Both the position numbers and the translations under genes were made by a program. The notes beneath the pieces are model-generated. The model was not told the DNA's origin, did no database searches, and saw nothing but the letters and a program-made list of their open reading frames with translations. Positions 1 through 64,000 of a stretch of DNA of 64,000 nucleotides are shown here, piece by piece (within the stretch, counting starts at the first letter, position 1; every line of letters starts with the position of its first letter). The DNA lies in NCBI RefSeq assembly GCF_000971195.1, contig NZ_BBLZ01000002.1:310001-374000 (forward strand), written 5' to 3'. The DNA is from Demequina soli (lineage in GTDB: Bacteria > Actinomycetota > Actinomycetes > Actinomycetales > Demequinaceae).

Positions 1-1445
1 ACCATGCCGTCCGCGAGCCCGAGCTCGACCATCATCGTGCCGAAGTAGCTGACGTCCTGGACGCGGTCGCGCGCCGCCTCGAGGGTCGCGCCCTTGTGCT
101 TGCGCATCTCGTAGTAGTCGTGCGCGAAGCGCTCGACGTGCTCGGGGTCGGACGGGGAGATGATGGTCGCGGCCTCGAGGTCCAGGCCCAGCTCCGCGGC
201 ACGGGCGCGGATCGCGCTCTCGTTGCCCAGGATGATCAGCTCGACGACGTCGCGGGTGAGCAGGGACGATGCGGCGCGCAGGATGCGGTCGTCGCCGCCC
301 TCGGGGAGGACGATGCGCTGCTTGCGCGAGCGGGCGCGGTCGAGCAGGCCGTACTCGAACATGAGCGGCGTGATGACGTCCGTGCGGGCGACGTCGAGCA
401 CGCCGCGCAGGCGGTCGGCGGCCACGAACTGGTCGAACATGGCCAGCGCGGTGTCGACCTTGAGCTGGCTCTCGCGTGACAGGCGGCCGCGCGTGGTGGA
501 GCAGCGGCGCGCGGTCTCGAACGTGTCGAGCTCGGTGCGCACCACGGGCAGCGGCGAGCCGAGGCCCTCGACCAGGCGGCGGATGGACGAGCGGGGCTCG
601 AGGCCGCCGGTGAGGATCACGCCCGACAGGGACGGGAAGCCCTCGGCGCCGTGCGCGGCCAGGAGGGCGAGCATCGTGTCCGAGCGGTCGCCGGGGACGA
701 TCACGACGGAGCCATCCTCGAGGCGGTCGAGGAGGTTCGACGTGGTCATCGCGCCGACGATGATGCCGCGCGTCTCGCGCGCCAGGAGCGCCGGGTCGCC
801 GGTGATGAGGGTGCCGTCGATCGCGTCGACGAGCTGGTTCATCGAGGGGGCGATGAGCAGCGGGTCCTCGGGCAGGACGCCCAGGCGCAGCTCCTCGGGC
901 AGCAGCGCGGCGATCGCGTCGACGTCCTCGGGGGCGCAGCGGTTGACGAAGATGCCGGCGACGCTCGCGTGCGAGCCCGACAGCTCGAGGCGCGCCTGGT
1001 CGATGACCTGGGCGACCTCGCCGGGGGTGCGCTCGCTGCCGTGCACCACGAGCACGACGGGCGCGCCGAGGTTCGCGGCGATGCGCCCGTTGAACTCGAG
1101 CTCCGCGGCGGCGGACACGTCGGTGTAGTCGGTGCCGACGATGACGACGGCGTCGCACTGCCGCTCGACCTCGTGGAAGCGCGACACGATGGTGGACAGC
1201 GCCTTCTCGGGGTCGGCGTGGACGTCCTCGTAGGTGACGCCGATCGCCTCCTCGTAGGACAGGTCGATGCTGTCGTGTCCGAGCAGGAGCTCCAGGACGT
1301 AGTCGGATCCGTCGGCGACGCGGGCGACCGGGCGGAAGATCCCGACCCGTCCTACCTGCTTCGCGAGGAGATTGGTGATGCCGAGGGCGATGGTGGACTT
1401 GCCGGTGTCGCCTTCGGCAGATGCGATATAGATGCTTCGTGCCAC
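1..1445 (-). CDS. pta: Phosphate acetyltransferase, N-terminal part (cut by window edge)
   Basis: Reading the minus strand from GTG at 1445 gives a protein beginning ARSIYIASAEGDTGKST, a BioD-like P-loop ATPase segment. A DRTGG-type middle domain follows, then the start of the catalytic phosphotransacetylase domain (FEYGLLDRARSRKQRIVLPEGGDD broken across about residues 375-400). Long actinobacterial Pta proteins of about 700 residues have this order; about 480 residues are visible. The enzyme interconverts acetyl-CoA and acetyl phosphate in the cytoplasm. The start is chosen because the conserved P-loop region begins right after it; no good ribosome binding site is visible. No ackA is in view; it would lie beyond the left edge if the usual pta-ackA order holds. 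Two copies of the dispersed 10-mer lie in the gene. Confidence 0.9.
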   Translation of the reverse strand, partial: MARSIYIASAEGDTGKSTIALGITNLLAKQVGRVGIFRPVARVADGSDYVLELLLGHDSIDLSYEEAIGVTYEDVHADPEKALSTIVSRFHEVERQCDAVVIVGTDYTDVSAAAELEFNGRIAANLGAPVVLVVHGSERTPGEVAQVIDQARLELSGSHASVAGIFVNRCAPEDVDAIAALLPEELRLGVLPEDPLLIAPSMNQLVDAIDGTLITGDPALLARETRGIIVGAMTTSNLLDRLEDGSVVIVPGDRSDTMLALLAAHGAEGFPSLSGVILTGGLEPRSSIRRLVEGLGSPLPVVRTELDTFETARRCSTTRGRLSRESQLKVDTALAMFDQFVAADRLRGVLDVARTDVITPLMFEYGLLDRARSRKQRIVLPEGGDDRILRAASSLLTRDVVELIILGNESAIRARAAELGLDLEAATIISPSDPEHVERFAHDYYEMRKHKGATLEAARDRVQDVSYFGTMMVELGLADGM

Positions 1446-1629
1446 GGGCCTATGGTTTCACGATCTCGTAGGACCCACCTGGTCGAAGGTCCCGACCGGC
1501 TTGTGCGACAGTGCGGACGTCCCCCGGGTAGCAGGTTTCCAGCGACGATGCGTAGGCTGGGCGAGCGGTGACGCTGAGGGACGGGCCGTCCCGCCCCTCG
1601 CGCGCCCGCACGCACCTGAGGGAGGGGCG

Positions 1630-2799
1630 ATGGCAGCGGACGGATCCGACGAGCGGCTCACGCGCGTCGCTGCGCTGCTGTCCGGATTCTTCGAGCGCAG
1701 CGCCGGCGGGCTGACCGGGCCGGAGGGCGCCGCCGCGGGCACCGTCCGCACCTTCGCGCTCGTGTCGATCGGCACCACCCTCGGGTTCACGGCGCGCTAC
1801 CTCGGCTACCCGGGCATCCTCGAGGGGCCGATGCCGTGGTTCAGCGCCGGCACGCTGCTCGCCTTCATCGCGGTGCTCGTCCTGGTGCGCGCGGGCCGCC
1901 AGCTCGCGGGCGCCGCCGTCTACCTCGCGGCGGCCACGATCGGCATGATCGACATGGCGTTCGTGCTCGGGTGGGGCTCGGGCCACCACCTGTACCTCAT
2001 CACCTCGGCGCAGCTCGTGTTCCTCATGTTCACCGACCGGCAGCGCGCGTGGCGGTGGCTGTTCGTCGTGCTGTCCGCCGTCGCGTTCCTCGTCGCCCAG
2101 CTCGGCGCGCCGGGCGTCGGCCCCTACGCGCGTCCCGACGAGCTCAGCGGCATCTTCGCGGCCAACGCCATCGGCACCGCGACGCTCATGTACATCCTGT
2201 CCGTGGTCGCCCACCACCGCGCCGGAACCGCCCGCGCCGAGGCCACCCGTCAGGCGGAGCGGGCCGAGTACCTGGCCAACACGGACCCGCTCACGGGCCT
2301 CGCGAACCGGCGTCCCGTGACGGCGCGGCTCGAGCAGCTCGCCGCCGCGGACGGCGCCACCTACTGCGTCGCGATCGCCGACCTCGACCGCTTCAAGCAG
2401 CTCAACGACGTCCACGGCCACGCGTGCGGCGACCGCGTGCTCGCGGCGCTCGGCGACCGCCTGCGCGGCCAGGTGCGCGTGACCGACCTGCTGGGCAGGT
2501 GGGGCGGCGAGGAGTTCATCGTCGTGCTCGCGGGGACATCGCTGCCCGACGCAGCCGTCATGATGGAGCGCATGAGAAGGATCGTCGGAGACCACCCGAT
2601 CGAGTGCGGCGACCACGCGCACGCGGTCACGGTGTCGGTGGGCGTCGCTGACGGCGTCGCCGACCGCATGAGCCACCGCGTGGTCAAGCGCGCGGACGAC
2701 GCGCTGTACGACGCGAAGCTCGCGGGTCGCGACCGCGTGCAGCTGCGTCCGCTGGGCGAGCCGGGCGCACCGCGCCCGACCGCGCGGCCCGCCCGGTGA
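1630..2799 (+). CDS. Membrane-bound GGDEF diguanylate cyclase
   Basis: A 389-residue protein: an N-terminal region with five or six hydrophobic segments (about residues 35-200), then a GGDEF domain (about 220-375). The active-site loop reads GGEEF at residues 292-296. An inhibitory-site RxxD (RVTD) sits five residues before it, so the domain should be catalytically active and feedback-inhibited by c-di-GMP. No EAL domain is fused. The N-terminal membrane part is probably the sensor, but its signal is unknown. ATG at 1630 is chosen over in-frame upstream codons because GGAGGGG precedes it closely. The stop overlaps the GTG of the SURF1 gene, suggesting cotranscription. Confidence 0.87.
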   Translation: MAADGSDERLTRVAALLSGFFERSAGGLTGPEGAAAGTVRTFALVSIGTTLGFTARYLGYPGILEGPMPWFSAGTLLAFIAVLVLVRAGRQLAGAAVYLAAATIGMIDMAFVLGWGSGHHLYLITSAQLVFLMFTDRQRAWRWLFVVLSAVAFLVAQLGAPGVGPYARPDELSGIFAANAIGTATLMYILSVVAHHRAGTARAEATRQAERAEYLANTDPLTGLANRRPVTARLEQLAAADGATYCVAIADLDRFKQLNDVHGHACGDRVLAALGDRLRGQVRVTDLLGRWGGEEFIVVLAGTSLPDAAVMMERMRRIVGDHPIECGDHAHAVTVSVGVADGVADRMSHRVVKRADDALYDAKLAGRDRVQLRPLGEPGAPRPTARPAR

Positions 2800-3578
2800 C
2801 GGCGGCCACGCGCGGCCGCATCCTGTGGGGCCGCATCCTCGTCGCCGTGCTCATCGCCGCCGTCGCGGTGGTCGCCTGCGGCGCCCTCGGCTGGTGGCAG
2901 TGGGGTCGCGCGGAGACCACCGGCCGCACCGTGCAGCCCGACCCCGCCGTGCCGCTCGCCGACGTGCTGCGCCCCGCGGAGAGTGCCGGCCTCGCGATCG
3001 GGCGCCAGGTGACGGTGAGCGGTACCTGGGCGGACGTCGAGGCCGCGGTCGTCACGGGCCGCGAGGTCGACGGCACGCCCGCGGAGATGCTCGTGCGCGC
3101 GCTCACCGTCCCCGCCGAGCAGACCGGCACCGGCGAGCCCGCGACGCTCGCGGTGGTGGTCGGCTGGCGTGCCGACGGCGACGCCGTCGGCGTGGACGAT
3201 GCGCCGGGGACCGAGGCGACCGTCGAGGGCTACCTGCGGGCGCCCGAGGCGTCCACCGCATCGTCCACCCCCGACCAGGCGCCCGCGGACGGCACGTTCT
3301 GGACCACCGCGATGGCGACGTCGGAGCTCGCGCAGCACTGGCCGTCGCCGCTCTACAGCGCGCTGCTGGTGTCCTACGACGGGTCCGCGAGCTGGACCGC
3401 TCTCGAGCCGCTGCCGCCCACCACGGAGATCAACTTCCGCTCGGGCGCGTACGCCATCGAGTGGTGGGTGTTCGGGGCGTTCGCCCTGTTCATCACCGCG
3501 CGCTGGATACGGGACAATGGACGCGCGCACCCGGAGACCCCGGACGGTGCGCACGCAACCGGAGAGGACCACGCGTGA
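2796..3578 (+). CDS. SURF1 family protein
   Basis: A 260-residue membrane protein with the SURF1 layout: an N-terminal helix (about residues 12-33) followed by the family motif GWWQWGRAE, a large extracytoplasmic region, the [12 protein letters not shown] motif and a C-terminal helix. SURF1 proteins assist assembly of haem-copper (aa3-type) cytochrome c oxidase. The GTG start at 2796 overlaps the upstream stop (GTGA). The stop again overlaps the start of the DUF3817 gene, so the three following genes look translationally coupled. In actinobacteria SURF1 next to DUF3817 and guaA is a recurring arrangement (from memory). No unusual residues were noticed. Confidence 0.88.
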
Positions 3579-3921
3579 GCGACGCTTCCAGCAAGATCCC
3601 CGGGGCGCTCCAGCGCTACCGCGTCATGGCGTTCGTCACCGGCACGCTGCTGATGATCGTGTTCCTCGGGCTGCTGCGCTACATCCCCGCGTTCGAGGGC
3701 TCGCGCGACACGCTCGACCCGATCCTCGGACCCATCGCGATCCTGCACGGCTGGGTGTTCATGGTGTACCTCGTCACCGTGACGCAGCTGTGGATGCTCA
3801 TGAGGTGGGACATCCCCCGGCTGCTGTTCATGGCGGCCGGCGGCGTGGTCCCCCTGCTGTCGTTCTTCGCCGAGCGCCGCGTGCACGCGGAGGTCTCGGC
3901 CCACCTGGAGGAGGCCAAGCC

Positions 3922-3925
<4 letters not shown>
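3575..3925 (+). CDS. DUF3817 small membrane protein
   Basis: A 116-residue protein with three hydrophobic helices. The family pattern includes [13 protein letters not shown] near the start, [11 protein letters not shown] in the middle and [10 protein letters not shown] near the end, matching DUF3817 (integral membrane protein family, YdzA-like). Its function is not established. The GTG start at 3575 lies on the GTGA overlap with the SURF1 stop and has GGAGAGG upstream. The stop overlaps the guaA start. Its fixed position between SURF1 and guaA suggests a role linked to respiration or membrane homeostasis rather than purine synthesis, but that is inference. Confidence 0.82.
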
Positions 3926-5495
<1,570 letters not shown>

Positions 5496-5498
5496 TGA

Positions 5499-5542
5499 AC
5501 GGAGGAGGGCCCCCGCACATCGGTGCGGGGGCCCTCCTCCGT
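5499..5542. terminator. Bidirectional hairpin terminator after guaA
   Basis: A perfect 20-bp inverted repeat (5499-5518 with 5523-5542) around a 4-nt ATCG loop, lying between the convergent guaA (+) and the small membrane protein gene (-). It has no long T tract, as is common in high-GC actinobacteria. It can serve both strands. Confidence 0.9.
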
Positions 5543-5559
5543 TGTGAGGCTGCTGCGGG

Positions 5560-5910
5560 TCAGGCGTCCTTGCGGTCCTCCGGCTCGATCACCTCGGTGT
5601 CCGCCGTCTGCTCGGCGGGCATCTCGACCGTGGCGGAGAGGTCCTCGTCCGCCGGCGCATCGTCCAGCGGCTCGCTCACCGTGAAGGCGGCCCGCTCCTT
5701 GCGCGACTGGCGCGACGCGGCCGCGACGGCCGAGGCGAGCAGCCAGCCGCCCAGCACCGCGAGCGCGACGATCGCGAGCAGCTGCAGGTCGACGTCGTAG
5801 CCCGACAGCGCGGCGATCGCGAACGCGCCGCCCGCGGTGACGATGCCACCCCAGATGAGGCCGGTGACGCGCTCGGCGGCGCCGCGGCGGGGACGGATCT
5901 CGGCGCTCAC
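5560..5910 (-). CDS. Small two-helix membrane protein, partner of PspC
   Basis: A 116-residue protein with two hydrophobic helices (about residues 17-35 and 40-60) and an acidic, Glu/Asp-rich tail. I do not recognise a named family. The GTG start at 5910 overlaps the stop of the PspC-domain gene (GTGA), so it is translated from the same message. Small membrane proteins commonly follow actinobacterial PspC genes, so a role in the same envelope-stress response is plausible but unproven. The gene converges on guaA with the hairpin at 5499-5542 between them. Confidence 0.75.
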   Translation of the reverse strand: MSAEIRPRRGAAERVTGLIWGGIVTAGGAFAIAALSGYDVDLQLLAIVALAVLGGWLLASAVAAASRQSRKERAAFTVSEPLDDAPADEDLSATVEMPAEQTADTEVIEPEDRKDA

Positions 5911-7484
5911 GGCGCCACCTCCTCGATGACGATGACCGAGTAGCCCTCGGCCGGGTTGGATGAGTCCAGCGTGAGCAGCGGGTCGCCGGCGTTCGCGACC
6001 TTGAGGCCCGTGGAGCCGTCGACATCGCACGCGATGCGGCGGTCGGCGAAGTAGACGCTCGCCGAGGTGCCCGACGCGGCGGCGACCTCGACGGAGGCGC
6101 CGACGGGCACCCGGACCGTGGTGTAGCCCGCCGACAGGGTGTCGGTGACGGACTGCTCGAGCGGCACCTCGGACACGAGGCCGCGGGACTGTCCCTCGCT
6201 CGACGGCACCTCGGAGGTCTCGTAGCAGTAGGCCGGCAGGGTGACGGTGGAGTAGTCGGCCTCGAACGCGGTGAGCGGGTCGAACGTGGCGGTCGCGGTC
6301 GGTGCGGGCACCGGCGCCGCGCTCGCGACACCGTTGCCGGATCCGTCGATCTGCGCGTGCACGCCGTTCGCGTCGACGGTGATGTCGGGCAGGTAGCGGT
6401 CCGCCCAGCCGTCGCGCATGCGGTCGGCGTCGCCGATGAGCACGAGCGTCGGGACGAGCAGCACCGCCGACACGAAGCCGAGGAAGCCGAGCCTGCGGCC
6501 GCTCAGCGCGACCAGCATGAGGATCACGCCCAGCCCGGTCACGAAGCCCACGAACCACGCGATCATCGGGTGCACTCCCAGGCGGTCCTGCCATGCGGCC
6601 CACACGGTGCCGGCGGCGGACAGCACCAGCCAGGCGAGCGTCGCGAGCCAGAACGGGGCGCCCGGGCCGGGCACACGCGGGGGTCGCGGGGGGCGCGGGG
6701 CCGCCGGCGGAGGTGCGACGGGGGACGATGCGGCGGGCGGCGGCGTCGTGCCCGTGGGCTGGGCGGGTGCGGGCGCGGCATAGCCGGCCGACGCGTACGC
6801 GGCGGCGGACGCCTGCTCGGCGGCCGCGTTGGCCTGGTTGACCGCGTCGTCCACCGCGGACACGACGCTCGCGGCCTGGTAGGAGCGCTGGTGGTGGCGT
6901 GCTGCGGCGCGCTGGGCGCGGCGGTCGGCCGCCCAGACCGGAGGGACGGCGTAGACGGGGGGCTCGCCCGGCGGCTGCGCGGCCTGGTCACGGTTGCGGC
7001 GGGTCATCATCACGATGAAGAAGATGACGCCGCCCACCAGGACGATCGGCACGACGATCATGAACATGATCGCCGCGAGGCGGAAGATGCCGCCGCCCGC
7101 GCCGTCGTTCCAGATGGTGTTCGCCGACCAGCCCCACGGTCCGCCGCGGTCGCCCAGCCCGATGAGGCCGAGGACGCCGAAGATGCCGATGCCGACGAGC
7201 GCGCCGACGTTCGGCATGCCGCGCCCGAAGTCCTGCGCGACGATCCTGCCGTGGCGGTCGGGCAGGAGCGCCCACGCCGCGCCATACGCGAGCAGGACGA
7301 TCCCGTTGAGGAACACCGCGAGCGCGACCACGCCGACGCGCGTCCAGGCGCGCGACCAGCCGAGACGCTCGGCGACGCCGCCGACGACGCCGCTGAGGAC
7401 GCGGGCATCGGAGCGGGTGATGCCCCATCCGCGGATGGTGGTGAAGAACCCTGCCTCGGTCGGCGGGGTCTGCTGCTGGGTCAT
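5907..7484 (-). CDS. PspC domain membrane protein
   Basis: A 525-residue membrane protein. Residues about 20-75 form a PspC domain (RSDARVLSGVVGGVAERLGW, then a hydrophobic helix and WALLPD). Further helix pairs follow, then a Pro/Ala-rich linker (about 200-270), more helices, and a C-terminal extracytoplasmic domain of about 200 residues. This is the long actinobacterial PspC architecture, usually next to a sensor kinase with which it responds to envelope stress. The ATG at 7484 has GGAGAGA upstream. It is divergent from the histidine kinase gene; the 153-bp spacer contains one copy of the dispersed 10-mer at 7583. Confidence 0.85.
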   Translation of the reverse strand: MTQQQTPPTEAGFFTTIRGWGITRSDARVLSGVVGGVAERLGWSRAWTRVGVVALAVFLNGIVLLAYGAAWALLPDRHGRIVAQDFGRGMPNVGALVGIGIFGVLGLIGLGDRGGPWGWSANTIWNDGAGGGIFRLAAIMFMIVVPIVLVGGVIFFIVMMTRRNRDQAAQPPGEPPVYAVPPVWAADRRAQRAAARHHQRSYQAASVVSAVDDAVNQANAAAEQASAAAYASAGYAAPAPAQPTGTTPPPAASSPVAPPPAAPRPPRPPRVPGPGAPFWLATLAWLVLSAAGTVWAAWQDRLGVHPMIAWFVGFVTGLGVILMLVALSGRRLGFLGFVSAVLLVPTLVLIGDADRMRDGWADRYLPDITVDANGVHAQIDGSGNGVASAAPVPAPTATATFDPLTAFEADYSTVTLPAYCYETSEVPSSEGQSRGLVSEVPLEQSVTDTLSAGYTTVRVPVGASVEVAAASGTSASVYFADRRIACDVDGSTGLKVANAGDPLLTLDSSNPAEGYSVIVIEEVAP

Positions 7485-7637
7485 GGTCTCTCCTTGCGAG
7501 TCTTCCTCGAGTCTCGCGCCGCGGCGCGGGGCCCCGCTATGAGGGGACACCCTGATTCGGACCCTGATCCCGGGGCGCCCCGCGCATCGTCCGGCAGGCC
7601 GAGGAACGGTGCGCCGCGGCTGTGCGAAGGTGGTGCC

Positions 7638-8657
7638 ATGACAGCCCCCGCGCCCCGCGTCGCGCGACCGCTCGAGCGTCGCTCGCCGGCCGTGCAGTGG
7701 TGGCGCGCGACCGTGGGCGTGGTGCTGCTCGGCATCGCCGCGACGATGCTGGTGCGGAAGTACGAGTGGGCGCATCTGGCCTGGTGGCTGCTGCCGCTGC
7801 TGCTGTTCGTGGTGGCGGTGGTGCTCGTGTGGAGCCCCCTCGAGAACGCGGTGCAGCTCGACGCGCGCCGCCCCGACGTCGGCGGGCTGTTCTCTCGCGA
7901 CGCGTGGCTGCGGGCGGTGGGTGGGGTCGCGCTCGCGATCGGCGCGCTCGGGTGGTTCGCGGCGGGCACGGCGGGGTGGAACCCGGTGATCCGCGCGATC
8001 GTGGTGCCGCTCACGTGCATCGCGGGCGTCGCGTTGGTGCTCGCGCCGTGGTGGCTGCGCCTCATCCGCCAGGTGGGCGTGGAGCGGGAGCGGCGCGTGC
8101 GTGAGTTCGAGCGCGCCGAGATCGCCGCGCACCTCCACGACTCGGTGCTGCAGACCCTCACCCTCATCCGTGCGAAGGCGGATGACCCGGCCGCCGTCGC
8201 CCGGCTGGCCCGCGCCCAGGAGCGCGACCTGCGCGCGTACCTCTATCAGGAGCGCATGTCCCACGCCGACTCCGTCGCGACGGCCCTCGCCGCCGCGGTC
8301 GCGGAGGTCGAGGACGCGCAGGGCATCGAGGTCGAGGTCGTCACCGTCGGCGACGCCCCCACCACCCCGGCGCTCGCTGCCGCGGTGCGCGCGCTGCGCG
8401 AGGCCGTGCTCAACGCCGCCCGTCACGCCCGCGGCCCCTACTCCGTGTACGCGGAGGTGACCGGGCGCGGCCTCGAGGCGTTCGTGCGCGACGGCGGGCC
8501 CGGGTTCGACCCGGACGCCGTGCCCGCGGGCCGGCTCGGGATCCGCGACTCGATCATCGGGCGCGTGACCCGCCATGGCGGCACGGCGGAGGTCTCGTCG
8601 ACGCCTGGCGGCCGCACCGAGGTGACTCTGACGATGCCCCTGGAGGAGCAGCCATGA
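7638..8657 (+). CDS. Sensor histidine kinase (NarL/LiaS type, MacS-like)
   Basis: A 339-residue protein. Four or so membrane helices occupy the first 140 residues. A HisKA_3 dimerisation segment follows (AEIAAHLHDSVLQ, probable phospho-acceptor His167), then a HATPase domain with DGGPGFDP and GRLGIRDSI as nucleotide-binding motifs. There is no extracellular sensor domain, so it is an intramembrane-sensing kinase. Its stop overlaps the start of the response regulator, so the two form one unit. Divergence from the PspC gene suggests they sense envelope stress together. No PspC domain is fused to this kinase. Confidence 0.88.
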   Translation: MTAPAPRVARPLERRSPAVQWWRATVGVVLLGIAATMLVRKYEWAHLAWWLLPLLLFVVAVVLVWSPLENAVQLDARRPDVGGLFSRDAWLRAVGGVALAIGALGWFAAGTAGWNPVIRAIVVPLTCIAGVALVLAPWWLRLIRQVGVERERRVREFERAEIAAHLHDSVLQTLTLIRAKADDPAAVARLARAQERDLRAYLYQERMSHADSVATALAAAVAEVEDAQGIEVEVVTVGDAPTTPALAAAVRALREAVLNAARHARGPYSVYAEVTGRGLEAFVRDGGPGFDPDAVPAGRLGIRDSIIGRVTRHGGTAEVSSTPGGRTEVTLTMPLEEQP

Positions 8658-9304
8658 CCGTGTCCGTGGTGATCGTGGACGACCACGACGTCATCCGTGT
8701 CGGTGTGCGCGAGAGCCTTGCCGACGACATCGCCGTCGTCGGCGAGGCCCGCGACGTCGAGTCCGCGATCGCGGTGGTGCGCGAGGCCGCACCGCAGGTG
8801 GTGATCCTCGACGTGCACCTGCCCGGCGGCACCGGGGGAGGCGCGCTCGACGTGCTCGCCGAGGTGCTGCATCGTCCCGGCGCGCCGCGGGTGCTCGCGC
8901 TGTCGGTGTCCGATGCGGCCGAGGACGTGGTCGCGACCGTGCGGGCCGGCGCGCGCGGCTACGTCACCAAGTCCATCTCCGGTGCCGACCTGTCCGACGC
9001 GGTGCGCCGGGTCGCGACGGGCGACGCGGTGTTCTCGCCGCGCCTCGCGGGCTTCGTGCTCGACGCGTTCGGCGCCGCCGGGGGAGAGGTGGCGGCCGCC
9101 GACGAGGACCTCGACAAGCTCACCGAGCGCGAGCAGGAGGTCATGCGGCTCATCGCGCGCGGCTACACCTACCGCGAGGTCGCGGAGAAGCTGTTCATCT
9201 CGATCAAGACCGTCGAGACCCACGTGGGCAAGGTGCTGCACAAGCTGCAGCTGTCCAACCGGCACGAGCTCGCGCACTGGGCGGCGCAGCGGCGCATCGT
9301 CTGA
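8654..9304 (+). CDS. Response regulator, LuxR/NarL type
   Basis: A 216-residue DNA-binding regulator. The receiver domain (about residues 1-120) has the acidic pair VDDHD, phospho-acceptor Asp53 in VILDVHLP, and the late Lys in YVTKSI. The C-terminal LuxR helix-turn-helix (about 150-212) shows LTEREQEVMRLIARG and KTVETHVGKVLHKL. It is coupled to the upstream kinase by ATGA. Likely targets are the divergent PspC operon and its own promoter in the 7485-7637 spacer, by analogy with MacRS/LiaRS systems; no operator was pinned down. Confidence 0.93.
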   Translation: MTVSVVIVDDHDVIRVGVRESLADDIAVVGEARDVESAIAVVREAAPQVVILDVHLPGGTGGGALDVLAEVLHRPGAPRVLALSVSDAAEDVVATVRAGARGYVTKSISGADLSDAVRRVATGDAVFSPRLAGFVLDAFGAAGGEVAAADEDLDKLTEREQEVMRLIARGYTYREVAEKLFISIKTVETHVGKVLHKLQLSNRHELAHWAAQRRIV

Positions 9305-9329
9305 GGTGGTGCGGGCCGCGCATCGTGGC

Positions 9330-9383
9330 GATTGGTACCACCGGCCGCGATCGGAGGCCGATTCGTGTCCATTGGTACCAATC
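9330..9383. repeat. Inverted repeat between convergent genes (GATTGGTACCA)
   Basis: GATTGGTACCA at 9330-9340 is the exact reverse complement of TGGTACCAATC at 9373-9383. The loop holds a second small stem (CGGCC/GGCCG). Each arm contains a near-palindrome around GGTACC. It sits between the response regulator (+) and a membrane protein gene (-), so a bidirectional terminator is the simplest role. Confidence 0.7.
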
Positions 9384-9405
9384 CGCGGGGTGGACCTGGC
9401 CTCGA

Positions 9406-10095
9406 CTACCGGAACAGCGACACCGCCCGCGCGATCACCAGGGCCAGCAGCACGAAGCCCGAGAACGCCTGCAGCCCCATGAGCGCCTTCGCGCGGCCCG
9501 ACAGCGGGATCGAGTCCGACGCGGAGAACGCCATCGAGTTCGACAGCGACGTGTAGAGGTAGTCGCCGAAGCGCGGCAGCCAGCCCGCGTGACGGGACGA
9601 TGCGGCGGCCACCTCGTCGATCGCGTCGTGGTCCTCGTCCTGGGCGAAGCGGAGGTCGGCCGCGGGCAGGTCGGCGCGGTCGCGGGCGCGACGCACGACG
9701 GGTCCTCCCCGGTCGAGCTCCCACAGCACCAGCGCGAACGCGATGACGTTGGTGAGCCACACCTGGGCGGCCGAGAGCAGGATGCGCGAGCCCGATCCGG
9801 CGGTGGGCTGGGTCAGGGACAGGATCAGCTCGACGAGCATCACCTGGTTCGCGCCGGCGAGCAGCAGCGCCTGCGCGACCGACAGGCCGCGGGTCCACGG
9901 CGTCTGGCGGTGCAGGCGCACGGGGTTGACCACGAGCAGCGGGATCAGGAGCACCAGCCCGATCCCGACGACCGTGTAGCGGAGCGCGGGCAGGAAGGTC
10001 GAGGGCAGCGCCAGGTACATGGCCAACGCGACCAGCAGGGCCGCCACCGCGGGCCAGCGGTGCTCGCCGCGGCCGCCCTCGGGAATCGCCGTCAT
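9406..10095 (-). CDS. Multi-helix membrane protein, DUF1345-like
   Basis: A 229-residue protein with about six hydrophobic helices. Its C-terminal block (DYLYTSLSNSMAFSASD, then a final helix ending ARAVSLF) resembles the DUF1345 and two-helix ion-channel-like pattern, in which a Tyr-rich loop precedes the last pair of helices. Function is unknown; a channel role is possible but unsupported. ATG at 10095 is used; an in-frame GTG 15 bases upstream is an alternative start. It converges with the two-component operon and diverges from the DEAD-box helicase gene. One copy of the dispersed 10-mer encodes an Ala-Ser-Ser stretch in the loop. Confidence 0.65.
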   Translation of the reverse strand: MTAIPEGGRGEHRWPAVAALLVALAMYLALPSTFLPALRYTVVGIGLVLLIPLLVVNPVRLHRQTPWTRGLSVAQALLLAGANQVMLVELILSLTQPTAGSGSRILLSAAQVWLTNVIAFALVLWELDRGGPVVRRARDRADLPAADLRFAQDEDHDAIDEVAAASSRHAGWLPRFGDYLYTSLSNSMAFSASDSIPLSGRAKALMGLQAFSGFVLLALVIARAVSLFR

Positions 10096-10328
10096 GGGGT
10101 GATCATGCACCCGCCTGGTAGTCTTGGCGGTACTTGCGGGGACGACACCGTCCCCCCTGCGTCGCAGATTGCTTCCGCTTCTCGCCAGCGCCCGGTCCGA
10201 CCGGCAGCGCGGCTCGTAGAAATTCTCTTCGGCGAACGAGAGCGGACACCTCCGCCTTCGCCACCACCGCCGGTGCGATCGCCCCCTGGGCGCCGCGCGC
10301 ATCGTCCCCTGCCATGAAAGGCACCACC

Positions 10329-11831
10329 ATGTCCTCCACGACCTTCGCCGAGCTCGGCGTGCCCGTCGCGCTGACCGACGTCCTCGAGTCCGACGGCAAG
10401 ACCCACGCGTTCCCCATCCAGGTCGACACGCTCCCCGACACGCTCGCCGGTCGCGACGTGCTGGGCCGCGGCCGCACCGGCTCCGGCAAGACCCTCGCGT
10501 TCTCGATCCCGCTGGTCGCGCGCCTCGGCGCCCGCTCCGGCCGCGCCAAGGCCGGCCGCCCCCGCGCGCTCGTGCTCGCCCCGACGCGCGAGCTCGCGAC
10601 GCAGATCGACGCCGTCCTCGCGCCGCTCGCCGCGGCCTACGGCATGCGCACCACCACCATCTTCGGCGGCGTCAGCCAGCACCGCCAGGAGCAGGCGCTG
10701 CAGCGCGGCGTCGACATCGTCGTCGCGTGCCCCGGCCGCCTCGAGGACCTCATGCGTCAGCGCCACGTCTCGCTCGACGAGGTCGCGGTCACCGTCCTCG
10801 ACGAGGCCGACCACATGGCGGACCTGGGCTTCCTGCCCGGCGTCACCCGCATCATGAGCGCGACGCCGCAGCGCGGCCAGCGCCTGCTGTTCTCGGCGAC
10901 GCTCGACAACGGCGTTGACAAGCTGGTCAAGAAGTTCCTGTCCGACCCCATCACGCACGCCGTCGACCCCGAGGACAGCCCGGTCGAGGCCATGACTCAC
11001 CACGTGTTCCACGTCGACGGCGCCGAGGCCAAGCGCGACCTGATCCGCACGCTCGCGTCCGGCACCTCGCGTCGCATCCTCTTCACCCGCACCAAGCACC
11101 AGGCCAAGAAGCTCGCGAAGCAGCTCACCGCCGACGGCATCCCCGCGGTCGACCTCCACGGCAACCTCTCGCAGAACGCGCGCGACCGGAACCTCGCGGC
11201 CTTCGCGGGCGACCGCGTGCGCGTGCTCGTCGCGACCGACGTCGCCGCGCGCGGCGTCCACGTCGACGGCGTCGAGCTCGTGGTCCACGTGGACCCGCCG
11301 GCCGAGCACAAGGCGTACCTGCACCGCTCGGGCCGCACGGCGCGCGCCGGCTCGTCCGGCGACGTCGTCACCGTGGTGCTGCCCGAGCAGCGCCGCGAGA
11401 CCCAGCAGCTGCTGCGCAAGGCCGGCATCGGCGTGCGTCCCGAGGCCGTGAGCGCCGCCTCCGCGCAGGTGGTGCGCCTCGTCGGCGAGGTCGCGCCCGT
11501 GGTCTCGCCCGCGGCCGCCGCGGCCGCGGTCGAGGGTCCGCGCCAGCAGCAGCGCCGTCCGCAGGGCTCCTCCGAGGGTCAGGCCCGCGGTGGCGCCCCG
11601 CGCCAGGGCGGCGGTCGCCGTCGCCGCGGCGGCCAGCGCTCCGGCTCGGGCGCCGGCTCGCAGGGTACGGGCGGCGGCGCAGCCGCCAACGCGTCCGGCA
11701 CCGCGACCTCGCGTCCGCGCAGCCACGCCCCCCGCACGGGTGCGTCCGGCGGCGGCAAGGCGTCCGGCGGGGCCGCCGCGTTCTCCGCGCGTGGAGGTTC
11801 CGGCGCGTCGCGCCGTCGCCCCACGCGGTAA
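10329..11831 (+). CDS. DEAD-box ATP-dependent RNA helicase
   Basis: A 500-residue protein with the helicase core in order: Q-motif region, motif I GRTGSGKT, PTRELATQ, DEAD in VLDEADHMAD, SAT in FSATLD, then the C-terminal RecA domain with ATDVAARGVHVDG and HRSGRTARAG. The last 130 residues are a basic Gly/Arg/Ser/Gln-rich tail typical of actinobacterial RNA-remodelling helicases. It probably unwinds structured mRNA or assists ribosome assembly. ATG at 10329 has GAAAGG upstream; an in-frame ATG at 10314 is possible. The 233-bp leader (10096-10328) is long, AT-richer than its surroundings near 10215, and contains one 10-mer copy. Cold-shock-type control would fit but is inference. Confidence 0.92.
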   Translation: MSSTTFAELGVPVALTDVLESDGKTHAFPIQVDTLPDTLAGRDVLGRGRTGSGKTLAFSIPLVARLGARSGRAKAGRPRALVLAPTRELATQIDAVLAPLAAAYGMRTTTIFGGVSQHRQEQALQRGVDIVVACPGRLEDLMRQRHVSLDEVAVTVLDEADHMADLGFLPGVTRIMSATPQRGQRLLFSATLDNGVDKLVKKFLSDPITHAVDPEDSPVEAMTHHVFHVDGAEAKRDLIRTLASGTSRRILFTRTKHQAKKLAKQLTADGIPAVDLHGNLSQNARDRNLAAFAGDRVRVLVATDVAARGVHVDGVELVVHVDPPAEHKAYLHRSGRTARAGSSGDVVTVVLPEQRRETQQLLRKAGIGVRPEAVSAASAQVVRLVGEVAPVVSPAAAAAAVEGPRQQQRRPQGSSEGQARGGAPRQGGGRRRRGGQRSGSGAGSQGTGGGAAANASGTATSRPRSHAPRTGASGGGKASGGAAAFSARGGSGASRRRPTR

Positions 11832-11887
11832 CGGTGATATTCCTGGTAACTAGCGTCAGGGGGGTTGTGCCCTCGCGGGCGTCGGCC

Positions 11888-11893
11888 TACCCT
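11888..11893 (+). promoter_or_regulatory. -10 element TACCCT, leaderless start
   Basis: TACCCT ends 7 nt before ATG 11901, the spacing expected when transcription begins at or next to the start codon. No ribosome binding site lies between. Confidence 0.45.
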
Positions 11894-11900
11894 CGGTCCC

Positions 11901-12623
11901 ATGGGGGGCGAAGAGGCTGAGGGGCCGACGCGCGCGATGGTGCACGCCGACGAGGTCGCCATGCCCGCGGAGCAGGGCTTCGTGGGCAGGCGGGCGCGTC
12001 GGAGCCGCGCGCACGAGTACTGGAGCGCGCGGCCGTGGGCCGTGCGCGAGGAGGAGCGGGCCGCGCTGCCGACGCCGCGGCCGGTGCCGACGATCACCCC
12101 GCTGCCGCAGCGGTCGGAGCCCGTCGGGACCACCGCCGCGGGCCTGCCGATGCGCGTCGCCCCCGGGCTCGCGCAGCCCGTCGAGGACGACGGCGTGATC
12201 CAGCTGCCGCGCTCCTCGGGCGAGGTCCCGACGGTGCGCCTCGAGCCCGTGCCCGACCCGGTCCCGTCCGTGTGGCCGGCGCCGATCGCGGCCGACGTCC
12301 CCGAGCCCGGGGACGATGCGCCGCTCGAGCAGGCGGCCGACGCACCCGCCGCCGAGGCAGGCGACGTCGACGAGGCGCTCGAGATGCTCGTCGAGCTCGC
12401 GCCGCACCTCGAGTGCCTGGCGAGCGCGGCTGATGCCGCCGCGCGCGTCACCTACGCGCGATGCCAGGGCATGCTCGCGCGCATGGGTCGGGCCGTGAGC
12501 GACCGGCGGGTGTGGCGTGCCCTCCTGGCCCTGTGCGACGCCGACCCGGATCCCGAGGTGCGCGCGGAGGCCGACGCGGCGCTCATCGCGCTCGAGCAGC
12601 ACGGCACGGTGCCGCGAGCCTGA
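11901..12623 (+). CDS. Hypothetical Pro/Ala-rich protein with helical C-terminus
   Basis: A 240-residue protein I cannot assign to a family. The first 75 residues are basic (VGRRARRSRAHEYW), followed by a Pro/Val-rich low-complexity stretch. The last 80 residues are predicted helical (EALEMLVELAPHL, RRVWRALLALCDADPDPEVR) and look like one or two HEAT-type repeats. No signal peptide or membrane helix is seen. ATG at 11901 is chosen because it lies 7 nt after a -10-like TACCCT. Third-position GC is high in this frame, supporting real coding. It stands alone between a helicase gene and pcrA. One 10-mer copy encodes Asp-Asp-Ala. Confidence 0.55.
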   Translation: MGGEEAEGPTRAMVHADEVAMPAEQGFVGRRARRSRAHEYWSARPWAVREEERAALPTPRPVPTITPLPQRSEPVGTTAAGLPMRVAPGLAQPVEDDGVIQLPRSSGEVPTVRLEPVPDPVPSVWPAPIAADVPEPGDDAPLEQAADAPAAEAGDVDEALEMLVELAPHLECLASAADAAARVTYARCQGMLARMGRAVSDRRVWRALLALCDADPDPEVRAEADAALIALEQHGTVPRA

Positions 12624-12628
12624 GCCGC

Positions 12629-12673
12629 GCTGCCGCTGCCGCTGCCGCTGCCGCTGCCGCTGCCGCTGCCGCG
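12629..12673. repeat. Hexanucleotide microsatellite (GCTGCC)n
   Basis: About seven tandem copies of GCTGCC just after the stop of the preceding hypothetical gene and about 165 bp before pcrA. The remaining spacer to 12837 shows only the pcrA -10 element. The repeat could vary in copy number by slippage. Confidence 0.9.
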
Positions 12674-12821
12674 ACCGTCCCCCACACGCGGCGCGCGATG
12701 TGAACGTTCGCCCGATGCAACTCCCGTCGCAAACCGGGACAAGCCGGGGCCGAGGTGCATCCGGCGTGTGGGGCACGGTCACGGCTCGGGGGAGGGCGGG
12801 GCCGGGGTCGGCGGCAGCGCC

Positions 12822-12827
12822 TAGACT
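12822..12827 (+). promoter_or_regulatory. pcrA -10 element TAGACT
   Basis: TAGACT ends 9 nt before the pcrA ATG, so the message is probably leaderless or nearly so. No ribosome binding site is visible between it and the start. Confidence 0.45.
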
Positions 12828-12836
12828 TTCCGGGTC

Positions 12837-15467
12837 ATGGATGCGCTCTTCGATCTCGACGGCACGGTCCCCTCCGAGCCGCAGCCCCGCACGCCCGCCG
12901 CCCCCGAGGCGGCCGCCCCGGCGACCGCGCCCGCGCCGGAGCCCGACGCGTGGGCAGGCGGCCCCGAGCCGGAGGAGTGGGGCGAGCCCGCTCCGGAGGA
13001 CTACGAACCCGAGCCGGGGCACCACGACATGCCCCAGGACGCCTGGATCCCGCCGGCCCCGATCCTCGCCGGACACCGCCCGTCCCAAGCGGCCCCGGCG
13101 GCGAACCGCCCGGCGCGCGGCGCATCGTCCCTGGTGGAGGGCCTCAACCCGCCGCAGGCCGAGGCCGTGCTGCACCAGGGTGAGGCCCTGCTCATCATGG
13201 CGGGCGCCGGCTCCGGCAAGACCCGCGTGCTCACCCACCGCATCGCGCACCTGCTCGAGGCCGGCCGCGCGCGCCCCCACCAGATCCTCGCGATCACGTT
13301 CACCAACAAGGCCGCGGCGGAGATGCGCGAGCGCGTCGAGGCGCTCGTGGGCCCCGAGGCACGCGGCATGTGGGTCGCGACGTTCCACAGCGCGTGCGTG
13401 CGCATCCTGCGCGCGGACCACCAGAAGGCGGGCCTGAGCTCGAGCTTCTCGATCTACGACACGTCGGACTCGGTCAACCTCATGAAGCTCGTCATGAAGG
13501 AGCTGAACCTCGACCCCAAGAAGTTCACGCCGAAGGCGATCCTGGGGCGCATCGGCAAGTTCAAGGACGAGCTGATCGACCCCGAGGTCGCGCTCGCGGG
13601 CGCGTCGATGGCCAGCAAGTTCAGCATCGAGCATGCCGCCGCGACCGCCTACCCGCTGTACCAGCGCCGCCTCGAGGCGGCCAACGCGGTCGACTTCGAC
13701 GACATCATCGTGAAGACCGTCGGCCTGCTCCAGCATCACCCCGAGGTGGCGCGCGACTACCGCGAGCGGTTCCGCCACATCCTGGTCGACGAGTACCAGG
13801 ACACCAACCACGCGCAGTACGTGCTGGTGCGCGAGCTCGTGGGCCCCGCCGACGACGCGAGCCTGCCCGCCGGCGAGCTCACCGTCGTGGGTGACGCGGA
13901 CCAGTCGATCTACGCGTTCCGCGGCGCGACCATCCGCAACATCATGGAGTTCGAGAAGGACTACCCGAACGCGCACATCGTGCGCCTCGAGCAGAACTAC
14001 CGCTCCACCCAGAACATCCTCACCGCCGCCAACACGGTCATCCAGAACAACTCGGACCGCCGGCCCAAGAACCTGTGGACCGACTCGGGCGCCGGCGAGA
14101 AGATCAAGGGCTACGCCGCGGACACCGAGCAGGGCGAGGCGCAGTACATCGGCACGGAGATCCGCCGCCTCATCGACGAGGACGGCATCGAGCCCAACGA
14201 CATCGCGATCATGTACCGCGCCAACGCGCAGTCCCGCGCCGTCGAGGAGCGCTTCATCCGCGCCGAGATCCCCTACAAGGTGGTCGGCGGCACGCGCTTC
14301 TACGAGCGCAAGGAGATCAAGGACATGCTCGCGTACCTCGCCGCCGTGGTGAACGAGGACGACGACGTAGCCACCCGCCGCATCATCAACGAGCCCAAGC
14401 GCGGCATCGGCGACACCGCCGTCGAGTCCGTCGAGGGCGTGCGCCGGAGTCTGGTGGCGGCCGGCGAGGAGGCCAGCTTCGGCACCGCGCTACGGCGCCT
14501 GGACGATGCGGGGCTTCAGGCCCGCTCACAGCGCGCCATCGAGGACTTCGTGCGGCTCATGGACGACCTGCGCGCCCTCGCGAAGGACAACGGCCCCGCC
14601 GGCGTGCTCGACGCGATCGCCGACCGCAGCGGCCTGCTCGCCTCGCTCCGGAAGAGCGAGGACCCGCAGGACGCGAGCCGGATCGAGAACATCATGGAGC
14701 TCGTCGCGGTGGGCCGCGAGTTCTCCGAGGACAACCCCGAGGGCACGCTCGCGGACTTCCTCGAGAAGGTTGCGCTGGTCGCGGACGCCGACCAGGTGCC
14801 GGACGCTGACGGCACGGGCGGCGTCGTCACGATGATGACCCTCCACACCGCCAAGGGGCTCGAGTTCCCCGTCGTGTTCCTCACTGGCATGGAGGACGGC
14901 ACGTTCCCGCACATGCGGTCGATCGAGTCGGGCAACACCAAGGACATGGAGGAGGAGCGGCGCCTCGCCTACGTGGGCCTCACCCGCGCCCGCGAGCGGC
15001 TCTACCTCACGCGTGCAGAGGCCCGCTCGAGCTGGGGAGCGCCCCAGTACTTCGGGGCGTCGCGCTTCGTCGAGGAGATCCCCGCCGAGCTCATGGAGTG
15101 GACCCGCGCGGCGACGTCGATGGCGTCCCTGCGCGCGGCCTCCGACCGGGGCTCGTCGCGCTCGGGCGCGTGGTCGGGCATGGGCTACGGCTCGGGCGGC
15201 GGCTACGGCGGCAACCAGGATCGCGCCGACGGCAACACGTACTCGCGGGCCGGGGCCGTCTCGACGCGCCGCGTGCCGCCCAGCCCGCCGGGCGCGGGCG
15301 CGGGCGACGTGGGCTTCGAGGTCGGCGAGCGCGTGCTGCACGACAAGTTCGGCATGGGCAAGGTGGTCGGCACCGAGGGCGTGGGCCGCAACGCGGTCGT
15401 CAAGGTCGACTTCGGCGGCGACGTCAAGCGCCTGGTGCTGCGCTTCAACAGCCTCGACAAGCTGTAG
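12837..15467 (+). CDS. pcrA: ATP-dependent DNA helicase PcrA/UvrD
   Basis: An 876-residue superfamily 1 helicase that unwinds DNA during repair and displaces RecA or RNA polymerase. After a Pro/Ala/Glu-rich extension (about residues 1-95), the core starts at LNPPQAEAV with Walker A AGAGSGKT, VDEYQDTN, GDADQSIYAFRGA, EQNYRST, MTLHTAKGLEF and GLTRARERLYLTRA. The C-terminal 45 residues form the Tudor-like tail of PcrA (FEVGERVLHDKFGMGKV ... RFNSLDKL). Its last 19 codons and stop lie inside a 66-bp sequence repeated at 23185-23250, so the 3' end is the junction of the Rhs island. The reading frame is intact. Confidence 0.95.
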   Translation: MDALFDLDGTVPSEPQPRTPAAPEAAAPATAPAPEPDAWAGGPEPEEWGEPAPEDYEPEPGHHDMPQDAWIPPAPILAGHRPSQAAPAANRPARGASSLVEGLNPPQAEAVLHQGEALLIMAGAGSGKTRVLTHRIAHLLEAGRARPHQILAITFTNKAAAEMRERVEALVGPEARGMWVATFHSACVRILRADHQKAGLSSSFSIYDTSDSVNLMKLVMKELNLDPKKFTPKAILGRIGKFKDELIDPEVALAGASMASKFSIEHAAATAYPLYQRRLEAANAVDFDDIIVKTVGLLQHHPEVARDYRERFRHILVDEYQDTNHAQYVLVRELVGPADDASLPAGELTVVGDADQSIYAFRGATIRNIMEFEKDYPNAHIVRLEQNYRSTQNILTAANTVIQNNSDRRPKNLWTDSGAGEKIKGYAADTEQGEAQYIGTEIRRLIDEDGIEPNDIAIMYRANAQSRAVEERFIRAEIPYKVVGGTRFYERKEIKDMLAYLAAVVNEDDDVATRRIINEPKRGIGDTAVESVEGVRRSLVAAGEEASFGTALRRLDDAGLQARSQRAIEDFVRLMDDLRALAKDNGPAGVLDAIADRSGLLASLRKSEDPQDASRIENIMELVAVGREFSEDNPEGTLADFLEKVALVADADQVPDADGTGGVVTMMTLHTAKGLEFPVVFLTGMEDGTFPHMRSIESGNTKDMEEERRLAYVGLTRARERLYLTRAEARSSWGAPQYFGASRFVEEIPAELMEWTRAATSMASLRAASDRGSSRSGAWSGMGYGSGGGYGGNQDRADGNTYSRAGAVSTRRVPPSPPGAGAGDVGFEVGERVLHDKFGMGKVVGTEGVGRNAVVKVDFGGDVKRLVLRFNSLDKL

Positions 15468-15477
15468 GCGCCGGCGC
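15412..15477 (+). repeat. 66-bp direct repeat, left copy (pcrA 3' end)
   Basis: Matches 23185-23250 at 65 of 66 positions. The one difference is T15463 against G23236, so this copy ends Leu-stop and the other Arg-stop. It encodes the last PcrA residues in frame. Confidence 0.92.
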
Positions 15478-15636
15478 CCCAGCGGGGCGGCTGCAGTGCT
15501 CCGGTGGCCGAGCGGCGCGGGAGGCGTGACCGGTAGGGCCCGTGGGCCGACGCGGTATGTCCTTTGGCTCTTGCTACGTGTCTTGGGCGTCACTACGTTG
15601 TGCGCATCGGCCCTCGAGGCCGCCAAGCGGGGGTGT

Positions 15637-18600
15637 GTGTTGCGCGGTCGTTTTGCGGTGGTGCCTGCGGTGTTGGCGTGCTTGATCGGGTTCGCGGTGC
15701 CGGCGTCGGCGTCGTCGTCGACGTCGACGTCGGCCTCGGAGGCGGTGTCGGCGGTGTCTCAGGGGTCTCCTGGGGTCGCGACCGTCGCGGATGCCACGGT
15801 TGGTGTGAAGGACGGGTTGCCGCTCGCGGTGAGCCCGGCTGGTGACGCCGAATCGGGGGCGTCGTCGAGCGCGGAACGGTGGCAGGATCCGGTCGACCCG
15901 TCCCAGGTTCTTGAGGTCGCGCCTGCGGTGGCGGACGGTGCTGTGCTGCCCGATGACGTGTTCGACCTGCGGGAGGCGTCCGCGGACGTGATCGATCAGG
16001 CGGTGGGCGTGGATCCTGTGGTGGGGTCGGCGTCGGTGGATATGCCTGGTGGTGACGGTGAGGACGTGCCGTTGGTCGAGGTGGGCGATGAGGTCGCTGT
16101 GAGCACTGTCGAGGTCGATGGGGCGATTCCGGGGGCGTCGGTGGCGTTCACGTTGCGCAACACGGACCCGGCGGCGGACGCGTCGTGGGCCGAGCTCGTG
16201 GTCAACCCGGACGCTTTCGCCGGGGCCTACGGTGCGGACTATGCGGACAGGCTCGAGCTGTGGGCGTTTCCTGAGTGCTCGCTGGACGCTACCGCCAGCG
16301 TCGACTGTTTGAACGGCACGCAGCTGCCCGCCACCGTCGACAGCGACACGGGTGCGCTGGTGGTGGAGGTGCCCGTCGATCCCATGGCCGGCACGCTGGG
16401 TGGCGGCTACGGGTACGGTGTGGGCGGCCCGCTGCACCTGGGGTCGTCCCGGGGTTTGCTGGCGTCGTTGGTGGATGCGCGCCATGTGGCGATGGCGACG
16501 TCGGCGAGCGGCACGGTGTTGGCGGCGGTGTCGGGTCCGTCGGGTCCGGGCGGTACTTTCACCGCGACCGACCTGCCTGCACCGGGAACGTGGGGGGCCA
16601 GCGGCGCGACCGGCGCGTTCACCTACTCGATCCCGCTGGAGCTGCCGCCAGCGGTGGTGGGCACCGCGCCGGACCTGTCGTTGAATTATTTGAGTGCGGC
16701 GGTCGATGGCCGCAACATCGCATCCAACGGGCAGGCGTCCGCCGCCGGCGAGGGGTGGGACTTCTCCACCGGGTACATCGAGCGCATCTACACCGCGTGT
16801 GCGAACGACGGCTACAGCGCGCATGCCAGCGACCTGTGCTGGAAGTCCCCCGACAGCTCTGACCCTGGCAACGCCGCCTATGTGCTCAACCTGGGTGGTG
16901 CCAGCTATCCGCTGATCTGGGATGGCGGGAACGGGTACCGCACGTCCGATGACAGGGGTTGGCGCATCACGCATCACTCGGGCGGCAGCGCAGACAACGA
17001 TGACAACAACGACGAGTACTTCAAGCTCGCCCTGCCCGACGGTTCCCGCTACTTCTTCGGCCTGGGCACCCTGTCCGATGGCACGGTCACGAACTCGGTG
17101 GCGACGGTGCCGGTCTTCGGCGACGATTCCGGCGAGCCGCGGTGCAACGGCTCGGCGGCATCGGACTACTGCGTCCAGGGCTACCGGTGGATGCTGGACA
17201 AGGCCTTGGACCGCAATGAGAACGCGGTGACGTACCTCTACACGCGCGAGACCAACAGGTACGCGTTGGGCGGGGACGCATCCAAGTCCGTCTCCTACAC
17301 GTCGGCGATCAGCCTCGGCGAGGTCCACTATGGGCAGCGCGACTCGGACCTGACCAATTATGAGGTCAAGGTGGTCGTCGGTGCCCGTTACCGCTGCATG
17401 GAACGCACGGGCACGTCGTTCTACAACTTCGACGATGACCCTGCGTGTCCCAGCGCGGTCGCGAGCAACGCTGCGTCCTATCCTGACGTGCCGCTGGACC
17501 TCAAGTGCACGGCGACGTGCAGCTCGTCCCAGGACTCGCCGACATTCTTCACAACGAAGCGCTACGACTTCGTCCTGGTGCAGGTGAAGAAGGCGTCGGG
17601 CGGCTGGGTCTCGGCGTACCGCCACCAGCTTGGATTCGCCTTCCCCGCCACGGACGACGGCTCGGCGCGCTCGTTGTGGCTCAACACGGTGCAGACCCGC
17701 TACTACACGCTCGGTGATACCAGCGACTACGCAAACGGGTATGCGTATGCCTTCGACGGCGACCAGCTCAACAACCGCGTCGACTGGACCCAGTCCGTCC
17801 GTGCGCTCGACAAGCGGCGCATCACGAGCGTCTATACGCCGCTGGGCGGCAGGGTCGACGTCGACTACGCGACGTCGTACTCGCCCGGCACGTCGCGTCA
17901 TTGTCCGATGGGTGGTTCAGCGGGCAACCAGAACTTCACGGACTGGTACGCGCCGGTGGTGGCCGCCGGCTGGGACCACAATTCGTGGGACTGCTATCCG
18001 ATGTTCTTCGACCCCGATGGTGCTGGTGGCGCCGCCGCGGGGTTCGGCATCTTCCACAAGTACCGTGTCGAGTCCGTCAAGACGTACGACCTCGTCGGTG
18101 ATGCGCCCATGCAGTCGGTGTCGTACGAGTACGTCGGCAGTCCTGCCTGGGCCTACCAGGACGACCCGTTGGTGGCACGCGGCGCCGGGGTCCAGACCTG
18201 GAACGACGATCGCGGCTATACCCGGGTGATCGCTACGCAGGGCGCGGGTGCAGACACGGCGGTGACGGCGACCCAGTACTACCGGGGCATGGACGGCGAC
18301 TGGAACGCCAACGGCACCACCAAGGACGCGACGATCCTCAACCTGGTGACGAACGCGGACGTCACCGACTATCGGCCGCTGAGGGGTCGGGAACTGTCCA
18401 CGCGGGTGCGCAACGACGACGGCGACTACATGTCGACCTCGACGACCGCGTACAACCGGGACAAGACGGTGGACAGGCCCGGCGTCCACGACGCCGTCGC
18501 CGTGACCGTCAAATATGTCGACACCGCGGAGCGGGTCGTGGATTCGAACCTCGTGCCGACGTCGCAGTGGCGTACCAGGCGAGTGTCCACGTCGTATGAC

Positions 18601-21600
18601 GAGGCCGACAGGCCCGTCGAGGTCAAGACCGACGACGATATCGACACCGCGGGCGATATCGCGTGCACCGAGATGTCGTACGCGACAGCAGTCGGTGACG
18701 ACGGCAGCTGGAGCACGGTGTACGACACCTCCGTGTGGGGGCAGAAGTACTACCAGTGGTTCATCGCAGAGACGATCACTCACGAGGGCACGTGCGATGC
18801 GGGGGTGGTGTCGGCCCGCAAGCGCTACCTCTACGACGGAGCAGACGCGGTCACGGGCCAGCATCCGATCGATGGCAACGTGACCACCGAACGCACGTAC
18901 ACCGATCACTCGCACACGGCGTCGACGTCCGCGACCTACACACCGGCGGGGCGGGTCCTGACCCAGACCTCCGCGAACCAGGACGGCGCGACGACGCCGG
19001 CAACCACCACCTACAGCTACTCCGGGATCGGCACATCGCCACGCACCGCTACCGTCACGCGGGCGTCGGCGTCGACACCCACGTTCACGTCGAGCGCCAC
19101 CTACGAGGTTGCCTTCGGCCAGCCCACGCGCACGCAGGACGAACAAGGGCAGGTCACCTACTACCAGTACGACAAGCAGGGACGCCTGACCGACGGCTGG
19201 GCGCCACGCCAATCCGGCAACGCGGCGACGTTGGATACGAGCCTCTCCCGCACCGTCCACTACAACTACTCCGGCAGTGCCAGATTCGGGCAGAGCAGGA
19301 CCGAACCTGCACGTGTCGAACAGGTCCTCGCCCCCGACAACTCGGCCATGCGCGCCAAGCAGCGCACCCTGACGCTGTTCAACGGTTCCGGCCAGCCGTT
19401 CGAGGTCCACACCCCGACAGCCGACGGCACCTCGGGTCGGCTGGTGACGAACACCCGGTACGACGAGCTCGGCCGAGTGTTCCGACAGTCTGAGCCGTAC
19501 CTCAGCACGACCGCGTACGACATGGACGCGGCCCCCGCGAACCCGTCATCCCTGGCCACGATCGGCGTCCCGTACTCGGAGACCCTCTACGACTGGGCAG
19601 GACGAGCCGTCGAGGTGGACCGCAAGAATGGCTACACCTACCTCAGCCGCACGTCGACCGAGTATCACGGCGATCGAACCAACACGATATCGCTTGGCAA
19701 GAATGGAGCCGTCGGGTCGTCATCGACGGCGCGTCTCGACAGCCGCGGCAGGACCGCCATGGTGCTCCAGCACGAAGGTTGGGACTCGACGGCCGATCGG
19801 CCCACAGGCGCCGATATCGTCACGACGTACACGTACGGGGTCAACAGCTCGACCGGTGAGGCGAAGACCACCGCCACCGACGCGGCGGGGTCAGCGACCA
19901 TCACCACCACCGACCTCGCGGGGCGCACCATCAAGTTGGACGACCCGAACGGGGGCGTCACCACCTACGCCTACGACGACGACGGCAACGTCGTCAGCAT
20001 GTCGTCGCCGGCAGGGGTCATCGCGATGACCTACGACGTGTGGGACAGGACGACCAAGCGAGAAGCCCTGCCCAAGAGCTCAAGCACCGCCGACGCCACC
20101 ACCACCTGGCGCTACGACACAGCGCCCAATGGCACGGCCAGCCTGCCGGGCATGCTCTTCAAGACCGCTCACACCACCCCGGCAGGTACGGTCATCTCCC
20201 GCGTCGACGCAGTCGATGACTACGGCGCGGTCACCCAAGCATCGACCGTGCTGCCCTCGACGAGCGCACTCGGCGAGCTCGCCGGCACCACCTACACCGC
20301 GTCAACCTCCTACGACCAGTGGGGTCGAGCGACATCCGCGACCTTGCCGGCCGTCGGCGACATGCCCGCCGAGACCCTCACCACCAGCTACGACGCATGG
20401 AGCCGGCCCACGCGTCTGGCCTCAGGTGCCACCACCTTCGTCACGGGCGAGACCTACCAGCCCGATGGGAAGACCGACACACGCACCTACGGCAACGCCG
20501 CCTCGACCCAACTCACCTACGACGGCGCCGGACGCGTCGCCACGATCGAAGCATCGCTGAGGAACGGCACCACCGCCGTCCAGTCCGACTCGTACACCTA
20601 CAACGACGACGGAACGCTGAAGTCCGTCTGGAACGGCGTCACGAACGTCCGCCAGTGCTACGTGTACGACGGCTACGTGCGCCTGACACAGGCATGGACG
20701 CAGACCGGGTCCTGCAGCGCGACGGCGCCGTCGACGTGGAACGTGGGCGCCACTGCCTACTCCAACACCTGGGAGTACGGCAACGCGGGCCGCATCGGGT
20801 CCACCACGACCAGCACCGGCGACGGCACCACCGCTACCCGCACCTACACATACACAGACCCCAACCACCCCACCGCGGTGACCACCGTCACCGGAGGCGC
20901 CACCGGCCATTACACCTACGACGCTGCCGGGCGCATGACGTCCCGGACCAACCCGTCAGGCACCGGCGCCGACACCCTCACCTGGGACCCCCTGTCCAAC
21001 CTCGCCACCGCCGGAGCCGAGACCTACCTCTACGACGGATCCGGACAGCGCATCGCACGCATCGCGAACGGCGCCGCCACCGTCTGGGTTGGACCGGACG
21101 AGATCACCGACACCAACACAGCCGCCACCAGCGGTGTGTCTGCGACACGCACCTACACATTCCACGGCAAGACCGTCGCCGTCCGTCACGCCGGCGACAT
21201 CAACCACGACGGCGCCGACGACACCGGCATCCAGCTCATTTTCACCGACCTGCAAGGCTCCGCCGAAGCCTCCCTCAACGTCACCCTCATCAACGGCGTC
21301 ATGCAGACCACAACCACCACCACAGGAGCCGCCTGGCAGGCCTACAGCCCCTACGGATCAACCCGCGGCAGCAGCAACCTCCTCCAAAGCCGCGGCTGGC
21401 TCGGCCAGGTCGAAGACACCACCAACCCCGCCAGCTCCACCGGCACCAGCACGGGACTGACCTACCTCAACGCCCGCTACTACGACCCGACACTCGGACG
21501 GTTCATCTCACCCGACCCGATCCTCATCCCTGGCGACCCCAGAACCCTCGACCCGTACATGTATGCGGGCAACAACCCCATCGCCTACGTTGACCCCACC

Positions 21601-22326
21601 GGGCTTCGCTTGGCGTGCGCATCGGGAGGCACCCTGGACCAGGACGCCTGCTATGGAGGCAAGCCAACCGACGAGGTGAGGAACGCTGGCGGATTCAACC
21701 GCCTCTACAACCGCGGCGGCAGCGCCCGCGAGCGGGAAAACACGTGGGGACAGGAAAACCAGGCGAACCGTGACGCGATCTTGACCCACCCGAGCAATCA
21801 GTGGTGGCTCAATATCGAAAACGGCGCTTTCACGTCCGCGACCTTTGGAGCCGTTTCCGAACCGATCCTTGGTGACTCCGCCGCGCAATGGTTGTTCTAC
21901 GGCACCGGGTTCGTCCTCGGCCTCCTCGGAGCGATCGTCGAATTGCCCGAAGAAGGAGCCGCAGTGGCCGGCGAGGGTGCCATACTCGCGGTAGACGGCG
22001 CCGCCGAAGCCATCGAGGCCGCCGCAAACACCGCAGACCATGTCCTCCCGATCGGGCCCGGTTCAGAGAAGGCGTGGACGGTACTGAATCGCGTTGATGG
22101 AAAGGGTTCGCCGCTACCCGGCTACAAGGGCGGCAGGGTCTTTGAGAATACGCAAGGCAAACTTCCCGAGTCGCCGGGTCTCACCTATCGCGAGTGGGAC
22201 GTGAATCCGTTCGTGAAGGGCGGGAACCGTGGAGCTGAACGCATCGTGACCGGTAGCGACGGCTCGGCGTACTGGACGGGCGATCACTACGACAGCTTCC
22301 TGATTTTCCGGGGGCCGACACCATGA
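15637..22326 (+). CDS. Secreted Rhs/YD-repeat polymorphic toxin with RNase Sa-type C-terminal domain
   Basis: About 2,229 residues. A Sec-type signal peptide (RGRF, then a hydrophobic stretch ending VPASASS) marks the start; GTG 15637 or TTG 15640 is likely. A SpvB/TcdB-like N-terminal region follows (GAFTYSIPLELPPAVVG, about 325-345). YD-type repeats run to about 1940 (for example TYAYDDDGNVVSM, YTYDAAGRMTSR). The Rhs core ends with RYYDPTLGRFISPDP (about 1947-1961) and YAGNNPIAYVDPTGL (about 1974-1988). The variable tip (about 1990-2229) has a hydrophobic stretch (YGTGFVLGLLGAIVEL) and ends in a guanyl-specific ribonuclease domain (about 2157-2229). Its probable catalytic residues are Glu2186, Arg2198, Arg2202 and His2217 (TGDHY), spaced almost as in RNase Sa. 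Such proteins deliver the tip into neighbouring cells. The stop overlaps the immunity gene. Confidence 0.9.
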   Translation: MLRGRFAVVPAVLACLIGFAVPASASSSTSTSASEAVSAVSQGSPGVATVADATVGVKDGLPLAVSPAGDAESGASSSAERWQDPVDPSQVLEVAPAVADGAVLPDDVFDLREASADVIDQAVGVDPVVGSASVDMPGGDGEDVPLVEVGDEVAVSTVEVDGAIPGASVAFTLRNTDPAADASWAELVVNPDAFAGAYGADYADRLELWAFPECSLDATASVDCLNGTQLPATVDSDTGALVVEVPVDPMAGTLGGGYGYGVGGPLHLGSSRGLLASLVDARHVAMATSASGTVLAAVSGPSGPGGTFTATDLPAPGTWGASGATGAFTYSIPLELPPAVVGTAPDLSLNYLSAAVDGRNIASNGQASAAGEGWDFSTGYIERIYTACANDGYSAHASDLCWKSPDSSDPGNAAYVLNLGGASYPLIWDGGNGYRTSDDRGWRITHHSGGSADNDDNNDEYFKLALPDGSRYFFGLGTLSDGTVTNSVATVPVFGDDSGEPRCNGSAASDYCVQGYRWMLDKALDRNENAVTYLYTRETNRYALGGDASKSVSYTSAISLGEVHYGQRDSDLTNYEVKVVVGARYRCMERTGTSFYNFDDDPACPSAVASNAASYPDVPLDLKCTATCSSSQDSPTFFTTKRYDFVLVQVKKASGGWVSAYRHQLGFAFPATDDGSARSLWLNTVQTRYYTLGDTSDYANGYAYAFDGDQLNNRVDWTQSVRALDKRRITSVYTPLGGRVDVDYATSYSPGTSRHCPMGGSAGNQNFTDWYAPVVAAGWDHNSWDCYPMFFDPDGAGGAAAGFGIFHKYRVESVKTYDLVGDAPMQSVSYEYVGSPAWAYQDDPLVARGAGVQTWNDDRGYTRVIATQGAGADTAVTATQYYRGMDGDWNANGTTKDATILNLVTNADVTDYRPLRGRELSTRVRNDDGDYMSTSTTAYNRDKTVDRPGVHDAVAVTVKYVDTAERVVDSNLVPTSQWRTRRVSTSYDEADRPVEVKTDDDIDTAGDIACTEMSYATAVGDDGSWSTVYDTSVWGQKYYQWFIAETITHEGTCDAGVVSARKRYLYDGADAVTGQHPIDGNVTTERTYTDHSHTASTSATYTPAGRVLTQTSANQDGATTPATTTYSYSGIGTSPRTATVTRASASTPTFTSSATYEVAFGQPTRTQDEQGQVTYYQYDKQGRLTDGWAPRQSGNAATLDTSLSRTVHYNYSGSARFGQSRTEPARVEQVLAPDNSAMRAKQRTLTLFNGSGQPFEVHTPTADGTSGRLVTNTRYDELGRVFRQSEPYLSTTAYDMDAAPANPSSLATIGVPYSETLYDWAGRAVEVDRKNGYTYLSRTSTEYHGDRTNTISLGKNGAVGSSSTARLDSRGRTAMVLQHEGWDSTADRPTGADIVTTYTYGVNSSTGEAKTTATDAAGSATITTTDLAGRTIKLDDPNGGVTTYAYDDDGNVVSMSSPAGVIAMTYDVWDRTTKREALPKSSSTADATTTWRYDTAPNGTASLPGMLFKTAHTTPAGTVISRVDAVDDYGAVTQASTVLPSTSALGELAGTTYTASTSYDQWGRATSATLPAVGDMPAETLTTSYDAWSRPTRLASGATTFVTGETYQPDGKTDTRTYGNAASTQLTYDGAGRVATIEASLRNGTTAVQSDSYTYNDDGTLKSVWNGVTNVRQCYVYDGYVRLTQAWTQTGSCSATAPSTWNVGATAYSNTWEYGNAGRIGSTTTSTGDGTTATRTYTYTDPNHPTAVTTVTGGATGHYTYDAAGRMTSRTNPSGTGADTLTWDPLSNLATAGAETYLYDGSGQRIARIANGAATVWVGPDEITDTNTAATSGVSATRTYTFHGKTVAVRHAGDINHDGADDTGIQLIFTDLQGSAEASLNVTLINGVMQTTTTTTGAAWQAYSPYGSTRGSSNLLQSRGWLGQVEDTTNPASSTGTSTGLTYLNARYYDPTLGRFISPDPILIPGDPRTLDPYMYAGNNPIAYVDPTGLRLACASGGTLDQDACYGGKPTDEVRNAGGFNRLYNRGGSARERENTWGQENQANRDAILTHPSNQWWLNIENGAFTSATFGAVSEPILGDSAAQWLFYGTGFVLGLLGAIVELPEEGAAVAGEGAILAVDGAAEAIEAAANTADHVLPIGPGSEKAWTVLNRVDGKGSPLPGYKGGRVFENTQGKLPESPGLTYREWDVNPFVKGGNRGAERIVTGSDGSAYWTGDHYDSFLIFRGPTP

Positions 22327-22850
22327 CGGAACCCCTGCCGCTGATGACGGTTGATCCTGAGCTCCGAGTCATGCTGCTTGAGGGCGATGCCGAGTCGATT
22401 GGTACGGCTGTGATGGGCTGGGGCGACGCTGGCTTGACCGCCCGCGTAGTCCGCGGACGCAAGATGCGGAGCCGGAGAGGCGTGCTCGACGAGTTCGCCG
22501 CGGCGTTGCAGTTCCCGCCATACTTCGGCGACAACGAGGACGCGTTCAACGAGTGCATCGCTGAGCTCGAGGCACTTCCTGCTGGCGCCGGCTATGTCGT
22601 CACGATCACCGAGCCTGACCAGGTACTGGCTGATGAGGACGCGGCAGCGCTCGAATGGCTAGTTCGTTCCCTAACGTCGGCCGCCGCGGACTGGGCCCAG
22701 TCAATTGAACTCGGCGAGTGGTGGGACCGGCCAGCTGTCCCGTTCCATGTTGTTCTCGCAGGAGAGAATGCCCACGTCGTGCAGGCGGCCCGTCGGTGGT
22801 CAAGCGCAGGGGCAGCTGTGATTCCGCTCGGGGGCCTTGATGGCGGCTGA
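22323..22850 (+). CDS. Barstar-like immunity protein
   Basis: A 175-residue protein starting on an ATGA overlap with the Rhs toxin, the usual arrangement for a cognate immunity gene. Residues about 45-70 carry the barstar signature FPPYFGDNEDAFNEC, comparable to the barstar helix with Tyr29, Asp35 and Asp39; here Asp35 is kept and Asp39 is replaced by Glu. Barstar binds and blocks barnase and also RNase Sa-type enzymes, so pairing with the upstream RNase tip is consistent. It is longer than classical barstar (about 90 residues), with an extra C-terminal half of unknown role. No signal peptide is seen, so it acts in the cytoplasm. Confidence 0.87.
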   Translation: MTEPLPLMTVDPELRVMLLEGDAESIGTAVMGWGDAGLTARVVRGRKMRSRRGVLDEFAAALQFPPYFGDNEDAFNECIAELEALPAGAGYVVTITEPDQVLADEDAAALEWLVRSLTSAAADWAQSIELGEWWDRPAVPFHVVLAGENAHVVQAARRWSSAGAAVIPLGGLDGG

Positions 22851-23253
22851 GGGACACTGGATCTGGCGGTCCCGTGGCGCGAAGGCTGACACCCTGACGG
22901 GTGAGAGCCAGCCGAGGATCAGCGCACGCCAGCTGCTTCTGTTCCTAGCCGCCGTGATCGCCGCCTTGGCGGCGATCAGCGGCTTCACGACCGCATCGGC
23001 GTCCGCGAGCCTCGTGGCAGAAACCCGCGTCGGGGCCCTCACCATTGCCGGCACCGTTCTCGTCGGGCCACCCGAACGCATCACCGCAGGTCAGCAGCTG
23101 GAAAACCACGCCACGGCCCCGGATTTCGTGGTGGCTACCGGTGTTGCCGCAAACGGCGCACTCAGGCCCGGCTGGACTGGCTCGTCGGCGGCGACGTCAA
23201 GCGCCTGGTGCTGCGCTTCAACAGCCTCGACAAGCGGTAGGCGCCGGCGCTAG
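22840..23253 (+). pseudogene. Truncated membrane ORF at the right edge of the island
   Basis: An open frame of 137 residues that starts with ATG inside the end of the barstar gene. It has a basic N-terminus and one hydrophobic helix (about residues 32-55, LLLFLAAVIAALAAISGF). At about residue 115 the frame runs out of unique sequence into the 66-bp repeat, read there in a frame different from PcrA (ending STSGRRRR). The natural C-terminus therefore looks cut off by the island boundary. I do not recognise the family. It could be a remnant of a membrane partner of the toxin system, or still be expressed as a short membrane protein. Confidence 0.5.
23185..23250 (+). repeat. 66-bp direct repeat, right copy (pcrA 3' end remnant)
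   Basis: A copy of 15412-15477 with one mismatch, lacking the upstream pcrA body. It is followed directly by a -10-like TAGCGT (23251-23256) that probably serves the next gene, so this side looks like the original downstream flank of pcrA. Confidence 0.92.
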
Positions 23254-23280
23254 CGTTCCCCCAGGCAGTCAGGGGGGACG

Positions 23281-23892
23281 ATGCGCTGGTGGGCTCTGGG
23301 CGGGATCGCCACGGCGGTGCTGGTCGCGGTCCTCGCGGTGCCCTGGGTGCCGGCGGACGCGGCCACCACGGTGCCGGTCGAGCGCTCCTGGACGCTGGCC
23401 GACGAGGAGTCGGGGCACTGCGTCGACGTCGGGCTCTCCACCGCCCTCGAGGGGACCGAGCGGCGCCCCGTCATAGCTGCGCTGCCGTGGAGGGCGTGGA
23501 CCGACACCTCGCTCGCGGGCGACACCGTCGCAAGCGTGCGCCCCGGCACGGGCTGCGACGGCAGCGGTGAGCTCACCTCGCTGAACGCCGGGATCGTGGT
23601 GGGTGACGCCACGTGCGGCGAGTGGGACTTCGCGGCGCCCACCATGAGCGACACGCTCGCCGAGACCACCTTCGGGTGCGACAGCTCGTCGCTGCGTCTC
23701 GACGTCGGCAACCTCAACCCCGCAGGCATGGAGTCGCACCAGGAGGCCGACCCGTGGTGGGGCCTGGGGCGCGACGGCTGCGTCGAGGTCATCGCGTGGG
23801 CCGAGTTCACCTGGAGGGAGGGCGAGAGCGCGCACGCGAGCGGCGCGGGCGTCCCCGAGCCCGAGCTGTTCTGCCTGTCCGACGCCGCGTGA
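23281..23892 (+). CDS. Secreted hypothetical protein with paired cysteines
   Basis: A 203-residue protein with a clear signal peptide (MRWWALGGIATAVLVAVLAV, cleavage near ADAA). The mature part contains six Cys, which suggests disulfide bonds, and short Trp-rich segments (GEWDF, ADPWWGLG). I do not recognise a family. ATG at 23281 is preceded by AGGGGGG as ribosome binding site. The start codon itself is part of a copy of the dispersed 10-mer (23276-23285). A -10-like TAGCGT lies at 23251 just outside the island. It is the first native gene after the Rhs island and was probably the original neighbour of pcrA. Confidence 0.7.
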   Translation: MRWWALGGIATAVLVAVLAVPWVPADAATTVPVERSWTLADEESGHCVDVGLSTALEGTERRPVIAALPWRAWTDTSLAGDTVASVRPGTGCDGSGELTSLNAGIVVGDATCGEWDFAAPTMSDTLAETTFGCDSSSLRLDVGNLNPAGMESHQEADPWWGLGRDGCVEVIAWAEFTWREGESAHASGAGVPEPELFCLSDAA

Positions 23893-23974
23893 GGCGCCGC
23901 CGGCCGCCCCCGGTCTCCCGCGCATCGTCCCCCGCCGCTAGGCTCATCCTGGACCGTTACCCCAGGAGGATGGC

Positions 23975-24928
23975 ATGTCGGACAAGACCTCGAAGGTGTC
24001 GATCGTCGGCGCCGGTGCCGTGGGCTCGACCCTCGCCTATGCAGGCCTGATGCGCGGATTCGCGCGCACGGTCGCGCTGTACGACATCAACACGGCGAAG
24101 GTCGAGGCCGAGGCGCTCGACCTCGCGCAGGGCATCCAGTTCATGCCCGAGGCGACGGTGCTCGGCTCGTCGGACATCGGCGTGGTCGAGGGATCCGACG
24201 TGGTGGTCATCACGGCCGGCGCGAAGCAGCAGCCGGGCCAGACCCGCATGGACCTCGCGGGCGCGACCATCTCGCTCATGGACAAGGTGCTGCCGCCGCT
24301 GCTCGAGGTCGCGCCGAACGCGATCTACATCCTCGTCACCAACCCCGTCGACGTGGTCACGTACGCCGCGATCAAGAAGTCGGGCATGGACCCGTCGCGC
24401 ATGTTCGGCTCGGGCACCGCGCTCGACACGTCGCGCCTGCGCCACCAGATCGCCGCGTACTGCGACATCGCGGTCGGCAACGTCCACGCGTACATCGCGG
24501 GGGAGCACGGCGACTCCGAGGTGGCGCTGTGGTCCTCGGCGACCATCGGCGGCCAGCCGCTCGTCGACTGGCGCGGGCGCGACGGCAACGTCGTCATGAC
24601 CGAGGAGGTGCGCCACCAGATCCACCACGACGTCATGCGCTCCGCCTACACGATCATCGAGGGCAAGGGTGCGACCAACTACGCGGTCGGCGCCGCCGGC
24701 GCGCGCATCGTCGAGGCGGTCCTGGGCGACCAGCGCCGCATCATGCCGGTGTCGACGATGATCGACTACCCGGGCGTGGGCGAGGTCTGCATGTCGCTGC
24801 CCGCCGTGATCGGCCGCAACGGCATCGAGCACCAGGCCGTCACGCCGATGGACGACGAGGAGAAGGCGCTCCTCGAGGCGTCCGCCCGGTCGATCAAGGA
24901 GACCGCGAACCGCTTCGGCGTGGGCTGA
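23975..24928 (+). CDS. ldh: L-lactate dehydrogenase
   Basis: A 317-residue cytoplasmic NAD-dependent enzyme reducing pyruvate to L-lactate. The Rossmann motif GAGAVGST is at the N-terminus and NAD-binding Asp is in ALYDIN. The substrate loop has KQQPGQTRMDL, with Gln (lactate specificity) where malate dehydrogenases have Arg. The catalytic His178 is in GEHGDSE. ATG at 23975 follows an AGGAGG ribosome binding site. The gene stands alone and is followed by a hairpin at 24939-24976. Length is typical. Confidence 0.95.
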   Translation: MSDKTSKVSIVGAGAVGSTLAYAGLMRGFARTVALYDINTAKVEAEALDLAQGIQFMPEATVLGSSDIGVVEGSDVVVITAGAKQQPGQTRMDLAGATISLMDKVLPPLLEVAPNAIYILVTNPVDVVTYAAIKKSGMDPSRMFGSGTALDTSRLRHQIAAYCDIAVGNVHAYIAGEHGDSEVALWSSATIGGQPLVDWRGRDGNVVMTEEVRHQIHHDVMRSAYTIIEGKGATNYAVGAAGARIVEAVLGDQRRIMPVSTMIDYPGVGEVCMSLPAVIGRNGIEHQAVTPMDDEEKALLEASARSIKETANRFGVG

Positions 24929-24938
24929 GCCCTCGCGG

Positions 24939-24976
24939 GACGATGCGCGGCTCGCCTCGGTGGGCCGCGCATCGTC
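24939..24976. terminator. Hairpin after ldh built from two copies of the dispersed motif
   Basis: GACGATGCGCGGC (24939-24951) pairs exactly with GCCGCGCATCGTC (24964-24976) around a 12-nt loop, 10 bp after the ldh stop. The left arm contains the full 10-mer GGACGATGCG; the right arm is a 9-of-10 copy in the opposite orientation. Confidence 0.75.
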
Positions 24977-24987
24977 GCGTCCGCGGA

Positions 24988-25005
24988 GCGGGACCATGGT
25001 CCCGC
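24988..25005. promoter_or_regulatory. Perfect 18-bp palindrome upstream of sucC
   Basis: GCGGGACCATGGTCCCGC is its own reverse complement. It lies about 20 bp upstream of the -10 at 25024, overlapping the -35 zone, where an operator for a dimeric repressor or activator would sit. The regulator is unknown. Confidence 0.5.
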
Positions 25006-25023
25006 GGTGTCGGCGGGCCTGGG

Positions 25024-25029
25024 TAGCAT
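25024..25029 (+). promoter_or_regulatory. sucCD -10 element TAGCAT
   Basis: TAGCAT lies 61 bp upstream of the sucC ATG. The leader between them contains GTGAGGA near the start as ribosome binding site and a small GC-rich hairpin (GGCGCGCC region). Confidence 0.4.
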
Positions 25030-25090
25030 GAGTCCCGCAGCATCGGACCAGCGCGCCGACGAGGGCGCGCCCTTCGCGTGAGGACAGTGC

Positions 25091-26260
25091 ATGGACCTGT
25101 ACGAGTACCAGGCGCGCGACATGTTCGAGAAGCACGGCGTACCCGTGCTTCCGGGCATCGTCGCCGAAACCCCCGCCGAGGCGCGTGCCGCGGCCGAGCA
25201 GCTGGGCGGCGTCGTCGTCGTCAAGGCGCAGGTCAAGGTGGGCGGACGTGGCAAGGCGGGCGGCGTCAAGGTCGCCAAGACCCCGGACGAGGCCGAGGCG
25301 CACGCCGCCGCGATCCTCGGGATGGACATCAAGGGGCACACCGTGCACCGCGTGATGATCGCGGCCGGCGCCAGCATCGCCGAGGAGTTCTACTTCAGCG
25401 TCCTCCTGGACCGCGCCGAGCGCCGCTACCTCGCCATGTGCTCCGTGGAGGGCGGCATGGAGATCGAGCAGCTCGCCGTCGAGCGTCCCGACGCCCTCGC
25501 GCGCGTCGCCGTCGACCCGATCGTGGGCATCGACGAGGCCAAGGCCTACGAGATCGTGGACGCCGCCCGCTTCCCCGCGCAGCTGCGGGACCAGGTCGCC
25601 GGCGTCATCCAGAAGCTGTGGACCGTGTACGCCGAGGAGGACGCGACGCTCGTCGAGGTCAACCCGCTGGTGCGCACCGAGGACGGCAGCATCGTCGCCC
25701 TCGACGGCAAGGTCACGCTCGACGCGAACGCCGACTTCCGTCACCCCGACCACGAGGCGCTCGAGGACAAGGCCGCCGCGGACCCGCTCGAGGCGAAGGC
25801 CAAGGGCCTGGGCCTCAACTACGTCAAGCTCGACGGCTCCGTCGGCATCATCGGCAACGGCGCGGGCCTGGTCATGTCGACCCTCGACGTGGTGGCCTAC
25901 GCGGGCGAGTCCTTCGGCGGCCAGAAGCCGGCGAACTTCCTCGACATCGGCGGCGGCGCGTCCGCGGCCGTCATGGCCAACGGCCTCGACGTCATCCTCA
26001 ACGACCCGCAGGTGAAGAGCGTGTTCGTCAACGTGTTCGGCGGCATCACCTCGTGCATCGAGGTCGCCAACGGCATCGTGGGCGCGCTCGCGACCCTCGG
26101 CGACGAGGCGTCCAAGCCGCTCGTCGTGCGCCTCGACGGCAACGCCGTCGAGGAGGGCCGTGCGATCCTCGCCGCCGCGGACCACCCGCTCGTCACCATC
26201 GTCGAGACCATGGACGGCGCCGCGGCCAAGGCCGCCGAGCTCGCCGCCGCGGCCGCCTAA
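25091..26260 (+). CDS. sucC: Succinyl-CoA ligase, beta subunit
   Basis: A 389-residue ATP-grasp protein starting [19 protein letters not shown], the standard SucC N-terminus. The nucleotide-binding region has [18 protein letters not shown]. The C-terminal CoA-ligase flavodoxin-like domain has [10 protein letters not shown] and VFGGIT. With SucD it converts succinyl-CoA, phosphate and NDP to succinate, CoA and NTP in the TCA cycle. It is separated from sucD by 11 bp and shares its promoter. Length is normal. Confidence 0.97.
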
Positions 26261-26271
26261 GGAGCATCGCA

Positions 26272-27165
26272 ATGGCTATCTTCCTCACCGCCCAGTCCAA
26301 GGTGATCGTCCAGGGCATGACCGGCTCGGAGGGCATGAAGCACACCACGCGCATGCTCGCGTCGGGCACGCAGATCGTCGGCGGCGTCAACCCGCGCAAG
26401 GCCGGCACCGAGGTGGCGTTCGACGTGGACGGCGCCGAGCGCATCGTCCCCGTGTACGGCACCGTCGCCGAGGCGATCGAGGCCACCGGCGCGGACGTGT
26501 CCGTCGTGTTCGTGCCGCCGGCCTTCACCAAGGATGCCGTCATCGAGGCCGTCGACGCGGGCATGCCGCTCGTGGTCATCATCACCGAGGGCGTGCCGGT
26601 CGACGACACCGCGCAGTTCTTCACCTACGCGCAGTCCAAGGGCACGCGCCTCATCGGCCCCAACTGCCCCGGACTCATCACCCCCGGCCAGTCCAACGTG
26701 GGCATCACGCCCGCCTCGATCACGGGCCCGGGCCGCATCGGCCTGGTCTCCAAGTCGGGCACGCTGACCTACCAGATGCTCTTCGAGCTGCGCGACCTGG
26801 GCTTCACCACGGCCGTCGGCATCGGCGGCGACCCGATCGTGGGCACCACCCACATCGACTGCCTCGAGGCGTTCGAGAACGACCCCGACACCGAGGCGAT
26901 CGTCATGATCGGCGAGATCGGCGGCGACGCCGAGGAGCGCGCCGCCGCGTACATCAAGGAGCACGTGACCAAGCCCGTCGTGGGCTACGTCGCCGGCTTC
27001 GAGGCGCCCGAGGGCAAGACCATGGGCCACGCCGGCGCGATCGTGTCCGGCTCGGCGGGCACCGCTCAGGCCAAGAAGGAGGCCCTCGAGGCCGCCGGTG
27101 TTCGCGTGGGGAAGACCCCGTCGGAGACCGCGCGCCTCATGCGGGAGATCCTCACCGGGGCCTGA
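26272..27165 (+). CDS. sucD: Succinyl-CoA ligase, alpha subunit
   Basis: A 297-residue protein with the SucD CoA-binding Rossmann domain ([15 protein letters not shown]) and the ligase domain. The phosphorylated active-site His253 lies in [10 protein letters not shown], and GPNCPG is present. ATG at 26272 has AAGGAG upstream within the 11-bp gap from sucC. It is followed by a hairpin terminator at 27182-27211. A dispersed 10-mer occurs at 26440, but there it encodes a family-typical Arg-Ile-Val, so it may be fortuitous. Confidence 0.97.
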
Positions 27166-27181
27166 TCCCTGGAGCTCGTGG

Positions 27182-27211
27182 CGGGGCCCTCACCTTCGGG
27201 TGGGGGCCCCG
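27182..27211 (+). terminator. Hairpin terminator after sucD
   Basis: CGGGGCCCTCACC (27182-27194) pairs with GGTGGGGGCCCCG (27199-27211) with one G-T wobble around a TTCG tetraloop, 16 bp after the sucD stop. Confidence 0.85.
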
Positions 27212-27257
27212 TTCGCGTGCCCGGGGACGATGCGCGGGTCGGCCTCGGCCGCGGGCC

Positions 27258-27350
27258 GTTCGCTGAGCACGGTTCCTCTGACGACACGCCGGCGAGAGGG
27301 GCAGCGGCTCCCGCGCTCGCGGCGTGTCGCGGAGAGAACCGTGCGCAGCA
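27258..27350. repeat. Intergenic inverted repeat, family B copy 1
   Basis: The left arm contains GCTGAGCACGGTTC and GACGACACGCC; the right arm GGCGTGTCG and GAACCGTGCGCAGC. The arms (about 30 bp, imperfect) pair around a roughly 30-nt centre. A second copy lies at 43856-43956 with the same arm ends. This copy fills most of the 288-bp gap between sucD and the DUF6350 gene; the rest holds the sucD terminator, one 10-mer at 27225 and the promoter zone. Confidence 0.7.
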
Positions 27351-27453
27351 ATGGGCGAGCGGGCCTACGCGTTTCGGCGGAGCGCGCGGTGCCGGCGCGG
27401 CATTCGGGCGCCCAGGTGTGGCGGTCCGCCGATCCCGACCCGCAGCGGCGACC

Positions 27454-28695
27454 ATGGATGCCATGCCCGCCGCCACCCCCCGACAGCCGCGCCTGGACCG
27501 CCTCAGGGCGGCGCTGCCGGGCTGGTTGGGCGGCGCGCTCGCGGGGGCCCAGTCTGCCGCGCTGTCCTACCTCGTGGTGCTCGCCCCGGCGCTCGCGGCC
27601 GTGGCCGGCGCGCCCAGCCTCGACGGCTCCGCGGCCGTCGACTGGCCCGGCGCGGCGACGGTCGCGACCGCGGTGTGGCTGCTCGGCCACGGCGTGCCCG
27701 TGACGTTCGGCGGGGCGACCGTGTCGCTGGTGCCGCTGGGCATGCCGCTCGTCAGCTTCGCGATCCTCGTGGCGCTCGCGCGCCGCTTCGCATCCAAGAC
27801 CTGGACCAGCTGGGCGCTCGGCGTGACGGCCTTCGCCGCCGGCGCCGCGCTCATCGGCTGGCTCGGAGGCCCGGCGGGAGACCGCGCGCCGTCGGCCACC
27901 CGGGCCGCCCTCGTCGGCGCCGTCATCGCCGCCCCCGCCGTGGCGACCGGCATCTGGCGCGCCCACGGCGCGCGGCTGCAGCTGCTCGACCGCATCCCGG
28001 GCGAGGTGCGCGCGGGCATGCGGCTCGGCCTGGGCACCCTCGCGGGCCTCGTCGCGACCGCCGCGGCGCTCGGCGGCGCCTGGGCCGTGCTGGGCATGGA
28101 CCGCATCGCGACCATCGCATCGTCCCTGCACATGGACCCGTTGGGCGCCGGCGCGCTCGCGCTGGGGGAGACGCTCTACGTCCCGACGATGGTGTGCTGG
28201 ATGGTCGCATGGCTGGTCGGCCCCGGCTTCATCGTCGGCACGGGGTCGCTCTACGCGCCCGACGTCGTCACGCCCGACACCCTGCCCGCCGTGCCGCTGC
28301 TCGGCGCCCTGCCGACGGCCGCGGGCGGCTGGTGGGCGTGGGCGCCGCTCGTGGTCGTGGCGCTCGCGGTGCTCGCGCGGGCCGGGCTGCACCGCCGCAT
28401 CGGCTCCGACTGGGCGTCGGCGCGCGCGACGGGCGTCGCGATCGCCGTGGTCGCGGTCGGGCTCGTCACCCTCATGGCCGTCTCGTCGGGCTCGGCGGGG
28501 CCGGGCCGCCTCGGCGAGGTGGGCGCCGAGCCCGTGCCCGTCATGCTCATCGGCACCGCGCTGGTCGGCGCGGGGTACGGCCTGGTGGCGGGCGCCGTCG
28601 CCGGGTGGCGGTGGGCGCGGGGGCGCCTGCGTGGGGACGATGCGCCGGTCGCGCCCGCACCCGACGTCAGGGAGCCGTCTGCGCCGGCACGCTGA
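27454..28695 (+). CDS. DUF6350 family multi-helix membrane protein
   Basis: A 413-residue integral membrane protein with about ten hydrophobic helices. The pattern LLGHGVPVTFGGATVSLVPLG and PTMVCWMVAWLVGPGFIVGTG is characteristic of the actinobacterial DUF6350 (PerM-like) family, reported near purine and cell-division genes. Mycobacterial PerM stabilises the divisome under stress; whether this protein does so is inference. ATG at 27454 is used; ATG 27463 is an alternative. The 3' end overlaps the convergent gene by 29 bp. It precedes purN, a common actinobacterial order (from memory). Copies of the 10-mer encode Ala-Ser-Ser and Asp-Asp-Ala. Confidence 0.78.
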   Translation: MDAMPAATPRQPRLDRLRAALPGWLGGALAGAQSAALSYLVVLAPALAAVAGAPSLDGSAAVDWPGAATVATAVWLLGHGVPVTFGGATVSLVPLGMPLVSFAILVALARRFASKTWTSWALGVTAFAAGAALIGWLGGPAGDRAPSATRAALVGAVIAAPAVATGIWRAHGARLQLLDRIPGEVRAGMRLGLGTLAGLVATAAALGGAWAVLGMDRIATIASSLHMDPLGAGALALGETLYVPTMVCWMVAWLVGPGFIVGTGSLYAPDVVTPDTLPAVPLLGALPTAAGGWWAWAPLVVVALAVLARAGLHRRIGSDWASARATGVAIAVVAVGLVTLMAVSSGSAGPGRLGEVGAEPVPVMLIGTALVGAGYGLVAGAVAGWRWARGRLRGDDAPVAPAPDVREPSAPAR

Positions 28696-29092
28696 GCCCC
28701 CACCGTGCGAGCAGGTCCAGGTAGTCCTGCTCGTACTGGTCCAGGCAGCGCTGCTGCGCGGTGTGCGTGAGGGCGCGCTGCTCGCAGTCGGCGAGGGCCT
28801 GGATCGGCTCGTGCATGATGAGCAGCCCGAAGGCGTACAGCAGCCCGAGCGCGGACACGCCGATGCCGATGCCGAGCATCGTCTTGAGCGCCGTGAGGCG
28901 GACGCCGCGCAGCAGCACGAGCGCCGTCACCATGGCGGCGATCGCGGCGGGCGCGACGACGAGCAGGGACAGCCCCCACCTGACTCCGAGCATCGGGACG
29001 ATCAGGGTCGCCGCCAGGAGCGCGAGGCTCCAACGGACGGCTCGGCGAGCGCCGGCACCCACCTCGGGCGCGGCGTCGGGGGTGGGCGTCAT
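28667..29092 (-). CDS. Hypothetical membrane protein
   Basis: A 141-residue protein with three hydrophobic helices (about residues 20-36, 40-62 and 72-92) and a C-terminal soluble tail containing two Cys (DCEQRAL and QRCLDQYEQDYL). I do not recognise a family. ATG at 29092 is chosen because GAGGGAG lies just upstream. It is divergent from purN with a 50-bp spacer and converges with DUF6350, overlapping it by 29 bp. High third-position GC in this frame supports coding. Confidence 0.6.
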   Translation of the reverse strand: MTPTPDAAPEVGAGARRAVRWSLALLAATLIVPMLGVRWGLSLLVVAPAAIAAMVTALVLLRGVRLTALKTMLGIGIGVSALGLLYAFGLLIMHEPIQALADCEQRALTHTAQQRCLDQYEQDYLDLLARWGLSVPAQTAP

Positions 29093-29129
29093 GCGGCTCC
29101 CTCGGTCGGTGTGCACCCCAGCATGCCGA

Positions 29130-29135
29130 TAGGCT
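29130..29135 (+). promoter_or_regulatory. purN -10 element TAGGCT, leaderless start
   Basis: TAGGCT ends 7 nt before GTG 29143, and there is no ribosome binding site between them. Confidence 0.45.
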
Positions 29136-29142
29136 CGACGCC

Positions 29143-29793
29143 GTGACAAACGCACCCCGCTCCCGGCGTGTCGTCGTGCTCGCCTCGGGAGCCGGGTCCA
29201 CGATGCGCGCCGTGCTCGACGCGGCGCGCGACGAGTCCTACGGCGCGCGCGTCGTGGGTGTCATCACCGACAAGGACGACGCGGGCGCGCTCGCCATCGC
29301 GCACGAGCACGCCCTGCCGACCGCGGTGGTCCGGCTCGCGGACTTCGAGTCCCGCGCCCTGTGGGATCAGGCGATCGCGCGCACCATCGCGACGTTCGAC
29401 CCCGACCTCGTGCTCCTCGCGGGCTTCATGCGCCTGCTCGGCGAGCCGACGCTCGACCGCTTCGGCGGACGCATCATCAACACGCACCCCGCCCTGCTGC
29501 CCGCCTACCCCGGTGCGCACGGGGTGAGGGACGCCCTCGCCGGGGGAGCGAAGGTGACGGGCTGCACCGTCATGCTCGTCGACGCCGGCGTGGACACCGG
29601 ACCCATCGTCGCGCAGGCGGCGATCGAGGTCCTCGACGACGACACCGAGGCCACCCTCCACGAGCGCATCAAGGACGTCGAGCGGGGCCTCGTGGCCCGC
29701 ACGCTCGGCCGCATGGCGCGCGACGGGTGGACCGTCACGGGCCGCTCCGTCCGCATCGGGGCCGCGCCCTCAACCATCCGGGAGGAACCATGA
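29143..29793 (+). CDS. purN: Phosphoribosylglycinamide formyltransferase
   Basis: A 216-residue cytoplasmic enzyme transferring formyl from 10-formyl-THF to GAR in purine synthesis. The N-terminus has [11 protein letters not shown]. The folate-binding and catalytic block is [21 protein letters not shown], where the His of NTHP and the later Asp in [10 protein letters not shown] are the family's catalytic residues. The GTG start lies 7 nt after TAGGCT, so translation is probably leaderless. The stop overlaps the purH ATG, coupling the two purine enzymes. Confidence 0.95.
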
Positions 29794-31343
29794 CCGAGCG
29801 TCAGGCCGTGCGCCGCGCACTCATCTCCGTCTACGACAAGACCGGCATCGAGGAGCTCGCGACCGCGCTCGCCCACGAGGGCGTGCAGATCGTGTCCACC
29901 GGCTCGACCGCGCAGCGGATCGCGTCCGCGGGCGTCGACGTCACCCCGGTCGAGGGGCTCACCGGGTTCCCCGAGTGCCTCGACGGGCGCGTCAAGACGC
30001 TCCACCCGCGCGTCCACGCCGGCATCCTCGCCGACCGCCGCCTCCCCGACCACGTCCGCCAGCTCGAGGAGCTCGGCATCGAGGCGTTCGACCTCGTCGT
30101 GGTCAACCTCTACCCGTTCGCGGCGACCGTCGCGTCGGGCGCGGAGGACGATGCGGTGGTCGAGCAGATCGACATCGGCGGCCCGTCGATGGTGCGCGCC
30201 GCCGCCAAGAACCACCCCTCGGTCGCGGTCGTCGTCGACCCCGCCGACTACGAGTCCGTCGCCAACGCGATCGGCCACGGCGGCTTCACGCTGCCCGAGC
30301 GCACCCGCCTCGCGGCCAAGGCCTTCCGCCACACCGCGGACTACGACGTCCAGGTCGCGACCTGGATGACCGCCAAGGCCCCCGAGGAGGACGGCGCCGC
30401 GCTCGCCGGCTGGATCGGCGCATCGTTCACCCGCGAGGCCGAGCTGCGCTACGGCGAGAACCCGCACCAGGCCGCCGCGCTGTACACGGACGGCACCCGC
30501 GCGGGCATCGCCGGCGCGCGCCAGCTCCACGGCAAGGAGATGTCGTTCAACAACTACGTCGACGCGGACGCCGCCGTGCGCGCCGCGTACGACCACGCGG
30601 GCCCGGCGGTCGCGGTCATCAAGCACGCCAACCCGTGCGGCATCGCGGTCGGCGCCACCATCGCGGAGGCGCACGCCAAGGCGCACGCGACGGACCCGAT
30701 CAGCGCGTTCGGCGGCGTCATCGCCGCGAACGGCGTGGTGACGGCCGAGGCGGCCCGCCAGATCGCCCCGATCTTCACCGAGGTGGTCGTGGCGCCCGGC
30801 TACGAGGACGAGGCCGTCGAGATCCTCGCGGCGAAGAAGAACCTCCGCATCCTCGAGATCGACCCCGCCCCGCTCACGGCCGAGTGGCGTCGCGTCACGG
30901 GCGGCCTGCTGGTCCAGGAGCTCGACGCGATCGACGCCCCCGGCGACGCCGCCGCGACGTGGCAGCACGTGGGCGGACCGGTGCCCGACGAGGCGACGCT
31001 CGCTGAGCTCGAGTTCGCGTGGCGCGCGTGCCGCGCGGTCAAGTCCAACGCGATCCTGCTCGCCAAGGACGGCGCCGCCGTCGGCATCGGCATGGGCCAG
31101 GTCAACCGCGTCGACTCGTGCCGCCTCGCGGTGAGCCGCGCGGGCGAGGAGCGGGCCACGGGCTCGGTCGCCGCGTCCGACGCGTTCTTCCCGTTCGCGG
31201 ACGGCTTCCAGGTGCTCGCCGACGCGGGCGTCCGCGCGGTGGTCTCGCCCGGCGGCTCGGTGCGCGACGCTGAGGTGGTCGCGGCGGCCGACGCCGCCGG
31301 CGTCACGCTCGTCCACACCGGCACGCGCCACTTCTTCCACTAG
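29790..31343 (+). CDS. purH: AICAR transformylase / IMP cyclohydrolase
   Basis: A 517-residue bifunctional enzyme for the last two steps of IMP synthesis. The N-terminal IMP cyclohydrolase (about 1-195) has [16 protein letters not shown] and [15 protein letters not shown]. The C-terminal AICAR transformylase has [24 protein letters not shown] at about residue 278, and DAFFPF. ATG overlaps the purN stop (ATGA) with GGAGGA upstream. The DUF3017 gene follows after 8 bp. Length is standard. Confidence 0.97.
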
Positions 31344-31351
31344 GAGCACGC

Positions 31352-31615
31352 ATGGGTGACACGACGCGCACGCCCCTCGGGGTCGCGGTCGCGGTGACGG
31401 TCGCGGTGGTCGCGATCGCGCTGTCGGGCCTCGTCGTCGGGGTGCGGGTGGCGGTGCTCGGGCTCGCGGTGTTCGCCGCGGCCGGCGCAGTCGCGCGCGT
31501 GGTGACGCCCATCGGGCGCTCGTTCTCCGTGCGCCGTCGCGCGATCGACGTCACCGTGCTGGCGGTGTTCGCCCTGGTGCTCGGGTTCCTGGGCCTCACG
31601 ACCCCACTCGGCTGA
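31352..31615 (+). CDS. DUF3017 small membrane protein
   Basis: An 87-residue protein with three hydrophobic helices and a basic loop (RSFSVRRRAIDV) matching DUF3017, found in actinobacteria downstream of purH. Function is unknown. ATG is 8 bp after the purH stop with AGGAG upstream, so it belongs to the purN-purH operon. The stop codon's last base is the first base of the 29-bp inverted repeat that ends the operon. Confidence 0.8.
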   Translation: MGDTTRTPLGVAVAVTVAVVAIALSGLVVGVRVAVLGLAVFAAAGAVARVVTPIGRSFSVRRRAIDVTVLAVFALVLGFLGLTTPLG

Positions 31616-31675
31616 CGATTCCCAATGACAGATGTGACGCGTGGGACACGCGTCACATCTGTCATTGGGAATCGT
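31615..31675. terminator. Palindromic intergenic repeat, family A copy 1
   Basis: A perfect 29-bp stem (31615-31643 with 31647-31675) around a 3-nt loop, located between convergent DUF3017 and aquaporin genes. The arm starts ACGATTCCCAATGACAGATG. The same CAATGACA...TGTCATTG core recurs at 49327 and 58378. A bidirectional terminator fits its position. Confidence 0.85.
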
Positions 31676-31679
31676 GCGA

Positions 31680-32513
31680 TCAGTCCTCGATGGTCTCGAT
31701 CACCTCGACGGTGACCAGGTCCTCCTCGGGGCCGAACGCGCGGAACAGCAGGCCCGAGATGGCGGCGCCGAGGATCGGCGCGACCCAGAACAGCCACAGC
31801 TCCTTGAGCGCCCACGTCTCCGAGAAGATCGCGATGCCGGTCGCGCGGGCCGGGTTGAGCGCGCCGTTGGTGAACGGGATCGCGAGCAGCACGAGGAAGC
31901 CGACGGTGAGGCCGATCGCGAACGGCGCGATGCCGGGCACGGCGCGGTGCGACGTGACCGAGAGCACGACCGCGACGAGCAGCGCCGCGATGACGATCTC
32001 GATGATGAGGCCGGAGAGCATGTTGAAGCCGGCGGGGGAGTTGTCGCCGTAGCCGTTGGCGCCGCTCGACATGAAGTTGCGGGCGTCGTCGACGCTGGGG
32101 TGGCCCGACACGAGGCCGAACAGCAGGGCGCCCGCCACGGTCGCGCCGATCAGCTGCGCGAGGATGTACGGCGCGACGTCGCGGCCGGGGAAGCGGCCCG
32201 ACAGCCACACGCCCACCGTCACGGCGGGGTTGAGGTGAGCGCCGGAGATGCCGGCGAAGATCACGGCGGCGATGACGACACCCATCGCGAAGCCGAACGC
32301 CGCGGTCAGGGTGCCGTTGTTGCCGACGCTGAGGAACAGCGCGGAGCCCACGCCCATGAGGACGAGGATGAACGTGCCCACCGCCTCGGCCAGCATGCGC
32401 GCGACGAGGCTCGGGCCGGAGACGTCCTCCCCCCACACCGCCTCGGCCATCTCCTCGGTGAACTCGTCGACGTCGGTGGCGTCGGACTCGGGATCGAACT
32501 CGGGCTGCGTCAT
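31680..32513 (-). CDS. aqpZ: Aquaporin / MIP family channel
   Basis: A 277-residue inner-membrane channel with six helices and two half-helix NPA boxes: SGAHLNPAVT (about residue 91) and NGALNPAR (about residue 220). An acidic N-terminal extension of about 35 residues precedes the first helix. Short loop C and Z-like sequence favour a water-selective channel over a glycerol facilitator, but the selectivity filter was not fully resolved. ATG at 32513 has AGGAGGAC upstream. It is a single gene ended by the family A palindrome. Upstream, 32514-32691 holds one 10-mer at 32569 and both promoters. Confidence 0.88.
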   Translation of the reverse strand: MTQPEFDPESDATDVDEFTEEMAEAVWGEDVSGPSLVARMLAEAVGTFILVLMGVGSALFLSVGNNGTLTAAFGFAMGVVIAAVIFAGISGAHLNPAVTVGVWLSGRFPGRDVAPYILAQLIGATVAGALLFGLVSGHPSVDDARNFMSSGANGYGDNSPAGFNMLSGLIIEIVIAALLVAVVLSVTSHRAVPGIAPFAIGLTVGFLVLLAIPFTNGALNPARATGIAIFSETWALKELWLFWVAPILGAAISGLLFRAFGPEEDLVTVEVIETIED

Positions 32514-32691
32514 GGCGTCCTCCTGTCAGGCGCGTCGCATCCGGCGCGCTCTGTCGCATCGTTCCACGCGCATCGTCCCTGCGCGAGAGGGCACGCGGCA
32601 CGTTCCGCGCGCCCCTACGGCACCGTGACCTAGGGCCCGGACGCGTGGACTAGCCTGGTGCCACCATCCCCGAAGGTGTGAGGACTGACGC

Positions 32692-33909
32692 ATGGCGAAG
32701 ATCAAGGTCGAGGGCAAGGTCGTCGAGCTCGACGGCGACGAGATGACGCGGATCATCTGGCAGTTCATCAAGGACCGCCTCATCCATCCCTATCTCGACG
32801 TGGACCTCGAGTACTACGACCTCGGCATCGAGTCGCGCGACGCGACCGACGACCAGATCACCATCGACGCGGCGAACGCCATCAAGAAGCACGGCGTCGG
32901 CGTCAAGTGCGCGACCATCACGCCCGACGAGGCGCGTGTCGAGGAGTTCGGCCTCAAGCGCATGTACGTCTCGCCCAACGGCACCATCCGCAACATCCTC
33001 GGCGGCGTGGTGTTCCGCGAGCCGATCATCATCTCCAACATCCCGCGCCTGGTGCCGGGCTGGACCAAGCCGATCGTCATCGGCCGTCACGCGCACGGCG
33101 ACCAGTACAAGGCCACAAACTTCAAGGTGCCCGGCGCCGGCAAGCTGACGGTGACCTTCACGCCCGAGGACGGCTCGGAGCCGATCGAGCACGTGGTCGC
33201 CAACTACGGCGCCGACGGCGGCGTCGCGATGGGCATGTACAACTTCAACAAGTCCATCGAGGACTTCGCGCGCGCCTCGTTCGCGTACGGCCTGCAGCGC
33301 GGCTACCCGGTGTACCTGTCGACCAAGAACACGATCCTCAAGGCGTACGACGGCCAGTTCAAGGACATCTTCGCGGACGTGTTCGAGAAGGAGTACAAGG
33401 CGGACTTCGACGCCGCCGGCATCTCCTACGAGCACCGCCTCATCGACGACATGGTCGCCGCGGCCATGAAGTGGGAGGGCGGCTACGTCTGGGCGTGCAA
33501 GAACTACGACGGCGACGTCCAGTCCGACACCGTCGCGCAGGGCTTCGGCTCGCTGGGCCTCATGACCTCCGTGCTCATGACCCCGGACGGCCAGACCGTC
33601 GAGGCGGAGGCCGCGCACGGCACCGTCACCCGCCACTTCCGCCAGCACCAGGCCGGCAAGCCCACGTCGACCAACCCGATCGCGTCGATCTTCGCGTGGA
33701 CCGGCGGCCTCAAGCACCGCGGCAAGCTGGACGGCACCCCCGAGGTCACCGGCTTCGCCGAGACGCTCGAGGACGTCATCATCAAGTCCGTCGAGTCGGG
33801 CGCGATGACCAAGGACCTCGCGCTGCTCGTCGGCCCCGACCAGGAGTGGCAGACCACCGAGGAGTTCCTCGCGACCCTCGACGCCAACCTCTCGGCGCGC
33901 CTGGCCTGA
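32692..33909 (+). CDS. icd: Isocitrate dehydrogenase (NADP), eukaryote-type
   Basis: A 405-residue homodimeric enzyme of the TCA cycle oxidising isocitrate to 2-oxoglutarate. It belongs to the eukaryotic-like subfamily, shown by [13 protein letters not shown] at the start, [12 protein letters not shown] for substrate binding, [10 protein letters not shown], and AHGTVTRH with the NADP-binding residues. GTGAGGA upstream of ATG is the ribosome binding site. It stands 105 bp before mdh, separated by a hairpin made of two 10-mer copies. Confidence 0.96.
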
Positions 33910-35004
<1,095 letters not shown>

Positions 35005-35018
35005 TCCGCGGCTCAGAC

Positions 35019-35054
35019 GCGAGGGCCCCCGGGGACGTCCCCGGGGGCCCTCGC
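35019..35054 (+). terminator. Hairpin terminator after mdh
   Basis: A 16-bp perfect stem (35019-35034 with 35039-35054), GC-rich (GGGCCCCCGGGG arm), around an ACGT loop, 14 bp after the mdh stop. Confidence 0.88.
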
Positions 35055-35186
35055 GCGTCTCGACCCGCGGGGCTGCGGGGCTGCGCGCTGCGGGGCTGCG
35101 TACGGCCTAACCGCCGTATGAGACGACCGACCCGCACCGTCATCCCTGGTCGCGGCGGGCGGTCGGCTGTCCATGCGCCGGTTGGG

Positions 35187-35252
35187 GACGGGGCGAGGAC
35201 GGGGCGAGGACGGGGCGAGGACGGGGCGAGGACGGGGCGAGGACGGGGCGAG
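35187..35252 (+). repeat. Tandem repeat, six copies of an 11-bp unit
   Basis: GACGGGGCGAG is repeated six times without mismatch, followed by degenerate GC-rich copies to about 35280. It lies in the 376-bp gap between mdh and the ROK regulator. The rest of that gap holds the mdh terminator, about 130 bp with no recognised element, and the regulator's promoter and operator. Confidence 0.92.
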
Positions 35253-35344
35253 GACGGGCGCGGGAGGGCGCGGGAGGGCGGCGCCACCGCGTGCGGCATG
35301 TGAACGCTTACATCACGGAGCGGTAACGATCGGTGAACAAGGGG

Positions 35345-35373
35345 TTGCGGATTGATTGTTAGTAACCTTTACT
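35345..35373 (+). promoter_or_regulatory. Probable promoter of the amino-sugar operon
   Basis: TTGCGG (35345-35350) and TTTACT (35368-35373) are separated by 17 bp. The -10 lies inside the operator palindrome, so repressor binding would block it. It ends 7 nt before the ROK regulator ATG. Confidence 0.45.
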
Positions 35374-35376
35374 AAC
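35358..35376. promoter_or_regulatory. ROK-repressor operator palindrome
   Basis: GTTAGTAA-CCT-TTACTAAC is a perfect 8-bp inverted repeat with a 3-bp centre, ending 4 bp before the ROK regulator start. It is strikingly AT-rich for this genome and resembles operators of NagC/XylR-type ROK repressors. Autoregulation of the whole operon is the likely role. Confidence 0.75.
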
Positions 35377-35380
35377 GAAC

Positions 35381-36571
35381 ATGACCCAGCAGGGGACCCA
35401 CCAGGGAGCGGCGCTCGCAGCGGAGCGCGGCACGCAGACGCAGCGGCGGTTCGCGTCGGTCGTGCGCGCCGGCGCCCGCGTCACGCCGGAGCGTGCGCGC
35501 AGCCACAACCGGGCGCTCGTGCTGCAGGAGCTGTACCGCTCCGAGGGCCTCAGCCGCGCCGACCTCGCCCGCGCGGTCGGCCTCACCCGGGTCACCATCT
35601 CCGACCTCGTCGCGGACCTCATCGCCGACGACCTGGTCATCGAGCTCGGCATCCGCGCCGACGCGCGGCCCGGCAAGCCCGCGACGGTGCTCGACATCAA
35701 CCGGTCCGGCTTCGCGATCGTCGCGCTCGACCTGTCCTACGACAGCCTCTTCCGCGGCGTCGTCACCGACCTCGACGGCACCGTCCTCCACCGCGAGCAC
35801 ATGGACGTCACCGGCGTGACCGGCGCCGCGGCCGTCGACGCCGTCGCCGAGCTCCTCGCCCGCCTCGTCGCCCGCGCCGACGCGCCCGTCCTGGGCGTCG
35901 GCGTCGGCAGCCCCGGCATCGTGGACGATGCGGGCACCGTCCTGTCCGCGCCGAACCTCGGCTGGTCCGCGGTCGCCCTGCAGGACACGCTCGCCGCCAG
36001 GACCGGCCTCCCGGTCCTGGTCGCCAACGACGCCAATGCGGCCGCCCTGGCCGAGCGCACCTTCGGGGGCGCGGACGACGACACGCTGCTCATCCGCGTG
36101 GGCCGCGGCGTCGGCTCCGGCCTCGTGGTCGGGGGCCGCCTGGTCCGCGGCGCGCACTCGGCCGCCGGCGAGATCGGCCACGTGGTGGTCGGCACCGACG
36201 GCGGCGAGACGTGCGCGTGCGGCAAGGTCGGCTGCCTCGAGACGTGGCTCGCCATCCCCCGCCTGCAGGCCCGCCTCGAGGCGGCGCGGGACGACACGGA
36301 CCGCGGCGCCGTCCTGGCGGCCGCCGGCGAGCGCCTCGGCATCTCGATCTCGCCCGTGGTGGGCGCACTCAATCTTGGGGAGGTCGTGCTCAGCGGCCCC
36401 CTCGATCTTCTCGACGGCACCCTTCTCGACTCCGCCGCCGAGACGATCCGTTCCCGCACGATGGCCGACTCCCACGGCGGTCCTGCGGTACGGATGACCA
36501 CGCTCGGGCGCGACATCGTCGTGCTCGGTGCCGCGGTCATGGTCCTGACAGGACAGCTGGGGGTCTTCTGA
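35381..36571 (+). CDS. ROK family transcriptional repressor (NagC/XylR type)
   Basis: A 396-residue regulator. A winged helix-turn-helix (about residues 38-95, ALVLQELYRSEGLSRADLAR ... LTRVTISDLVADL) is fused to a ROK sugar-binding domain with VGVGSPGIV, NDANAAALAE and GEIGHVVVG, and an intact zinc motif CACGKVGCLE. It heads an operon for import and breakdown of N-acetylglucosamine-containing sugars, so it probably senses GlcNAc or GlcNAc-6-P and releases the operator at 35358-35376 on binding. ATG at 35381 lies just after the promoter, so the transcript has little or no leader. The importer gene follows after 61 bp. Confidence 0.88.
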   Translation: MTQQGTHQGAALAAERGTQTQRRFASVVRAGARVTPERARSHNRALVLQELYRSEGLSRADLARAVGLTRVTISDLVADLIADDLVIELGIRADARPGKPATVLDINRSGFAIVALDLSYDSLFRGVVTDLDGTVLHREHMDVTGVTGAAAVDAVAELLARLVARADAPVLGVGVGSPGIVDDAGTVLSAPNLGWSAVALQDTLAARTGLPVLVANDANAAALAERTFGGADDDTLLIRVGRGVGSGLVVGGRLVRGAHSAAGEIGHVVVGTDGGETCACGKVGCLETWLAIPRLQARLEAARDDTDRGAVLAAAGERLGISISPVVGALNLGEVVLSGPLDLLDGTLLDSAAETIRSRTMADSHGGPAVRMTTLGRDIVVLGAAVMVLTGQLGVF

Positions 36572-36632
36572 CCCTCGTCCCCACCTCCGCGACCCGCTCG
36601 GCCGCGGCACCACACCAAGAAAAGGAACCGGA

Positions 36633-37955
36633 ATGAAGAAGACGATGCTGGGGGTGACCGCGTTCGCGGCCGCCGGCGCGATCGCCCTGGCGGGCTGCTC
36701 GTCGCCCTCCGAGCCTGCTGCTTCCACCTCGGCCGACCCGACCGGTGGCGCCACCACCGCCGCCGCCGAGGACATCACCCTGTGGCTGATGGGCACCGAC
36801 ACGCCCGACGCGCTGATCGACTACCTCAAGACCACCTACAGCACCGAGAACGGCGGCAACCTCACCGTCGAGCAGATCGGCTGGGGCGACGCGATCGCGT
36901 CCCTCACGACCGCGCTGCCGGACTCGGCCAACACGCCCGACGTCACCGAGGTGGGCAACACGCAGGCCGCGACGTTCACCACGGTCGGCGCGTTCATGGA
37001 CATCTCCGACATGTACGACGAGCTCGGCGGCGACTCGCTGCTGCCCGGCTTCGTCGAGGCCGGCTCGGTGGGCGACGCCAAGTACGCCCTCCCGTACTAC
37101 TTCGGCTCCCGCCTCGTGTGGTTCCGCAAGGACCTCTACGCGCAGGGCGGCGTCGAGGTCCCGACCACGCTCGCGGACGTCACCACCGTCAACGCCTCGC
37201 TCAAGGACCAGGGCGTCGGCGGCATGTACGTGCCGGGCCAGGACTGGCGCGACGGCATCTCCTGGATCTTCGCCAACGGCGGCGACATCGCCACCTACGA
37301 CGGCTCCAGCTGGAAGGCCGCGCTGTCCTCGCCCGAGGCGGTCAAGGGCATGAAGGAGTGGCAGGAGCTGTTCCAGAAGGCGTCGGTCGCCCAGGTCACC
37401 GACGACGACTCGACCGGCTACCAGGCCATCAACGACGGCTTCCTGTCGGGCACCCCGGCCGCCACCACCATGGCCCCGAACTGGGCCTACTGGTCGCTCG
37501 GCGACCTGTCCACGAACGACGCCGGCGACCAGGTCGCGACCTGGAACGACGACAAGTTCGGCGCCTACGTCCTCCCGGGCGTCGACGGCGGCACCGCGCC
37601 GGTGTTCGCGGGCGGCTCCAACATCGGCATCTCGGCTGCCACGCAGCACCCCGAGGGTGCCAAGGAGCTCATGCGGATCATCTTCTCCGAGGACTACCAG
37701 ACGATGCTCGCCGAGAACGGCCTCGGCCCGGCGAACCTCGACTACTCCGCCAAGTACACCGAGGTCGCCGCGATGGGCGACCTCGCCCTCGAGGCCGCGT
37801 CGTCGGCCAAGCTCACCCCGGCCGCGCCGGGCTGGGCCGCGATCGAGGAGGCCAAGCTGATGGAGCAGTACTTCGCCGCGGTCGCGAAGGGCGGCGACGT
37901 CGAGAAGCTCGCGGCCGAGTACGACGCCAAGATCGACGCGCTGATCAACGGCTGA
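36633..37955 (+). CDS. ABC sugar transporter, substrate-binding lipoprotein
   Basis: A 440-residue extracellular solute-binding protein, family 1. The lipoprotein signal peptide ends in the lipobox LAGC with Cys22 as lipidation site, followed by a Ser/Thr/Ala-rich linker and two-lobed binding protein sequence (ITLWLMGTDTPDALIDYL at about residue 49). Position beside two permeases and Nag enzymes suggests it captures chito-oligosaccharides or GlcNAc. Ligand specificity is inferred from context only. AAAAGGA precedes ATG. A 15-bp hairpin separates it from the permease genes. No ATP-binding subunit is in this operon; a shared ATPase (MsiK-like) elsewhere is likely. Confidence 0.88.
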   Translation: MKKTMLGVTAFAAAGAIALAGCSSPSEPAASTSADPTGGATTAAAEDITLWLMGTDTPDALIDYLKTTYSTENGGNLTVEQIGWGDAIASLTTALPDSANTPDVTEVGNTQAATFTTVGAFMDISDMYDELGGDSLLPGFVEAGSVGDAKYALPYYFGSRLVWFRKDLYAQGGVEVPTTLADVTTVNASLKDQGVGGMYVPGQDWRDGISWIFANGGDIATYDGSSWKAALSSPEAVKGMKEWQELFQKASVAQVTDDDSTGYQAINDGFLSGTPAATTMAPNWAYWSLGDLSTNDAGDQVATWNDDKFGAYVLPGVDGGTAPVFAGGSNIGISAATQHPEGAKELMRIIFSEDYQTMLAENGLGPANLDYSAKYTEVAAMGDLALEAASSAKLTPAAPGWAAIEEAKLMEQYFAAVAKGGDVEKLAAEYDAKIDALING

Positions 37956-38005
37956 CATACCCCCTGAGAGGCGGCGCGAGCCGCCCGGGCGGCTCACGCC
38001 GCCAC

Positions 38006-38038
38006 CACGGGCCCGGGTGCCCCGCACCCGGGCCCGTG
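38006..38038 (+). terminator. Intercistronic hairpin between binding protein and permease genes
   Basis: A perfect 15-bp stem, CACGGGCCCGGGTGC (38006-38020) with its complement at 38024-38038, around a CCC loop. It sits inside the operon, so it probably acts as a partial terminator or 3' stabiliser that raises binding-protein mRNA over permease mRNA, as in other sugar ABC operons. Confidence 0.7.
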
Positions 38039-38080
38039 TCATGGGGGGACAGATCCTCAGCATCACCGAGAGGCACACCA

Positions 38081-39037
38081 ATGACCACCACAGCGTCGGC
38101 GCCGGAGGCCACCACCGCCCCTGCCGCGCCCGCCCCGCGCTCCACCAAGCGCCGCCGGTCCCCGCTCCCGTACATCCTCGCCGCGCCCGCCGTCATCGCC
38201 CTCCTCGTGGGCCTCGGCTACCCGCTCGGCTGGCAGGTGTACAACTCCTTCCGCGAGTACGGCCTCGCACAGCAGTTCGGCCAGGCACCCACCTGGGTGG
38301 GCCTCGACAACTACGTCACGCTGCTGTCGGGCGGCGACTTCTGGGCGATCCTGCTCCGCTCCGTCATCTTCATGGCGGTCACCGCGCTTGCCACGATGGG
38401 CCTCGGCATCGCCCTCGCGCTGCTGATGAAGAACATCGCGGCGTGGGCCCGCGTCACGCTCCAGGTGGCGATGCTGCTCGCCTGGGCCATGCCCATCGTC
38501 GCCCAGATGACCGTGTGGAACTGGCTGATCGACGACCGCAACGGCGTCCTCAACTACCTGCTCAGCTTCATCCCCGGCGTGGACCTCGTGGGCCACAACT
38601 GGCTGGTGCAGCCGCTCAGCTTCTTCTTCGTCGCGTCGGTGATCATCACGTGGGCATCGGTGCCCTTCGTCGCGATGTCCGTCTACGCGGGCCTCACCCA
38701 GGTGTCGGAGGAGGTCGTCGAGGCGGCCCAGCTCGACGGCGCCGGCGGCCTCCAGATGCTGCGGCGCATCACGCTGCCGATCATCCGCCCCATCCTCGTG
38801 ATCCTGCTGCTGCTCCAGTTCATCTGGGACCTGCGCGTGTACGCGCAGATCGAGCTCCTGCAGGGCTTCGGTGCCGCCGGCACCCAGTACGACCTCCTCG
38901 GCACGTACATCTACGGGCTCGGCATCGGCGAGGGCCACTTCGGCGTCGCCGCCGCGGCCGCGATGCTCGTCATGCTCTTCACCATCGCGCTCAGCTGGTT
39001 CTACGTGCGCGAGCTCCTCAAGGAGGACAACCAGTGA
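38081..39037 (+). CDS. ABC sugar transporter permease 1
   Basis: A 318-residue inner-membrane permease with six helices after a 30-residue Ala/Pro-rich cytoplasmic N-terminus. The EAA loop contacting the ATPase reads EEVVEAAQLDGAGGLQMLRRITLPIIRP (about residues 208-235, broken here by its own length). It is of the MalF/UgpA-type carbohydrate uptake family. It partners with the downstream permease, whose start overlaps this stop (GTGA). ATG at 38081 is used; CACCGAGAGG upstream gives the ribosome binding site. Confidence 0.9.
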   Translation: MTTTASAPEATTAPAAPAPRSTKRRRSPLPYILAAPAVIALLVGLGYPLGWQVYNSFREYGLAQQFGQAPTWVGLDNYVTLLSGGDFWAILLRSVIFMAVTALATMGLGIALALLMKNIAAWARVTLQVAMLLAWAMPIVAQMTVWNWLIDDRNGVLNYLLSFIPGVDLVGHNWLVQPLSFFFVASVIITWASVPFVAMSVYAGLTQVSEEVVEAAQLDGAGGLQMLRRITLPIIRPILVILLLLQFIWDLRVYAQIELLQGFGAAGTQYDLLGTYIYGLGIGEGHFGVAAAAAMLVMLFTIALSWFYVRELLKEDNQ

Positions 39038-39876
39038 CCACCAAGCGCTCGCCCCTGCGCCACGTCGGCGCGGGCCTCGCGATCATCCTCGCCATCGCCT
39101 GGGCGTTCCCGGTCTACTGGATGGTGAACTCCTCGTTCCTCTCCTCGACCACCATCTACTCGCTCACGCCCACGTGGGTGCCGTTCGGCGGCACGTGGAC
39201 CAACTACAAGGCGGTCCTCCACGACTCGACCTTCCTCAGCTCGCTCGGCATGTCGCTCGCGATCACCGGCATCACGCTCGTGATCTGCCTGGTGTTCGCG
39301 TTCCTCGGCGCGCTCGCGATCTCGCGGTTCAAGTTCCGCGGCCGCAAGGCGCTCGTGCTTGCGATCATCCTGGTCCAGATGCTGCCCGCCGAGGCCATGT
39401 TCATCGCGCAGTACAAGATGATCTCCGGACTGGGCCTGCTCAACACCATCGGCGGAGTGACGATCATCTACCTCACCGGCGTGATCCCGTTCACCATGTG
39501 GATGCTGCGCGGATTCGTCGCCGGCGTGCCCGCCGACCTCGAGGAGGCCGCCATGATCGACGGCTGCTCGCGGTTCCAGGCCTTCATGCGGGTCACGTTC
39601 CCCCTGCTCGCCCCCGGCCTCGTCGCCTCCGGCGTGTTCGCCTTCCTGCAGGTGTGGAACGAGTTCGCGCTCGCGTCGATCCTGCTCACCTCCGAGCAGA
39701 CCCAGACGCTGCCGCTGTGGCTGCGCAACTTCGCCCAGCCCTCCAGCCTCGGCATGATCGAGTGGGGCCAGGTGATGGCCGGATCGACCCTCCTCGCGAT
39801 CCCCGTCATCATCTTCTTCATGTTCGTCCAGGGCCGGATGGCGCAGGGCCTCGTGGGCGGCGCGGTCAAGGGATGA
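39034..39876 (+). CDS. ABC sugar transporter permease 2
   Basis: A 280-residue permease of the MalG/UgpE type with six helices and the EAA motif LEEAAMIDGCSRFQAFMRVTFPL split near residues 168-190. Typical features are the first helix ending FPVYWMVNSSF and the helix before EAA with PFTMWMLRGF. The GTG start overlaps the upstream stop. The stop overlaps the start of the GH3 gene (ATGA), giving tight coupling from transport to hydrolysis. Confidence 0.9.
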   Translation: MTTKRSPLRHVGAGLAIILAIAWAFPVYWMVNSSFLSSTTIYSLTPTWVPFGGTWTNYKAVLHDSTFLSSLGMSLAITGITLVICLVFAFLGALAISRFKFRGRKALVLAIILVQMLPAEAMFIAQYKMISGLGLLNTIGGVTIIYLTGVIPFTMWMLRGFVAGVPADLEEAAMIDGCSRFQAFMRVTFPLLAPGLVASGVFAFLQVWNEFALASILLTSEQTQTLPLWLRNFAQPSSLGMIEWGQVMAGSTLLAIPVIIFFMFVQGRMAQGLVGGAVKG

Positions 39877-41303
39877 GCACGGTGGTCAACCCCCTCGCCG
39901 TCCTCATGCCGGGCTTCGTGGGCCACACGCTGCCCGAGTGGCTCGAGGGGCGCCTGCGCGACGGTCTCGGCGGCGTGTGCCTGTTCGCCGCCAACGTCTC
40001 CTCCCCGGAGCAGCTGCGCGCCCTCACCGACGCGATCCACGCCGCCAACCCGCGCGCCGTGGTCGCGATCGACGAGGAGGGCGGTGACGTCTCCCGGCTC
40101 TACCAGGCCGTCGGCTCGCCGTTTCCCGGCAACGCGGTGCTCGGGAGGCTGGACGATGCGCCCGCCACCGCGGCCGTCGCGGCCCGGGTGGGCGCGGAGC
40201 TCGCCGCCGTGGGCGTGGACCTCACGCTCGCGCCGGACGTCGACGTGAACGCGGACCCCCGCAACCCCGTCATCGGCATCCGCAGCTTCGGCACCGACCC
40301 GGACCTCGTGTCGCGTCACGCGGCCGCCTGGGTCGGCGGCGTCCAGCGGGCGGGCGTCTCGGCCTGCGCCAAGCACTTCCCCGGCCACGGCGACACCGCG
40401 CAGGACTCGCATCACGCGCTTCCCACCGTGGACGCCGACGTCGACACCCTGCGTGAGCGCGACCTGCCGCCGTTCATCGCGGCGATCGAGGCCGGCACCG
40501 CGACCGTGATGACGTCGCACATCATGGTCCCGGCGCTCGACCCCGAGCTGCCGGCCACGTTCTCGCGACCCATCCTCGAGGGCCTCCTGCGCGAGCGGCT
40601 CGGCTTCACGGGCGTGATCGTCACCGACGCGCTCGACATGGCCGGCGCGTCGGCCGGCCGCGGCATCCCCGCGGCCGCCGTGCTCGCGCTCGCCGCCGGC
40701 GCGGACCTGCTGTGCCTCGGCTCGGTCAACCCGGACGAGGAGATCGGCGCGGTCGCCGCCGCCATCGAGGCCGCCGTCGCCGGCGGCACGCTCGATGCGG
40801 CGCGGGTGGCCGAGGCGTCCGACCGGTGCGCCGCGCTCGGTGCCGCCCACGCGGCCCGCCGCGCCGACGCATCGTCCACCCTGCCCGGCTTCGTGGGCGC
40901 GGATCGCGTGCGCGACACCTTCGCGGTGGACGATGCGGCGCGCGGCCTCCTCGCCGACGACCGGCCGCGCGCGTGGCTGCGTCTGGATCCGGCCGCGAAC
41001 ATGGCGGTCGGCCCGGCCCCGTGGGGGCCGTTCGCCGCCGGCGTCGCGCCGCTCGCGTCGCTCGGGCCCGACGGCGACCCCGCGACGCTCGCGGACGCCG
41101 TGCCGGACGGGTTCCTCGCGGTCGTGGTCGGCAAGGACAATCATCGATACCCGTGGGCGCTGGCCGCGATCGACGCGGTCCGCCGGCGGGGGGACACGGT
41201 GGTGGTGGACATGGGCTGGCCCGGGGACGAGGCCGCCGACGTCGCCACCTACGGAGCGTCACGCCTGGTCGGCGAGGCGCTGCTCGAGCTGATCGGACAC
41301 TGA
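39873..41303 (+). CDS. Glycoside hydrolase family 3, N-acetyl-beta-glucosaminidase (NagZ-like)
   Basis: A 476-residue GH3 enzyme without a signal peptide, so cytoplasmic. The TIM-barrel domain shows AIDEEGGDVSRL, the NagZ-type motif KHFPGHGDTAQDSHHALP (His acting as acid/base in the family) and nucleophile Asp in VIVTDALDMAGA. A second domain from about residue 335 is shorter and more divergent. Some actinobacterial members are phosphorylases rather than hydrolases. In context it splits imported chito-oligosaccharides or muropeptide sugars to GlcNAc or GlcNAc-1-P. Two 10-mer copies encode Asp-Asp-Ala and one Ala-Ser-Ser. A one-base gap precedes the kinase gene. Confidence 0.9.
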   Translation: MSTVVNPLAVLMPGFVGHTLPEWLEGRLRDGLGGVCLFAANVSSPEQLRALTDAIHAANPRAVVAIDEEGGDVSRLYQAVGSPFPGNAVLGRLDDAPATAAVAARVGAELAAVGVDLTLAPDVDVNADPRNPVIGIRSFGTDPDLVSRHAAAWVGGVQRAGVSACAKHFPGHGDTAQDSHHALPTVDADVDTLRERDLPPFIAAIEAGTATVMTSHIMVPALDPELPATFSRPILEGLLRERLGFTGVIVTDALDMAGASAGRGIPAAAVLALAAGADLLCLGSVNPDEEIGAVAAAIEAAVAGGTLDAARVAEASDRCAALGAAHAARRADASSTLPGFVGADRVRDTFAVDDAARGLLADDRPRAWLRLDPAANMAVGPAPWGPFAAGVAPLASLGPDGDPATLADAVPDGFLAVVVGKDNHRYPWALAAIDAVRRRGDTVVVDMGWPGDEAADVATYGASRLVGEALLELIGH

Positions 41304-41304
41304 C

Positions 41305-42201
41305 ATGCACCTCGGCATCGACATCGGCGGCACCAAGACCGACGCCGTCGTCGTGGACGCGACGGGAGCCGTGCGCGCGCGCCACCGCCAGCCCTCGGGC
41401 TTCGGCGCGGACGCCGTCATGGCCGCCGCCCTCGCCAGCGCGCGCACCGCGTGCGACGAGGCGGGGGTCGCGCCCTCCGACGTCACCGTCGGCATCGGCA
41501 GCCCCGGCACCGTCGTCGACGGCGTGGTCTCCCACGCCGTCAACCTCGGCATCGACCGGATCGACCTCGCGGGCGAGTTCGCCGGTGCGTTCGGCGTCAG
41601 CCCGGCCGTCGACAACGACGTGAACGTCGCCGCGCTCGGCGCCTGGGTGCTCGCCGGCGACGGCGCGGACCGGTCCATGGCGTACCTCAACCTCGGCACC
41701 GGCCTCGCGGCCGGGCTCGTGCTGGGCGGCAGGGTGTGGCGCGGCGCGCGCGGCGCCGCAGGCGAGATCGGCCTCATCTCGGTCGACCCTGCCGGACCCA
41801 TCGGCGCGGACGGGCTGCCCGGCGGCCTCGAGACCTACGCCTCCGGCTCGGGCCTCGCGCTGCAGTGGGGCGTCGACGGCCAGGGTGGTCCCGAGGTGGT
41901 CGCGGCGGCCGCCGCGGGCGACGCGCGGGCCCGCGACATCTGCGACCGCGCCTACTACGGGCTCGCCTCGTGCGTGCGCATCCTGGTGCTCACGCTCGAC
42001 GTCGACGAGGTCGTGGTCGGCGGCGGCATGACCGCGTGGGGCGCCGAGCTCATGGACGGCGCGACCCGCATCCTCGACGCGTGGGCGGGCGCCAGCCCGT
42101 TCCTCGCGTCGCTCGACCTGGCGGCCCGCATGCGGCCGCTCGACATCGACGTACCCGTGGCCGCCGTCGGCGCCGCGATGCTGGGAGGTGGACGTGGCTG
42201 A
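41305..42201 (+). CDS. ROK family sugar kinase (probable N-acetylglucosamine kinase), zinc site lost
   Basis: A 298-residue kinase with the ATP-binding motif GIDIGGTKTD, VGIGSPGTV, the catalytic region DNDVNVAALG and LNLGTGLAAGLV. By context it phosphorylates GlcNAc to GlcNAc-6-P for NagA. Two usual zinc features of ROK kinases are missing: the His of GEIGH is Leu (GEIGLISV), and the Cys-rich CxCGxxGCxE is replaced by DGLPGGLETYAS. The loss is coherent, so the protein probably folds without zinc. It starts 1 bp after the GH3 stop. Confidence 0.85.
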   Translation: MHLGIDIGGTKTDAVVVDATGAVRARHRQPSGFGADAVMAAALASARTACDEAGVAPSDVTVGIGSPGTVVDGVVSHAVNLGIDRIDLAGEFAGAFGVSPAVDNDVNVAALGAWVLAGDGADRSMAYLNLGTGLAAGLVLGGRVWRGARGAAGEIGLISVDPAGPIGADGLPGGLETYASGSGLALQWGVDGQGGPEVVAAAAAGDARARDICDRAYYGLASCVRILVLTLDVDEVVVGGGMTAWGAELMDGATRILDAWAGASPFLASLDLAARMRPLDIDVPVAAVGAAMLGGGRG

Positions 42202-42976
42202 GGTCATCGTTCTGGAGACGCCCGCGGAGGCGGGCGCGTTCGTCGCGGCGCACATCGCGGCACAGGTCCGCGAGGACCCGCGGTTCACGCTGGGCGTGGC
42301 CACGGGGTCGACGCCGCTGCCGGTCTACGAGGCGCTGCGCGCCGAGGCGGCCGCCGGCACCGACTTCACGCGGATGTCCGCATTCGCGCTCGACGAGTAC
42401 GTCGGGCTGCCCGCGGGCCACCCCGAGAGCTACCGCGCCGTGGTCGACCGCGAGGTGACCGTCCCGCTGGGGCTCGACCGTGCGCGCGTGCACGTCCCCG
42501 ACGGCACGCTCGAGTCGATCGCGACCGCGGGGGAGAGGTACGAGTCCGCGCTCGAGGTGCACGGCGGCGTGGACCTCCAGCTGCTCGGCATCGGCCGCAC
42601 CGGCCACCTGGGCTTCAACGAGCCCGGCTCGTCGTTCGGCTCGCTCACGCGCGTCAAGACGCTCACGGAGCGCACCCGGCTCGACAACGCGCGGTTCTTC
42701 GACTCGCTCGACGAGGTCCCCATCCACTGCGTCACGCAGGGGCTCGGGACCATCCTGCGGGCGCGCCACCTGGTGCTCCTCGCGTTCGGCGAGTCCAAGG
42801 CCGAGGCGCTCGCCGCCGCGGTCGAGGGACCCTTGTCCGCGTCGATGCCGGGCTCCGCGATCCAGCTCCACCCGCGCGTCACCGTCGTCGTGGACCCCGG
42901 TGCGGCCTCGCTGCTGCGCTTCGCGGACTACTACCGTTGGGCGCAGGACCACAAGCCGGGGTGGCAGGGGATCTGA
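42194..42976 (+). CDS. nagB: Glucosamine-6-phosphate deaminase
   Basis: A 260-residue cytoplasmic enzyme converting glucosamine-6-phosphate to fructose-6-phosphate and ammonia. Family motifs are VATGSTPLPVYEAL, FALDEYVGLP (catalytic Asp), GIGRTGHLGFNEPGSSF (the His of the active site) and the C-terminal KADYYRW-like FADYYRWAQD. GTG at 42194 is chosen over GTG 42188 because GGGAGG lies at the right distance. It overlaps the kinase stop by 8 bp and is 2 bp from nagA. Confidence 0.93.
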   Translation: MAEVIVLETPAEAGAFVAAHIAAQVREDPRFTLGVATGSTPLPVYEALRAEAAAGTDFTRMSAFALDEYVGLPAGHPESYRAVVDREVTVPLGLDRARVHVPDGTLESIATAGERYESALEVHGGVDLQLLGIGRTGHLGFNEPGSSFGSLTRVKTLTERTRLDNARFFDSLDEVPIHCVTQGLGTILRARHLVLLAFGESKAEALAAAVEGPLSASMPGSAIQLHPRVTVVVDPGAASLLRFADYYRWAQDHKPGWQGI

Positions 42977-42978
42977 GC

Positions 42979-43857
42979 ATGAGCGGGTTCGTCGACATCC
43001 ACAGCCACGGCGGCGGCGGGCACGCGTTCGGCGCCACCGTCGACGGCACCCGCGCCGCCGTCGCGGCGCACGGCGCCCACGGGACGGCACGCATCGTCGC
43101 CTCGCTCGTGTCCGCGCCCGTGCCCGTGATCGCCCACCAGGCGCGCGTGGTCGCCGAGGCGATGGCGCTCGAGCCGGGCCTGCTCGGCATCCACCTCGAG
43201 GGGCCGTTCCTCGCGCCGGGCCGCAAGGGCGCGCACGACCCGGCGGCGCTCGCGCTGCCCACGCCCGACCTGGTCTACGCACTGCTCGAGGCGTGCGACG
43301 GGACGATGCGCCAGATCACCATCGCGCCCGAGCTCCCCGGCGCGCTGGGCGCGATCGGGACGCTCGTCGACTACGGCGTGGTGGTCGCGGTCGGGCACAC
43401 CGAGTGCACGGCCGACCAGGCCCGCGCGGCGTTCGACCGCGGCGCCTCGCTCGTCACCCACGGCTTCAACGCCATGCGCGGGATCGTGGGCCGCGAGCCG
43501 GGGCCCCTTGGGGCGGCCATCGACGACCCGCAGGTGTTCATCGAGGTGATCGCCGACGGCATCCACGTCCACCCGACCAACATCGCGACGCTGTTCCGCG
43601 CCGCCCCGGGCCGCGTGGTGCTGGTGACGGACGCGATGGCGGCCGCCGCATCGTCCCCCGGGCGCTACGACCTCGGCGGCCTCGACGTCGACGTCACGAT
43701 CGACGGGCGCGCGGTCGTCGCGGGCACGGACACGCTCGCGGGCTCGACCCTCACGCTCGACCGCGCCGTCGAGGTGTGCGTCGAGGCGGGCGTGCCGCGC
43801 GAGCAGGCCGTGGCGGCGGCGACCACCGTGCCGGAGCGCGTGCTCGGGCTCGCCTAG
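42979..43857 (+). CDS. nagA: N-acetylglucosamine-6-phosphate deacetylase, compact form
   Basis: A 292-residue enzyme; most NagA proteins have about 380. It removes acetate from GlcNAc-6-P. The TIM-barrel metal motifs are present: DIHSHGGGG at residue 6, HLEGPFL, VGHTECTA, THGFNAM and VTDAM (catalytic Asp). The usual N-terminal beta-sandwich strands of about 40-60 residues before D-x-H-x-H, and the C-terminal strands after the final helix (the G-x-L-x-x-G-x-x-A-D-L-V motif), are absent. No in-frame extension upstream fits. The frame is intact, so this is probably a genuine minimal NagA rather than a decayed gene. It ends the operon. Confidence 0.88.
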   Translation: MSGFVDIHSHGGGGHAFGATVDGTRAAVAAHGAHGTARIVASLVSAPVPVIAHQARVVAEAMALEPGLLGIHLEGPFLAPGRKGAHDPAALALPTPDLVYALLEACDGTMRQITIAPELPGALGAIGTLVDYGVVVAVGHTECTADQARAAFDRGASLVTHGFNAMRGIVGREPGPLGAAIDDPQVFIEVIADGIHVHPTNIATLFRAAPGRVVLVTDAMAAAASSPGRYDLGGLDVDVTIDGRAVVAGTDTLAGSTLTLDRAVEVCVEAGVPREQAVAAATTVPERVLGLA

Positions 43858-43956
43858 GTTCGCTCAGCACGGTTCGGTTCGCGACACGCGGGGGACAACC
43901 CGCGCATGGGCACGATTGCTCGGCGCGTCGCGATCGGAACCGTGCGCAGCGAACCT
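43856..43956. repeat. Intergenic inverted repeat, family B copy 2
   Basis: The left arm (43856-43889, GGTTCGCTCAGCACGGTTCG at its start) pairs with the right arm (43923-43956, containing GAACCGTGCGCAGCGAACC), with a few mismatches, around a 33-nt centre. It begins in the nagA stop codon and separates convergent nagA and purU. The same arms occur at 27258-27350. Terminator or repeat element. Confidence 0.75.
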
Positions 43957-43984
43957 GTGGCGCGTGCCCAGCGAACGGGGGGTG

Positions 43985-44836
43985 CTACTTGAAGACGATG
44001 GTGCGGTGGCCGTCGAGCAGGATCCGGTGCTCGGCGTGCCAGCGGACCGCGCGCGCGAGGGCGCGGCGCTCCACGTCGGCGCCGATCGCGGTGAGGGACT
44101 CGGGCGTCTGCGCGTGGTCGACGCGCTCGACGTCCTGCTCGATGATCGGGCCCTCGTCGAGGTCGCTCGTCACGTAGTGCGCGGTGGCGCCGATGAGCTT
44201 GACGCCGCGGTCGTGCGCCTGGAAGTACGGGCGCGCGCCCTTGAAGCTCGGCAGGAACGAGTGGTGGATGTTGATGATCCGGCCGCGCAGCGCCTCGGAC
44301 AGCTCGGGGGACAGGATCTGCATGTAGCGCGCGAGCACCACCAGCTCGACGTCCATCTCCTCGACGATCGCGAGCAGCGCCGCCTCGGCGTCGGCCTTCG
44401 TGTCCGCGGTCACGGGGATGTGCACGAACGGCTTGCCGTAGAACTCCGCGAGGTCCTTGAGCGACGTGTGGTTGCCCACCACCGCGACGATGTCGACGGG
44501 CAGGGTCCTCGCGCGCTCGCGCACGAGCAGGTCGTTCACGCAGTGCGCGGCCTTGGACACCATCACGATGGTGCGCATGCGCCGGCCCGCGACGTCGAGG
44601 CGCCACGTCATCTCGAAGCGGGCGCCCACCGCGCCGATCGCAGCCTCGATCTCCTCGCGCGGCGCCGCGGAGGCGAACTCGACGCGCATGAAGAACAGCC
44701 CCGTGTCGGGGTCGCCGAACTGCTGCGACTCCGTGATGTTGCCGTCGTGGTCGGCGAGCACGCCGGACACGGCGTGGACGATGCCGGGCCGGTCGGGGCA
44801 GGACAGGCTGAGGACCCAGGAGGACGCGTCGGTCAT
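43985..44836 (-). CDS. purU: Formyltetrahydrofolate deformylase
   Basis: A 283-residue enzyme hydrolysing 10-formyl-THF to formate and THF, balancing the one-carbon pool. An N-terminal ACT domain (about 1-85, VLSLSCPDRPGIVHAVSGVL) is fused to a formyltransferase domain with NIHHSFLPSF, GATAHYVTSDLDEGPII and the catalytic His and Asp of the family. ATG at 44836 lies 8 nt downstream of TAATCT (AGATTA on the + strand at 44845-44850), so the message is probably leaderless. It converges with nagA. Confidence 0.94.
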   Translation of the reverse strand: MTDASSWVLSLSCPDRPGIVHAVSGVLADHDGNITESQQFGDPDTGLFFMRVEFASAAPREEIEAAIGAVGARFEMTWRLDVAGRRMRTIVMVSKAAHCVNDLLVRERARTLPVDIVAVVGNHTSLKDLAEFYGKPFVHIPVTADTKADAEAALLAIVEEMDVELVVLARYMQILSPELSEALRGRIINIHHSFLPSFKGARPYFQAHDRGVKLIGATAHYVTSDLDEGPIIEQDVERVDHAQTPESLTAIGADVERRALARAVRWHAEHRILLDGHRTIVFK

Positions 44837-44992
44837 GACGCCCAAGATTAGCGGGAACGACGTCGGTCGGGTCCGGGTCCGGCGGACATGGACAACCACG
44901 CCCCTCGGCGCATAGTTTGGCCCCGGGTGCCGGAACCGTCACCCGGGCGAAGTCGCCCGAGATCCCGGTCGCGGCCAGGGGAGGCCCTCAGC

Positions 44993-46330
44993 ATGCTGTC
45001 ATCCACGTCCGTCCGCGTCCGTCGCGGCGTCACCGCCCTCGGCACGGTGCTCGTCGCGCTGATGCTCGTGCTCGCGGCGAGCTCGGCACGCGCGGCGACC
45101 GACCCGCCCGCCGTCCCGGTGAGCTTCACGGTGAAGGGCGCGGGCTACGGTCACGGTGTGGGCATGTCGCAGTACGGCGCGCAGGCGATGGGGCTCGAGG
45201 GCAGGGATGCGGTCACCATCCTCCGCACCTACTACACGGGCACCAAGGTCGCCTGGGTGCCCGCGAGCAAGGACCTGCGGGTCGGGATCTTCGGGTCGGG
45301 GTCGGACGCCCGCGGCGCCGTCGACGTGGTGGCGACGGGCGCGTGGCGCGTGAGCTTCCTCGACGGCACGAGCACCAAGGCCCGCACCACGTGGACCGGC
45401 GCCGCCGGCGAGGTCCTCCACGTCACCCGGAGCGGCACCACCGTCAAGGTCACGCGCAAGGGAGGAGCGAGCGCGGTCGCGACCGGCCGCGTGAGGGTCG
45501 AGTGGGCGGGCACGCGCTACTACAAGTCGGGCTCCTCGGCGCCCGCGACCGTGTCCCTCCGCAAGGCCCGCACCACCACCTCCGCGACCCACGGCACCTA
45601 CCGGCACGGACGGCTCGTCATCTCGGTGCCCTCGGCGGGCTCCCCGCTGCGCCTCACCGTGGTGAACCAGCTGCGGCTCAACTCCGAGTACCTGTACGGG
45701 ATCGCGGAGATGCCGTCGTCGTGGACCTCCTCCGCCCTGCGCGCCCAGGCGATCGTGGCGCGCGGCTACGCGCTGCGCGCCTTCGCCGCCGGGATCGACC
45801 CGCAGTGCGACTGCCACCTCTACGACGACACCCGCTCCCAGAACTTCACCGGCTGGCGCAAGGAGAGCGAGGGCACCGGCGCGTACTACGGCAAGCGCTG
45901 GGTGGCTGCGGTCGACGGCACGCGCAGCGGCACCAGCGGCCGCGTGGTCACCTCCAAGGGTGCCATCGCGCAGACGGCCTACTTCTCGTCCTCCGGCGGC
46001 CAGACCGAGAACAGCGAGGACATCTGGTCGACCGCGGTGCCCTACCTGCGGTCCATCGACGACCCCTGGTCCCTGTCGACGATCAACCCGAGGCGCTCGT
46101 GGTCGCAGACCCTGACGCAGGCGCAGGCGCGCGCCGCGTTCGGGCTGCCCGACGTCGTCTCGATCAAGATCACCTCGCGCACCGCCGGCGGGTCGGACGC
46201 CGCCGTCACGCGGGTGAGGGCCACCTCGTCCACCGGCGCCACCGCGGTCCTCACCGGCGCCGAGACGATCCGCGCGCGGCTCGCCGCCGGCACCTCGCCC
46301 TGGATCCACCGGTTCACCGCGAACTTCTGA
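44993..46330 (+). CDS. SpoIID/LytB domain secreted protein
   Basis: A 445-residue exported protein with a signal peptide (about residues 1-35, ending SSARA-ATD). A repeated GYGHGVGMSQYGA motif (about 50-65) is followed by a stretch of about 170 residues, then the SpoIID catalytic-type region LRLNSEYLYGIAEMPSSW, ALRAQAIVARGYA and YFSSSGGQTEN. SpoIID proteins are lytic transglycosylases acting on peptidoglycan; in non-sporulating actinobacteria they act in cell-wall remodelling, and the conserved Glu of IAEMPSSW is the expected acid. ATG at 44993 has AGGGGAGG upstream. It stands alone. Confidence 0.88.
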   Translation: MLSSTSVRVRRGVTALGTVLVALMLVLAASSARAATDPPAVPVSFTVKGAGYGHGVGMSQYGAQAMGLEGRDAVTILRTYYTGTKVAWVPASKDLRVGIFGSGSDARGAVDVVATGAWRVSFLDGTSTKARTTWTGAAGEVLHVTRSGTTVKVTRKGGASAVATGRVRVEWAGTRYYKSGSSAPATVSLRKARTTTSATHGTYRHGRLVISVPSAGSPLRLTVVNQLRLNSEYLYGIAEMPSSWTSSALRAQAIVARGYALRAFAAGIDPQCDCHLYDDTRSQNFTGWRKESEGTGAYYGKRWVAAVDGTRSGTSGRVVTSKGAIAQTAYFSSSGGQTENSEDIWSTAVPYLRSIDDPWSLSTINPRRSWSQTLTQAQARAAFGLPDVVSIKITSRTAGGSDAAVTRVRATSSTGATAVLTGAETIRARLAAGTSPWIHRFTANF

Positions 46331-46398
46331 GCGGCCGGGGCGTCGCGCGGCGACGCGTCGTGCACCGCCCGCGGAGCCGTCATGCCAGGATGGGACCC

Positions 46399-46935
46399 AT
46401 GAGCGAGGGAGATCAGATCCGCATCGACGAGATCGGTGTCGAGGATGCCGGCGAGCTGCTGACGGTGCGTCGCGCGGCGTTCGTGTCCGAGGCCCAGATC
46501 TTCAACGATCCCAACATCCCGGCGCTGACGCAGACGCTCGACGAGCTGATCGTCGACCTGCAGTCGGACACGGTCGTGACGCTCGGCGCGTGGCTGGGCC
46601 ACCGCCTCGTCGGGTCCATCCGGGTCGGCATCGAGGACGGCAAGGCCACCATCGGCCGCCTCGCCGTCGCGCCCGACCAGCAGGGCCACGGCATCGGCAC
46701 GCAGCTGCTGTTCGCGGTGCTGGGCCACCTGCCGGAGGACACCAAGGAGGTCTGGGTCTTCACCGGCCAGAACTCCAAGCACAACATCGCGATGTACAAC
46801 AAGGCCGGCTACGAGCACCAGTTCGACCAGGTCGCGGGCGACCTCACGTACGCCTACCTGCGCAAGGTCCTCGAGGCCGGCGCGATCATCGACGACGAGG
46901 ACGACGACGAGGCCGACCAGCACGCCGAGGCCTGA
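46399..46935 (+). CDS. GNAT family N-acetyltransferase
   Basis: A 178-residue cytoplasmic acetyltransferase with the acetyl-CoA motif A at IGRLAVAPDQQGHGIGTQLL (about residues 88-107) and motif B around YNKAGYEHQF. The last 20 residues are an acidic Asp/Glu run (DDEDDDEADQ). The substrate is unknown. ATG at 46399 lies 7 nt after CAGGAT, a possible -10 for a leaderless transcript. It is followed by a hairpin made from two motif copies. Confidence 0.85.
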   Translation: MSEGDQIRIDEIGVEDAGELLTVRRAAFVSEAQIFNDPNIPALTQTLDELIVDLQSDTVVTLGAWLGHRLVGSIRVGIEDGKATIGRLAVAPDQQGHGIGTQLLFAVLGHLPEDTKEVWVFTGQNSKHNIAMYNKAGYEHQFDQVAGDLTYAYLRKVLEAGAIIDDEDDDEADQHAEA

Positions 46936-46950
46936 CGGACGTCCCGCCGG

Positions 46951-46999
46951 GGACGATGCGCGGGCGAGGCCGCGCGCGGACGCGGGCCGTGCATCGTCC
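46951..46999. repeat. Inverted pair of the dispersed motif after the GNAT gene
   Basis: GGACGATGCGC (46951-46961) pairs with GTGCATCGTCC (46989-46999) with one mismatch around a GC-rich 27-nt loop. It lies 15 bp after the GNAT stop and just before the glyA promoter, so it could terminate GNAT transcription. Confidence 0.65.
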
Positions 47000-47012
47000 A
47001 CCCGCACGTTGC

Positions 47013-47018
47013 TAGACT
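47013..47018 (+). promoter_or_regulatory. glyA -10 element TAGACT
   Basis: TAGACT lies 6-7 bp upstream of the first riboswitch stem, so transcription would start right at the aptamer. Confidence 0.5.
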
Positions 47019-47024
47019 CCTGAC

Positions 47025-47105
47025 TGCCGCGACTGGCGCAGTGGGCTGACCCACGGGGAGCGGCAAGGAGACATCAGACTGATGGTCGCACGCCTGGGCC
47101 ACTGG
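47025..47105 (+). ncRNA. ZTP (pfl-type) riboswitch aptamer upstream of glyA
   Basis: The order of conserved elements matches the pfl/ZTP aptamer: stem P1 TGCCGC (47025-47030) with GCGGCA (47060-47065), the CGACTGGCG internal strand, hairpin GTGGG/CCCAC (47041-47045 with 47050-47054), the signature GGGGAGCGGC, and after a linker the 3' strand CGCCTGGGCC (47091-47100). ZTP and ZMP accumulate when 10-formyl-THF is short; these RNAs commonly turn on glyA, folD and purine genes. A GCCGGC/GCCGGC hairpin (47123-47140) before the ATG may be the expression platform. Confidence 0.85.
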
Positions 47106-47159
47106 TCACCGGAATCACGTATGCCGGCGACCCTGCCGGCGGATAGACAAAGGACAGTC

Positions 47160-48452
47160 ATGACGACCGACTCCAGCGCCACCGCAGCGGTGATGAACGC
47201 CACGCTCCAGGACTTCGACCCGGAGATCGCCCAGGTCCTCGACCGCGAGCTGGGCCGCCAGCGCACCTACCTCGAGATGATCGCGTCCGAGAACTTCGTG
47301 CCGCGCTCCGTGCTCCAGGCCCAGGGCTCCGTGCTCACCAACAAGTACGCCGAGGGCTACCCGGGCCGCCGCTACTACGGCGGCTGCGAGGAGGTCGACG
47401 TCGCGGAGACCATCGCGATCGAGCGCGCGAAGGCGCTGTTCGGCGCCGAGTACGCGAACGTGCAGCCCCACTCGGGCGCGACCGCGAACGCGGCCGTGCT
47501 GCACGCCCTCATCGAGCCGGGCGACACTATCATGGGCCTGTCGCTCGCGCACGGCGGCCACCTCACGCACGGCATGAAGCTCAACTTCTCGGGCCGCCTG
47601 TACAACGTCGCCGCGTACGGCCTCGACGAGCAGACCCACCGCGTCGAGATGGAGCAGGTCCGCGAGCAGGCCCTCGCCGAGCGCCCCGACGTCATCATCG
47701 CCGGCTGGTCGGCCTACCCCCGCCACCTCGACTTCGCGGCGTTCCGCGCGATCGCGGACGAGGTCGGCGCCAAGCTGTGGACCGACATGGCGCACTTCGC
47801 GGGCCTCGTGGCCGCGGACCTGCACCCGTCGCCCGTGCCGCACTCCGACGTCGTCTCGTCGACCATCCACAAGACGCTCGGCGGGCCCCGCTCGGGCCTC
47901 ATCGTCTCGCGCGACACGGTGCTCGCGAAGAAGCTCAACTCGGCCGTGTTCCCGGGCCAGCAGGGCGGCCCGCTCATGCACGTGATCGCCGCCAAGGCGA
48001 CGGCCCTCAAGGCCGCCGCGGGCGATGAGTTCAAGGAGCGCATGGCACGCGTCCTCGAGGGCGCGAAGATCCTCGCCGAGCGCCTCACCGCGCCCGACGC
48101 GATCGAGGCCGGCGTGAACGTCGTGACCGGCGGCACCGACGTGCACCTGGTCCTCGTGGACCTGCGCCACTCGCCGCTCGACGGCCAGCAGGCGGAGGAC
48201 CTCCTCCACGAGGTCGGCATCACCGTCAACCGCAACGCCGTGCCGTTCGACCCCCGCCCGCCGATGGTCACGTCCGGCGTGCGCATCGGCACCGCGGCGC
48301 TCGCGTCGCGCGGGTTCGGCGCCGAGGAGTTCACCGAGGTCGCCGACGTCATCGCCACCGCGCTCAAGGGCGGCGCCGACATCGACGCGCTGCGGGCCCG
48401 CATCGCCACGCTCGCCGACGAGTTCCCGCTGTACGACGGCCTCGCGCAGTAA
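47160..48452 (+). CDS. glyA: Serine hydroxymethyltransferase
   Basis: A 430-residue PLP enzyme converting serine and THF to glycine and 5,10-methylene-THF. Motifs are [30 protein letters not shown] and the PLP-binding Lys238 in [19 protein letters not shown] upstream of ATG 47160 is the ribosome binding site. The leader carries a ZTP riboswitch. Its stop overlaps the folD start (TAATG), linking production of methylene-THF to its oxidation. Confidence 0.97.
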
Positions 48453-49324
48453 TGGCGCAGGTACTCGACGGCAAGGCCACCGCGGCTGCCATCAAGGGCG
48501 AGCTGACGTCCCGGGTCGCCGCGCTCCGTGAGCGCGGCGTCACCCCGGGGCTCGGCACGCTGCTCGTCGGCTCGGACCCGGGCTCCACCTGGTACGTCAA
48601 CGGCAAGCACGCCGACTGCGCGGAGGTGGGCATCGCCTCCATCCGCGAGGACCTGCCGGAGACCGCGACGCAGGAGGAGATCGAGGCCGCCGTGGCGCGC
48701 CTCAACGCGAACCCCGACTGCACGGGCTTCATCGTCCAGCTGCCGCTGCCCGCCGGGATCGACACCAACCGCGTGCTCGAGCTCATCGATCCCTCCAAGG
48801 ATGCCGACGGCCTCCACCCGACCAACCTCGGGCGGCTGGTGCTGCGGATCTCCGAGGACATCGAGTCGAGCCTGCCGTGCACGCCCAAGGGCATCATCGA
48901 GCTGCTCGCGCGGCACGGCGTCTCGCTGCGCGGCAAGGAGGTCGTGGTCGTGGGCCGCGGCACCACCGTCGGCCGCTCGATCGGCCTGCTGCTCACCCGC
49001 AAGGACGTCAACGCGACCGTCACGCTGTGCCACACCGGCACGGCGGACCTCGCGTCGCACACCCGCACGGCGGACGTGGTGATCGCCGCGGCGGGCGTGC
49101 CCGGCATCGTCTCGGGCGACATGGTCAAGGACGGCGTGGTGCTCGTGGACGTGGGCGTCTCGCGCGTCACCGACCCGGAGACCGGCAAGTCGAAGGTCGC
49201 CGGCGACATCGCGGCCGAGGCGCGGGACAAGGCGTCCTGGTACTCGCCGAACCCCGGCGGCGTGGGCCCGATGACCCGCGCCATGCTGCTGTCCAACGTC
49301 GTGGAGACCGCGGAGCGATCCTGA
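48452..49324 (+). CDS. folD: Methylene-THF dehydrogenase / methenyl-THF cyclohydrolase
   Basis: A 290-residue bifunctional enzyme taking 5,10-methylene-THF to 10-formyl-THF. Motifs are [17 protein letters not shown] (the Tyr and Lys of the active site), [35 protein letters not shown] and [13 protein letters not shown]. The Rossmann motif normally reads GRS.xVG; here it is GRGTTVG, a small departure. PGGVGPMT closes the family pattern. It is translationally coupled to glyA and so also under the ZTP riboswitch. A family A palindrome follows. Confidence 0.95.
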
Positions 49325-49326
49325 AC

Positions 49327-49437
49327 GATTCGCAATGACACTTGTGGCTGGTGTGACGGGTGTGAGAAGGCGCGGCGACCTCCGGTCGTCCGCGCCTTTC
49401 TCACCCGTCACACCGCTCACAAGTGTCATTGGCAGTC
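49327..49437. repeat. Palindromic intergenic repeat, family A copy 2
   Basis: GATTCGCAATGACACTTGTG on the left pairs with CACAAGTGTCATTGGCAGTC on the right. Inside, GTGTGACGGGTGTGAGAAGG pairs with its near complement (CCTTTCTCACCCGTCACACC). It begins 3 bp after the folD stop, is the longest copy, and ends just before the xthA -10, so it can terminate folD. Confidence 0.8.
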
Positions 49438-49440
49438 GGG

Positions 49441-49446
49441 TACCGT
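49441..49446 (+). promoter_or_regulatory. xthA -10 element TACCGT, leaderless start
   Basis: TACCGT ends 7 nt before the xthA ATG and has no ribosome binding site after it. The -35 zone falls inside the family A repeat. Confidence 0.4.
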
Positions 49447-49453
49447 CGTCGCC

Positions 49454-50254
49454 ATGAGAATCGCTTCCGTCAACGTCAACGGCGTGCGCGCCGCCGCCAA
49501 GAAGGGCATGGGCGACTGGATCGCCGCGTGCGAGCCGGACGTCATCTGCCTCCAGGAGGTCCGCGCCCCGCTCGAGACCACCGCGGCGCTCGTCGGCGAG
49601 GGCTGGCACGTGGTCGAGCAGGCGTGCGAGATCAAGGGCCGCGCCGGCGTCGCGATCGCCTCGCGCACCCCGCTCCTCGACGTGGTCGCGGGCGTCGACG
49701 CGCTCGGCGGGGACATGGGCGAGCCCGTCCACACCGGCCGCTGGATCGAGGCGGCCGTCGACAGCCCGTCGGGCCCGGTTCGCGTCGTCTCGGTCTACAT
49801 GCACTCCGGCACCGCGGGCACCCCGAAGATGGACCAGAAGTACGCGATGCTCGAGGCCATGACCGCCCGCCTCGCGGTCCTCCGCGACGAGCACGATCGC
49901 GTGGTCGTCATGGGCGACATCAACATCGCCCACACCGAGAACGACATCAAGAACTGGAAGGGCAACCTCAAGTCGGCGGGCTTCCTGCCGGAGGAGCGCG
50001 CCTACCTCGACCGCTGGGTCGACGCCGGCTGGGTCGACGTCCACCGCGCGCTCGAGGGCGTCAAGCCCGGGCCCTACACGTGGTGGTCGCAGCGCGGCCA
50101 GGCCTTCGACAACGACTCGGGCTGGCGCATCGACTACCAGTTCGCGAGCCCGCTGCTCGCGGCCAAGGCCGCCGCCGTGCGCGTCGACCGCCAGGTCTCG
50201 TGGGACTCCCGCTGGACGGATCACGCGCCGCTCGTGGTCGACTACGCGCTGTAG
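49454..50254 (+). CDS. xthA: Exodeoxyribonuclease III
   Basis: A 266-residue AP endonuclease / 3'-5' exonuclease of base excision repair. Metal and catalytic motifs are ASVNVNGVRAA, CLQEVRAP (metal Glu), VYMHSG, MGDINIAH (Asp and Asn), WWSQRG, WRIDYQF and WTDHAPL (final Asp-His pair). Length and order are standard. ATG at 49454 lies 7 nt downstream of TACCGT. It converges with galK, with a hairpin of two motif copies between. Confidence 0.95.
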   Translation: MRIASVNVNGVRAAAKKGMGDWIAACEPDVICLQEVRAPLETTAALVGEGWHVVEQACEIKGRAGVAIASRTPLLDVVAGVDALGGDMGEPVHTGRWIEAAVDSPSGPVRVVSVYMHSGTAGTPKMDQKYAMLEAMTARLAVLRDEHDRVVVMGDINIAHTENDIKNWKGNLKSAGFLPEERAYLDRWVDAGWVDVHRALEGVKPGPYTWWSQRGQAFDNDSGWRIDYQFASPLLAAKAAAVRVDRQVSWDSRWTDHAPLVVDYAL

Positions 50255-50260
50255 GTGACC

Positions 50261-50293
50261 GACGCATCGTCCCTGGTGAGGGGACGATGCGTC
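50261..50293. terminator. Bidirectional hairpin of two motif copies between xthA and galK
   Basis: GACGCATCGTCCC (50261-50273) pairs perfectly with GGGACGATGCGTC (50281-50293) around a 7-nt loop. It fills the entire gap between the convergent stops, and the right arm enters the galK stop codon. Confidence 0.85.
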
Positions 50294-51518
50294 ACACCAG
50301 CAGGTAGCGCGGCCGCGGGATCGCGTAGGTGTCGAACACGGCGTCGACGCGCGCGGTCACGGCGTCGATCTGGGCGGCCCGCACGAGCGCCACGGCGCAG
50401 CCGCCGAACCCCGCGCCCGCGAGGCGCGCGCCGAGCGCGCCCGCCTCGACCGACGCCTCGACCGCGAGGTCCAGCTCGGGCGTGCTCGCCCCGAAGTCCG
50501 AGCGCAGCGACCGGTGCGAGGTCAGCATGAGCGCGCCGATCTCGGTGAAGCGGTCGTGCGCGGGGCCCAGGCCGCCGAGCTCGGCGACGGTCTCGCGCAC
50601 GCGCTGGTCCTCGGTCACGATGTGGCGCGCGCGACGATGCACCGTGGGGTCCGCGATCGCGCGCACCCGGGCGAGGGCGTCGGGGGAGTCGGCGAGCGCG
50701 CGCAGCGAGCGCACCCCGAGCGTGGCCGCGGCGAGCGCCGCGTCGCGGCTGCGCCGCCCGTACGACTCGCGCCATCCCTCGGTGCGGGCCCCCGTGTCGA
50801 TGAGCAGCAGCCGCAGGCCGTAGTCCGGGAAGTACAGCGGGTAGCGGGTGAGGACCGGCGGCTTCTCGGCGAAGTCGAGCAGCACCGCCTCGTCGTCGGC
50901 GCACCGCATGACCGTGTGGGTGTCGAGCCGCCCGCACGGGAAGCCCACGTAGACGTTCTCGGCGGCCCAGCACGCCTCGGCGAGCTCGACGGCGCCGGCC
51001 TCGGTGTCGAGCGCGAGGCCCCACGCGGCGTCGGCGGCCCGCGCGACGGCGCACGTGAGCGCCGCGGAGGAGCCCAGCCCCGACGTGGGCGGCAGGCACG
51101 AGTCGATCGCGAGGTCGAGACCCGTGACGGGGTAGCCGCGCTCCTCGAGGGCCCACACCACGCCGGCGACGCGCGACGGCCACCCCTCGTCGGACGGCTC
51201 GAGCGCGTCGAGCGCGCCCTCCCAGCGCGGCCCGGGCCCGCGGACCTGGTCGCCCTGGGCGGTGACGGCGCGCAGCGCCTGGTCCTCGCGGCGGCGCACC
51301 GCCACGAACGTCCGGTGCGCGGTGATGGTCGCGAGGGTGAGGCCCTCGGAGTAGTCGGTGTGATCGCCGACGATGGTGAGTCGACCCGGCGCCGAGACGA
51401 TCGCGTCGGGCTCGCCCTCGAACGCGTCCGAGAACAGCGCGCGGGCGCGGTCCTGCCCCTCGTCGATGCTCCAGGGAGCGATCCACAGAGGCGACTCGTC
51501 GGGGGGCGACTGCGTCAC
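50292..51518 (-). CDS. galK: Galactokinase (GHMP kinase)
   Basis: A 408-residue cytoplasmic kinase phosphorylating galactose at C1. It shows the GHMP pattern: APGRLTIVGDHTDYSEG (galactose binding; usually GRVNLIGEHTDY), phosphate loop PPTSGLGSSAAL, and GARLAGAGFGGCAVAL near the C-terminus. GTG at 51518 is chosen because the family sequence starts shortly after and upstream codons run out of similarity. No galT or galE is adjacent. The stop codon lies in the motif hairpin at 50261-50293. Sugar specificity within GHMP kinases is inferred from the HTDY motif. Confidence 0.9.
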   Translation of the reverse strand: MTQSPPDESPLWIAPWSIDEGQDRARALFSDAFEGEPDAIVSAPGRLTIVGDHTDYSEGLTLATITAHRTFVAVRRREDQALRAVTAQGDQVRGPGPRWEGALDALEPSDEGWPSRVAGVVWALEERGYPVTGLDLAIDSCLPPTSGLGSSAALTCAVARAADAAWGLALDTEAGAVELAEACWAAENVYVGFPCGRLDTHTVMRCADDEAVLLDFAEKPPVLTRYPLYFPDYGLRLLLIDTGARTEGWRESYGRRSRDAALAAATLGVRSLRALADSPDALARVRAIADPTVHRRARHIVTEDQRVRETVAELGGLGPAHDRFTEIGALMLTSHRSLRSDFGASTPELDLAVEASVEAGALGARLAGAGFGGCAVALVRAAQIDAVTARVDAVFDTYAIPRPRYLLV

Positions 51519-51591
51519 GCCGCCATTGTGACAGCGCGCCGGTCCGGCACGCAGGCGCGCGTGGAAGAATGCGAGGGTCGAGGAGGTCGCC

Positions 51592-52134
51592 ATGACCAGC
51601 GAGCCCGCACCGCAGCCCGAGCCCGAACCGGAGGGGGCCGCCGCGCCCGACCACGCTCCCGCGCCCGACCCCGCCGCCGCATCGTCCCCGCCGCCGTCCG
51701 TGCTCGAGCGCGTGCGGCGCAACCGCGTCGGGGCGCTCGCCGCCGGCCTGCTCGTCGCGCTCGCGGCCGGGCTGCTCCTCGCGATCCTGGTGCCGACGGA
51801 CCCGAACCTGCTCGCGCTCACCCTGCTGGGGGCGCTGCTGACCGCGGCCGTGGGGTTCACGGTGCGCGAGCTGTCGCCGCGACGCGGGCTGCTGGACCAG
51901 GGTGCGGCGTTCGTCGCGACCGTCATGGGCGTGCACGTGATGGCGGTCACCGGGACCCTCGACGGCATCGGGGGAGGGCTCGCCAAGCAGGTGCTGTCGA
52001 TGATCGGCGCGACCGGTCCGGGCTACGACGACGCGCTGCTCGCCTCGCTGGCCTCGCCCGCGTTCTCGACGGGCGGGATCCTGTGCGGGCTCGCCGCCGC
52101 GATCATCGTCGGCTGGGGTCCGCGGCGGCCCTGA
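51592..52134 (+). CDS. Hypothetical membrane protein
   Basis: A 180-residue protein: a Pro/Ala/Glu-rich cytoplasmic N-terminus of about 45 residues, then four hydrophobic helices. There are no recognisable motifs. GAGGAGG before ATG 51592 is a good ribosome binding site. It is divergent from galK (73-bp spacer). A 10-mer copy encodes Ala-Ser-Ser in the low-complexity region. I cannot suggest a function. Confidence 0.65.
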   Translation: MTSEPAPQPEPEPEGAAAPDHAPAPDPAAASSPPPSVLERVRRNRVGALAAGLLVALAAGLLLAILVPTDPNLLALTLLGALLTAAVGFTVRELSPRRGLLDQGAAFVATVMGVHVMAVTGTLDGIGGGLAKQVLSMIGATGPGYDDALLASLASPAFSTGGILCGLAAAIIVGWGPRRP

Positions 52135-52149
52135 CCCGGCTCGCCCTGT

Positions 52150-52369
52150 GGTTCGGGACGCTCAGTCCTCGAGAATCCGCGCGGAGCCGCATCTCGGGAC
52201 GCTCAGTCCCCCCGGGGAGCTCATGGTGCCCCGCGGGACGCAAGGACGGGATGTCCCGCGGGACGCAAGGACTGAGCGTCCCGAACGGGGCCTTCGCGCC
52301 GAGAGCCGAGGACTGAGCGTCCCGAACGGGGCCTTCGCGCCGAGAACCGAGGACTGAGCGTCCCGAACC
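52150..52369. repeat. 220-bp element with perfect 22-bp inverted ends, family C
   Basis: Bases 52150-52171 are the exact reverse complement of 52348-52369. The arm contains GGGACGCTCAGTCCTC. The same core recurs at 52194-52211 (same orientation) and at 52269 and 52310 (inverted), the last within a 41-bp tandem repeat (52269-52309, 52310-52350, plus a partial third). It occupies nearly the whole 246-bp gap between convergent genes and has no ORF. It could be a terminator array or a small miniature-transposon-like unit. Confidence 0.8.
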
Positions 52370-52380
52370 GCGGTGGCGCG

Positions 52381-53505
52381 CTACCGCTTGACGGGCGTGA
52401 CGCCGAGCGAGCGGCCCGCGAGGCCGCGCTGACGGGTCGTGAGCCTGCGCGCGACCTCACGGATCGCCTCGGCCGCGGGCGACTCCGGGTCCGAGATCAC
52501 CACCGGCGTGCCGGCGTCCCCGGCCTCGCGCGCCGTGATGTCGAGCGGGATCTGGCCCAGCAGCGGCACGTCGGTGCCGAGCACGCGCGTGAGGCGGTCG
52601 GCGACGGTCTGGCCGCCCCCGGACCCGAACACCTCGAGGCGCGACCCGTCGGCCTGCTCGAGCCACGCCATGTTCTCCACGACGCCGACCACCGACTGCG
52701 AGGTCTGGGTCGCGATCGCGCCCGCACGCTCGGCGACGCCGGCCGCCGCGGACTGCGGGGTGGTGACCACGAGGATCTCGGCGTGGGGGAGCAGCTGCGC
52801 CACGGAGATCGCGATGTCGCCGGTACCAGGGGGAAGGTCGAGGAGGAGGACGTCGAGGTCGCCCCAGAACACGTCGGCGAGGAACTGCTCGATCGCGCGG
52901 TGGAGCATCGGCCCGCGCCACACCACGGGCTGGCCCTCGGGCACGAACATGCCGATCGAGACGGCCTTGACGTCGTGCGCGATGGGCGGCAGCAGCATGT
53001 CGTCGATGCGGGTCGGCTGGCCCTGGACGCCGAGCATGCCCGGGATCGAGAAGCCGAAGATGTCCGCGTCGAGCACGCCCACCTTCAGCCCGTCCTGCGC
53101 CATCGCGGCCGCGAGGTTCGCGGTCACCGTCGACTTGCCCACGCCGCCCTTGCCCGACGCGATCGCGTAGATGCGGGTCATGTTGCCCGGCTGGGTGAAC
53201 TGGATGACGGGCTCGGGCTTGCCGCCGCGGAGCTTGGAGCGCAGCTCGAGGCGCTGCTCCTCAGACATGACGCCCAGCTCGATGCGCACGTCGGCGACGC
53301 CCGCGACCGAGCGGGCCGCGGCGTCGACGTCGGTGGTGATGCGCTCGCGCATCGGACAACCCTGCGTGGTGAGGTCGATCCCGACCACGGCGAGGTCGCC
53401 CTCGACGTCGACCGAGCGGACCATGCCGATCTCGGTGATGGGGCGGCGGATCTCGGGGTCGATGACCTTGGCAAGGGCGTCGCGGATGAGCTCGACGGTA
53501 GGCAT
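52381..53505 (-). CDS. mrp: Mrp/NBP35-type P-loop ATPase (Fe-S carrier family)
   Basis: A 374-residue protein: an N-terminal MIP18/DUF59 domain (about 1-90, DPEIRRPITEIGMV and TTQGCPMRE) and a deviant Walker ATPase domain with SGKGGVGKST and LLDLPPGTGD. The family inserts Fe-S clusters. The CxxC pair normally following VENM is missing: VVENMAWLEQADGSRLEVFG has no Cys, and the cluster-bridging residues are not seen elsewhere. Other actinobacterial Mrp proteins also vary here (from memory). It is followed by the DUF1003 and MgtE_N/CBS genes on the same strand, an order also found in mycobacteria. Confidence 0.9.
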   Translation of the reverse strand: MPTVELIRDALAKVIDPEIRRPITEIGMVRSVDVEGDLAVVGIDLTTQGCPMRERITTDVDAAARSVAGVADVRIELGVMSEEQRLELRSKLRGGKPEPVIQFTQPGNMTRIYAIASGKGGVGKSTVTANLAAAMAQDGLKVGVLDADIFGFSIPGMLGVQGQPTRIDDMLLPPIAHDVKAVSIGMFVPEGQPVVWRGPMLHRAIEQFLADVFWGDLDVLLLDLPPGTGDIAISVAQLLPHAEILVVTTPQSAAAGVAERAGAIATQTSQSVVGVVENMAWLEQADGSRLEVFGSGGGQTVADRLTRVLGTDVPLLGQIPLDITAREAGDAGTPVVISDPESPAAEAIREVARRLTTRQRGLAGRSLGVTPVKR

Positions 53506-53566
53506 GGGGTCAATCGTAGGCGGTGCGGCACGCCCCCCCGACGCGGCCCGGGGACGATGCGCGGGC

Positions 53567-54103
53567 TCAGCGCGAGCGGCGCGTGGGCTTGCGCGGTTCC
53601 TCGGTGTCGTCGTCCGACTCGTCCTCGTCGTCGTCCCGCAGCTCCTCGCGCAGCTCCTCGAGCAGCGCGCGCAGCTCGGAGCGGACGAAGTCGCGGGTCG
53701 CGGTCTCGCCGAGCGCCTGGCGCAGCGAGGCCACCTCGCGCGCGAGGTACTCGGTGTCGGCGAGCGAGCGGGCGGCCTGCTGGCGGTCCTGCTCGGCCGC
53801 GACGCGGTCGCGGTTGTCCTGGCGGTTCTGCGCGAGCAGGATCAGCGGCGCGGCGTAGGACGCCTGGAGCGACAGCATGAGCGTGAGCCCGATGAACGGC
53901 CACGGGTCGAACTGCTGCTTGTCCGGGCCCCAGACGTTCCACGCGCCCCACACGGCGACGAAGACGGTGAGCCAGAGGATGAAGCTCGGCGTGCCGAGGA
54001 AGCGGGCGATCGCCTCGGCCCACTGGCCGCTGCGCTCGGTGTCCTGGCGGCGGCGGAAGAGGCCGCGGTCCACGCCCTTGGGGCGGTCGAGACGGTCAGC
54101 CAT
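53567..54103 (-). CDS. DUF1003 membrane protein
   Basis: A 178-residue protein with two hydrophobic helices (about 41-60 and 68-90) and the DUF1003 signature PFIGLTLMLSLQASYAAP followed by LLAQNRQDNRDR. A long acidic/basic C-terminal helix (ELRALLEELREELRDDDEDE) is probably coiled and cytoplasmic. Function is unknown. Its ATG overlaps the end of the MgtE_N/CBS gene by 8 bp, so the two are cotranslated, suggesting a joint role in magnesium or membrane homeostasis. Confidence 0.85.
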   Translation of the reverse strand: MADRLDRPKGVDRGLFRRRQDTERSGQWAEAIARFLGTPSFILWLTVFVAVWGAWNVWGPDKQQFDPWPFIGLTLMLSLQASYAAPLILLAQNRQDNRDRVAAEQDRQQAARSLADTEYLAREVASLRQALGETATRDFVRSELRALLEELREELRDDDEDESDDDTEEPRKPTRRSR

Positions 54104-55403
54104 GGACGCCTCCCTTCGCGGTGTCGGGCTCGGACTCGGTCTCGTCCTCCTCCATGTGCTCGCGCCAGTCGCTCGGCAGCAGGTGGTCCAGGACGTCGTC
54201 GATCGAGATCGCGCCCACGAGGCGGTGCTCGTCGTTGACGACGGGCAGCGCGAGGATGTCGTACGCCGCCATGCGTCGCGCGACGACGGACAGGTGGTCG
54301 CCCGGGTGCAGGGGGGCGATCGCCGGGTCCACGAAGGACCCGATGGACTCGTGCGGGGGCTCGCGCAGCAGCCGCTGGATGTGGACCAGCCCGATGTACC
54401 GGCCGGTCGGCGTCTCGAGCGGCGGGCGCACCACGAACACCATCGAGGCGAGCGCGGGCGCGAGCTCGTTCTTGCGCACGAGCGCGAGGCACGTGGCGAC
54501 GGTGGTCTCGGGGCCCACGATGACGGGCTCCGTGGTCATGAGGCCGCCCGCGGAGTTGTCGTCGTAGCCGAGCAGCTGCTCGACGTTGCGCGCGTCCTCG
54601 GGCTCCATGAGCTCGAGCAGGGCCTGCGCCTGGGGCGCGGGCAGGTCGCCCAGGAGGTCCGCCGCATCGTCCGGATCCATCGCCTCGAGCACGTCCGCCG
54701 CGCGCTCCGACTGGAGCGTCGACAGGAGGACGATCTGGTCCTCCTCGGGCATCTCCTCGAGCACGTCGGCGAGGCGCTCGTCGTCCAACGCGGCGGCGAT
54801 CTCCGCGGAGCGCGACGGGCTCATCTCCATGAGCGCGGCCGCGAGGTCGGCGGGCTTGTGGTCCTCGAACGCCTCGATGACCAGCGACGCGCCCTGGTTC
54901 TTGTCGCGCACGGACAGGCCGGTGACCTGGTCGACGTCGACCACCACGGCCTCGCCGCGGCGCGAGAAGCCGAGCACGCCCTTGCGGCGCTCGCCCTTGC
55001 GCACGTACAGCTTGGTGAACCGCCAGGTCCGGGTGCGGTCCTGCTCGATCGCGATGTCCTCGATGTACGCCGTGGACTTGTCCTCCTTGAGGCGCACCGA
55101 GCGCTCGAACAGCTCCGCGATCGCGAGCGACTCGCCCGTGCGCGCCTTGAAGCGGCGCAGGTTCACGACGCCCGTGCAGATCACCTGTCCGGGGCTGATG
55201 GAGGTCACGCGGGTGAGGGGCATGAAGACGCGCCTGCGGCCCGGGACCTCGACCACCAGCCCCACCGCGGTGGGAGGCGTCCCACCGGTGCGGCGGATCA
55301 CGACGACGACGTCGCGGACGCGCCCCACCGTGTCGCCGATGGGGTCGAAGACGGGGGTGCCCGCGAGGCGCGCGATGTAGACGCGGTCGACTCCGGTGCT
55401 CAT
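54096..55403 (-). CDS. Soluble MgtE N-domain / CBS-pair protein
   Basis: A 435-residue protein without membrane helices. PRC-barrel-like segments fill residues about 1-175 (GTPVFDPIGDTVGRV, RRKGVLGFSRRGEA). An MgtE intracellular N domain follows (about 185-275, Glu/Asp-rich repeats such as DPDDAADLLGDLP), then two CBS domains (about 280-410, TTEPVIVGPETTVATCL and ALPVVNDEHRLVGAISIDD). It resembles the cytosolic gate of the magnesium channel MgtE but lacks the transmembrane pore, so it is probably a magnesium or nucleotide sensor acting on a partner; DUF1003 next door is a candidate. One 10-mer copy encodes Asp-Asp-Ala. Confidence 0.87.
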   Translation of the reverse strand: MSTGVDRVYIARLAGTPVFDPIGDTVGRVRDVVVVIRRTGGTPPTAVGLVVEVPGRRRVFMPLTRVTSISPGQVICTGVVNLRRFKARTGESLAIAELFERSVRLKEDKSTAYIEDIAIEQDRTRTWRFTKLYVRKGERRKGVLGFSRRGEAVVVDVDQVTGLSVRDKNQGASLVIEAFEDHKPADLAAALMEMSPSRSAEIAAALDDERLADVLEEMPEEDQIVLLSTLQSERAADVLEAMDPDDAADLLGDLPAPQAQALLELMEPEDARNVEQLLGYDDNSAGGLMTTEPVIVGPETTVATCLALVRKNELAPALASMVFVVRPPLETPTGRYIGLVHIQRLLREPPHESIGSFVDPAIAPLHPGDHLSVVARRMAAYDILALPVVNDEHRLVGAISIDDVLDHLLPSDWREHMEEDETESEPDTAKGGVHG

Positions 55404-55459
55404 GGGGCAAGAGTAGTCCCGGGCGGGCGTCCCTCCTGGGAGGTGGGACGATGCGCGGC

Positions 55460-56878
55460 TCAGTCGCGCACGGCCGCCCAGCAGGCGACGATCGCCGCGG
55501 CGCTCACGTCGACGTCGTCCCTGGTGGTCGCCTGGTCGGAGACGGAGATGCGCATCGCGCGGCGGCCCTTCCACGTCGAGGCGCCGGCCCACATCGTCCC
55601 GTCGCGCTGGACCGCGTCGATCACCGCGTCCGTGGTGGCCGCGTCGCCGAACGCGACCAGCACCTGGTTGAGCGCGACCGGCGCCAGGATCTCCGCGCCG
55701 GCCGCCTCGAGGCGCTCCGCGAACCGGCGGGCGTGCGCGCACGTCCGGTCGATCAGCTCCGCCACCCCGTCGCGCCCGTTCGCGGCGAGCATCGCCCACG
55801 TCTCGATGCCGCGCGCCCGCTGCGACATCTGGAGCCCGAGCTGCATGAGCGGGCGCGCGTCGCCGCTCGCGACGTACGCCGCCTGCATCGCGGTCGCCCG
55901 CTCGAGGTCCGCGCGCTCGCGCACGATCGCGACGCCCGAGTCGTACGGCACGTTGAGCTGCTTGTGCGCGTCCGTGCCCCACGAGTCGGCGAGCTCGACG
56001 CCCGCGACCTGCTCGCGCAGCGCCGGCGACGCGGCCGCCCACAGCCCGAACGCGCCGTCGACGTGGACCCAGCCCCCCGCATCGTGCACCCGCGGGATGA
56101 TCCCGGCGAAGTCATCCGAGGCGCCCGTGTTGACGTTGCCCGCCTGGAGGATCACCAGGGTGAGCGCATCCGTGTCGTCGGGGAACGCCTCCACGCGGAC
56201 GGCGCCGCGCGCGTCCGTCGGGACCGTCTCGACGCGTCCGACGCCGAGCCCCGCGAGGCGCAGCGCCTTGAGGATCGACACGTGCGCCTCCTCACCGGTG
56301 ACCACGCGGATCGGGGGCGCGCCGAAGAGCCCGCGCTCGTGGACGTCCCAGCCCGCCCGGGCGAGGAGCGCGTCGCGCGCGACGAGGATCCCCGTGAGGT
56401 TCGCGAGCGTCGCGCCGGGCGTGAAGGTGGCCGTCGCATCGTGCGGCAGGCCCAGGAGGTCGACCACCCAGCCGGCCGCGACCTCGTCGAGCACCGATGC
56501 GACCGGAGAGCCCACCGGCAGCGAGGGGTTCTGGTCCCACTGGCCGGCGAGGACGGCAGCGGCCGCGGCGGCGTTGTCGACGCCGCCGTTGACGAACCCG
56601 AAGAACCTGCCCTGCGCCTGCGCGACGGTCGCGGGCGAGCCGAACGCGTCGAGCTCCGCGAGGACCTCGCGCGCGTCGATACGTCCGTCCTGGAGCGGGC
56701 GGCGGAAGACGTCCAGCGCGGCGACCGCGTCGGGTCCCGGCGCGACGGGACGATGCGCCGCACCGGCGAGGTACGAGCCCGCCCGTCGCGCGGCCTCGGT
56801 GACGAGCGAGATGCGCTCCCGGGTCGCGGCCAGCGCGCGGGGGCTCGTGAGGGCGGGGGTGAGGTCGACGGTGCTCAT
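55460..56878 (-). CDS. PLP-dependent group II decarboxylase-like enzyme
   Basis: A 472-residue fold-type I PLP enzyme related to aromatic-amino-acid, glutamate and aspartate decarboxylases. Motifs are GRFFGFVNGG near residue 90, DQNPSLPVGSPVASVLD, TPGATLANLTGI, GGWVHVDGAFGLWA and the PLP Lys in DAHKQLNVPYDSG. The substrate cannot be told. It is divergent from a MocR regulator whose likely operator lies between them, so it is probably the regulator's main target and may act in vitamin B6 or amino-acid metabolism. ATG at 56878 starts the conserved sequence. Confidence 0.82.
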   Translation of the reverse strand: MSTVDLTPALTSPRALAATRERISLVTEAARRAGSYLAGAAHRPVAPGPDAVAALDVFRRPLQDGRIDAREVLAELDAFGSPATVAQAQGRFFGFVNGGVDNAAAAAAVLAGQWDQNPSLPVGSPVASVLDEVAAGWVVDLLGLPHDATATFTPGATLANLTGILVARDALLARAGWDVHERGLFGAPPIRVVTGEEAHVSILKALRLAGLGVGRVETVPTDARGAVRVEAFPDDTDALTLVILQAGNVNTGASDDFAGIIPRVHDAGGWVHVDGAFGLWAAASPALREQVAGVELADSWGTDAHKQLNVPYDSGVAIVRERADLERATAMQAAYVASGDARPLMQLGLQMSQRARGIETWAMLAANGRDGVAELIDRTCAHARRFAERLEAAGAEILAPVALNQVLVAFGDAATTDAVIDAVQRDGTMWAGASTWKGRRAMRISVSDQATTRDDVDVSAAAIVACWAAVRD

Positions 56879-56897
56879 GACGCCCATCCTGGGGCGA

Positions 56898-56956
56898 CTG
56901 GCACTCTCGTGACAGGTCCGGATCATGCCCGTCTGGCACTTGATCGAGGGTGCCAC
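56898..56956. promoter_or_regulatory. Probable MocR operator (CTGGCACT repeats)
   Basis: CTGGCACT occurs as a direct repeat at 56898-56905 and 56933-56940. An inverted copy, GGTGCCAC (56949-56956), faces the second one. Paired direct and inverted sites in a divergent spacer are typical for MocR/PdxR-type regulators. Confidence 0.6.
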
Positions 56957-56975
56957 TTTGCGCTGGAATGGACCC

Positions 56976-58376
56976 ATGCGCACCACGGCCGACCAGCTCG
57001 CGGGAGTCCTCGACCATTGGAAGTCGGGCACGGGCCCGCTCTACCAGCAGCTCGCGGACGCCATCGTGGCGCTCGCGGAGTCCGGGACGCTCGAGCACGG
57101 TGCGCGGATGCCCTCCGAGCGTGCGCTCGCCACCCGGTTGCACCTGTCGCGCAACACCGTGACCGCCGCCTACCAGCGGCTGCGCGACCAGGGGTGGCTC
57201 GAGGCGTCGGCAGGGTCCGCGCCGCGCCTCGGCACGCGCTCGCGCGGAGTGGCGGCGCTGACCGCGCAGGACCGCTTCTCGCGGATCCTGGTGGGGCAGG
57301 ATCCGCCGCTCGTCGCGCTCAACACGGCCTCGCCGCCGCCGGCGCCCGCGGTCTCGGCCGCGCTCGCGGCGCCCGAGGCGCTGCTCGACGGGCGGGCGGC
57401 GTTGGGCAACGGGTATGCGGCGCTCGGCGACCGCGACCTCACGCTCGCCATCACGGATCACCTGCGCCGGCAGGGGATCGCGGCCCGCCCCGACGAGGTG
57501 GTGGTGACGTCGGGGGCGCAGCAGGCGCTGTGGCTCGCGGTGACGGCGCTCGCGTCCCCCGCGACGCCCGTCGCGCTCGAGGCGATCACGTACCCGGGCG
57601 TCTTCGACGCGATCGCGGCCGCCGGGTCGCGGCCGTTCGCGCTGCCGATGACGGACGAGGGGCTCGACGTCGAGGGCTCCGCGAAGCTGCTGCGCGCCGC
57701 CGAGCCCGACCTCGCGTACCTCACCTCGTTCAACAACCCGACGGGCACGTCGCTCGCGGACGCCGACGCGATCCGGCTGCTCACCGCCGCCAAGCTCGCG
57801 GGCACCACGATGATCGACGACCGCACGCTCGCCGACCTCGCGCTGTCGGGTCGCCGGCCACGGCCGTTCGCGTCGCTCGGCACGGGCGCCTCGGTGATCA
57901 CGATCGGCGGGATGTCGAAGGTGTTCTGGGGCGGGCTGCGCATCGGGTGGCTGCACACCAACGCGACGCTCGCGGCGCAGCTGCGGCACCGGCGCGCCGC
58001 GATGGACCTGGGCAGCCCGGCGCTGTTCCAGCGCGTGGGCGCCGTGCTGCTGCGCGAGGCGTACGACGACACGCTCGAGTGGCGGCTCGCGTCGCTGCGG
58101 GAGTCGCTCGCGGCGACGCGTGCCGCGATGCGCGAGGCCGGGCTCGACTGGGAGGCCGTCGACCCGGCGGGCGGGCCGTCGCTGTGGGTGCGCCTGCCGG
58201 GGCTGTCGTCCGAGCGCTTCGCCGAGCGAGCCGAGCGGGCGGGCGTGCCGGTGGTCGCCGGCGCGGCGTTCTCGGTGGTGCCGGGCGCGGGCGTGGACCG
58301 GTTCCGGCTGCCGTTCTACCTGCCGCCGGAGGAGATGCGGCTGGGCATCAAGATCCTCGCGGAGCGAGCCGCCTGA
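56976..58376 (+). CDS. MocR-type GntR transcriptional regulator with aminotransferase domain
   Basis: A 466-residue regulator: a GntR winged helix (about residues 20-80, PLYQQLADAIVALAESG and MPSERALATRLHLSRNTV), linked to an aminotransferase-like domain with SFNNPTGTSL and PLP-binding Lys315 in GGMSKVFWGGLRIGW. MocR/PdxR proteins sense PLP or an amino-acid aldimine. ATG at 56976 lies 6 nt after TGGAAT, so the message is probably leaderless. It is divergent from the PLP decarboxylase and ends 1 bp before a family A repeat. Confidence 0.9.
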   Translation: MRTTADQLAGVLDHWKSGTGPLYQQLADAIVALAESGTLEHGARMPSERALATRLHLSRNTVTAAYQRLRDQGWLEASAGSAPRLGTRSRGVAALTAQDRFSRILVGQDPPLVALNTASPPPAPAVSAALAAPEALLDGRAALGNGYAALGDRDLTLAITDHLRRQGIAARPDEVVVTSGAQQALWLAVTALASPATPVALEAITYPGVFDAIAAAGSRPFALPMTDEGLDVEGSAKLLRAAEPDLAYLTSFNNPTGTSLADADAIRLLTAAKLAGTTMIDDRTLADLALSGRRPRPFASLGTGASVITIGGMSKVFWGGLRIGWLHTNATLAAQLRHRRAAMDLGSPALFQRVGAVLLREAYDDTLEWRLASLRESLAATRAAMREAGLDWEAVDPAGGPSLWVRLPGLSSERFAERAERAGVPVVAGAAFSVVPGAGVDRFRLPFYLPPEEMRLGIKILAERAA

Positions 58377-58377
58377 C

Positions 58378-58455
58378 GATTCGCAATGACAAATGTGACG
58401 GGTGTGACTTGCGCCTTCGGCGCAGTCACACCCGTCACATTTGTCATTGGCAGTC
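58378..58455. terminator. Palindromic intergenic repeat, family A copy 3
   Basis: The core CAATGACAAATGTGACGGGT and its inverse pair perfectly over about 25 bp (58384-58409 against 58425-58450), with imperfect outer arms GATTCG/CAGTC and a GCGCC-TTCG-GCGC tip. It lies between convergent genes, and its right arm encodes the last four residues and stop of the flavin monooxygenase gene. Confidence 0.82.
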
Positions 58456-59427
58456 GCCCGCGAGCTCGACCGAGCGGATCCTTGCCGCGGGGTCGAGCGA
58501 CGGGTGGACGGTGATGAGCTCGTCGGCGCGGGCCTCCTCGGCGAAGGCCTCGAGCCCGGCGCGGACCTCGTCGGGCGTGCCCACGGCCGCCTTCGACATC
58601 ATCGCCGCAATGCCCGCCCCCTGCGGGGTGGTGAGGAACGCCTCGATCTCCTCGTCGGAGTACGTGCGTCCGGCTTGGCCGCGGCTGATCATCGCGCGCA
58701 CGCGGTTGCGGCGGGCGTCCGCGAGCTGGGCCCGCGCGTCGTCCCCGTCCTCGGCCGCGACGACGTTGACGCCCGCGATCACGTACGGCTCGGGGTGCGC
58801 CTCGCTCGGCGTGTAGGTGCCGCGGTAGAGCGCGACCGCCTGCTCGAGCGCCTGCGGCGCGAAGTGCGAGGCGAAGGCATAGGGCAGTCCCAGCTGCGCG
58901 GCGAGCTGCGCGCCGAAGAGCGACGACCCGAGGACGTAGAGCGGCACGTTCGTGCCCGCGCCGGGGGTCGCGACCAGGCCGTCGGGACGCTCGGCGCCCG
59001 CGAGGAGGCCCTGCAGCTCGACCACGTCCTGCGGGAACCGGTCCGATGCCTCGGGCGTGCGGCGCAGCGCCGCGAACACGCCGCGGTCGCCGCCGGGCGC
59101 GCGGCCCAGGCCCAGGTCGATGCGGCCCGGGTGCAGCTCGGCGAGCGTGCCGAACTGCTCCGCGACCACGAGCGGCGAGTGGTGGGGCAGCATGACGCCG
59201 CCCGCGCCCAGGCGGATGGTGCTCGTGTGCGCGGCGACGTGCGCGATCACCACGGCCGGTGCGGATGAGGCGATGGTCGCCATCCCGTGATGCTCGGCGT
59301 ACCAGACCCGGCTGTAGCCCGAGCGCTCCGCGGCGCGCGCGAGCTCGACGCTGTGCGCGAGGCTCTCGGCGGCGGTGCCGCCGGGGCGGATGAAGGCGAG
59401 GTCGAGCAGGGACAGCTTCGTGGGCAT
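58444..59427 (-). CDS. LLM-class flavin-dependent oxidoreductase (luciferase-like)
   Basis: A 327-residue TIM-barrel monooxygenase of the bacterial luciferase-like family, group MsnO8. Motifs are [18 protein letters not shown] at the start, [32 protein letters not shown] and the loop [13 protein letters not shown]. It probably uses FMNH2 or F420; the substrate is unknown. ATG at 59427 is followed directly by the conserved PTKLSLLD. The final residues GDCQ and the stop are encoded inside the family A repeat, so the repeat may have replaced the original 3' end. Confidence 0.87.
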
Positions 59428-59539
59428 GCGGGGTCCTTCGATGGTGGTGCGGGGGTCCGGGGTCTCAACGCCGGGAAGTGGCACCCTATGCCCGCGCGCG
59501 TGGGGGCGCGTCTTGCCAGGGACGATGCGCGCGTCCCGG

Positions 59540-59545
59540 TACGTT
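59540..59545 (+). promoter_or_regulatory. -10 element TACGTT, leaderless start of VanZ gene
   Basis: TACGTT ends 7 nt before GTG 59553. A dispersed 10-mer lies just upstream at 59520. Confidence 0.4.
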
Positions 59546-59552
59546 GCCGAGC

Positions 59553-60131
59553 GTGTCCGAGATCCTGCGCACCGTCCCGCTGCCCCTCGTCGAGCTCGCG
59601 GTGGTCGCCGGGCTGGTCGCCGCGCTCGTGGTGGTCGTCCTCGTGCGGCGCGGCACGCTCGGCCGTGCCGGCGCCGCGCGCGTCCTGCTCGCCGCGGCGC
59701 TGCTGGTGATCGCGTCGGTCACCCTCCTGCGGCCAGCGGGACGGGTCGGCGCGGCGGGCTGGATCAACCTGGTGCCGCTGCGCTCGATCTCGGCGCTCTG
59801 GACGGACCCGCACGTGCTGCCCGGTCCGCGCTGGCAGATCTACGGCAACGCGCTCATGCTCGTCCCGGTCGGCTTCCTCGGGGCGCTCGCGGCGAGGAGG
59901 GTCTCGTGGACCGCGGGGCTGGCGTGGGCGACGGGAACCGCGGTGGTCATCGAGACGCTTCAGCTGGTCTTCGCGCTCGGCTCCGTCGACATCGACGACG
60001 TCATCCTCGCGGCCCTCGGTGGCGCGGTCGGGGCCACGCTCGCGGTCGCCGCGCGGCGGATGTCACGCGCGTGGGGCATCTCCGCCCGCGGTAAACATCC
60101 GGCCGCGGTTCGAGCGGCGACCGGTCCGTGA
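59553..60131 (+). CDS. VanZ family membrane protein
   Basis: A 192-residue protein with four or five helices and the VanZ pattern [30 protein letters not shown] and [18 protein letters not shown]. VanZ of enterococci gives low-level teicoplanin resistance; most relatives are of unknown function, so drug resistance should not be assumed. GTG at 59553 lies 7 nt after TACGTT. It converges with a small membrane ORF 1 bp away. Confidence 0.85.
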
Positions 60132-60132
60132 C

Positions 60133-60324
60133 CTAGTCGATCGCGACGGGGTAGTACGTCCCCAGCATCGCCATGAGCGGGGACGCGAGGTGCGTCTCGC
60201 ACGACGACGCGGCCGGGTCGGCCGAGTCCGAGCACGATCCTACGGACATCACCGGCGCGAGCACGAGGAAGGCGGCGAGGGCCCACAGGCCCCACCGCAT
60301 CGTCCGCCGTCGGAGGTCGCTCAC
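60133..60324 (-). CDS. Small membrane or secreted protein (63 residues)
   Basis: A short ORF with a basic N-terminus, one hydrophobic stretch (WGLWALAAFLVLAPVMSVGS) that could be a signal peptide or helix, then two Cys and a polar tail. GTG 60324 or an internal ATG at 60300 could start it. There is no recognised family. Coding is plausible from codon bias and its fit between neighbours, but it is unproven. A dispersed 10-mer overlaps the ATG. Confidence 0.4.
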   Translation of the reverse strand: MSDLRRRTMRWGLWALAAFLVLAPVMSVGSCSDSADPAASSCETHLASPLMAMLGTYYPVAID

Positions 60325-60412
60325 CCGTGCATCGTCCCACGTAGGCGCGCAAAAGCAAGCGGCGCGCCCTCCCGTCAGGAAGGACGCGCCGCCGCCAGCA
60401 GCAGAGACAGGC

Positions 60413-61777
60413 TCAGCGCCCCAGGCGCTTCATCCAGGCCTCGACCTCGTCGGGGTGGCGGGGCAGGGCGGCCGAGAGGTTCTCGGCGCCGTCGGCGGTC
60501 ACGAGGATGTCGTCCTCGATGCGCACACCGATGCCGCGCAGCTCCTCGGGCGCCACCAGGTCGCCCTCCTGGAAGTACAGGCCCGGCTCGATGGTGAAGA
60601 CCATGCCCGGCTCGAGCACGCCCTCCATGTAGAGGTCGCGCTTGGCCTCGGCGCAGTCGTGCACGTCGATGCCGAGGTGGTGCGAGGTGCCGTGGACCAT
60701 CCAGCGGCGGAACAGCTTCGACTCGGGGTCGACCGACTCGGGCGCGATGCCCCACTCGGTGAGGCGCTTCTCGATCACGTCGACCGCCGCGAAGTGGATG
60801 TCCAGGAACTTGATGCCCGGCTTGACCAGGGCGAACGCCACATCGGCGGCCTCGCGCACGATCTCGTAGACGCGGCGCTGCGTGGCCGTGTACTCGCCCG
60901 AGATGGGGAAGGTGCGGGTGACGTCGGCGGTGTAGAGGCTCTCGACCTCGACGCCGGCGTCGAGCAGCAGCAGGTCGCCCTCGCGCACCTCGCCCGTGTT
61001 GGAGATCCAGTGCAGCGTGGTCGCGTGCGGGCCCGCGGCGGCGATGGTCTCGTAGCCCGTGCCGTTGCCCTCCTCGCGCGCGTGCCCGTCGAACGACGCC
61101 TCGATCACGCGCTCGCCGCGCTTGTGCGCGACCGCGCGGGGCAGCTGCGCGATGGCGGCCTCGAAGCCCGCGATGGTCGCGTCGACCGCGTCGCGGAGCT
61201 GCTGGATCTCGTACTCGTCCTTGACGAAGCGCAGCTCGGCCAGCGCGACGCGCACCGCCTCGGCCGGCTGCTCGCCCTCGAGGGTGCCCTCGGGCAGGTC
61301 GGCCAGCGCGGCGGTCGCGATGCCGGTCATGGCCGCGAACTCCTCGAGGCCCGGGCGGCGCCCGATCCAGAACTCGCCCGCGGCGGGGTCGGAGTAGAAG
61401 CCCTCGTCGCCCGGCTGGGCGGGCGGGAGCAGGTAGAGCGTGACGTCGTGGCCGTCCGCGACGGGCTCGAAGACGAGCACGGCGCCCGGCTCGTGGTCGA
61501 GGCCGAGGCCCGTGAGGTACGCGAAGTCGCTCGACGGGCGGAAGCGGTAGTCGGTGTCGTTCGAGCGCGTCTTGAGCTCGCCCGCGGGCACCACGATGCG
61601 CTCGCCCGGGAACAGCGCGCTCAGGCGCGCGCGGCGCTCGGCGGCGTACGGCGCGGCGGCGATGCGCGTGACCGCAACGTCCTCGTGGGCCGCCCAGTGC
61701 GAGCCCATGAAGTCCTTGAACTCCTGCGTGGTGGGGCGGCCGGTGCGGGCCTTGTTGGTCTCGTCCTTGTCGTTCAC
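60413..61777 (-). CDS. pepP: Xaa-Pro aminopeptidase (aminopeptidase P)
   Basis: A 454-residue cytoplasmic metallopeptidase removing N-terminal residues before proline. The N-terminal creatinase-like domain (about 30-190) is followed by the pita-bread domain. Metal ligands are in LLLLDAGVE and YTADVTRTFP (two Asp), HGTSHHLGIDVHD (His), FTIEPGLYF (Glu) and GVRIEDDI (Glu). GTG at 61777 is chosen because an upstream ATG is out of frame and runs into a stop. It diverges from the PHP gene; the 85-bp spacer contains an inverted motif pair. Confidence 0.92.
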   Translation of the reverse strand: MNDKDETNKARTGRPTTQEFKDFMGSHWAAHEDVAVTRIAAAPYAAERRARLSALFPGERIVVPAGELKTRSNDTDYRFRPSSDFAYLTGLGLDHEPGAVLVFEPVADGHDVTLYLLPPAQPGDEGFYSDPAAGEFWIGRRPGLEEFAAMTGIATAALADLPEGTLEGEQPAEAVRVALAELRFVKDEYEIQQLRDAVDATIAGFEAAIAQLPRAVAHKRGERVIEASFDGHAREEGNGTGYETIAAAGPHATTLHWISNTGEVREGDLLLLDAGVEVESLYTADVTRTFPISGEYTATQRRVYEIVREAADVAFALVKPGIKFLDIHFAAVDVIEKRLTEWGIAPESVDPESKLFRRWMVHGTSHHLGIDVHDCAEAKRDLYMEGVLEPGMVFTIEPGLYFQEGDLVAPEELRGIGVRIEDDILVTADGAENLSAALPRHPDEVEAWMKRLGR

Positions 61778-61803
61778 CTCGCCATGGTCCCACGCCGCAC
61801 GCG

Positions 61804-61838
61804 GGACGATGCGACGCATCGGTTCCGGCGCATCGTCC
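61804..61838. repeat. Inverted motif pair between divergent pepP and PHP genes
   Basis: GGACGATGCG (61804-61813) and CGCATCGTCC (61829-61838) are a perfect inverted pair; GATGCGACGCATC inside is a smaller palindrome. Because both neighbours start here, it cannot be a terminator for either. Confidence 0.75.
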
Positions 61839-61850
61839 GGGCCGCCGGGC

Positions 61851-61856
61851 GATACT
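61851..61856 (+). promoter_or_regulatory. -10 element GATACT, leaderless start of PHP gene
   Basis: GATACT ends 6 nt before GTG 61863, with no ribosome binding site between. Confidence 0.45.
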
Positions 61857-61862
61857 GGGCCC

Positions 61863-62687
61863 GTGCGCATCGACCTCCACACCCACTCGAACGTGTCCGA
61901 CGGCACCGGCCGGCCCGCGCAGGTGATGCGAGAGGCCGCAGCGGCGGGTCTCGACGTGGTCGCGCTCACCGACCACGACTCCGTCGACGGCTGGGAGGAG
62001 GCGTCCGCCGAGGCGGCGCGGCTCGGCCTCGCCTTCGTGCCGGGAATCGAGGTCTCCGCGCGGGACGGCTGGGTGTCGATCCACATGCTCGCGTACTGGC
62101 CGCGCCCGGACGATGCGCCGCTCGCCGGGATCCTCGCCCTCACCCGGGACGCGCGGATCGGGCGGGCGCAGGAGATGGTGGAGCGGATCGCCGTCGAGTT
62201 CCCGCTCGAGTGGGAGGACGTGGTCGCACAGGCGGGGTCCGCGTCGACCGTCGGGCGCCCGCACATCGCGGACGCGCTGGTCGAGCGCGGCCACTTCGCG
62301 ACCCGCACCGAGGTGTTCGACGAGATCCTGCACAACGGCTCCCGCTTCTACGTGCACCATCACGCACCCGAGGTGCACGACGCGGTGCGCGCGATCCGCG
62401 CCGCAGGCGGCGTGCCCGTGTTCGCGCATCCGGGGGCGCACGCGCGGGGCCGGGTGGTGCCGGACTCGGTGATCGCGTCGCTGGCGGAGGCCGGCCTGGC
62501 GGGCCTCGAGGTGGACCACCGTGACCACGACCCGACCCAGGTGGAGCGGCTCGCCGCGCTCGCGGACCGGTACGGGCTGATCCGCACCGGGTCCTCGGAC
62601 TACCACGGCACCGGGAAGCTCAACATGTTGGGGGAGCGGACCACGTCCGTCGAGTCCTACGAGGCGCTGCTGGCTCAGCGGGGGTAG
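61863..62687 (+). CDS. PHP domain phosphoesterase
   Basis: A 274-residue metal-dependent hydrolase of the YciV/RNase AM type. The four PHP motifs are visible: DLHTHSNVSDG, ALTDHDSVDGW, PGIEVS and later HP in FAHPGAH, HRDH and SSDYHG. Relatives hydrolyse 3',5'-bisphosphonucleotides (pAp) or trim RNA 5' ends; the substrate here is inferred from family only. GTG at 61863 follows GATACT by 6 nt, a leaderless arrangement. One 10-mer copy encodes Asp-Asp-Ala. Confidence 0.88.
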   Translation: MRIDLHTHSNVSDGTGRPAQVMREAAAAGLDVVALTDHDSVDGWEEASAEAARLGLAFVPGIEVSARDGWVSIHMLAYWPRPDDAPLAGILALTRDARIGRAQEMVERIAVEFPLEWEDVVAQAGSASTVGRPHIADALVERGHFATRTEVFDEILHNGSRFYVHHHAPEVHDAVRAIRAAGGVPVFAHPGAHARGRVVPDSVIASLAEAGLAGLEVDHRDHDPTQVERLAALADRYGLIRTGSSDYHGTGKLNMLGERTTSVESYEALLAQRG

Positions 62688-62699
62688 GCGGGGCGACCC

Positions 62700-62705
62700 T
62701 ATGAT
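62700..62705 (+). promoter_or_regulatory. -10 element TATGAT, leaderless start of S4 gene
   Basis: TATGAT, close to the consensus, ends 6 nt before GTG 62712. Confidence 0.5.
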
Positions 62706-62711
62706 GCCCGG

Positions 62712-62939
62712 GTGAACGCATCCGCCCCCCGCCACGACGTCCCGATCTCGGGTGACGTCATCCGCCTCGGCCAGTTCCTGCAGCTCGCGGGGCTCACGGA
62801 CACCGGCGGCGAGGCGAAGGAGGTCATCGCCGACGGCCTCGTCACCGTCAACGGCGAGGTCGACGTGCGTCGCGGTCGCCAGCTCCACGTCGGCGACGTG
62901 GTCGAGCTCGACGGCCGCGAGGCGCGCGTCTCCGACTAG
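62712..62939 (+). CDS. Small S4-domain RNA-binding protein
   Basis: A 75-residue protein consisting of one S4 domain (about residues 17-72): RLGQFLQLAGLTDTGGEAKE, VTVNGEVDVRRGRQL and VGDVVELDG. It resembles YbcJ/RqcP-like stand-alone S4 proteins that bind structured RNA or the ribosome. GTG at 62712 lies 6 nt after TATGAT. Its target is unknown. Confidence 0.85.
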   Translation: MNASAPRHDVPISGDVIRLGQFLQLAGLTDTGGEAKEVIADGLVTVNGEVDVRRGRQLHVGDVVELDGREARVSD

Positions 62940-62976
62940 CAACGCCCGTCGGCGGCGGCCCGGCGCATCGTCCTGC

Positions 62977-63023
62977 GAGGTGCTCAGTGCCCGAAATCCG
63001 GCTGAACGGGCAGTGAGCACCTC
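62977..63023. repeat. Inverted repeat with GTGCTCAGTGCCCG arms
   Basis: AGGTGCTCAGTGCCCG (62978-62993) pairs with CGGGCAGTGAGCACCT (63007-63022) with one mismatch, around a 13-nt loop, after the S4 gene and a 10-mer copy at 62964. Likely terminator of the S4 gene; the GCTCAG core recalls families B and C. Confidence 0.7.
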
Positions 63024-63065
63024 ACAGCGCGTGAGGCCAGCCAAGCCGGCACCGCCGGAGACGCC

Positions 63066-63097
63066 GAAGGGCCGCCACCTTGCGGTGACGGCCCTTC
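63066..63097 (-). terminator. Hairpin terminator of the DEAD-box helicase gene
   Basis: GAAGGGCCGCCACC (63066-63079) pairs with GGTGACGGCCCTTC (63084-63097) with one mismatch around a 4-nt loop, 13 bp beyond the minus-strand stop. Confidence 0.75.
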
Positions 63098-63110
63098 GTC
63101 TCAGATCTGG

Positions 63111-64000
63111 CTACTCGCCGGCCGGCTGCGCCTGCGGCGCCGAGCCCTCGCCCGAGCCCGAGCCGCCCGAGCGGCGGCGACGGCGGTTGCGGCTGCGACG
63201 CGGCGCGGCCTCGCCCTCCGCGGTCGCGGCGGACGTGCCCTCGGCGCGGGGCTCGCGGGGAGCGGACGAGTCCGCACCCGCGCCCGCACCGGAGCCGCCG
63301 CGGCGACGGCGGTTGCGGTTGCGCCCCTCGCCCGAGCCCTCGCCGGAGCCGGAGCCGCCGGAGCGACCGCCGGAGCGCGAGCCGCCCTGACCGCGGCCAC
63401 CGTCACGGCCGCCACGGCCACCGTCACGGGAGCCCGAGCCGCCGGTGTGCTTGCCGGTCTCGCCCAGGTCCTCGAGCGTCTCCGCCTCGAGGCCCTCGCG
63501 GGTGCGCTTGTCGCGCGGCAGGCGGCCCTTGGTGCCCGCCGGGATGTCGAGGTCCTCGAACAGGTGCGGCGAGCTCGAGTACGTCTCCTGGGGCTCGGGG
63601 TAGCCGAGGTCGAGCGCCTTGTCGATGAGCGACCAGCGGGGCACGTCGTCCCAGTCGACGAACGTCACGGCGGTGCCGGTCTTGCCCGCGCGGCCGGTGC
63701 GGCCGATGCGGTGCAGGTACGTCTTCTCGTCCTCGGGGCACTGGTAGTTGACCACGTGCGTGACGTCGGTGACGTCGATGCCTCGCGCCGCGACGTCGGT
63801 CGCGACCAGGATGTCGATCTTGCCCGAGCGGAAGGCGCGCAGCGCCTGCTCGCGGGCGCCCTGGCCCAGGTCGCCGTGGATCGCACCGGCGGCGAAGCCG
63901 CGCTCGCGCAGCTCGTCCGACACCTTCGCGGCGGTGCGCTTGGTGCGTGCGAACACGACGGTGAGGCCGCGGCCGTTGGCCTGGAGCAGGCGCGCGAGCA
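63111..64000 (-). CDS. DEAD-box RNA helicase, C-terminal part (cut by window edge)
   Basis: The last 296 codons of a helicase whose start lies beyond the window. The second RecA domain is visible: VVFARTKRTA, GAIHGDLGQGARE, ILVATDVAARGIDV, YLHRIGRTGRAGKTG. The tail (about 130 residues) is Gly/Arg/Ser-rich with NRNRRRR blocks, typical of actinobacterial RNA helicases of the RhlE/DeaD group. It is distinct from the helicase at 10329-11831. The frame stays open to base 64000. Confidence 0.92.
   Translation of the reverse strand, partial: LARLLQANGRGLTVVFARTKRTAAKVSDELRERGFAAGAIHGDLGQGAREQALRAFRSGKIDILVATDVAARGIDVTDVTHVVNYQCPEDEKTYLHRIGRTGRAGKTGTAVTFVDWDDVPRWSLIDKALDLGYPEPQETYSSSPHLFEDLDIPAGTKGRLPRDKRTREGLEAETLEDLGETGKHTGGSGSRDGGRGGRDGGRGQGGSRSGGRSGGSGSGEGSGEGRNRNRRRRGGSGAGAGADSSAPREPRAEGTSAATAEGEAAPRRSRNRRRRRSGGSGSGEGSAPQAQPAGE

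Follow-up and report, generated by a model that had tools for sequence, protein, structure and literature searches.

The 10-mer GGACGATGCG is probably a DNA uptake sequence (DUS) used by Demequina in natural transformation, in the dialect, A-G, that is carried by Demequina soli. The window analyzed here, the whole stretch of 64,000 nucleotides from this species, contained 44 exact copies of the word. A sequence-only reading of the window had proposed uptake or self-recognition, repair, segregation, or a nucleoid protein target as its function. Uptake or self-recognition was favored because the anatomy of the motif, its dialects, and the presence of competence machinery fit it; the other proposals are less likely. 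With somewhat less assurance, we regard it as more likely than not that DUS arose here independently for a third time, and for the first time in a Gram-positive (monoderm) lineage, that the genus has diversified into at least four dialects through two variable positions, and that specificity is set by a factor encoded outside the pilus operon.

From genome sequence we infer competence and sequence-dependent uptake. A surface DNA receptor belonging to the competence machinery (type IV pilus plus ComEA/ComEC) would prefer double-stranded DNA bearing GGACGATGCG, and fragments with a copy would be taken up and recombined more frequently. Working on point mutations over generations, such a bias would fill the genome with copies at tolerant sites: intergenic sequence, hairpins close to gene ends, and Asp-Asp-Ala codon runs. 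A change in receptor specificity would shift the dialect, at base 3 between A and C or at base 10 between G and C, and would also limit exchange between lineages.

Abundance of the motif

The copies extended from 264-273 to 62964-62973, the span given beforehand, and were found on both strands (26 plus and 18 minus), as had been reported. The earlier estimate of about 41 copies against 0.3 expected was right about the excess, and its figures are corrected to 44 and approximately 1 (dinucleotide shuffles: mean 1.07, largest 4; 0 of 100 reached 44). The extended spacer form, GGGGACGATGCGCSG, was also real, with seven copies in the window vs. 0.02 in shuffles. All copies listed are exact matches to GGACGATGCG.

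264-273, plus, copy
308-317, plus, copy
3194-3203, plus, copy
3257-3266, minus, copy
5656-5665, minus, copy
6723-6732, plus, copy
7583-7592, minus, copy
9595-9604, plus, copy
10298-10307, minus, copy
12311-12320, plus, copy, extended form
13121-13130, minus, copy
14501-14510, plus, copy
23276-23285, plus, copy
23921-23930, minus, copy, extended form
24938-24947, plus, copy
26440-26449, minus, copy
27225-27234, plus, copy, extended form
28116-28125, minus, copy
28635-28644, plus, copy, extended form
30146-30155, plus, copy
32569-32578, minus, copy
33918-33927, plus, left arm of inverted pair
33939-33948, minus, right arm of inverted pair, extended form
34647-34656, plus, copy
35923-35932, plus, copy
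40151-40160, plus, copy
40868-40877, minus, copy
40928-40937, plus, copy
43301-43310, plus, copy
43647-43656, minus, copy
46951-46960, plus, copy, extended form
50263-50272, minus, left arm of inverted pair
50282-50291, plus, right arm of inverted pair
51678-51687, minus, copy
53552-53561, plus, copy, extended form
54663-54672, minus, copy
55446-55455, plus, copy
56748-56757, plus, copy
59520-59529, plus, copy
60296-60305, minus, copy
61804-61813, plus, left arm of inverted pair
61829-61838, minus, right arm of inverted pair
62108-62117, plus, copy
62964-62973, minus, copy

The signal was genome-wide, as had been suspected: the 3,002,692-base genome held 1,475 copies (approximately one per 2 kb), and the backwards-read word, used as a control, occurred 3 + 0 times. 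The two strands carried 754 and 721 copies (forward and reverse), the both-strand arrangement without polarity that characterizes DUS and USS. In a 464-kb sample (the window plus genome pieces L057-L076), GGACGATGCG ranked first among all 10-mers, with 242 copies vs. 6.0 expected under an order-3 Markov model and 22.1 under an order-5 model, whose background already contains the hexamers of the motif; this count is not ordinary for a 10-mer. One recent duplication does not account for the copies, since their flanks were common for a few bases only and differed beyond these, with little conservation past approximately 5 bases per side. Near-misses were in excess mainly at positions 1, 2, 3, and 10 in the D. 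soli sample, where the core CGATGC was rigid, and at positions 1, 2, and 10 in a C-G dialect genome. In agreement with the sequence-only reading, our literature search found no account of a GGACGATGCG-type signal in Demequina; the matches listed in a text search for the four 10-mers (10 of 78 papers) were, by title, aptamer, human, fungal, and EPEC host-response papers.

Dialects across Demequina

Four forms, GG[A/C]CGATGC[G/C], were found across the genus. At least 600 copies of one form were held by 27 of 44 genomes (15 A-G, 6 C-G, 5 C-C, and 1 A-C), and eight of the 44 had fewer than 200 copies of each form. Among the 27, dialects tracked phylogeny, as they do in DUS and USS. In the ComEC tree (41 of 44 genomes, without G011, G035, and G036; 25 of the 27 motif-rich genomes included), genomes rich in one form clustered, with A-G in two separate places, and the clade of the window's genome had a support of 1.0. 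The AlaS/RuvX/YceG/AroE (upstream) tree recovered this clade at a support of 0.14 only. The same genomes grouped together by how closely their full-length SHMT matched that of the window (identity, 92-95% vs. ≤90%). A 105-residue SHMT fragment in G037 scored 94%. The weaker C-C genomes were scattered on the tree, and G038 (352 C-G and 261 C-C copies) was placed among C-C genomes.

Another family of the order may carry a related but weaker signal. Pooled type IV pilus loci of Cellulomonas, Actinotalea, and Kineococcus/Kineosporia showed enriched words, but these are uninformative on other motifs because the loci are orthologous DNA.

The motif changed by substitution, not insertion. When the coding copies of D. 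soli were followed in seven relatives, 116 of 120 judged cases aligned without gaps, the same sites recurring (ungapped sites per relative: 20, 21, 17, 16, 16, 17, and 9; gapped: 2, 1, 0, 0, 1, 0, and 0). Retention within the dialect was 13 of 21 (P = 0.002) and 10 of 20 (P = 0.09) vs. a background of approximately 30%; the distant A-G genome G021 retained only 2 of 17 sites, and the A-C genome 1 of 9, the core surviving at a further 5. In three C-dialect genomes, intact sites numbered 0 of 18, 0 of 17, and 0 of 17 vs. 12-15% for like 10-mers; because largely the same sites were compared each time, these results count as roughly a single test, for which our arithmetic gives a P value near 0.1. 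In each of the three, one site had turned into that genome's own dialect word.

Inverted pairs

Three inverted pairs were found in the window.

33918-33948, plus-minus inverted pair: terminator-like hairpin, -30.4 kcal/mol folded with flanks
50263-50291, minus-plus inverted pair: -28.4 kcal/mol, flanked by the ends of two convergent predicted genes
61804-61838, plus-minus inverted pair: -21.3 kcal/mol, where two divergent genes are predicted to start

The first starts 8 bp past the predicted stop of an Iso_dh-family gene (gene end, 33909), and the left arm of the third reaches into the opening codons of the gene on the minus strand. In the 464-kb sample, head-to-head (plus-minus) pairs no more than 60 bp apart numbered 11 vs. 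approximately 1.9 expected, and their hairpins were stable; one of the 11 lay inside a gene and one overlapped a gene start. Inverted pairs near gene ends, a trait of DUS and USS, are present in D. soli. The excess was weak in eight relatives (60-120 kb sampled from each), because opposite-facing pairs numbered 7 vs. approximately 3.9 expected.

Placement and alternative functions

With a home-made gene caller, 26 window copies fell inside predicted genes, 16 between them, and 2 on edges, which bears out the earlier statement that genes and spacers both carry the motif. By the same caller, 159 of 242 copies in the 464-kb sample were coding and 83 intergenic or edge, and density was fivefold higher between genes (2.0 per kb) than in coding sequence (0.38 per kb). 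Inside genes, the motif overrode synonymous codon choice: Asp-Asp-Ala runs used GAC-GAT-GCG in 93 of 153 cases vs. 5.0 expected, and a wobble G preceded it in 86 of the 93.

A genome-wide word in genes and spacers that turns over by substitution could also be a HIP1-like word or methylation target, kept by a methyltransferase or by repair-linked mutation bias, and dialects could then track a changed methyltransferase target. HIP1 is the palindromic octamer GCGATCGC. However, GGACGATGCG is a short, non-palindromic word, GCGATCGC was not enriched (264 vs. 233.6 expected), and neither the hairpin pairs nor the fivefold intergenic excess is predicted, which makes this explanation unlikely.

The density of the motif is comparable with that of Chi-like recombination or KOPS-like segregation signals, read directionally by a translocating enzyme. 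Chi and KOPS sites are strongly skewed to one strand along replichores. A 364-kb part of one contig, C15, had 108 plus and 81 minus copies (proportion, 0.50-0.64; P = 0.058), with a strand share of at most approximately 65% in every 40-kb bin, and orientation relative to genes was mixed (89 same, 70 opposite). Because strand bias was lacking in this part, both signals are disfavored and quite improbable; they also leave the hairpin pairs and one-base dialects unexplained.

Binding by a nucleoid or global regulatory protein would suit the 1.9-2.7 copies per kb found in every spacer class, but is very improbable given that most copies are genic and that 86 of 89 same-strand coding copies share one reading frame. 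Spacing was near random (mean, 1,700; SD, 1,601; own-genome sample), divergent (promoter) spacers showed no excess (2.0 vs. 2.7 per kb in convergent ones), and the sharp one-base dialects grouped by clade would be unexplained. A mobile or dispersed repeat of the REP or MITE type, of which the inverted pairs are reminiscent, or a peptide or codon effect can hardly be credited: such repeats have a longer conserved body and inserted copies, against the short shared flanks and ungapped alignments described, and synonymous choice was overridden.

Motif-poor DNA

If GGACGATGCG is an uptake sequence, recently acquired DNA should be poor in it, a depletion that the window did not establish. The stretch 14511-23275 (8.8 kb, with an RHS/ribonuclease gene) had 0 copies vs. 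6.0 expected (P approximately 0.002 at the mean rate, for a stretch picked post hoc), which is no more than suggestive. By our estimate, the 5 gaps longer than 6 kb in the own-genome sample were not above random spacing. Motif density was approximately equal in conserved (20 copies in 42.9 kb; 42 genes) and nonconserved (5 copies in 12.4 kb; 8 genes) window genes, a comparison that omits 4 genes found in one relative.

Competence machinery and receptor candidates

Competence and type IV pilus genes, a further trait of DUS- and USS-bearing species for which the sequence-only reading had advised a search, were found in the host: ComEA adjoins ComEC, and the PilB, PilT-like, PilC, pilin, PilD, and PilM genes are clustered. 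ComEC was present in 43 of 44 Demequina genomes and a PilB-type MshEN domain in 44 of 44. Possession of the machinery is no guide to motif number, since the eight motif-poor genomes also had these genes (PilB domain, 8 of 8; ComEC match, 7 of 8, one split between two frames in G037).

The putative receptor was sought through residues that track dialect. No such columns were found in ComEA (0 of 181), PilA (0 of 73), PilC, PilD, or PilM. ComEC had 9 of 534, PilB 1 of 551, and PilT 1 of 365, vs. 2 of 184 in HolA, 2 of 268 in AroE, and 4 of 364 in YceG as comparison genes. The ComEC rate was slightly above these, and its columns are read as phylogeny because motif-poor relatives share the A-G residue in 8 of the 9.

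The pil operon is unlikely to set the dialect because its minor pilins of two architectures split the window's clade and the PilB/T/C tree fails to recover that clade; operon types and the orphan pilin vary within it while base 3 is unchanged. An orphan type IV pilin (G000 C9:219604, 138 aa; acidic head), ComP-like by position, is also a poor candidate, its presence not following motif number: in the match list read, no similar match outside the pil operon region occurred in A-G genomes G006, G014, and G042, and one was present in motif-poor G043, G026, G034, and G004. Two of its columns split 9 A-G from 4 C-G species, a split that 35 of 715 relabelings equaled (approximately 5%, uncorrected for relatedness), and in three more A-G species, which have a divergent copy, one of these columns lacked the A-G residue. 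Its AlphaFold model had a pLDDT of 88, and Foldseek gave no match below E 0.001, a result that is uninformative. Among ComEA, ComEC, the pilus proteins, and the orphan pilin, none convincingly tracked dialect.

Comparison with known uptake systems

Tags of this sort, by which Haemophilus and Neisseria recognize and take up the DNA of their own kin, are known from two Gram-negative families, so that one in Demequina would come as a surprise. Strong uptake specificity was attributed to Pasteurellaceae and Neisseriaceae in the relevant passages of PMC7811141 (2020), and those of PMC12040237 (2025) term it an outlier among competent species, with sequence-independent uptake in almost all besides Neisseria and Haemophilus. 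If the uptake reading is true, an outer membrane is not required for self-DNA recognition to evolve, Demequina is predicted to be transformable given the right tag, and natural variation among 44 sequenced species offers a second comparative system for dialect switching, in which the determinant of uptake specificity becomes testable through dialect-swap transformation.

In the sections of Frye et al. (2013, PMC3630211) drawn on here, the DUS of Neisseriaceae number 943 to 5,918 copies per listed genome and resemble the Demequina motif in several respects: a length of approximately 10 bases, great abundance, dialects that differ by one base and agree with phylogeny, low counts of neighbors' dialects, variable positions beside a fixed core, terminator-linked inverted pairs, and copies within and between genes. 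They differ in sequence (GCCGTCTGAA is unlike GGACGATGCG) and in host, Demequina being an actinobacterium of high GC content that lacks an outer membrane and in which the uptake role is putative. No ComP counterpart was identified among the Demequina candidates examined. The Pasteurellaceae USS, as treated in parts of PMC7811141 and PMC12616744, likewise originate by point mutation, number hundreds to thousands, and form inverted pairs that act as terminators; their recognition is tied to type IV pili. They have another sequence and belong to another phylum, and newly acquired segments there are USS-poor. Gram-positive transformation through the Flp/Tad system of Micrococcus luteus, in the account excerpted from PMC6370729, shares ComEA/ComEC homologues in an actinobacterium, whereas Demequina has a PilB/T/C/D/M-type pilus operon. 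The anatomy of the Demequina motif matches that of published DUS and USS in its copy number, its core and dialects, its inverted pairs, and its origin by point mutation.

Abundance and anatomy of the motif

The sequence-only reading had pointed to about 41 dispersed copies of a 10-mer, and the recount bore this out: GGACGATGCG occurred 44 times in the window, compared with 1.07 times in shuffles. The whole 3.0-Mb genome contained 754 and 721 copies on the two strands, vs. 3 and 0 of the reversed word. In a 464-kb sample (the window plus segments L057–L076), it was the most frequent of all 10-mers (242 copies), and these copies were used to describe its anatomy. The host was confirmed as Demequina: when its PilC was used as the query, the top 13 entries among 80 named loci all belonged to this genus, the nearest being D. 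maris (87%), in a match list that may omit records of the window's own genome.

Neighbors with one mismatch were over-represented mainly at positions 1, 2, 3, and 10, and the CGATGC core was rigid. The intergenic consensus was longer, approximately GGGACGATGCGCGGG. Copies were balanced across strands and spaced nearly at random (mean 1,700, sd 1,601). A Chi or KOPS site fails as an explanation because no polarity was found in a partial test, and a HIP1-like word fails because its symmetry does not match.

According to a home-made gene caller, 159 copies were coding and 83 were intergenic or at gene edges (0.38 per kb in coding DNA vs. 2.0 per kb between genes). Nearly all same-strand coding copies (86/89) were in a single frame, xxG GAC GAT GCG. 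GAT represented only 6% of Asp codons, yet GAC-GAT-GCG was used in 93 of 153 Asp-Asp-Ala runs (5.0 expected). Therefore, it is the DNA and not the protein that is conserved at these runs, and such synonymous codon choice contradicts a protein or codon effect as the source of the motif.

Pairs of copies in +− orientation within 60 bp were more frequent than expected (11 vs. approximately 1.9), and two pairs were −+. One +− pair was intragenic, one lay across a gene start, and the others were between genes. Stable folding was predicted for all pairs, which include the following in the window:

33918/33939, inverted pair
50263/50282, inverted pair, −+ orientation
61804/61829, inverted pair

Inverted pairs were weak in the relatives sampled. 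Segment L060 carries twin, near-identical tight hairpins of paired motifs at 15572 and 15749, separated by 177 bp.

A motif-free interval (14511–23275) encloses a gene in a lower-GC stretch (15013–22326, + strand). Its product, a large RHS-repeat protein that carries a ribonuclease domain (PF00545) at the C terminus, is likely a polymorphic toxin. On depletion of the motif in foreign DNA, the results point in no single direction: this interval, selected after the fact, has 0 copies vs. 6.0 expected, and conserved and other genes of the window showed no difference in density.

Dialects across Demequina

Four words, named by bases 3 and 10, were searched in 44 Demequina genomes, and each genome was assigned by its commonest form. 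At least 600 copies were found of GGACGATGCG (A-G) in 15 genomes, of GGCCGATGCG (C-G) in six, of GGCCGATGCC (C-C) in five, and of GGACGATGCC (A-C) in one. The best form had 200–599 copies in nine further genomes and <200 in eight. Some genomes carried two forms, among them G018 (927 A-G, 483 C-G) and G031 (1,081 C-C, 669 C-G).

A tree was built from the ComEC proteins of 41 genomes (G011, G035, and G036 left out). The window's group (12 A-G genomes and one A-C genome) formed one well-supported clade (1.0), and every one of the six strong C-G genomes belonged to a separate clade. The four strong C-C genomes shared a third with G005, G022, and G038. The A-G pair G021 and G028 was placed apart, adjoining motif-poor genomes. 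Genomes with 200–599 copies were less orderly: C-C ones appeared at several places, and G038 (352 C-G, 261 C-C) sat amid C-C genomes. In G023, the sole strong A-C genome, the PilB and ComEC frames are broken, possibly by sequencing errors (L198, L277).

Gain, loss, and retention of copies

Coding copies of the window's genome were ungapped in 116 of 120 judged alignments (summed over seven relatives, the same sites recurring), so copies are gained and lost by substitution. This mode of origin, together with the flanks, contradicts a mobile repeat. Within the dialect, retention exceeded a background of approximately 0.3 (13/21 and 10/20 sites). It was nil in three C-dialect genomes (0/18, 0/17, and 0/17; background 0.12–0.15), a statistically weak result from mostly the same sites. 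A distant A-G genome retained 2/17 sites.

Range beyond the genus

GGMCGATGCS was searched in 297 genomes from 94 genera of the order, with the reversed word as a rough control only. The 23 sampled Demequina had 251 to 1,951 copies (window's genome: 1,893 vs. 82 reversed), and the family's other sampled genus had 180 vs. 19. Outside Demequina, counts peaked at 631 copies (control 199), in a genome of 9.4 Mb. Family f20, represented mostly by incomplete genomes, reached 591 vs. 42 reversed, exceeding the poorer Demequina; GACGATGCCG occurred 12 times vs. 0.5 in 65 kb of its DNA (seven genomes; L280–L284, L289, L290). A weaker related signal is thus possible in this family, and the system may extend beyond Demequina.

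Competence and pilus genes

ComEC was found in 43 of the 44 Demequina genomes (split frames in G011, G023, and G037) and the PilB MshEN domain in all 44. In the window's genome, ComEA (SLBB + HHH) adjoins ComEC, and a single run encodes PilB, a PilT-like ATPase, PilC, PilD, PilM, and three proteins with prepilin-methylation motifs. Motif-poor genomes have this machinery equally; therefore, its presence alone does not explain the motif.

Two pil operon types with different minor-pilin modules were mixed in the window's clade (L057, L177–L216), pointing to exchange of whole operons. The core tree of the pilus operon splits this clade, and an orphan pilin is likewise variable within it. Dialect therefore tracked the way genomes group by ComEC and SHMT rather than their pilus allele. 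This argues for a specificity factor elsewhere or for a conserved binding surface common to both pilus types, and it also suggests that members of the clade have exchanged large segments by recombination, as competence would permit.

The orphan type IV pilin (contig C9 of the window's genome, 219586–219999; L238 1483–1899, L241) lies away from the pil operon, is acidic, and has a conserved W-C...C head. In addition to the type IV pilus, the genome has a possible Tad/Flp pilus cluster (L061 6222–10179), with a T2SSE-family ATPase match and a TadE/F-like protein recognized by eye and pattern only.

Comparison with known systems

Searches that excluded subscription papers and preprints returned no paper on Demequina with an uptake sequence or natural competence; among the papers listed by broader searches, none, by title or abstract start, describes an actinobacterial uptake sequence. 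Most testable anatomical features agree with the uptake sequences of Neisseriaceae (DUS) and Pasteurellaceae (USS). By analogy, the Demequina motif probably functions in DNA uptake; both its dialects and the presence of competence genes strengthen this reading. Strong uptake preference is reported for species of two families (PMC7811141), and nearly all other competent species take up DNA regardless of sequence (PMC12040237). One study describes Neisseriaceae dialects that agree with the core phylogeny, a single genome with two dialects, a fixed CTG core, and inverted pairs that mark terminators (PMC3630211); the dialect pattern of Demequina parallels the one described there.
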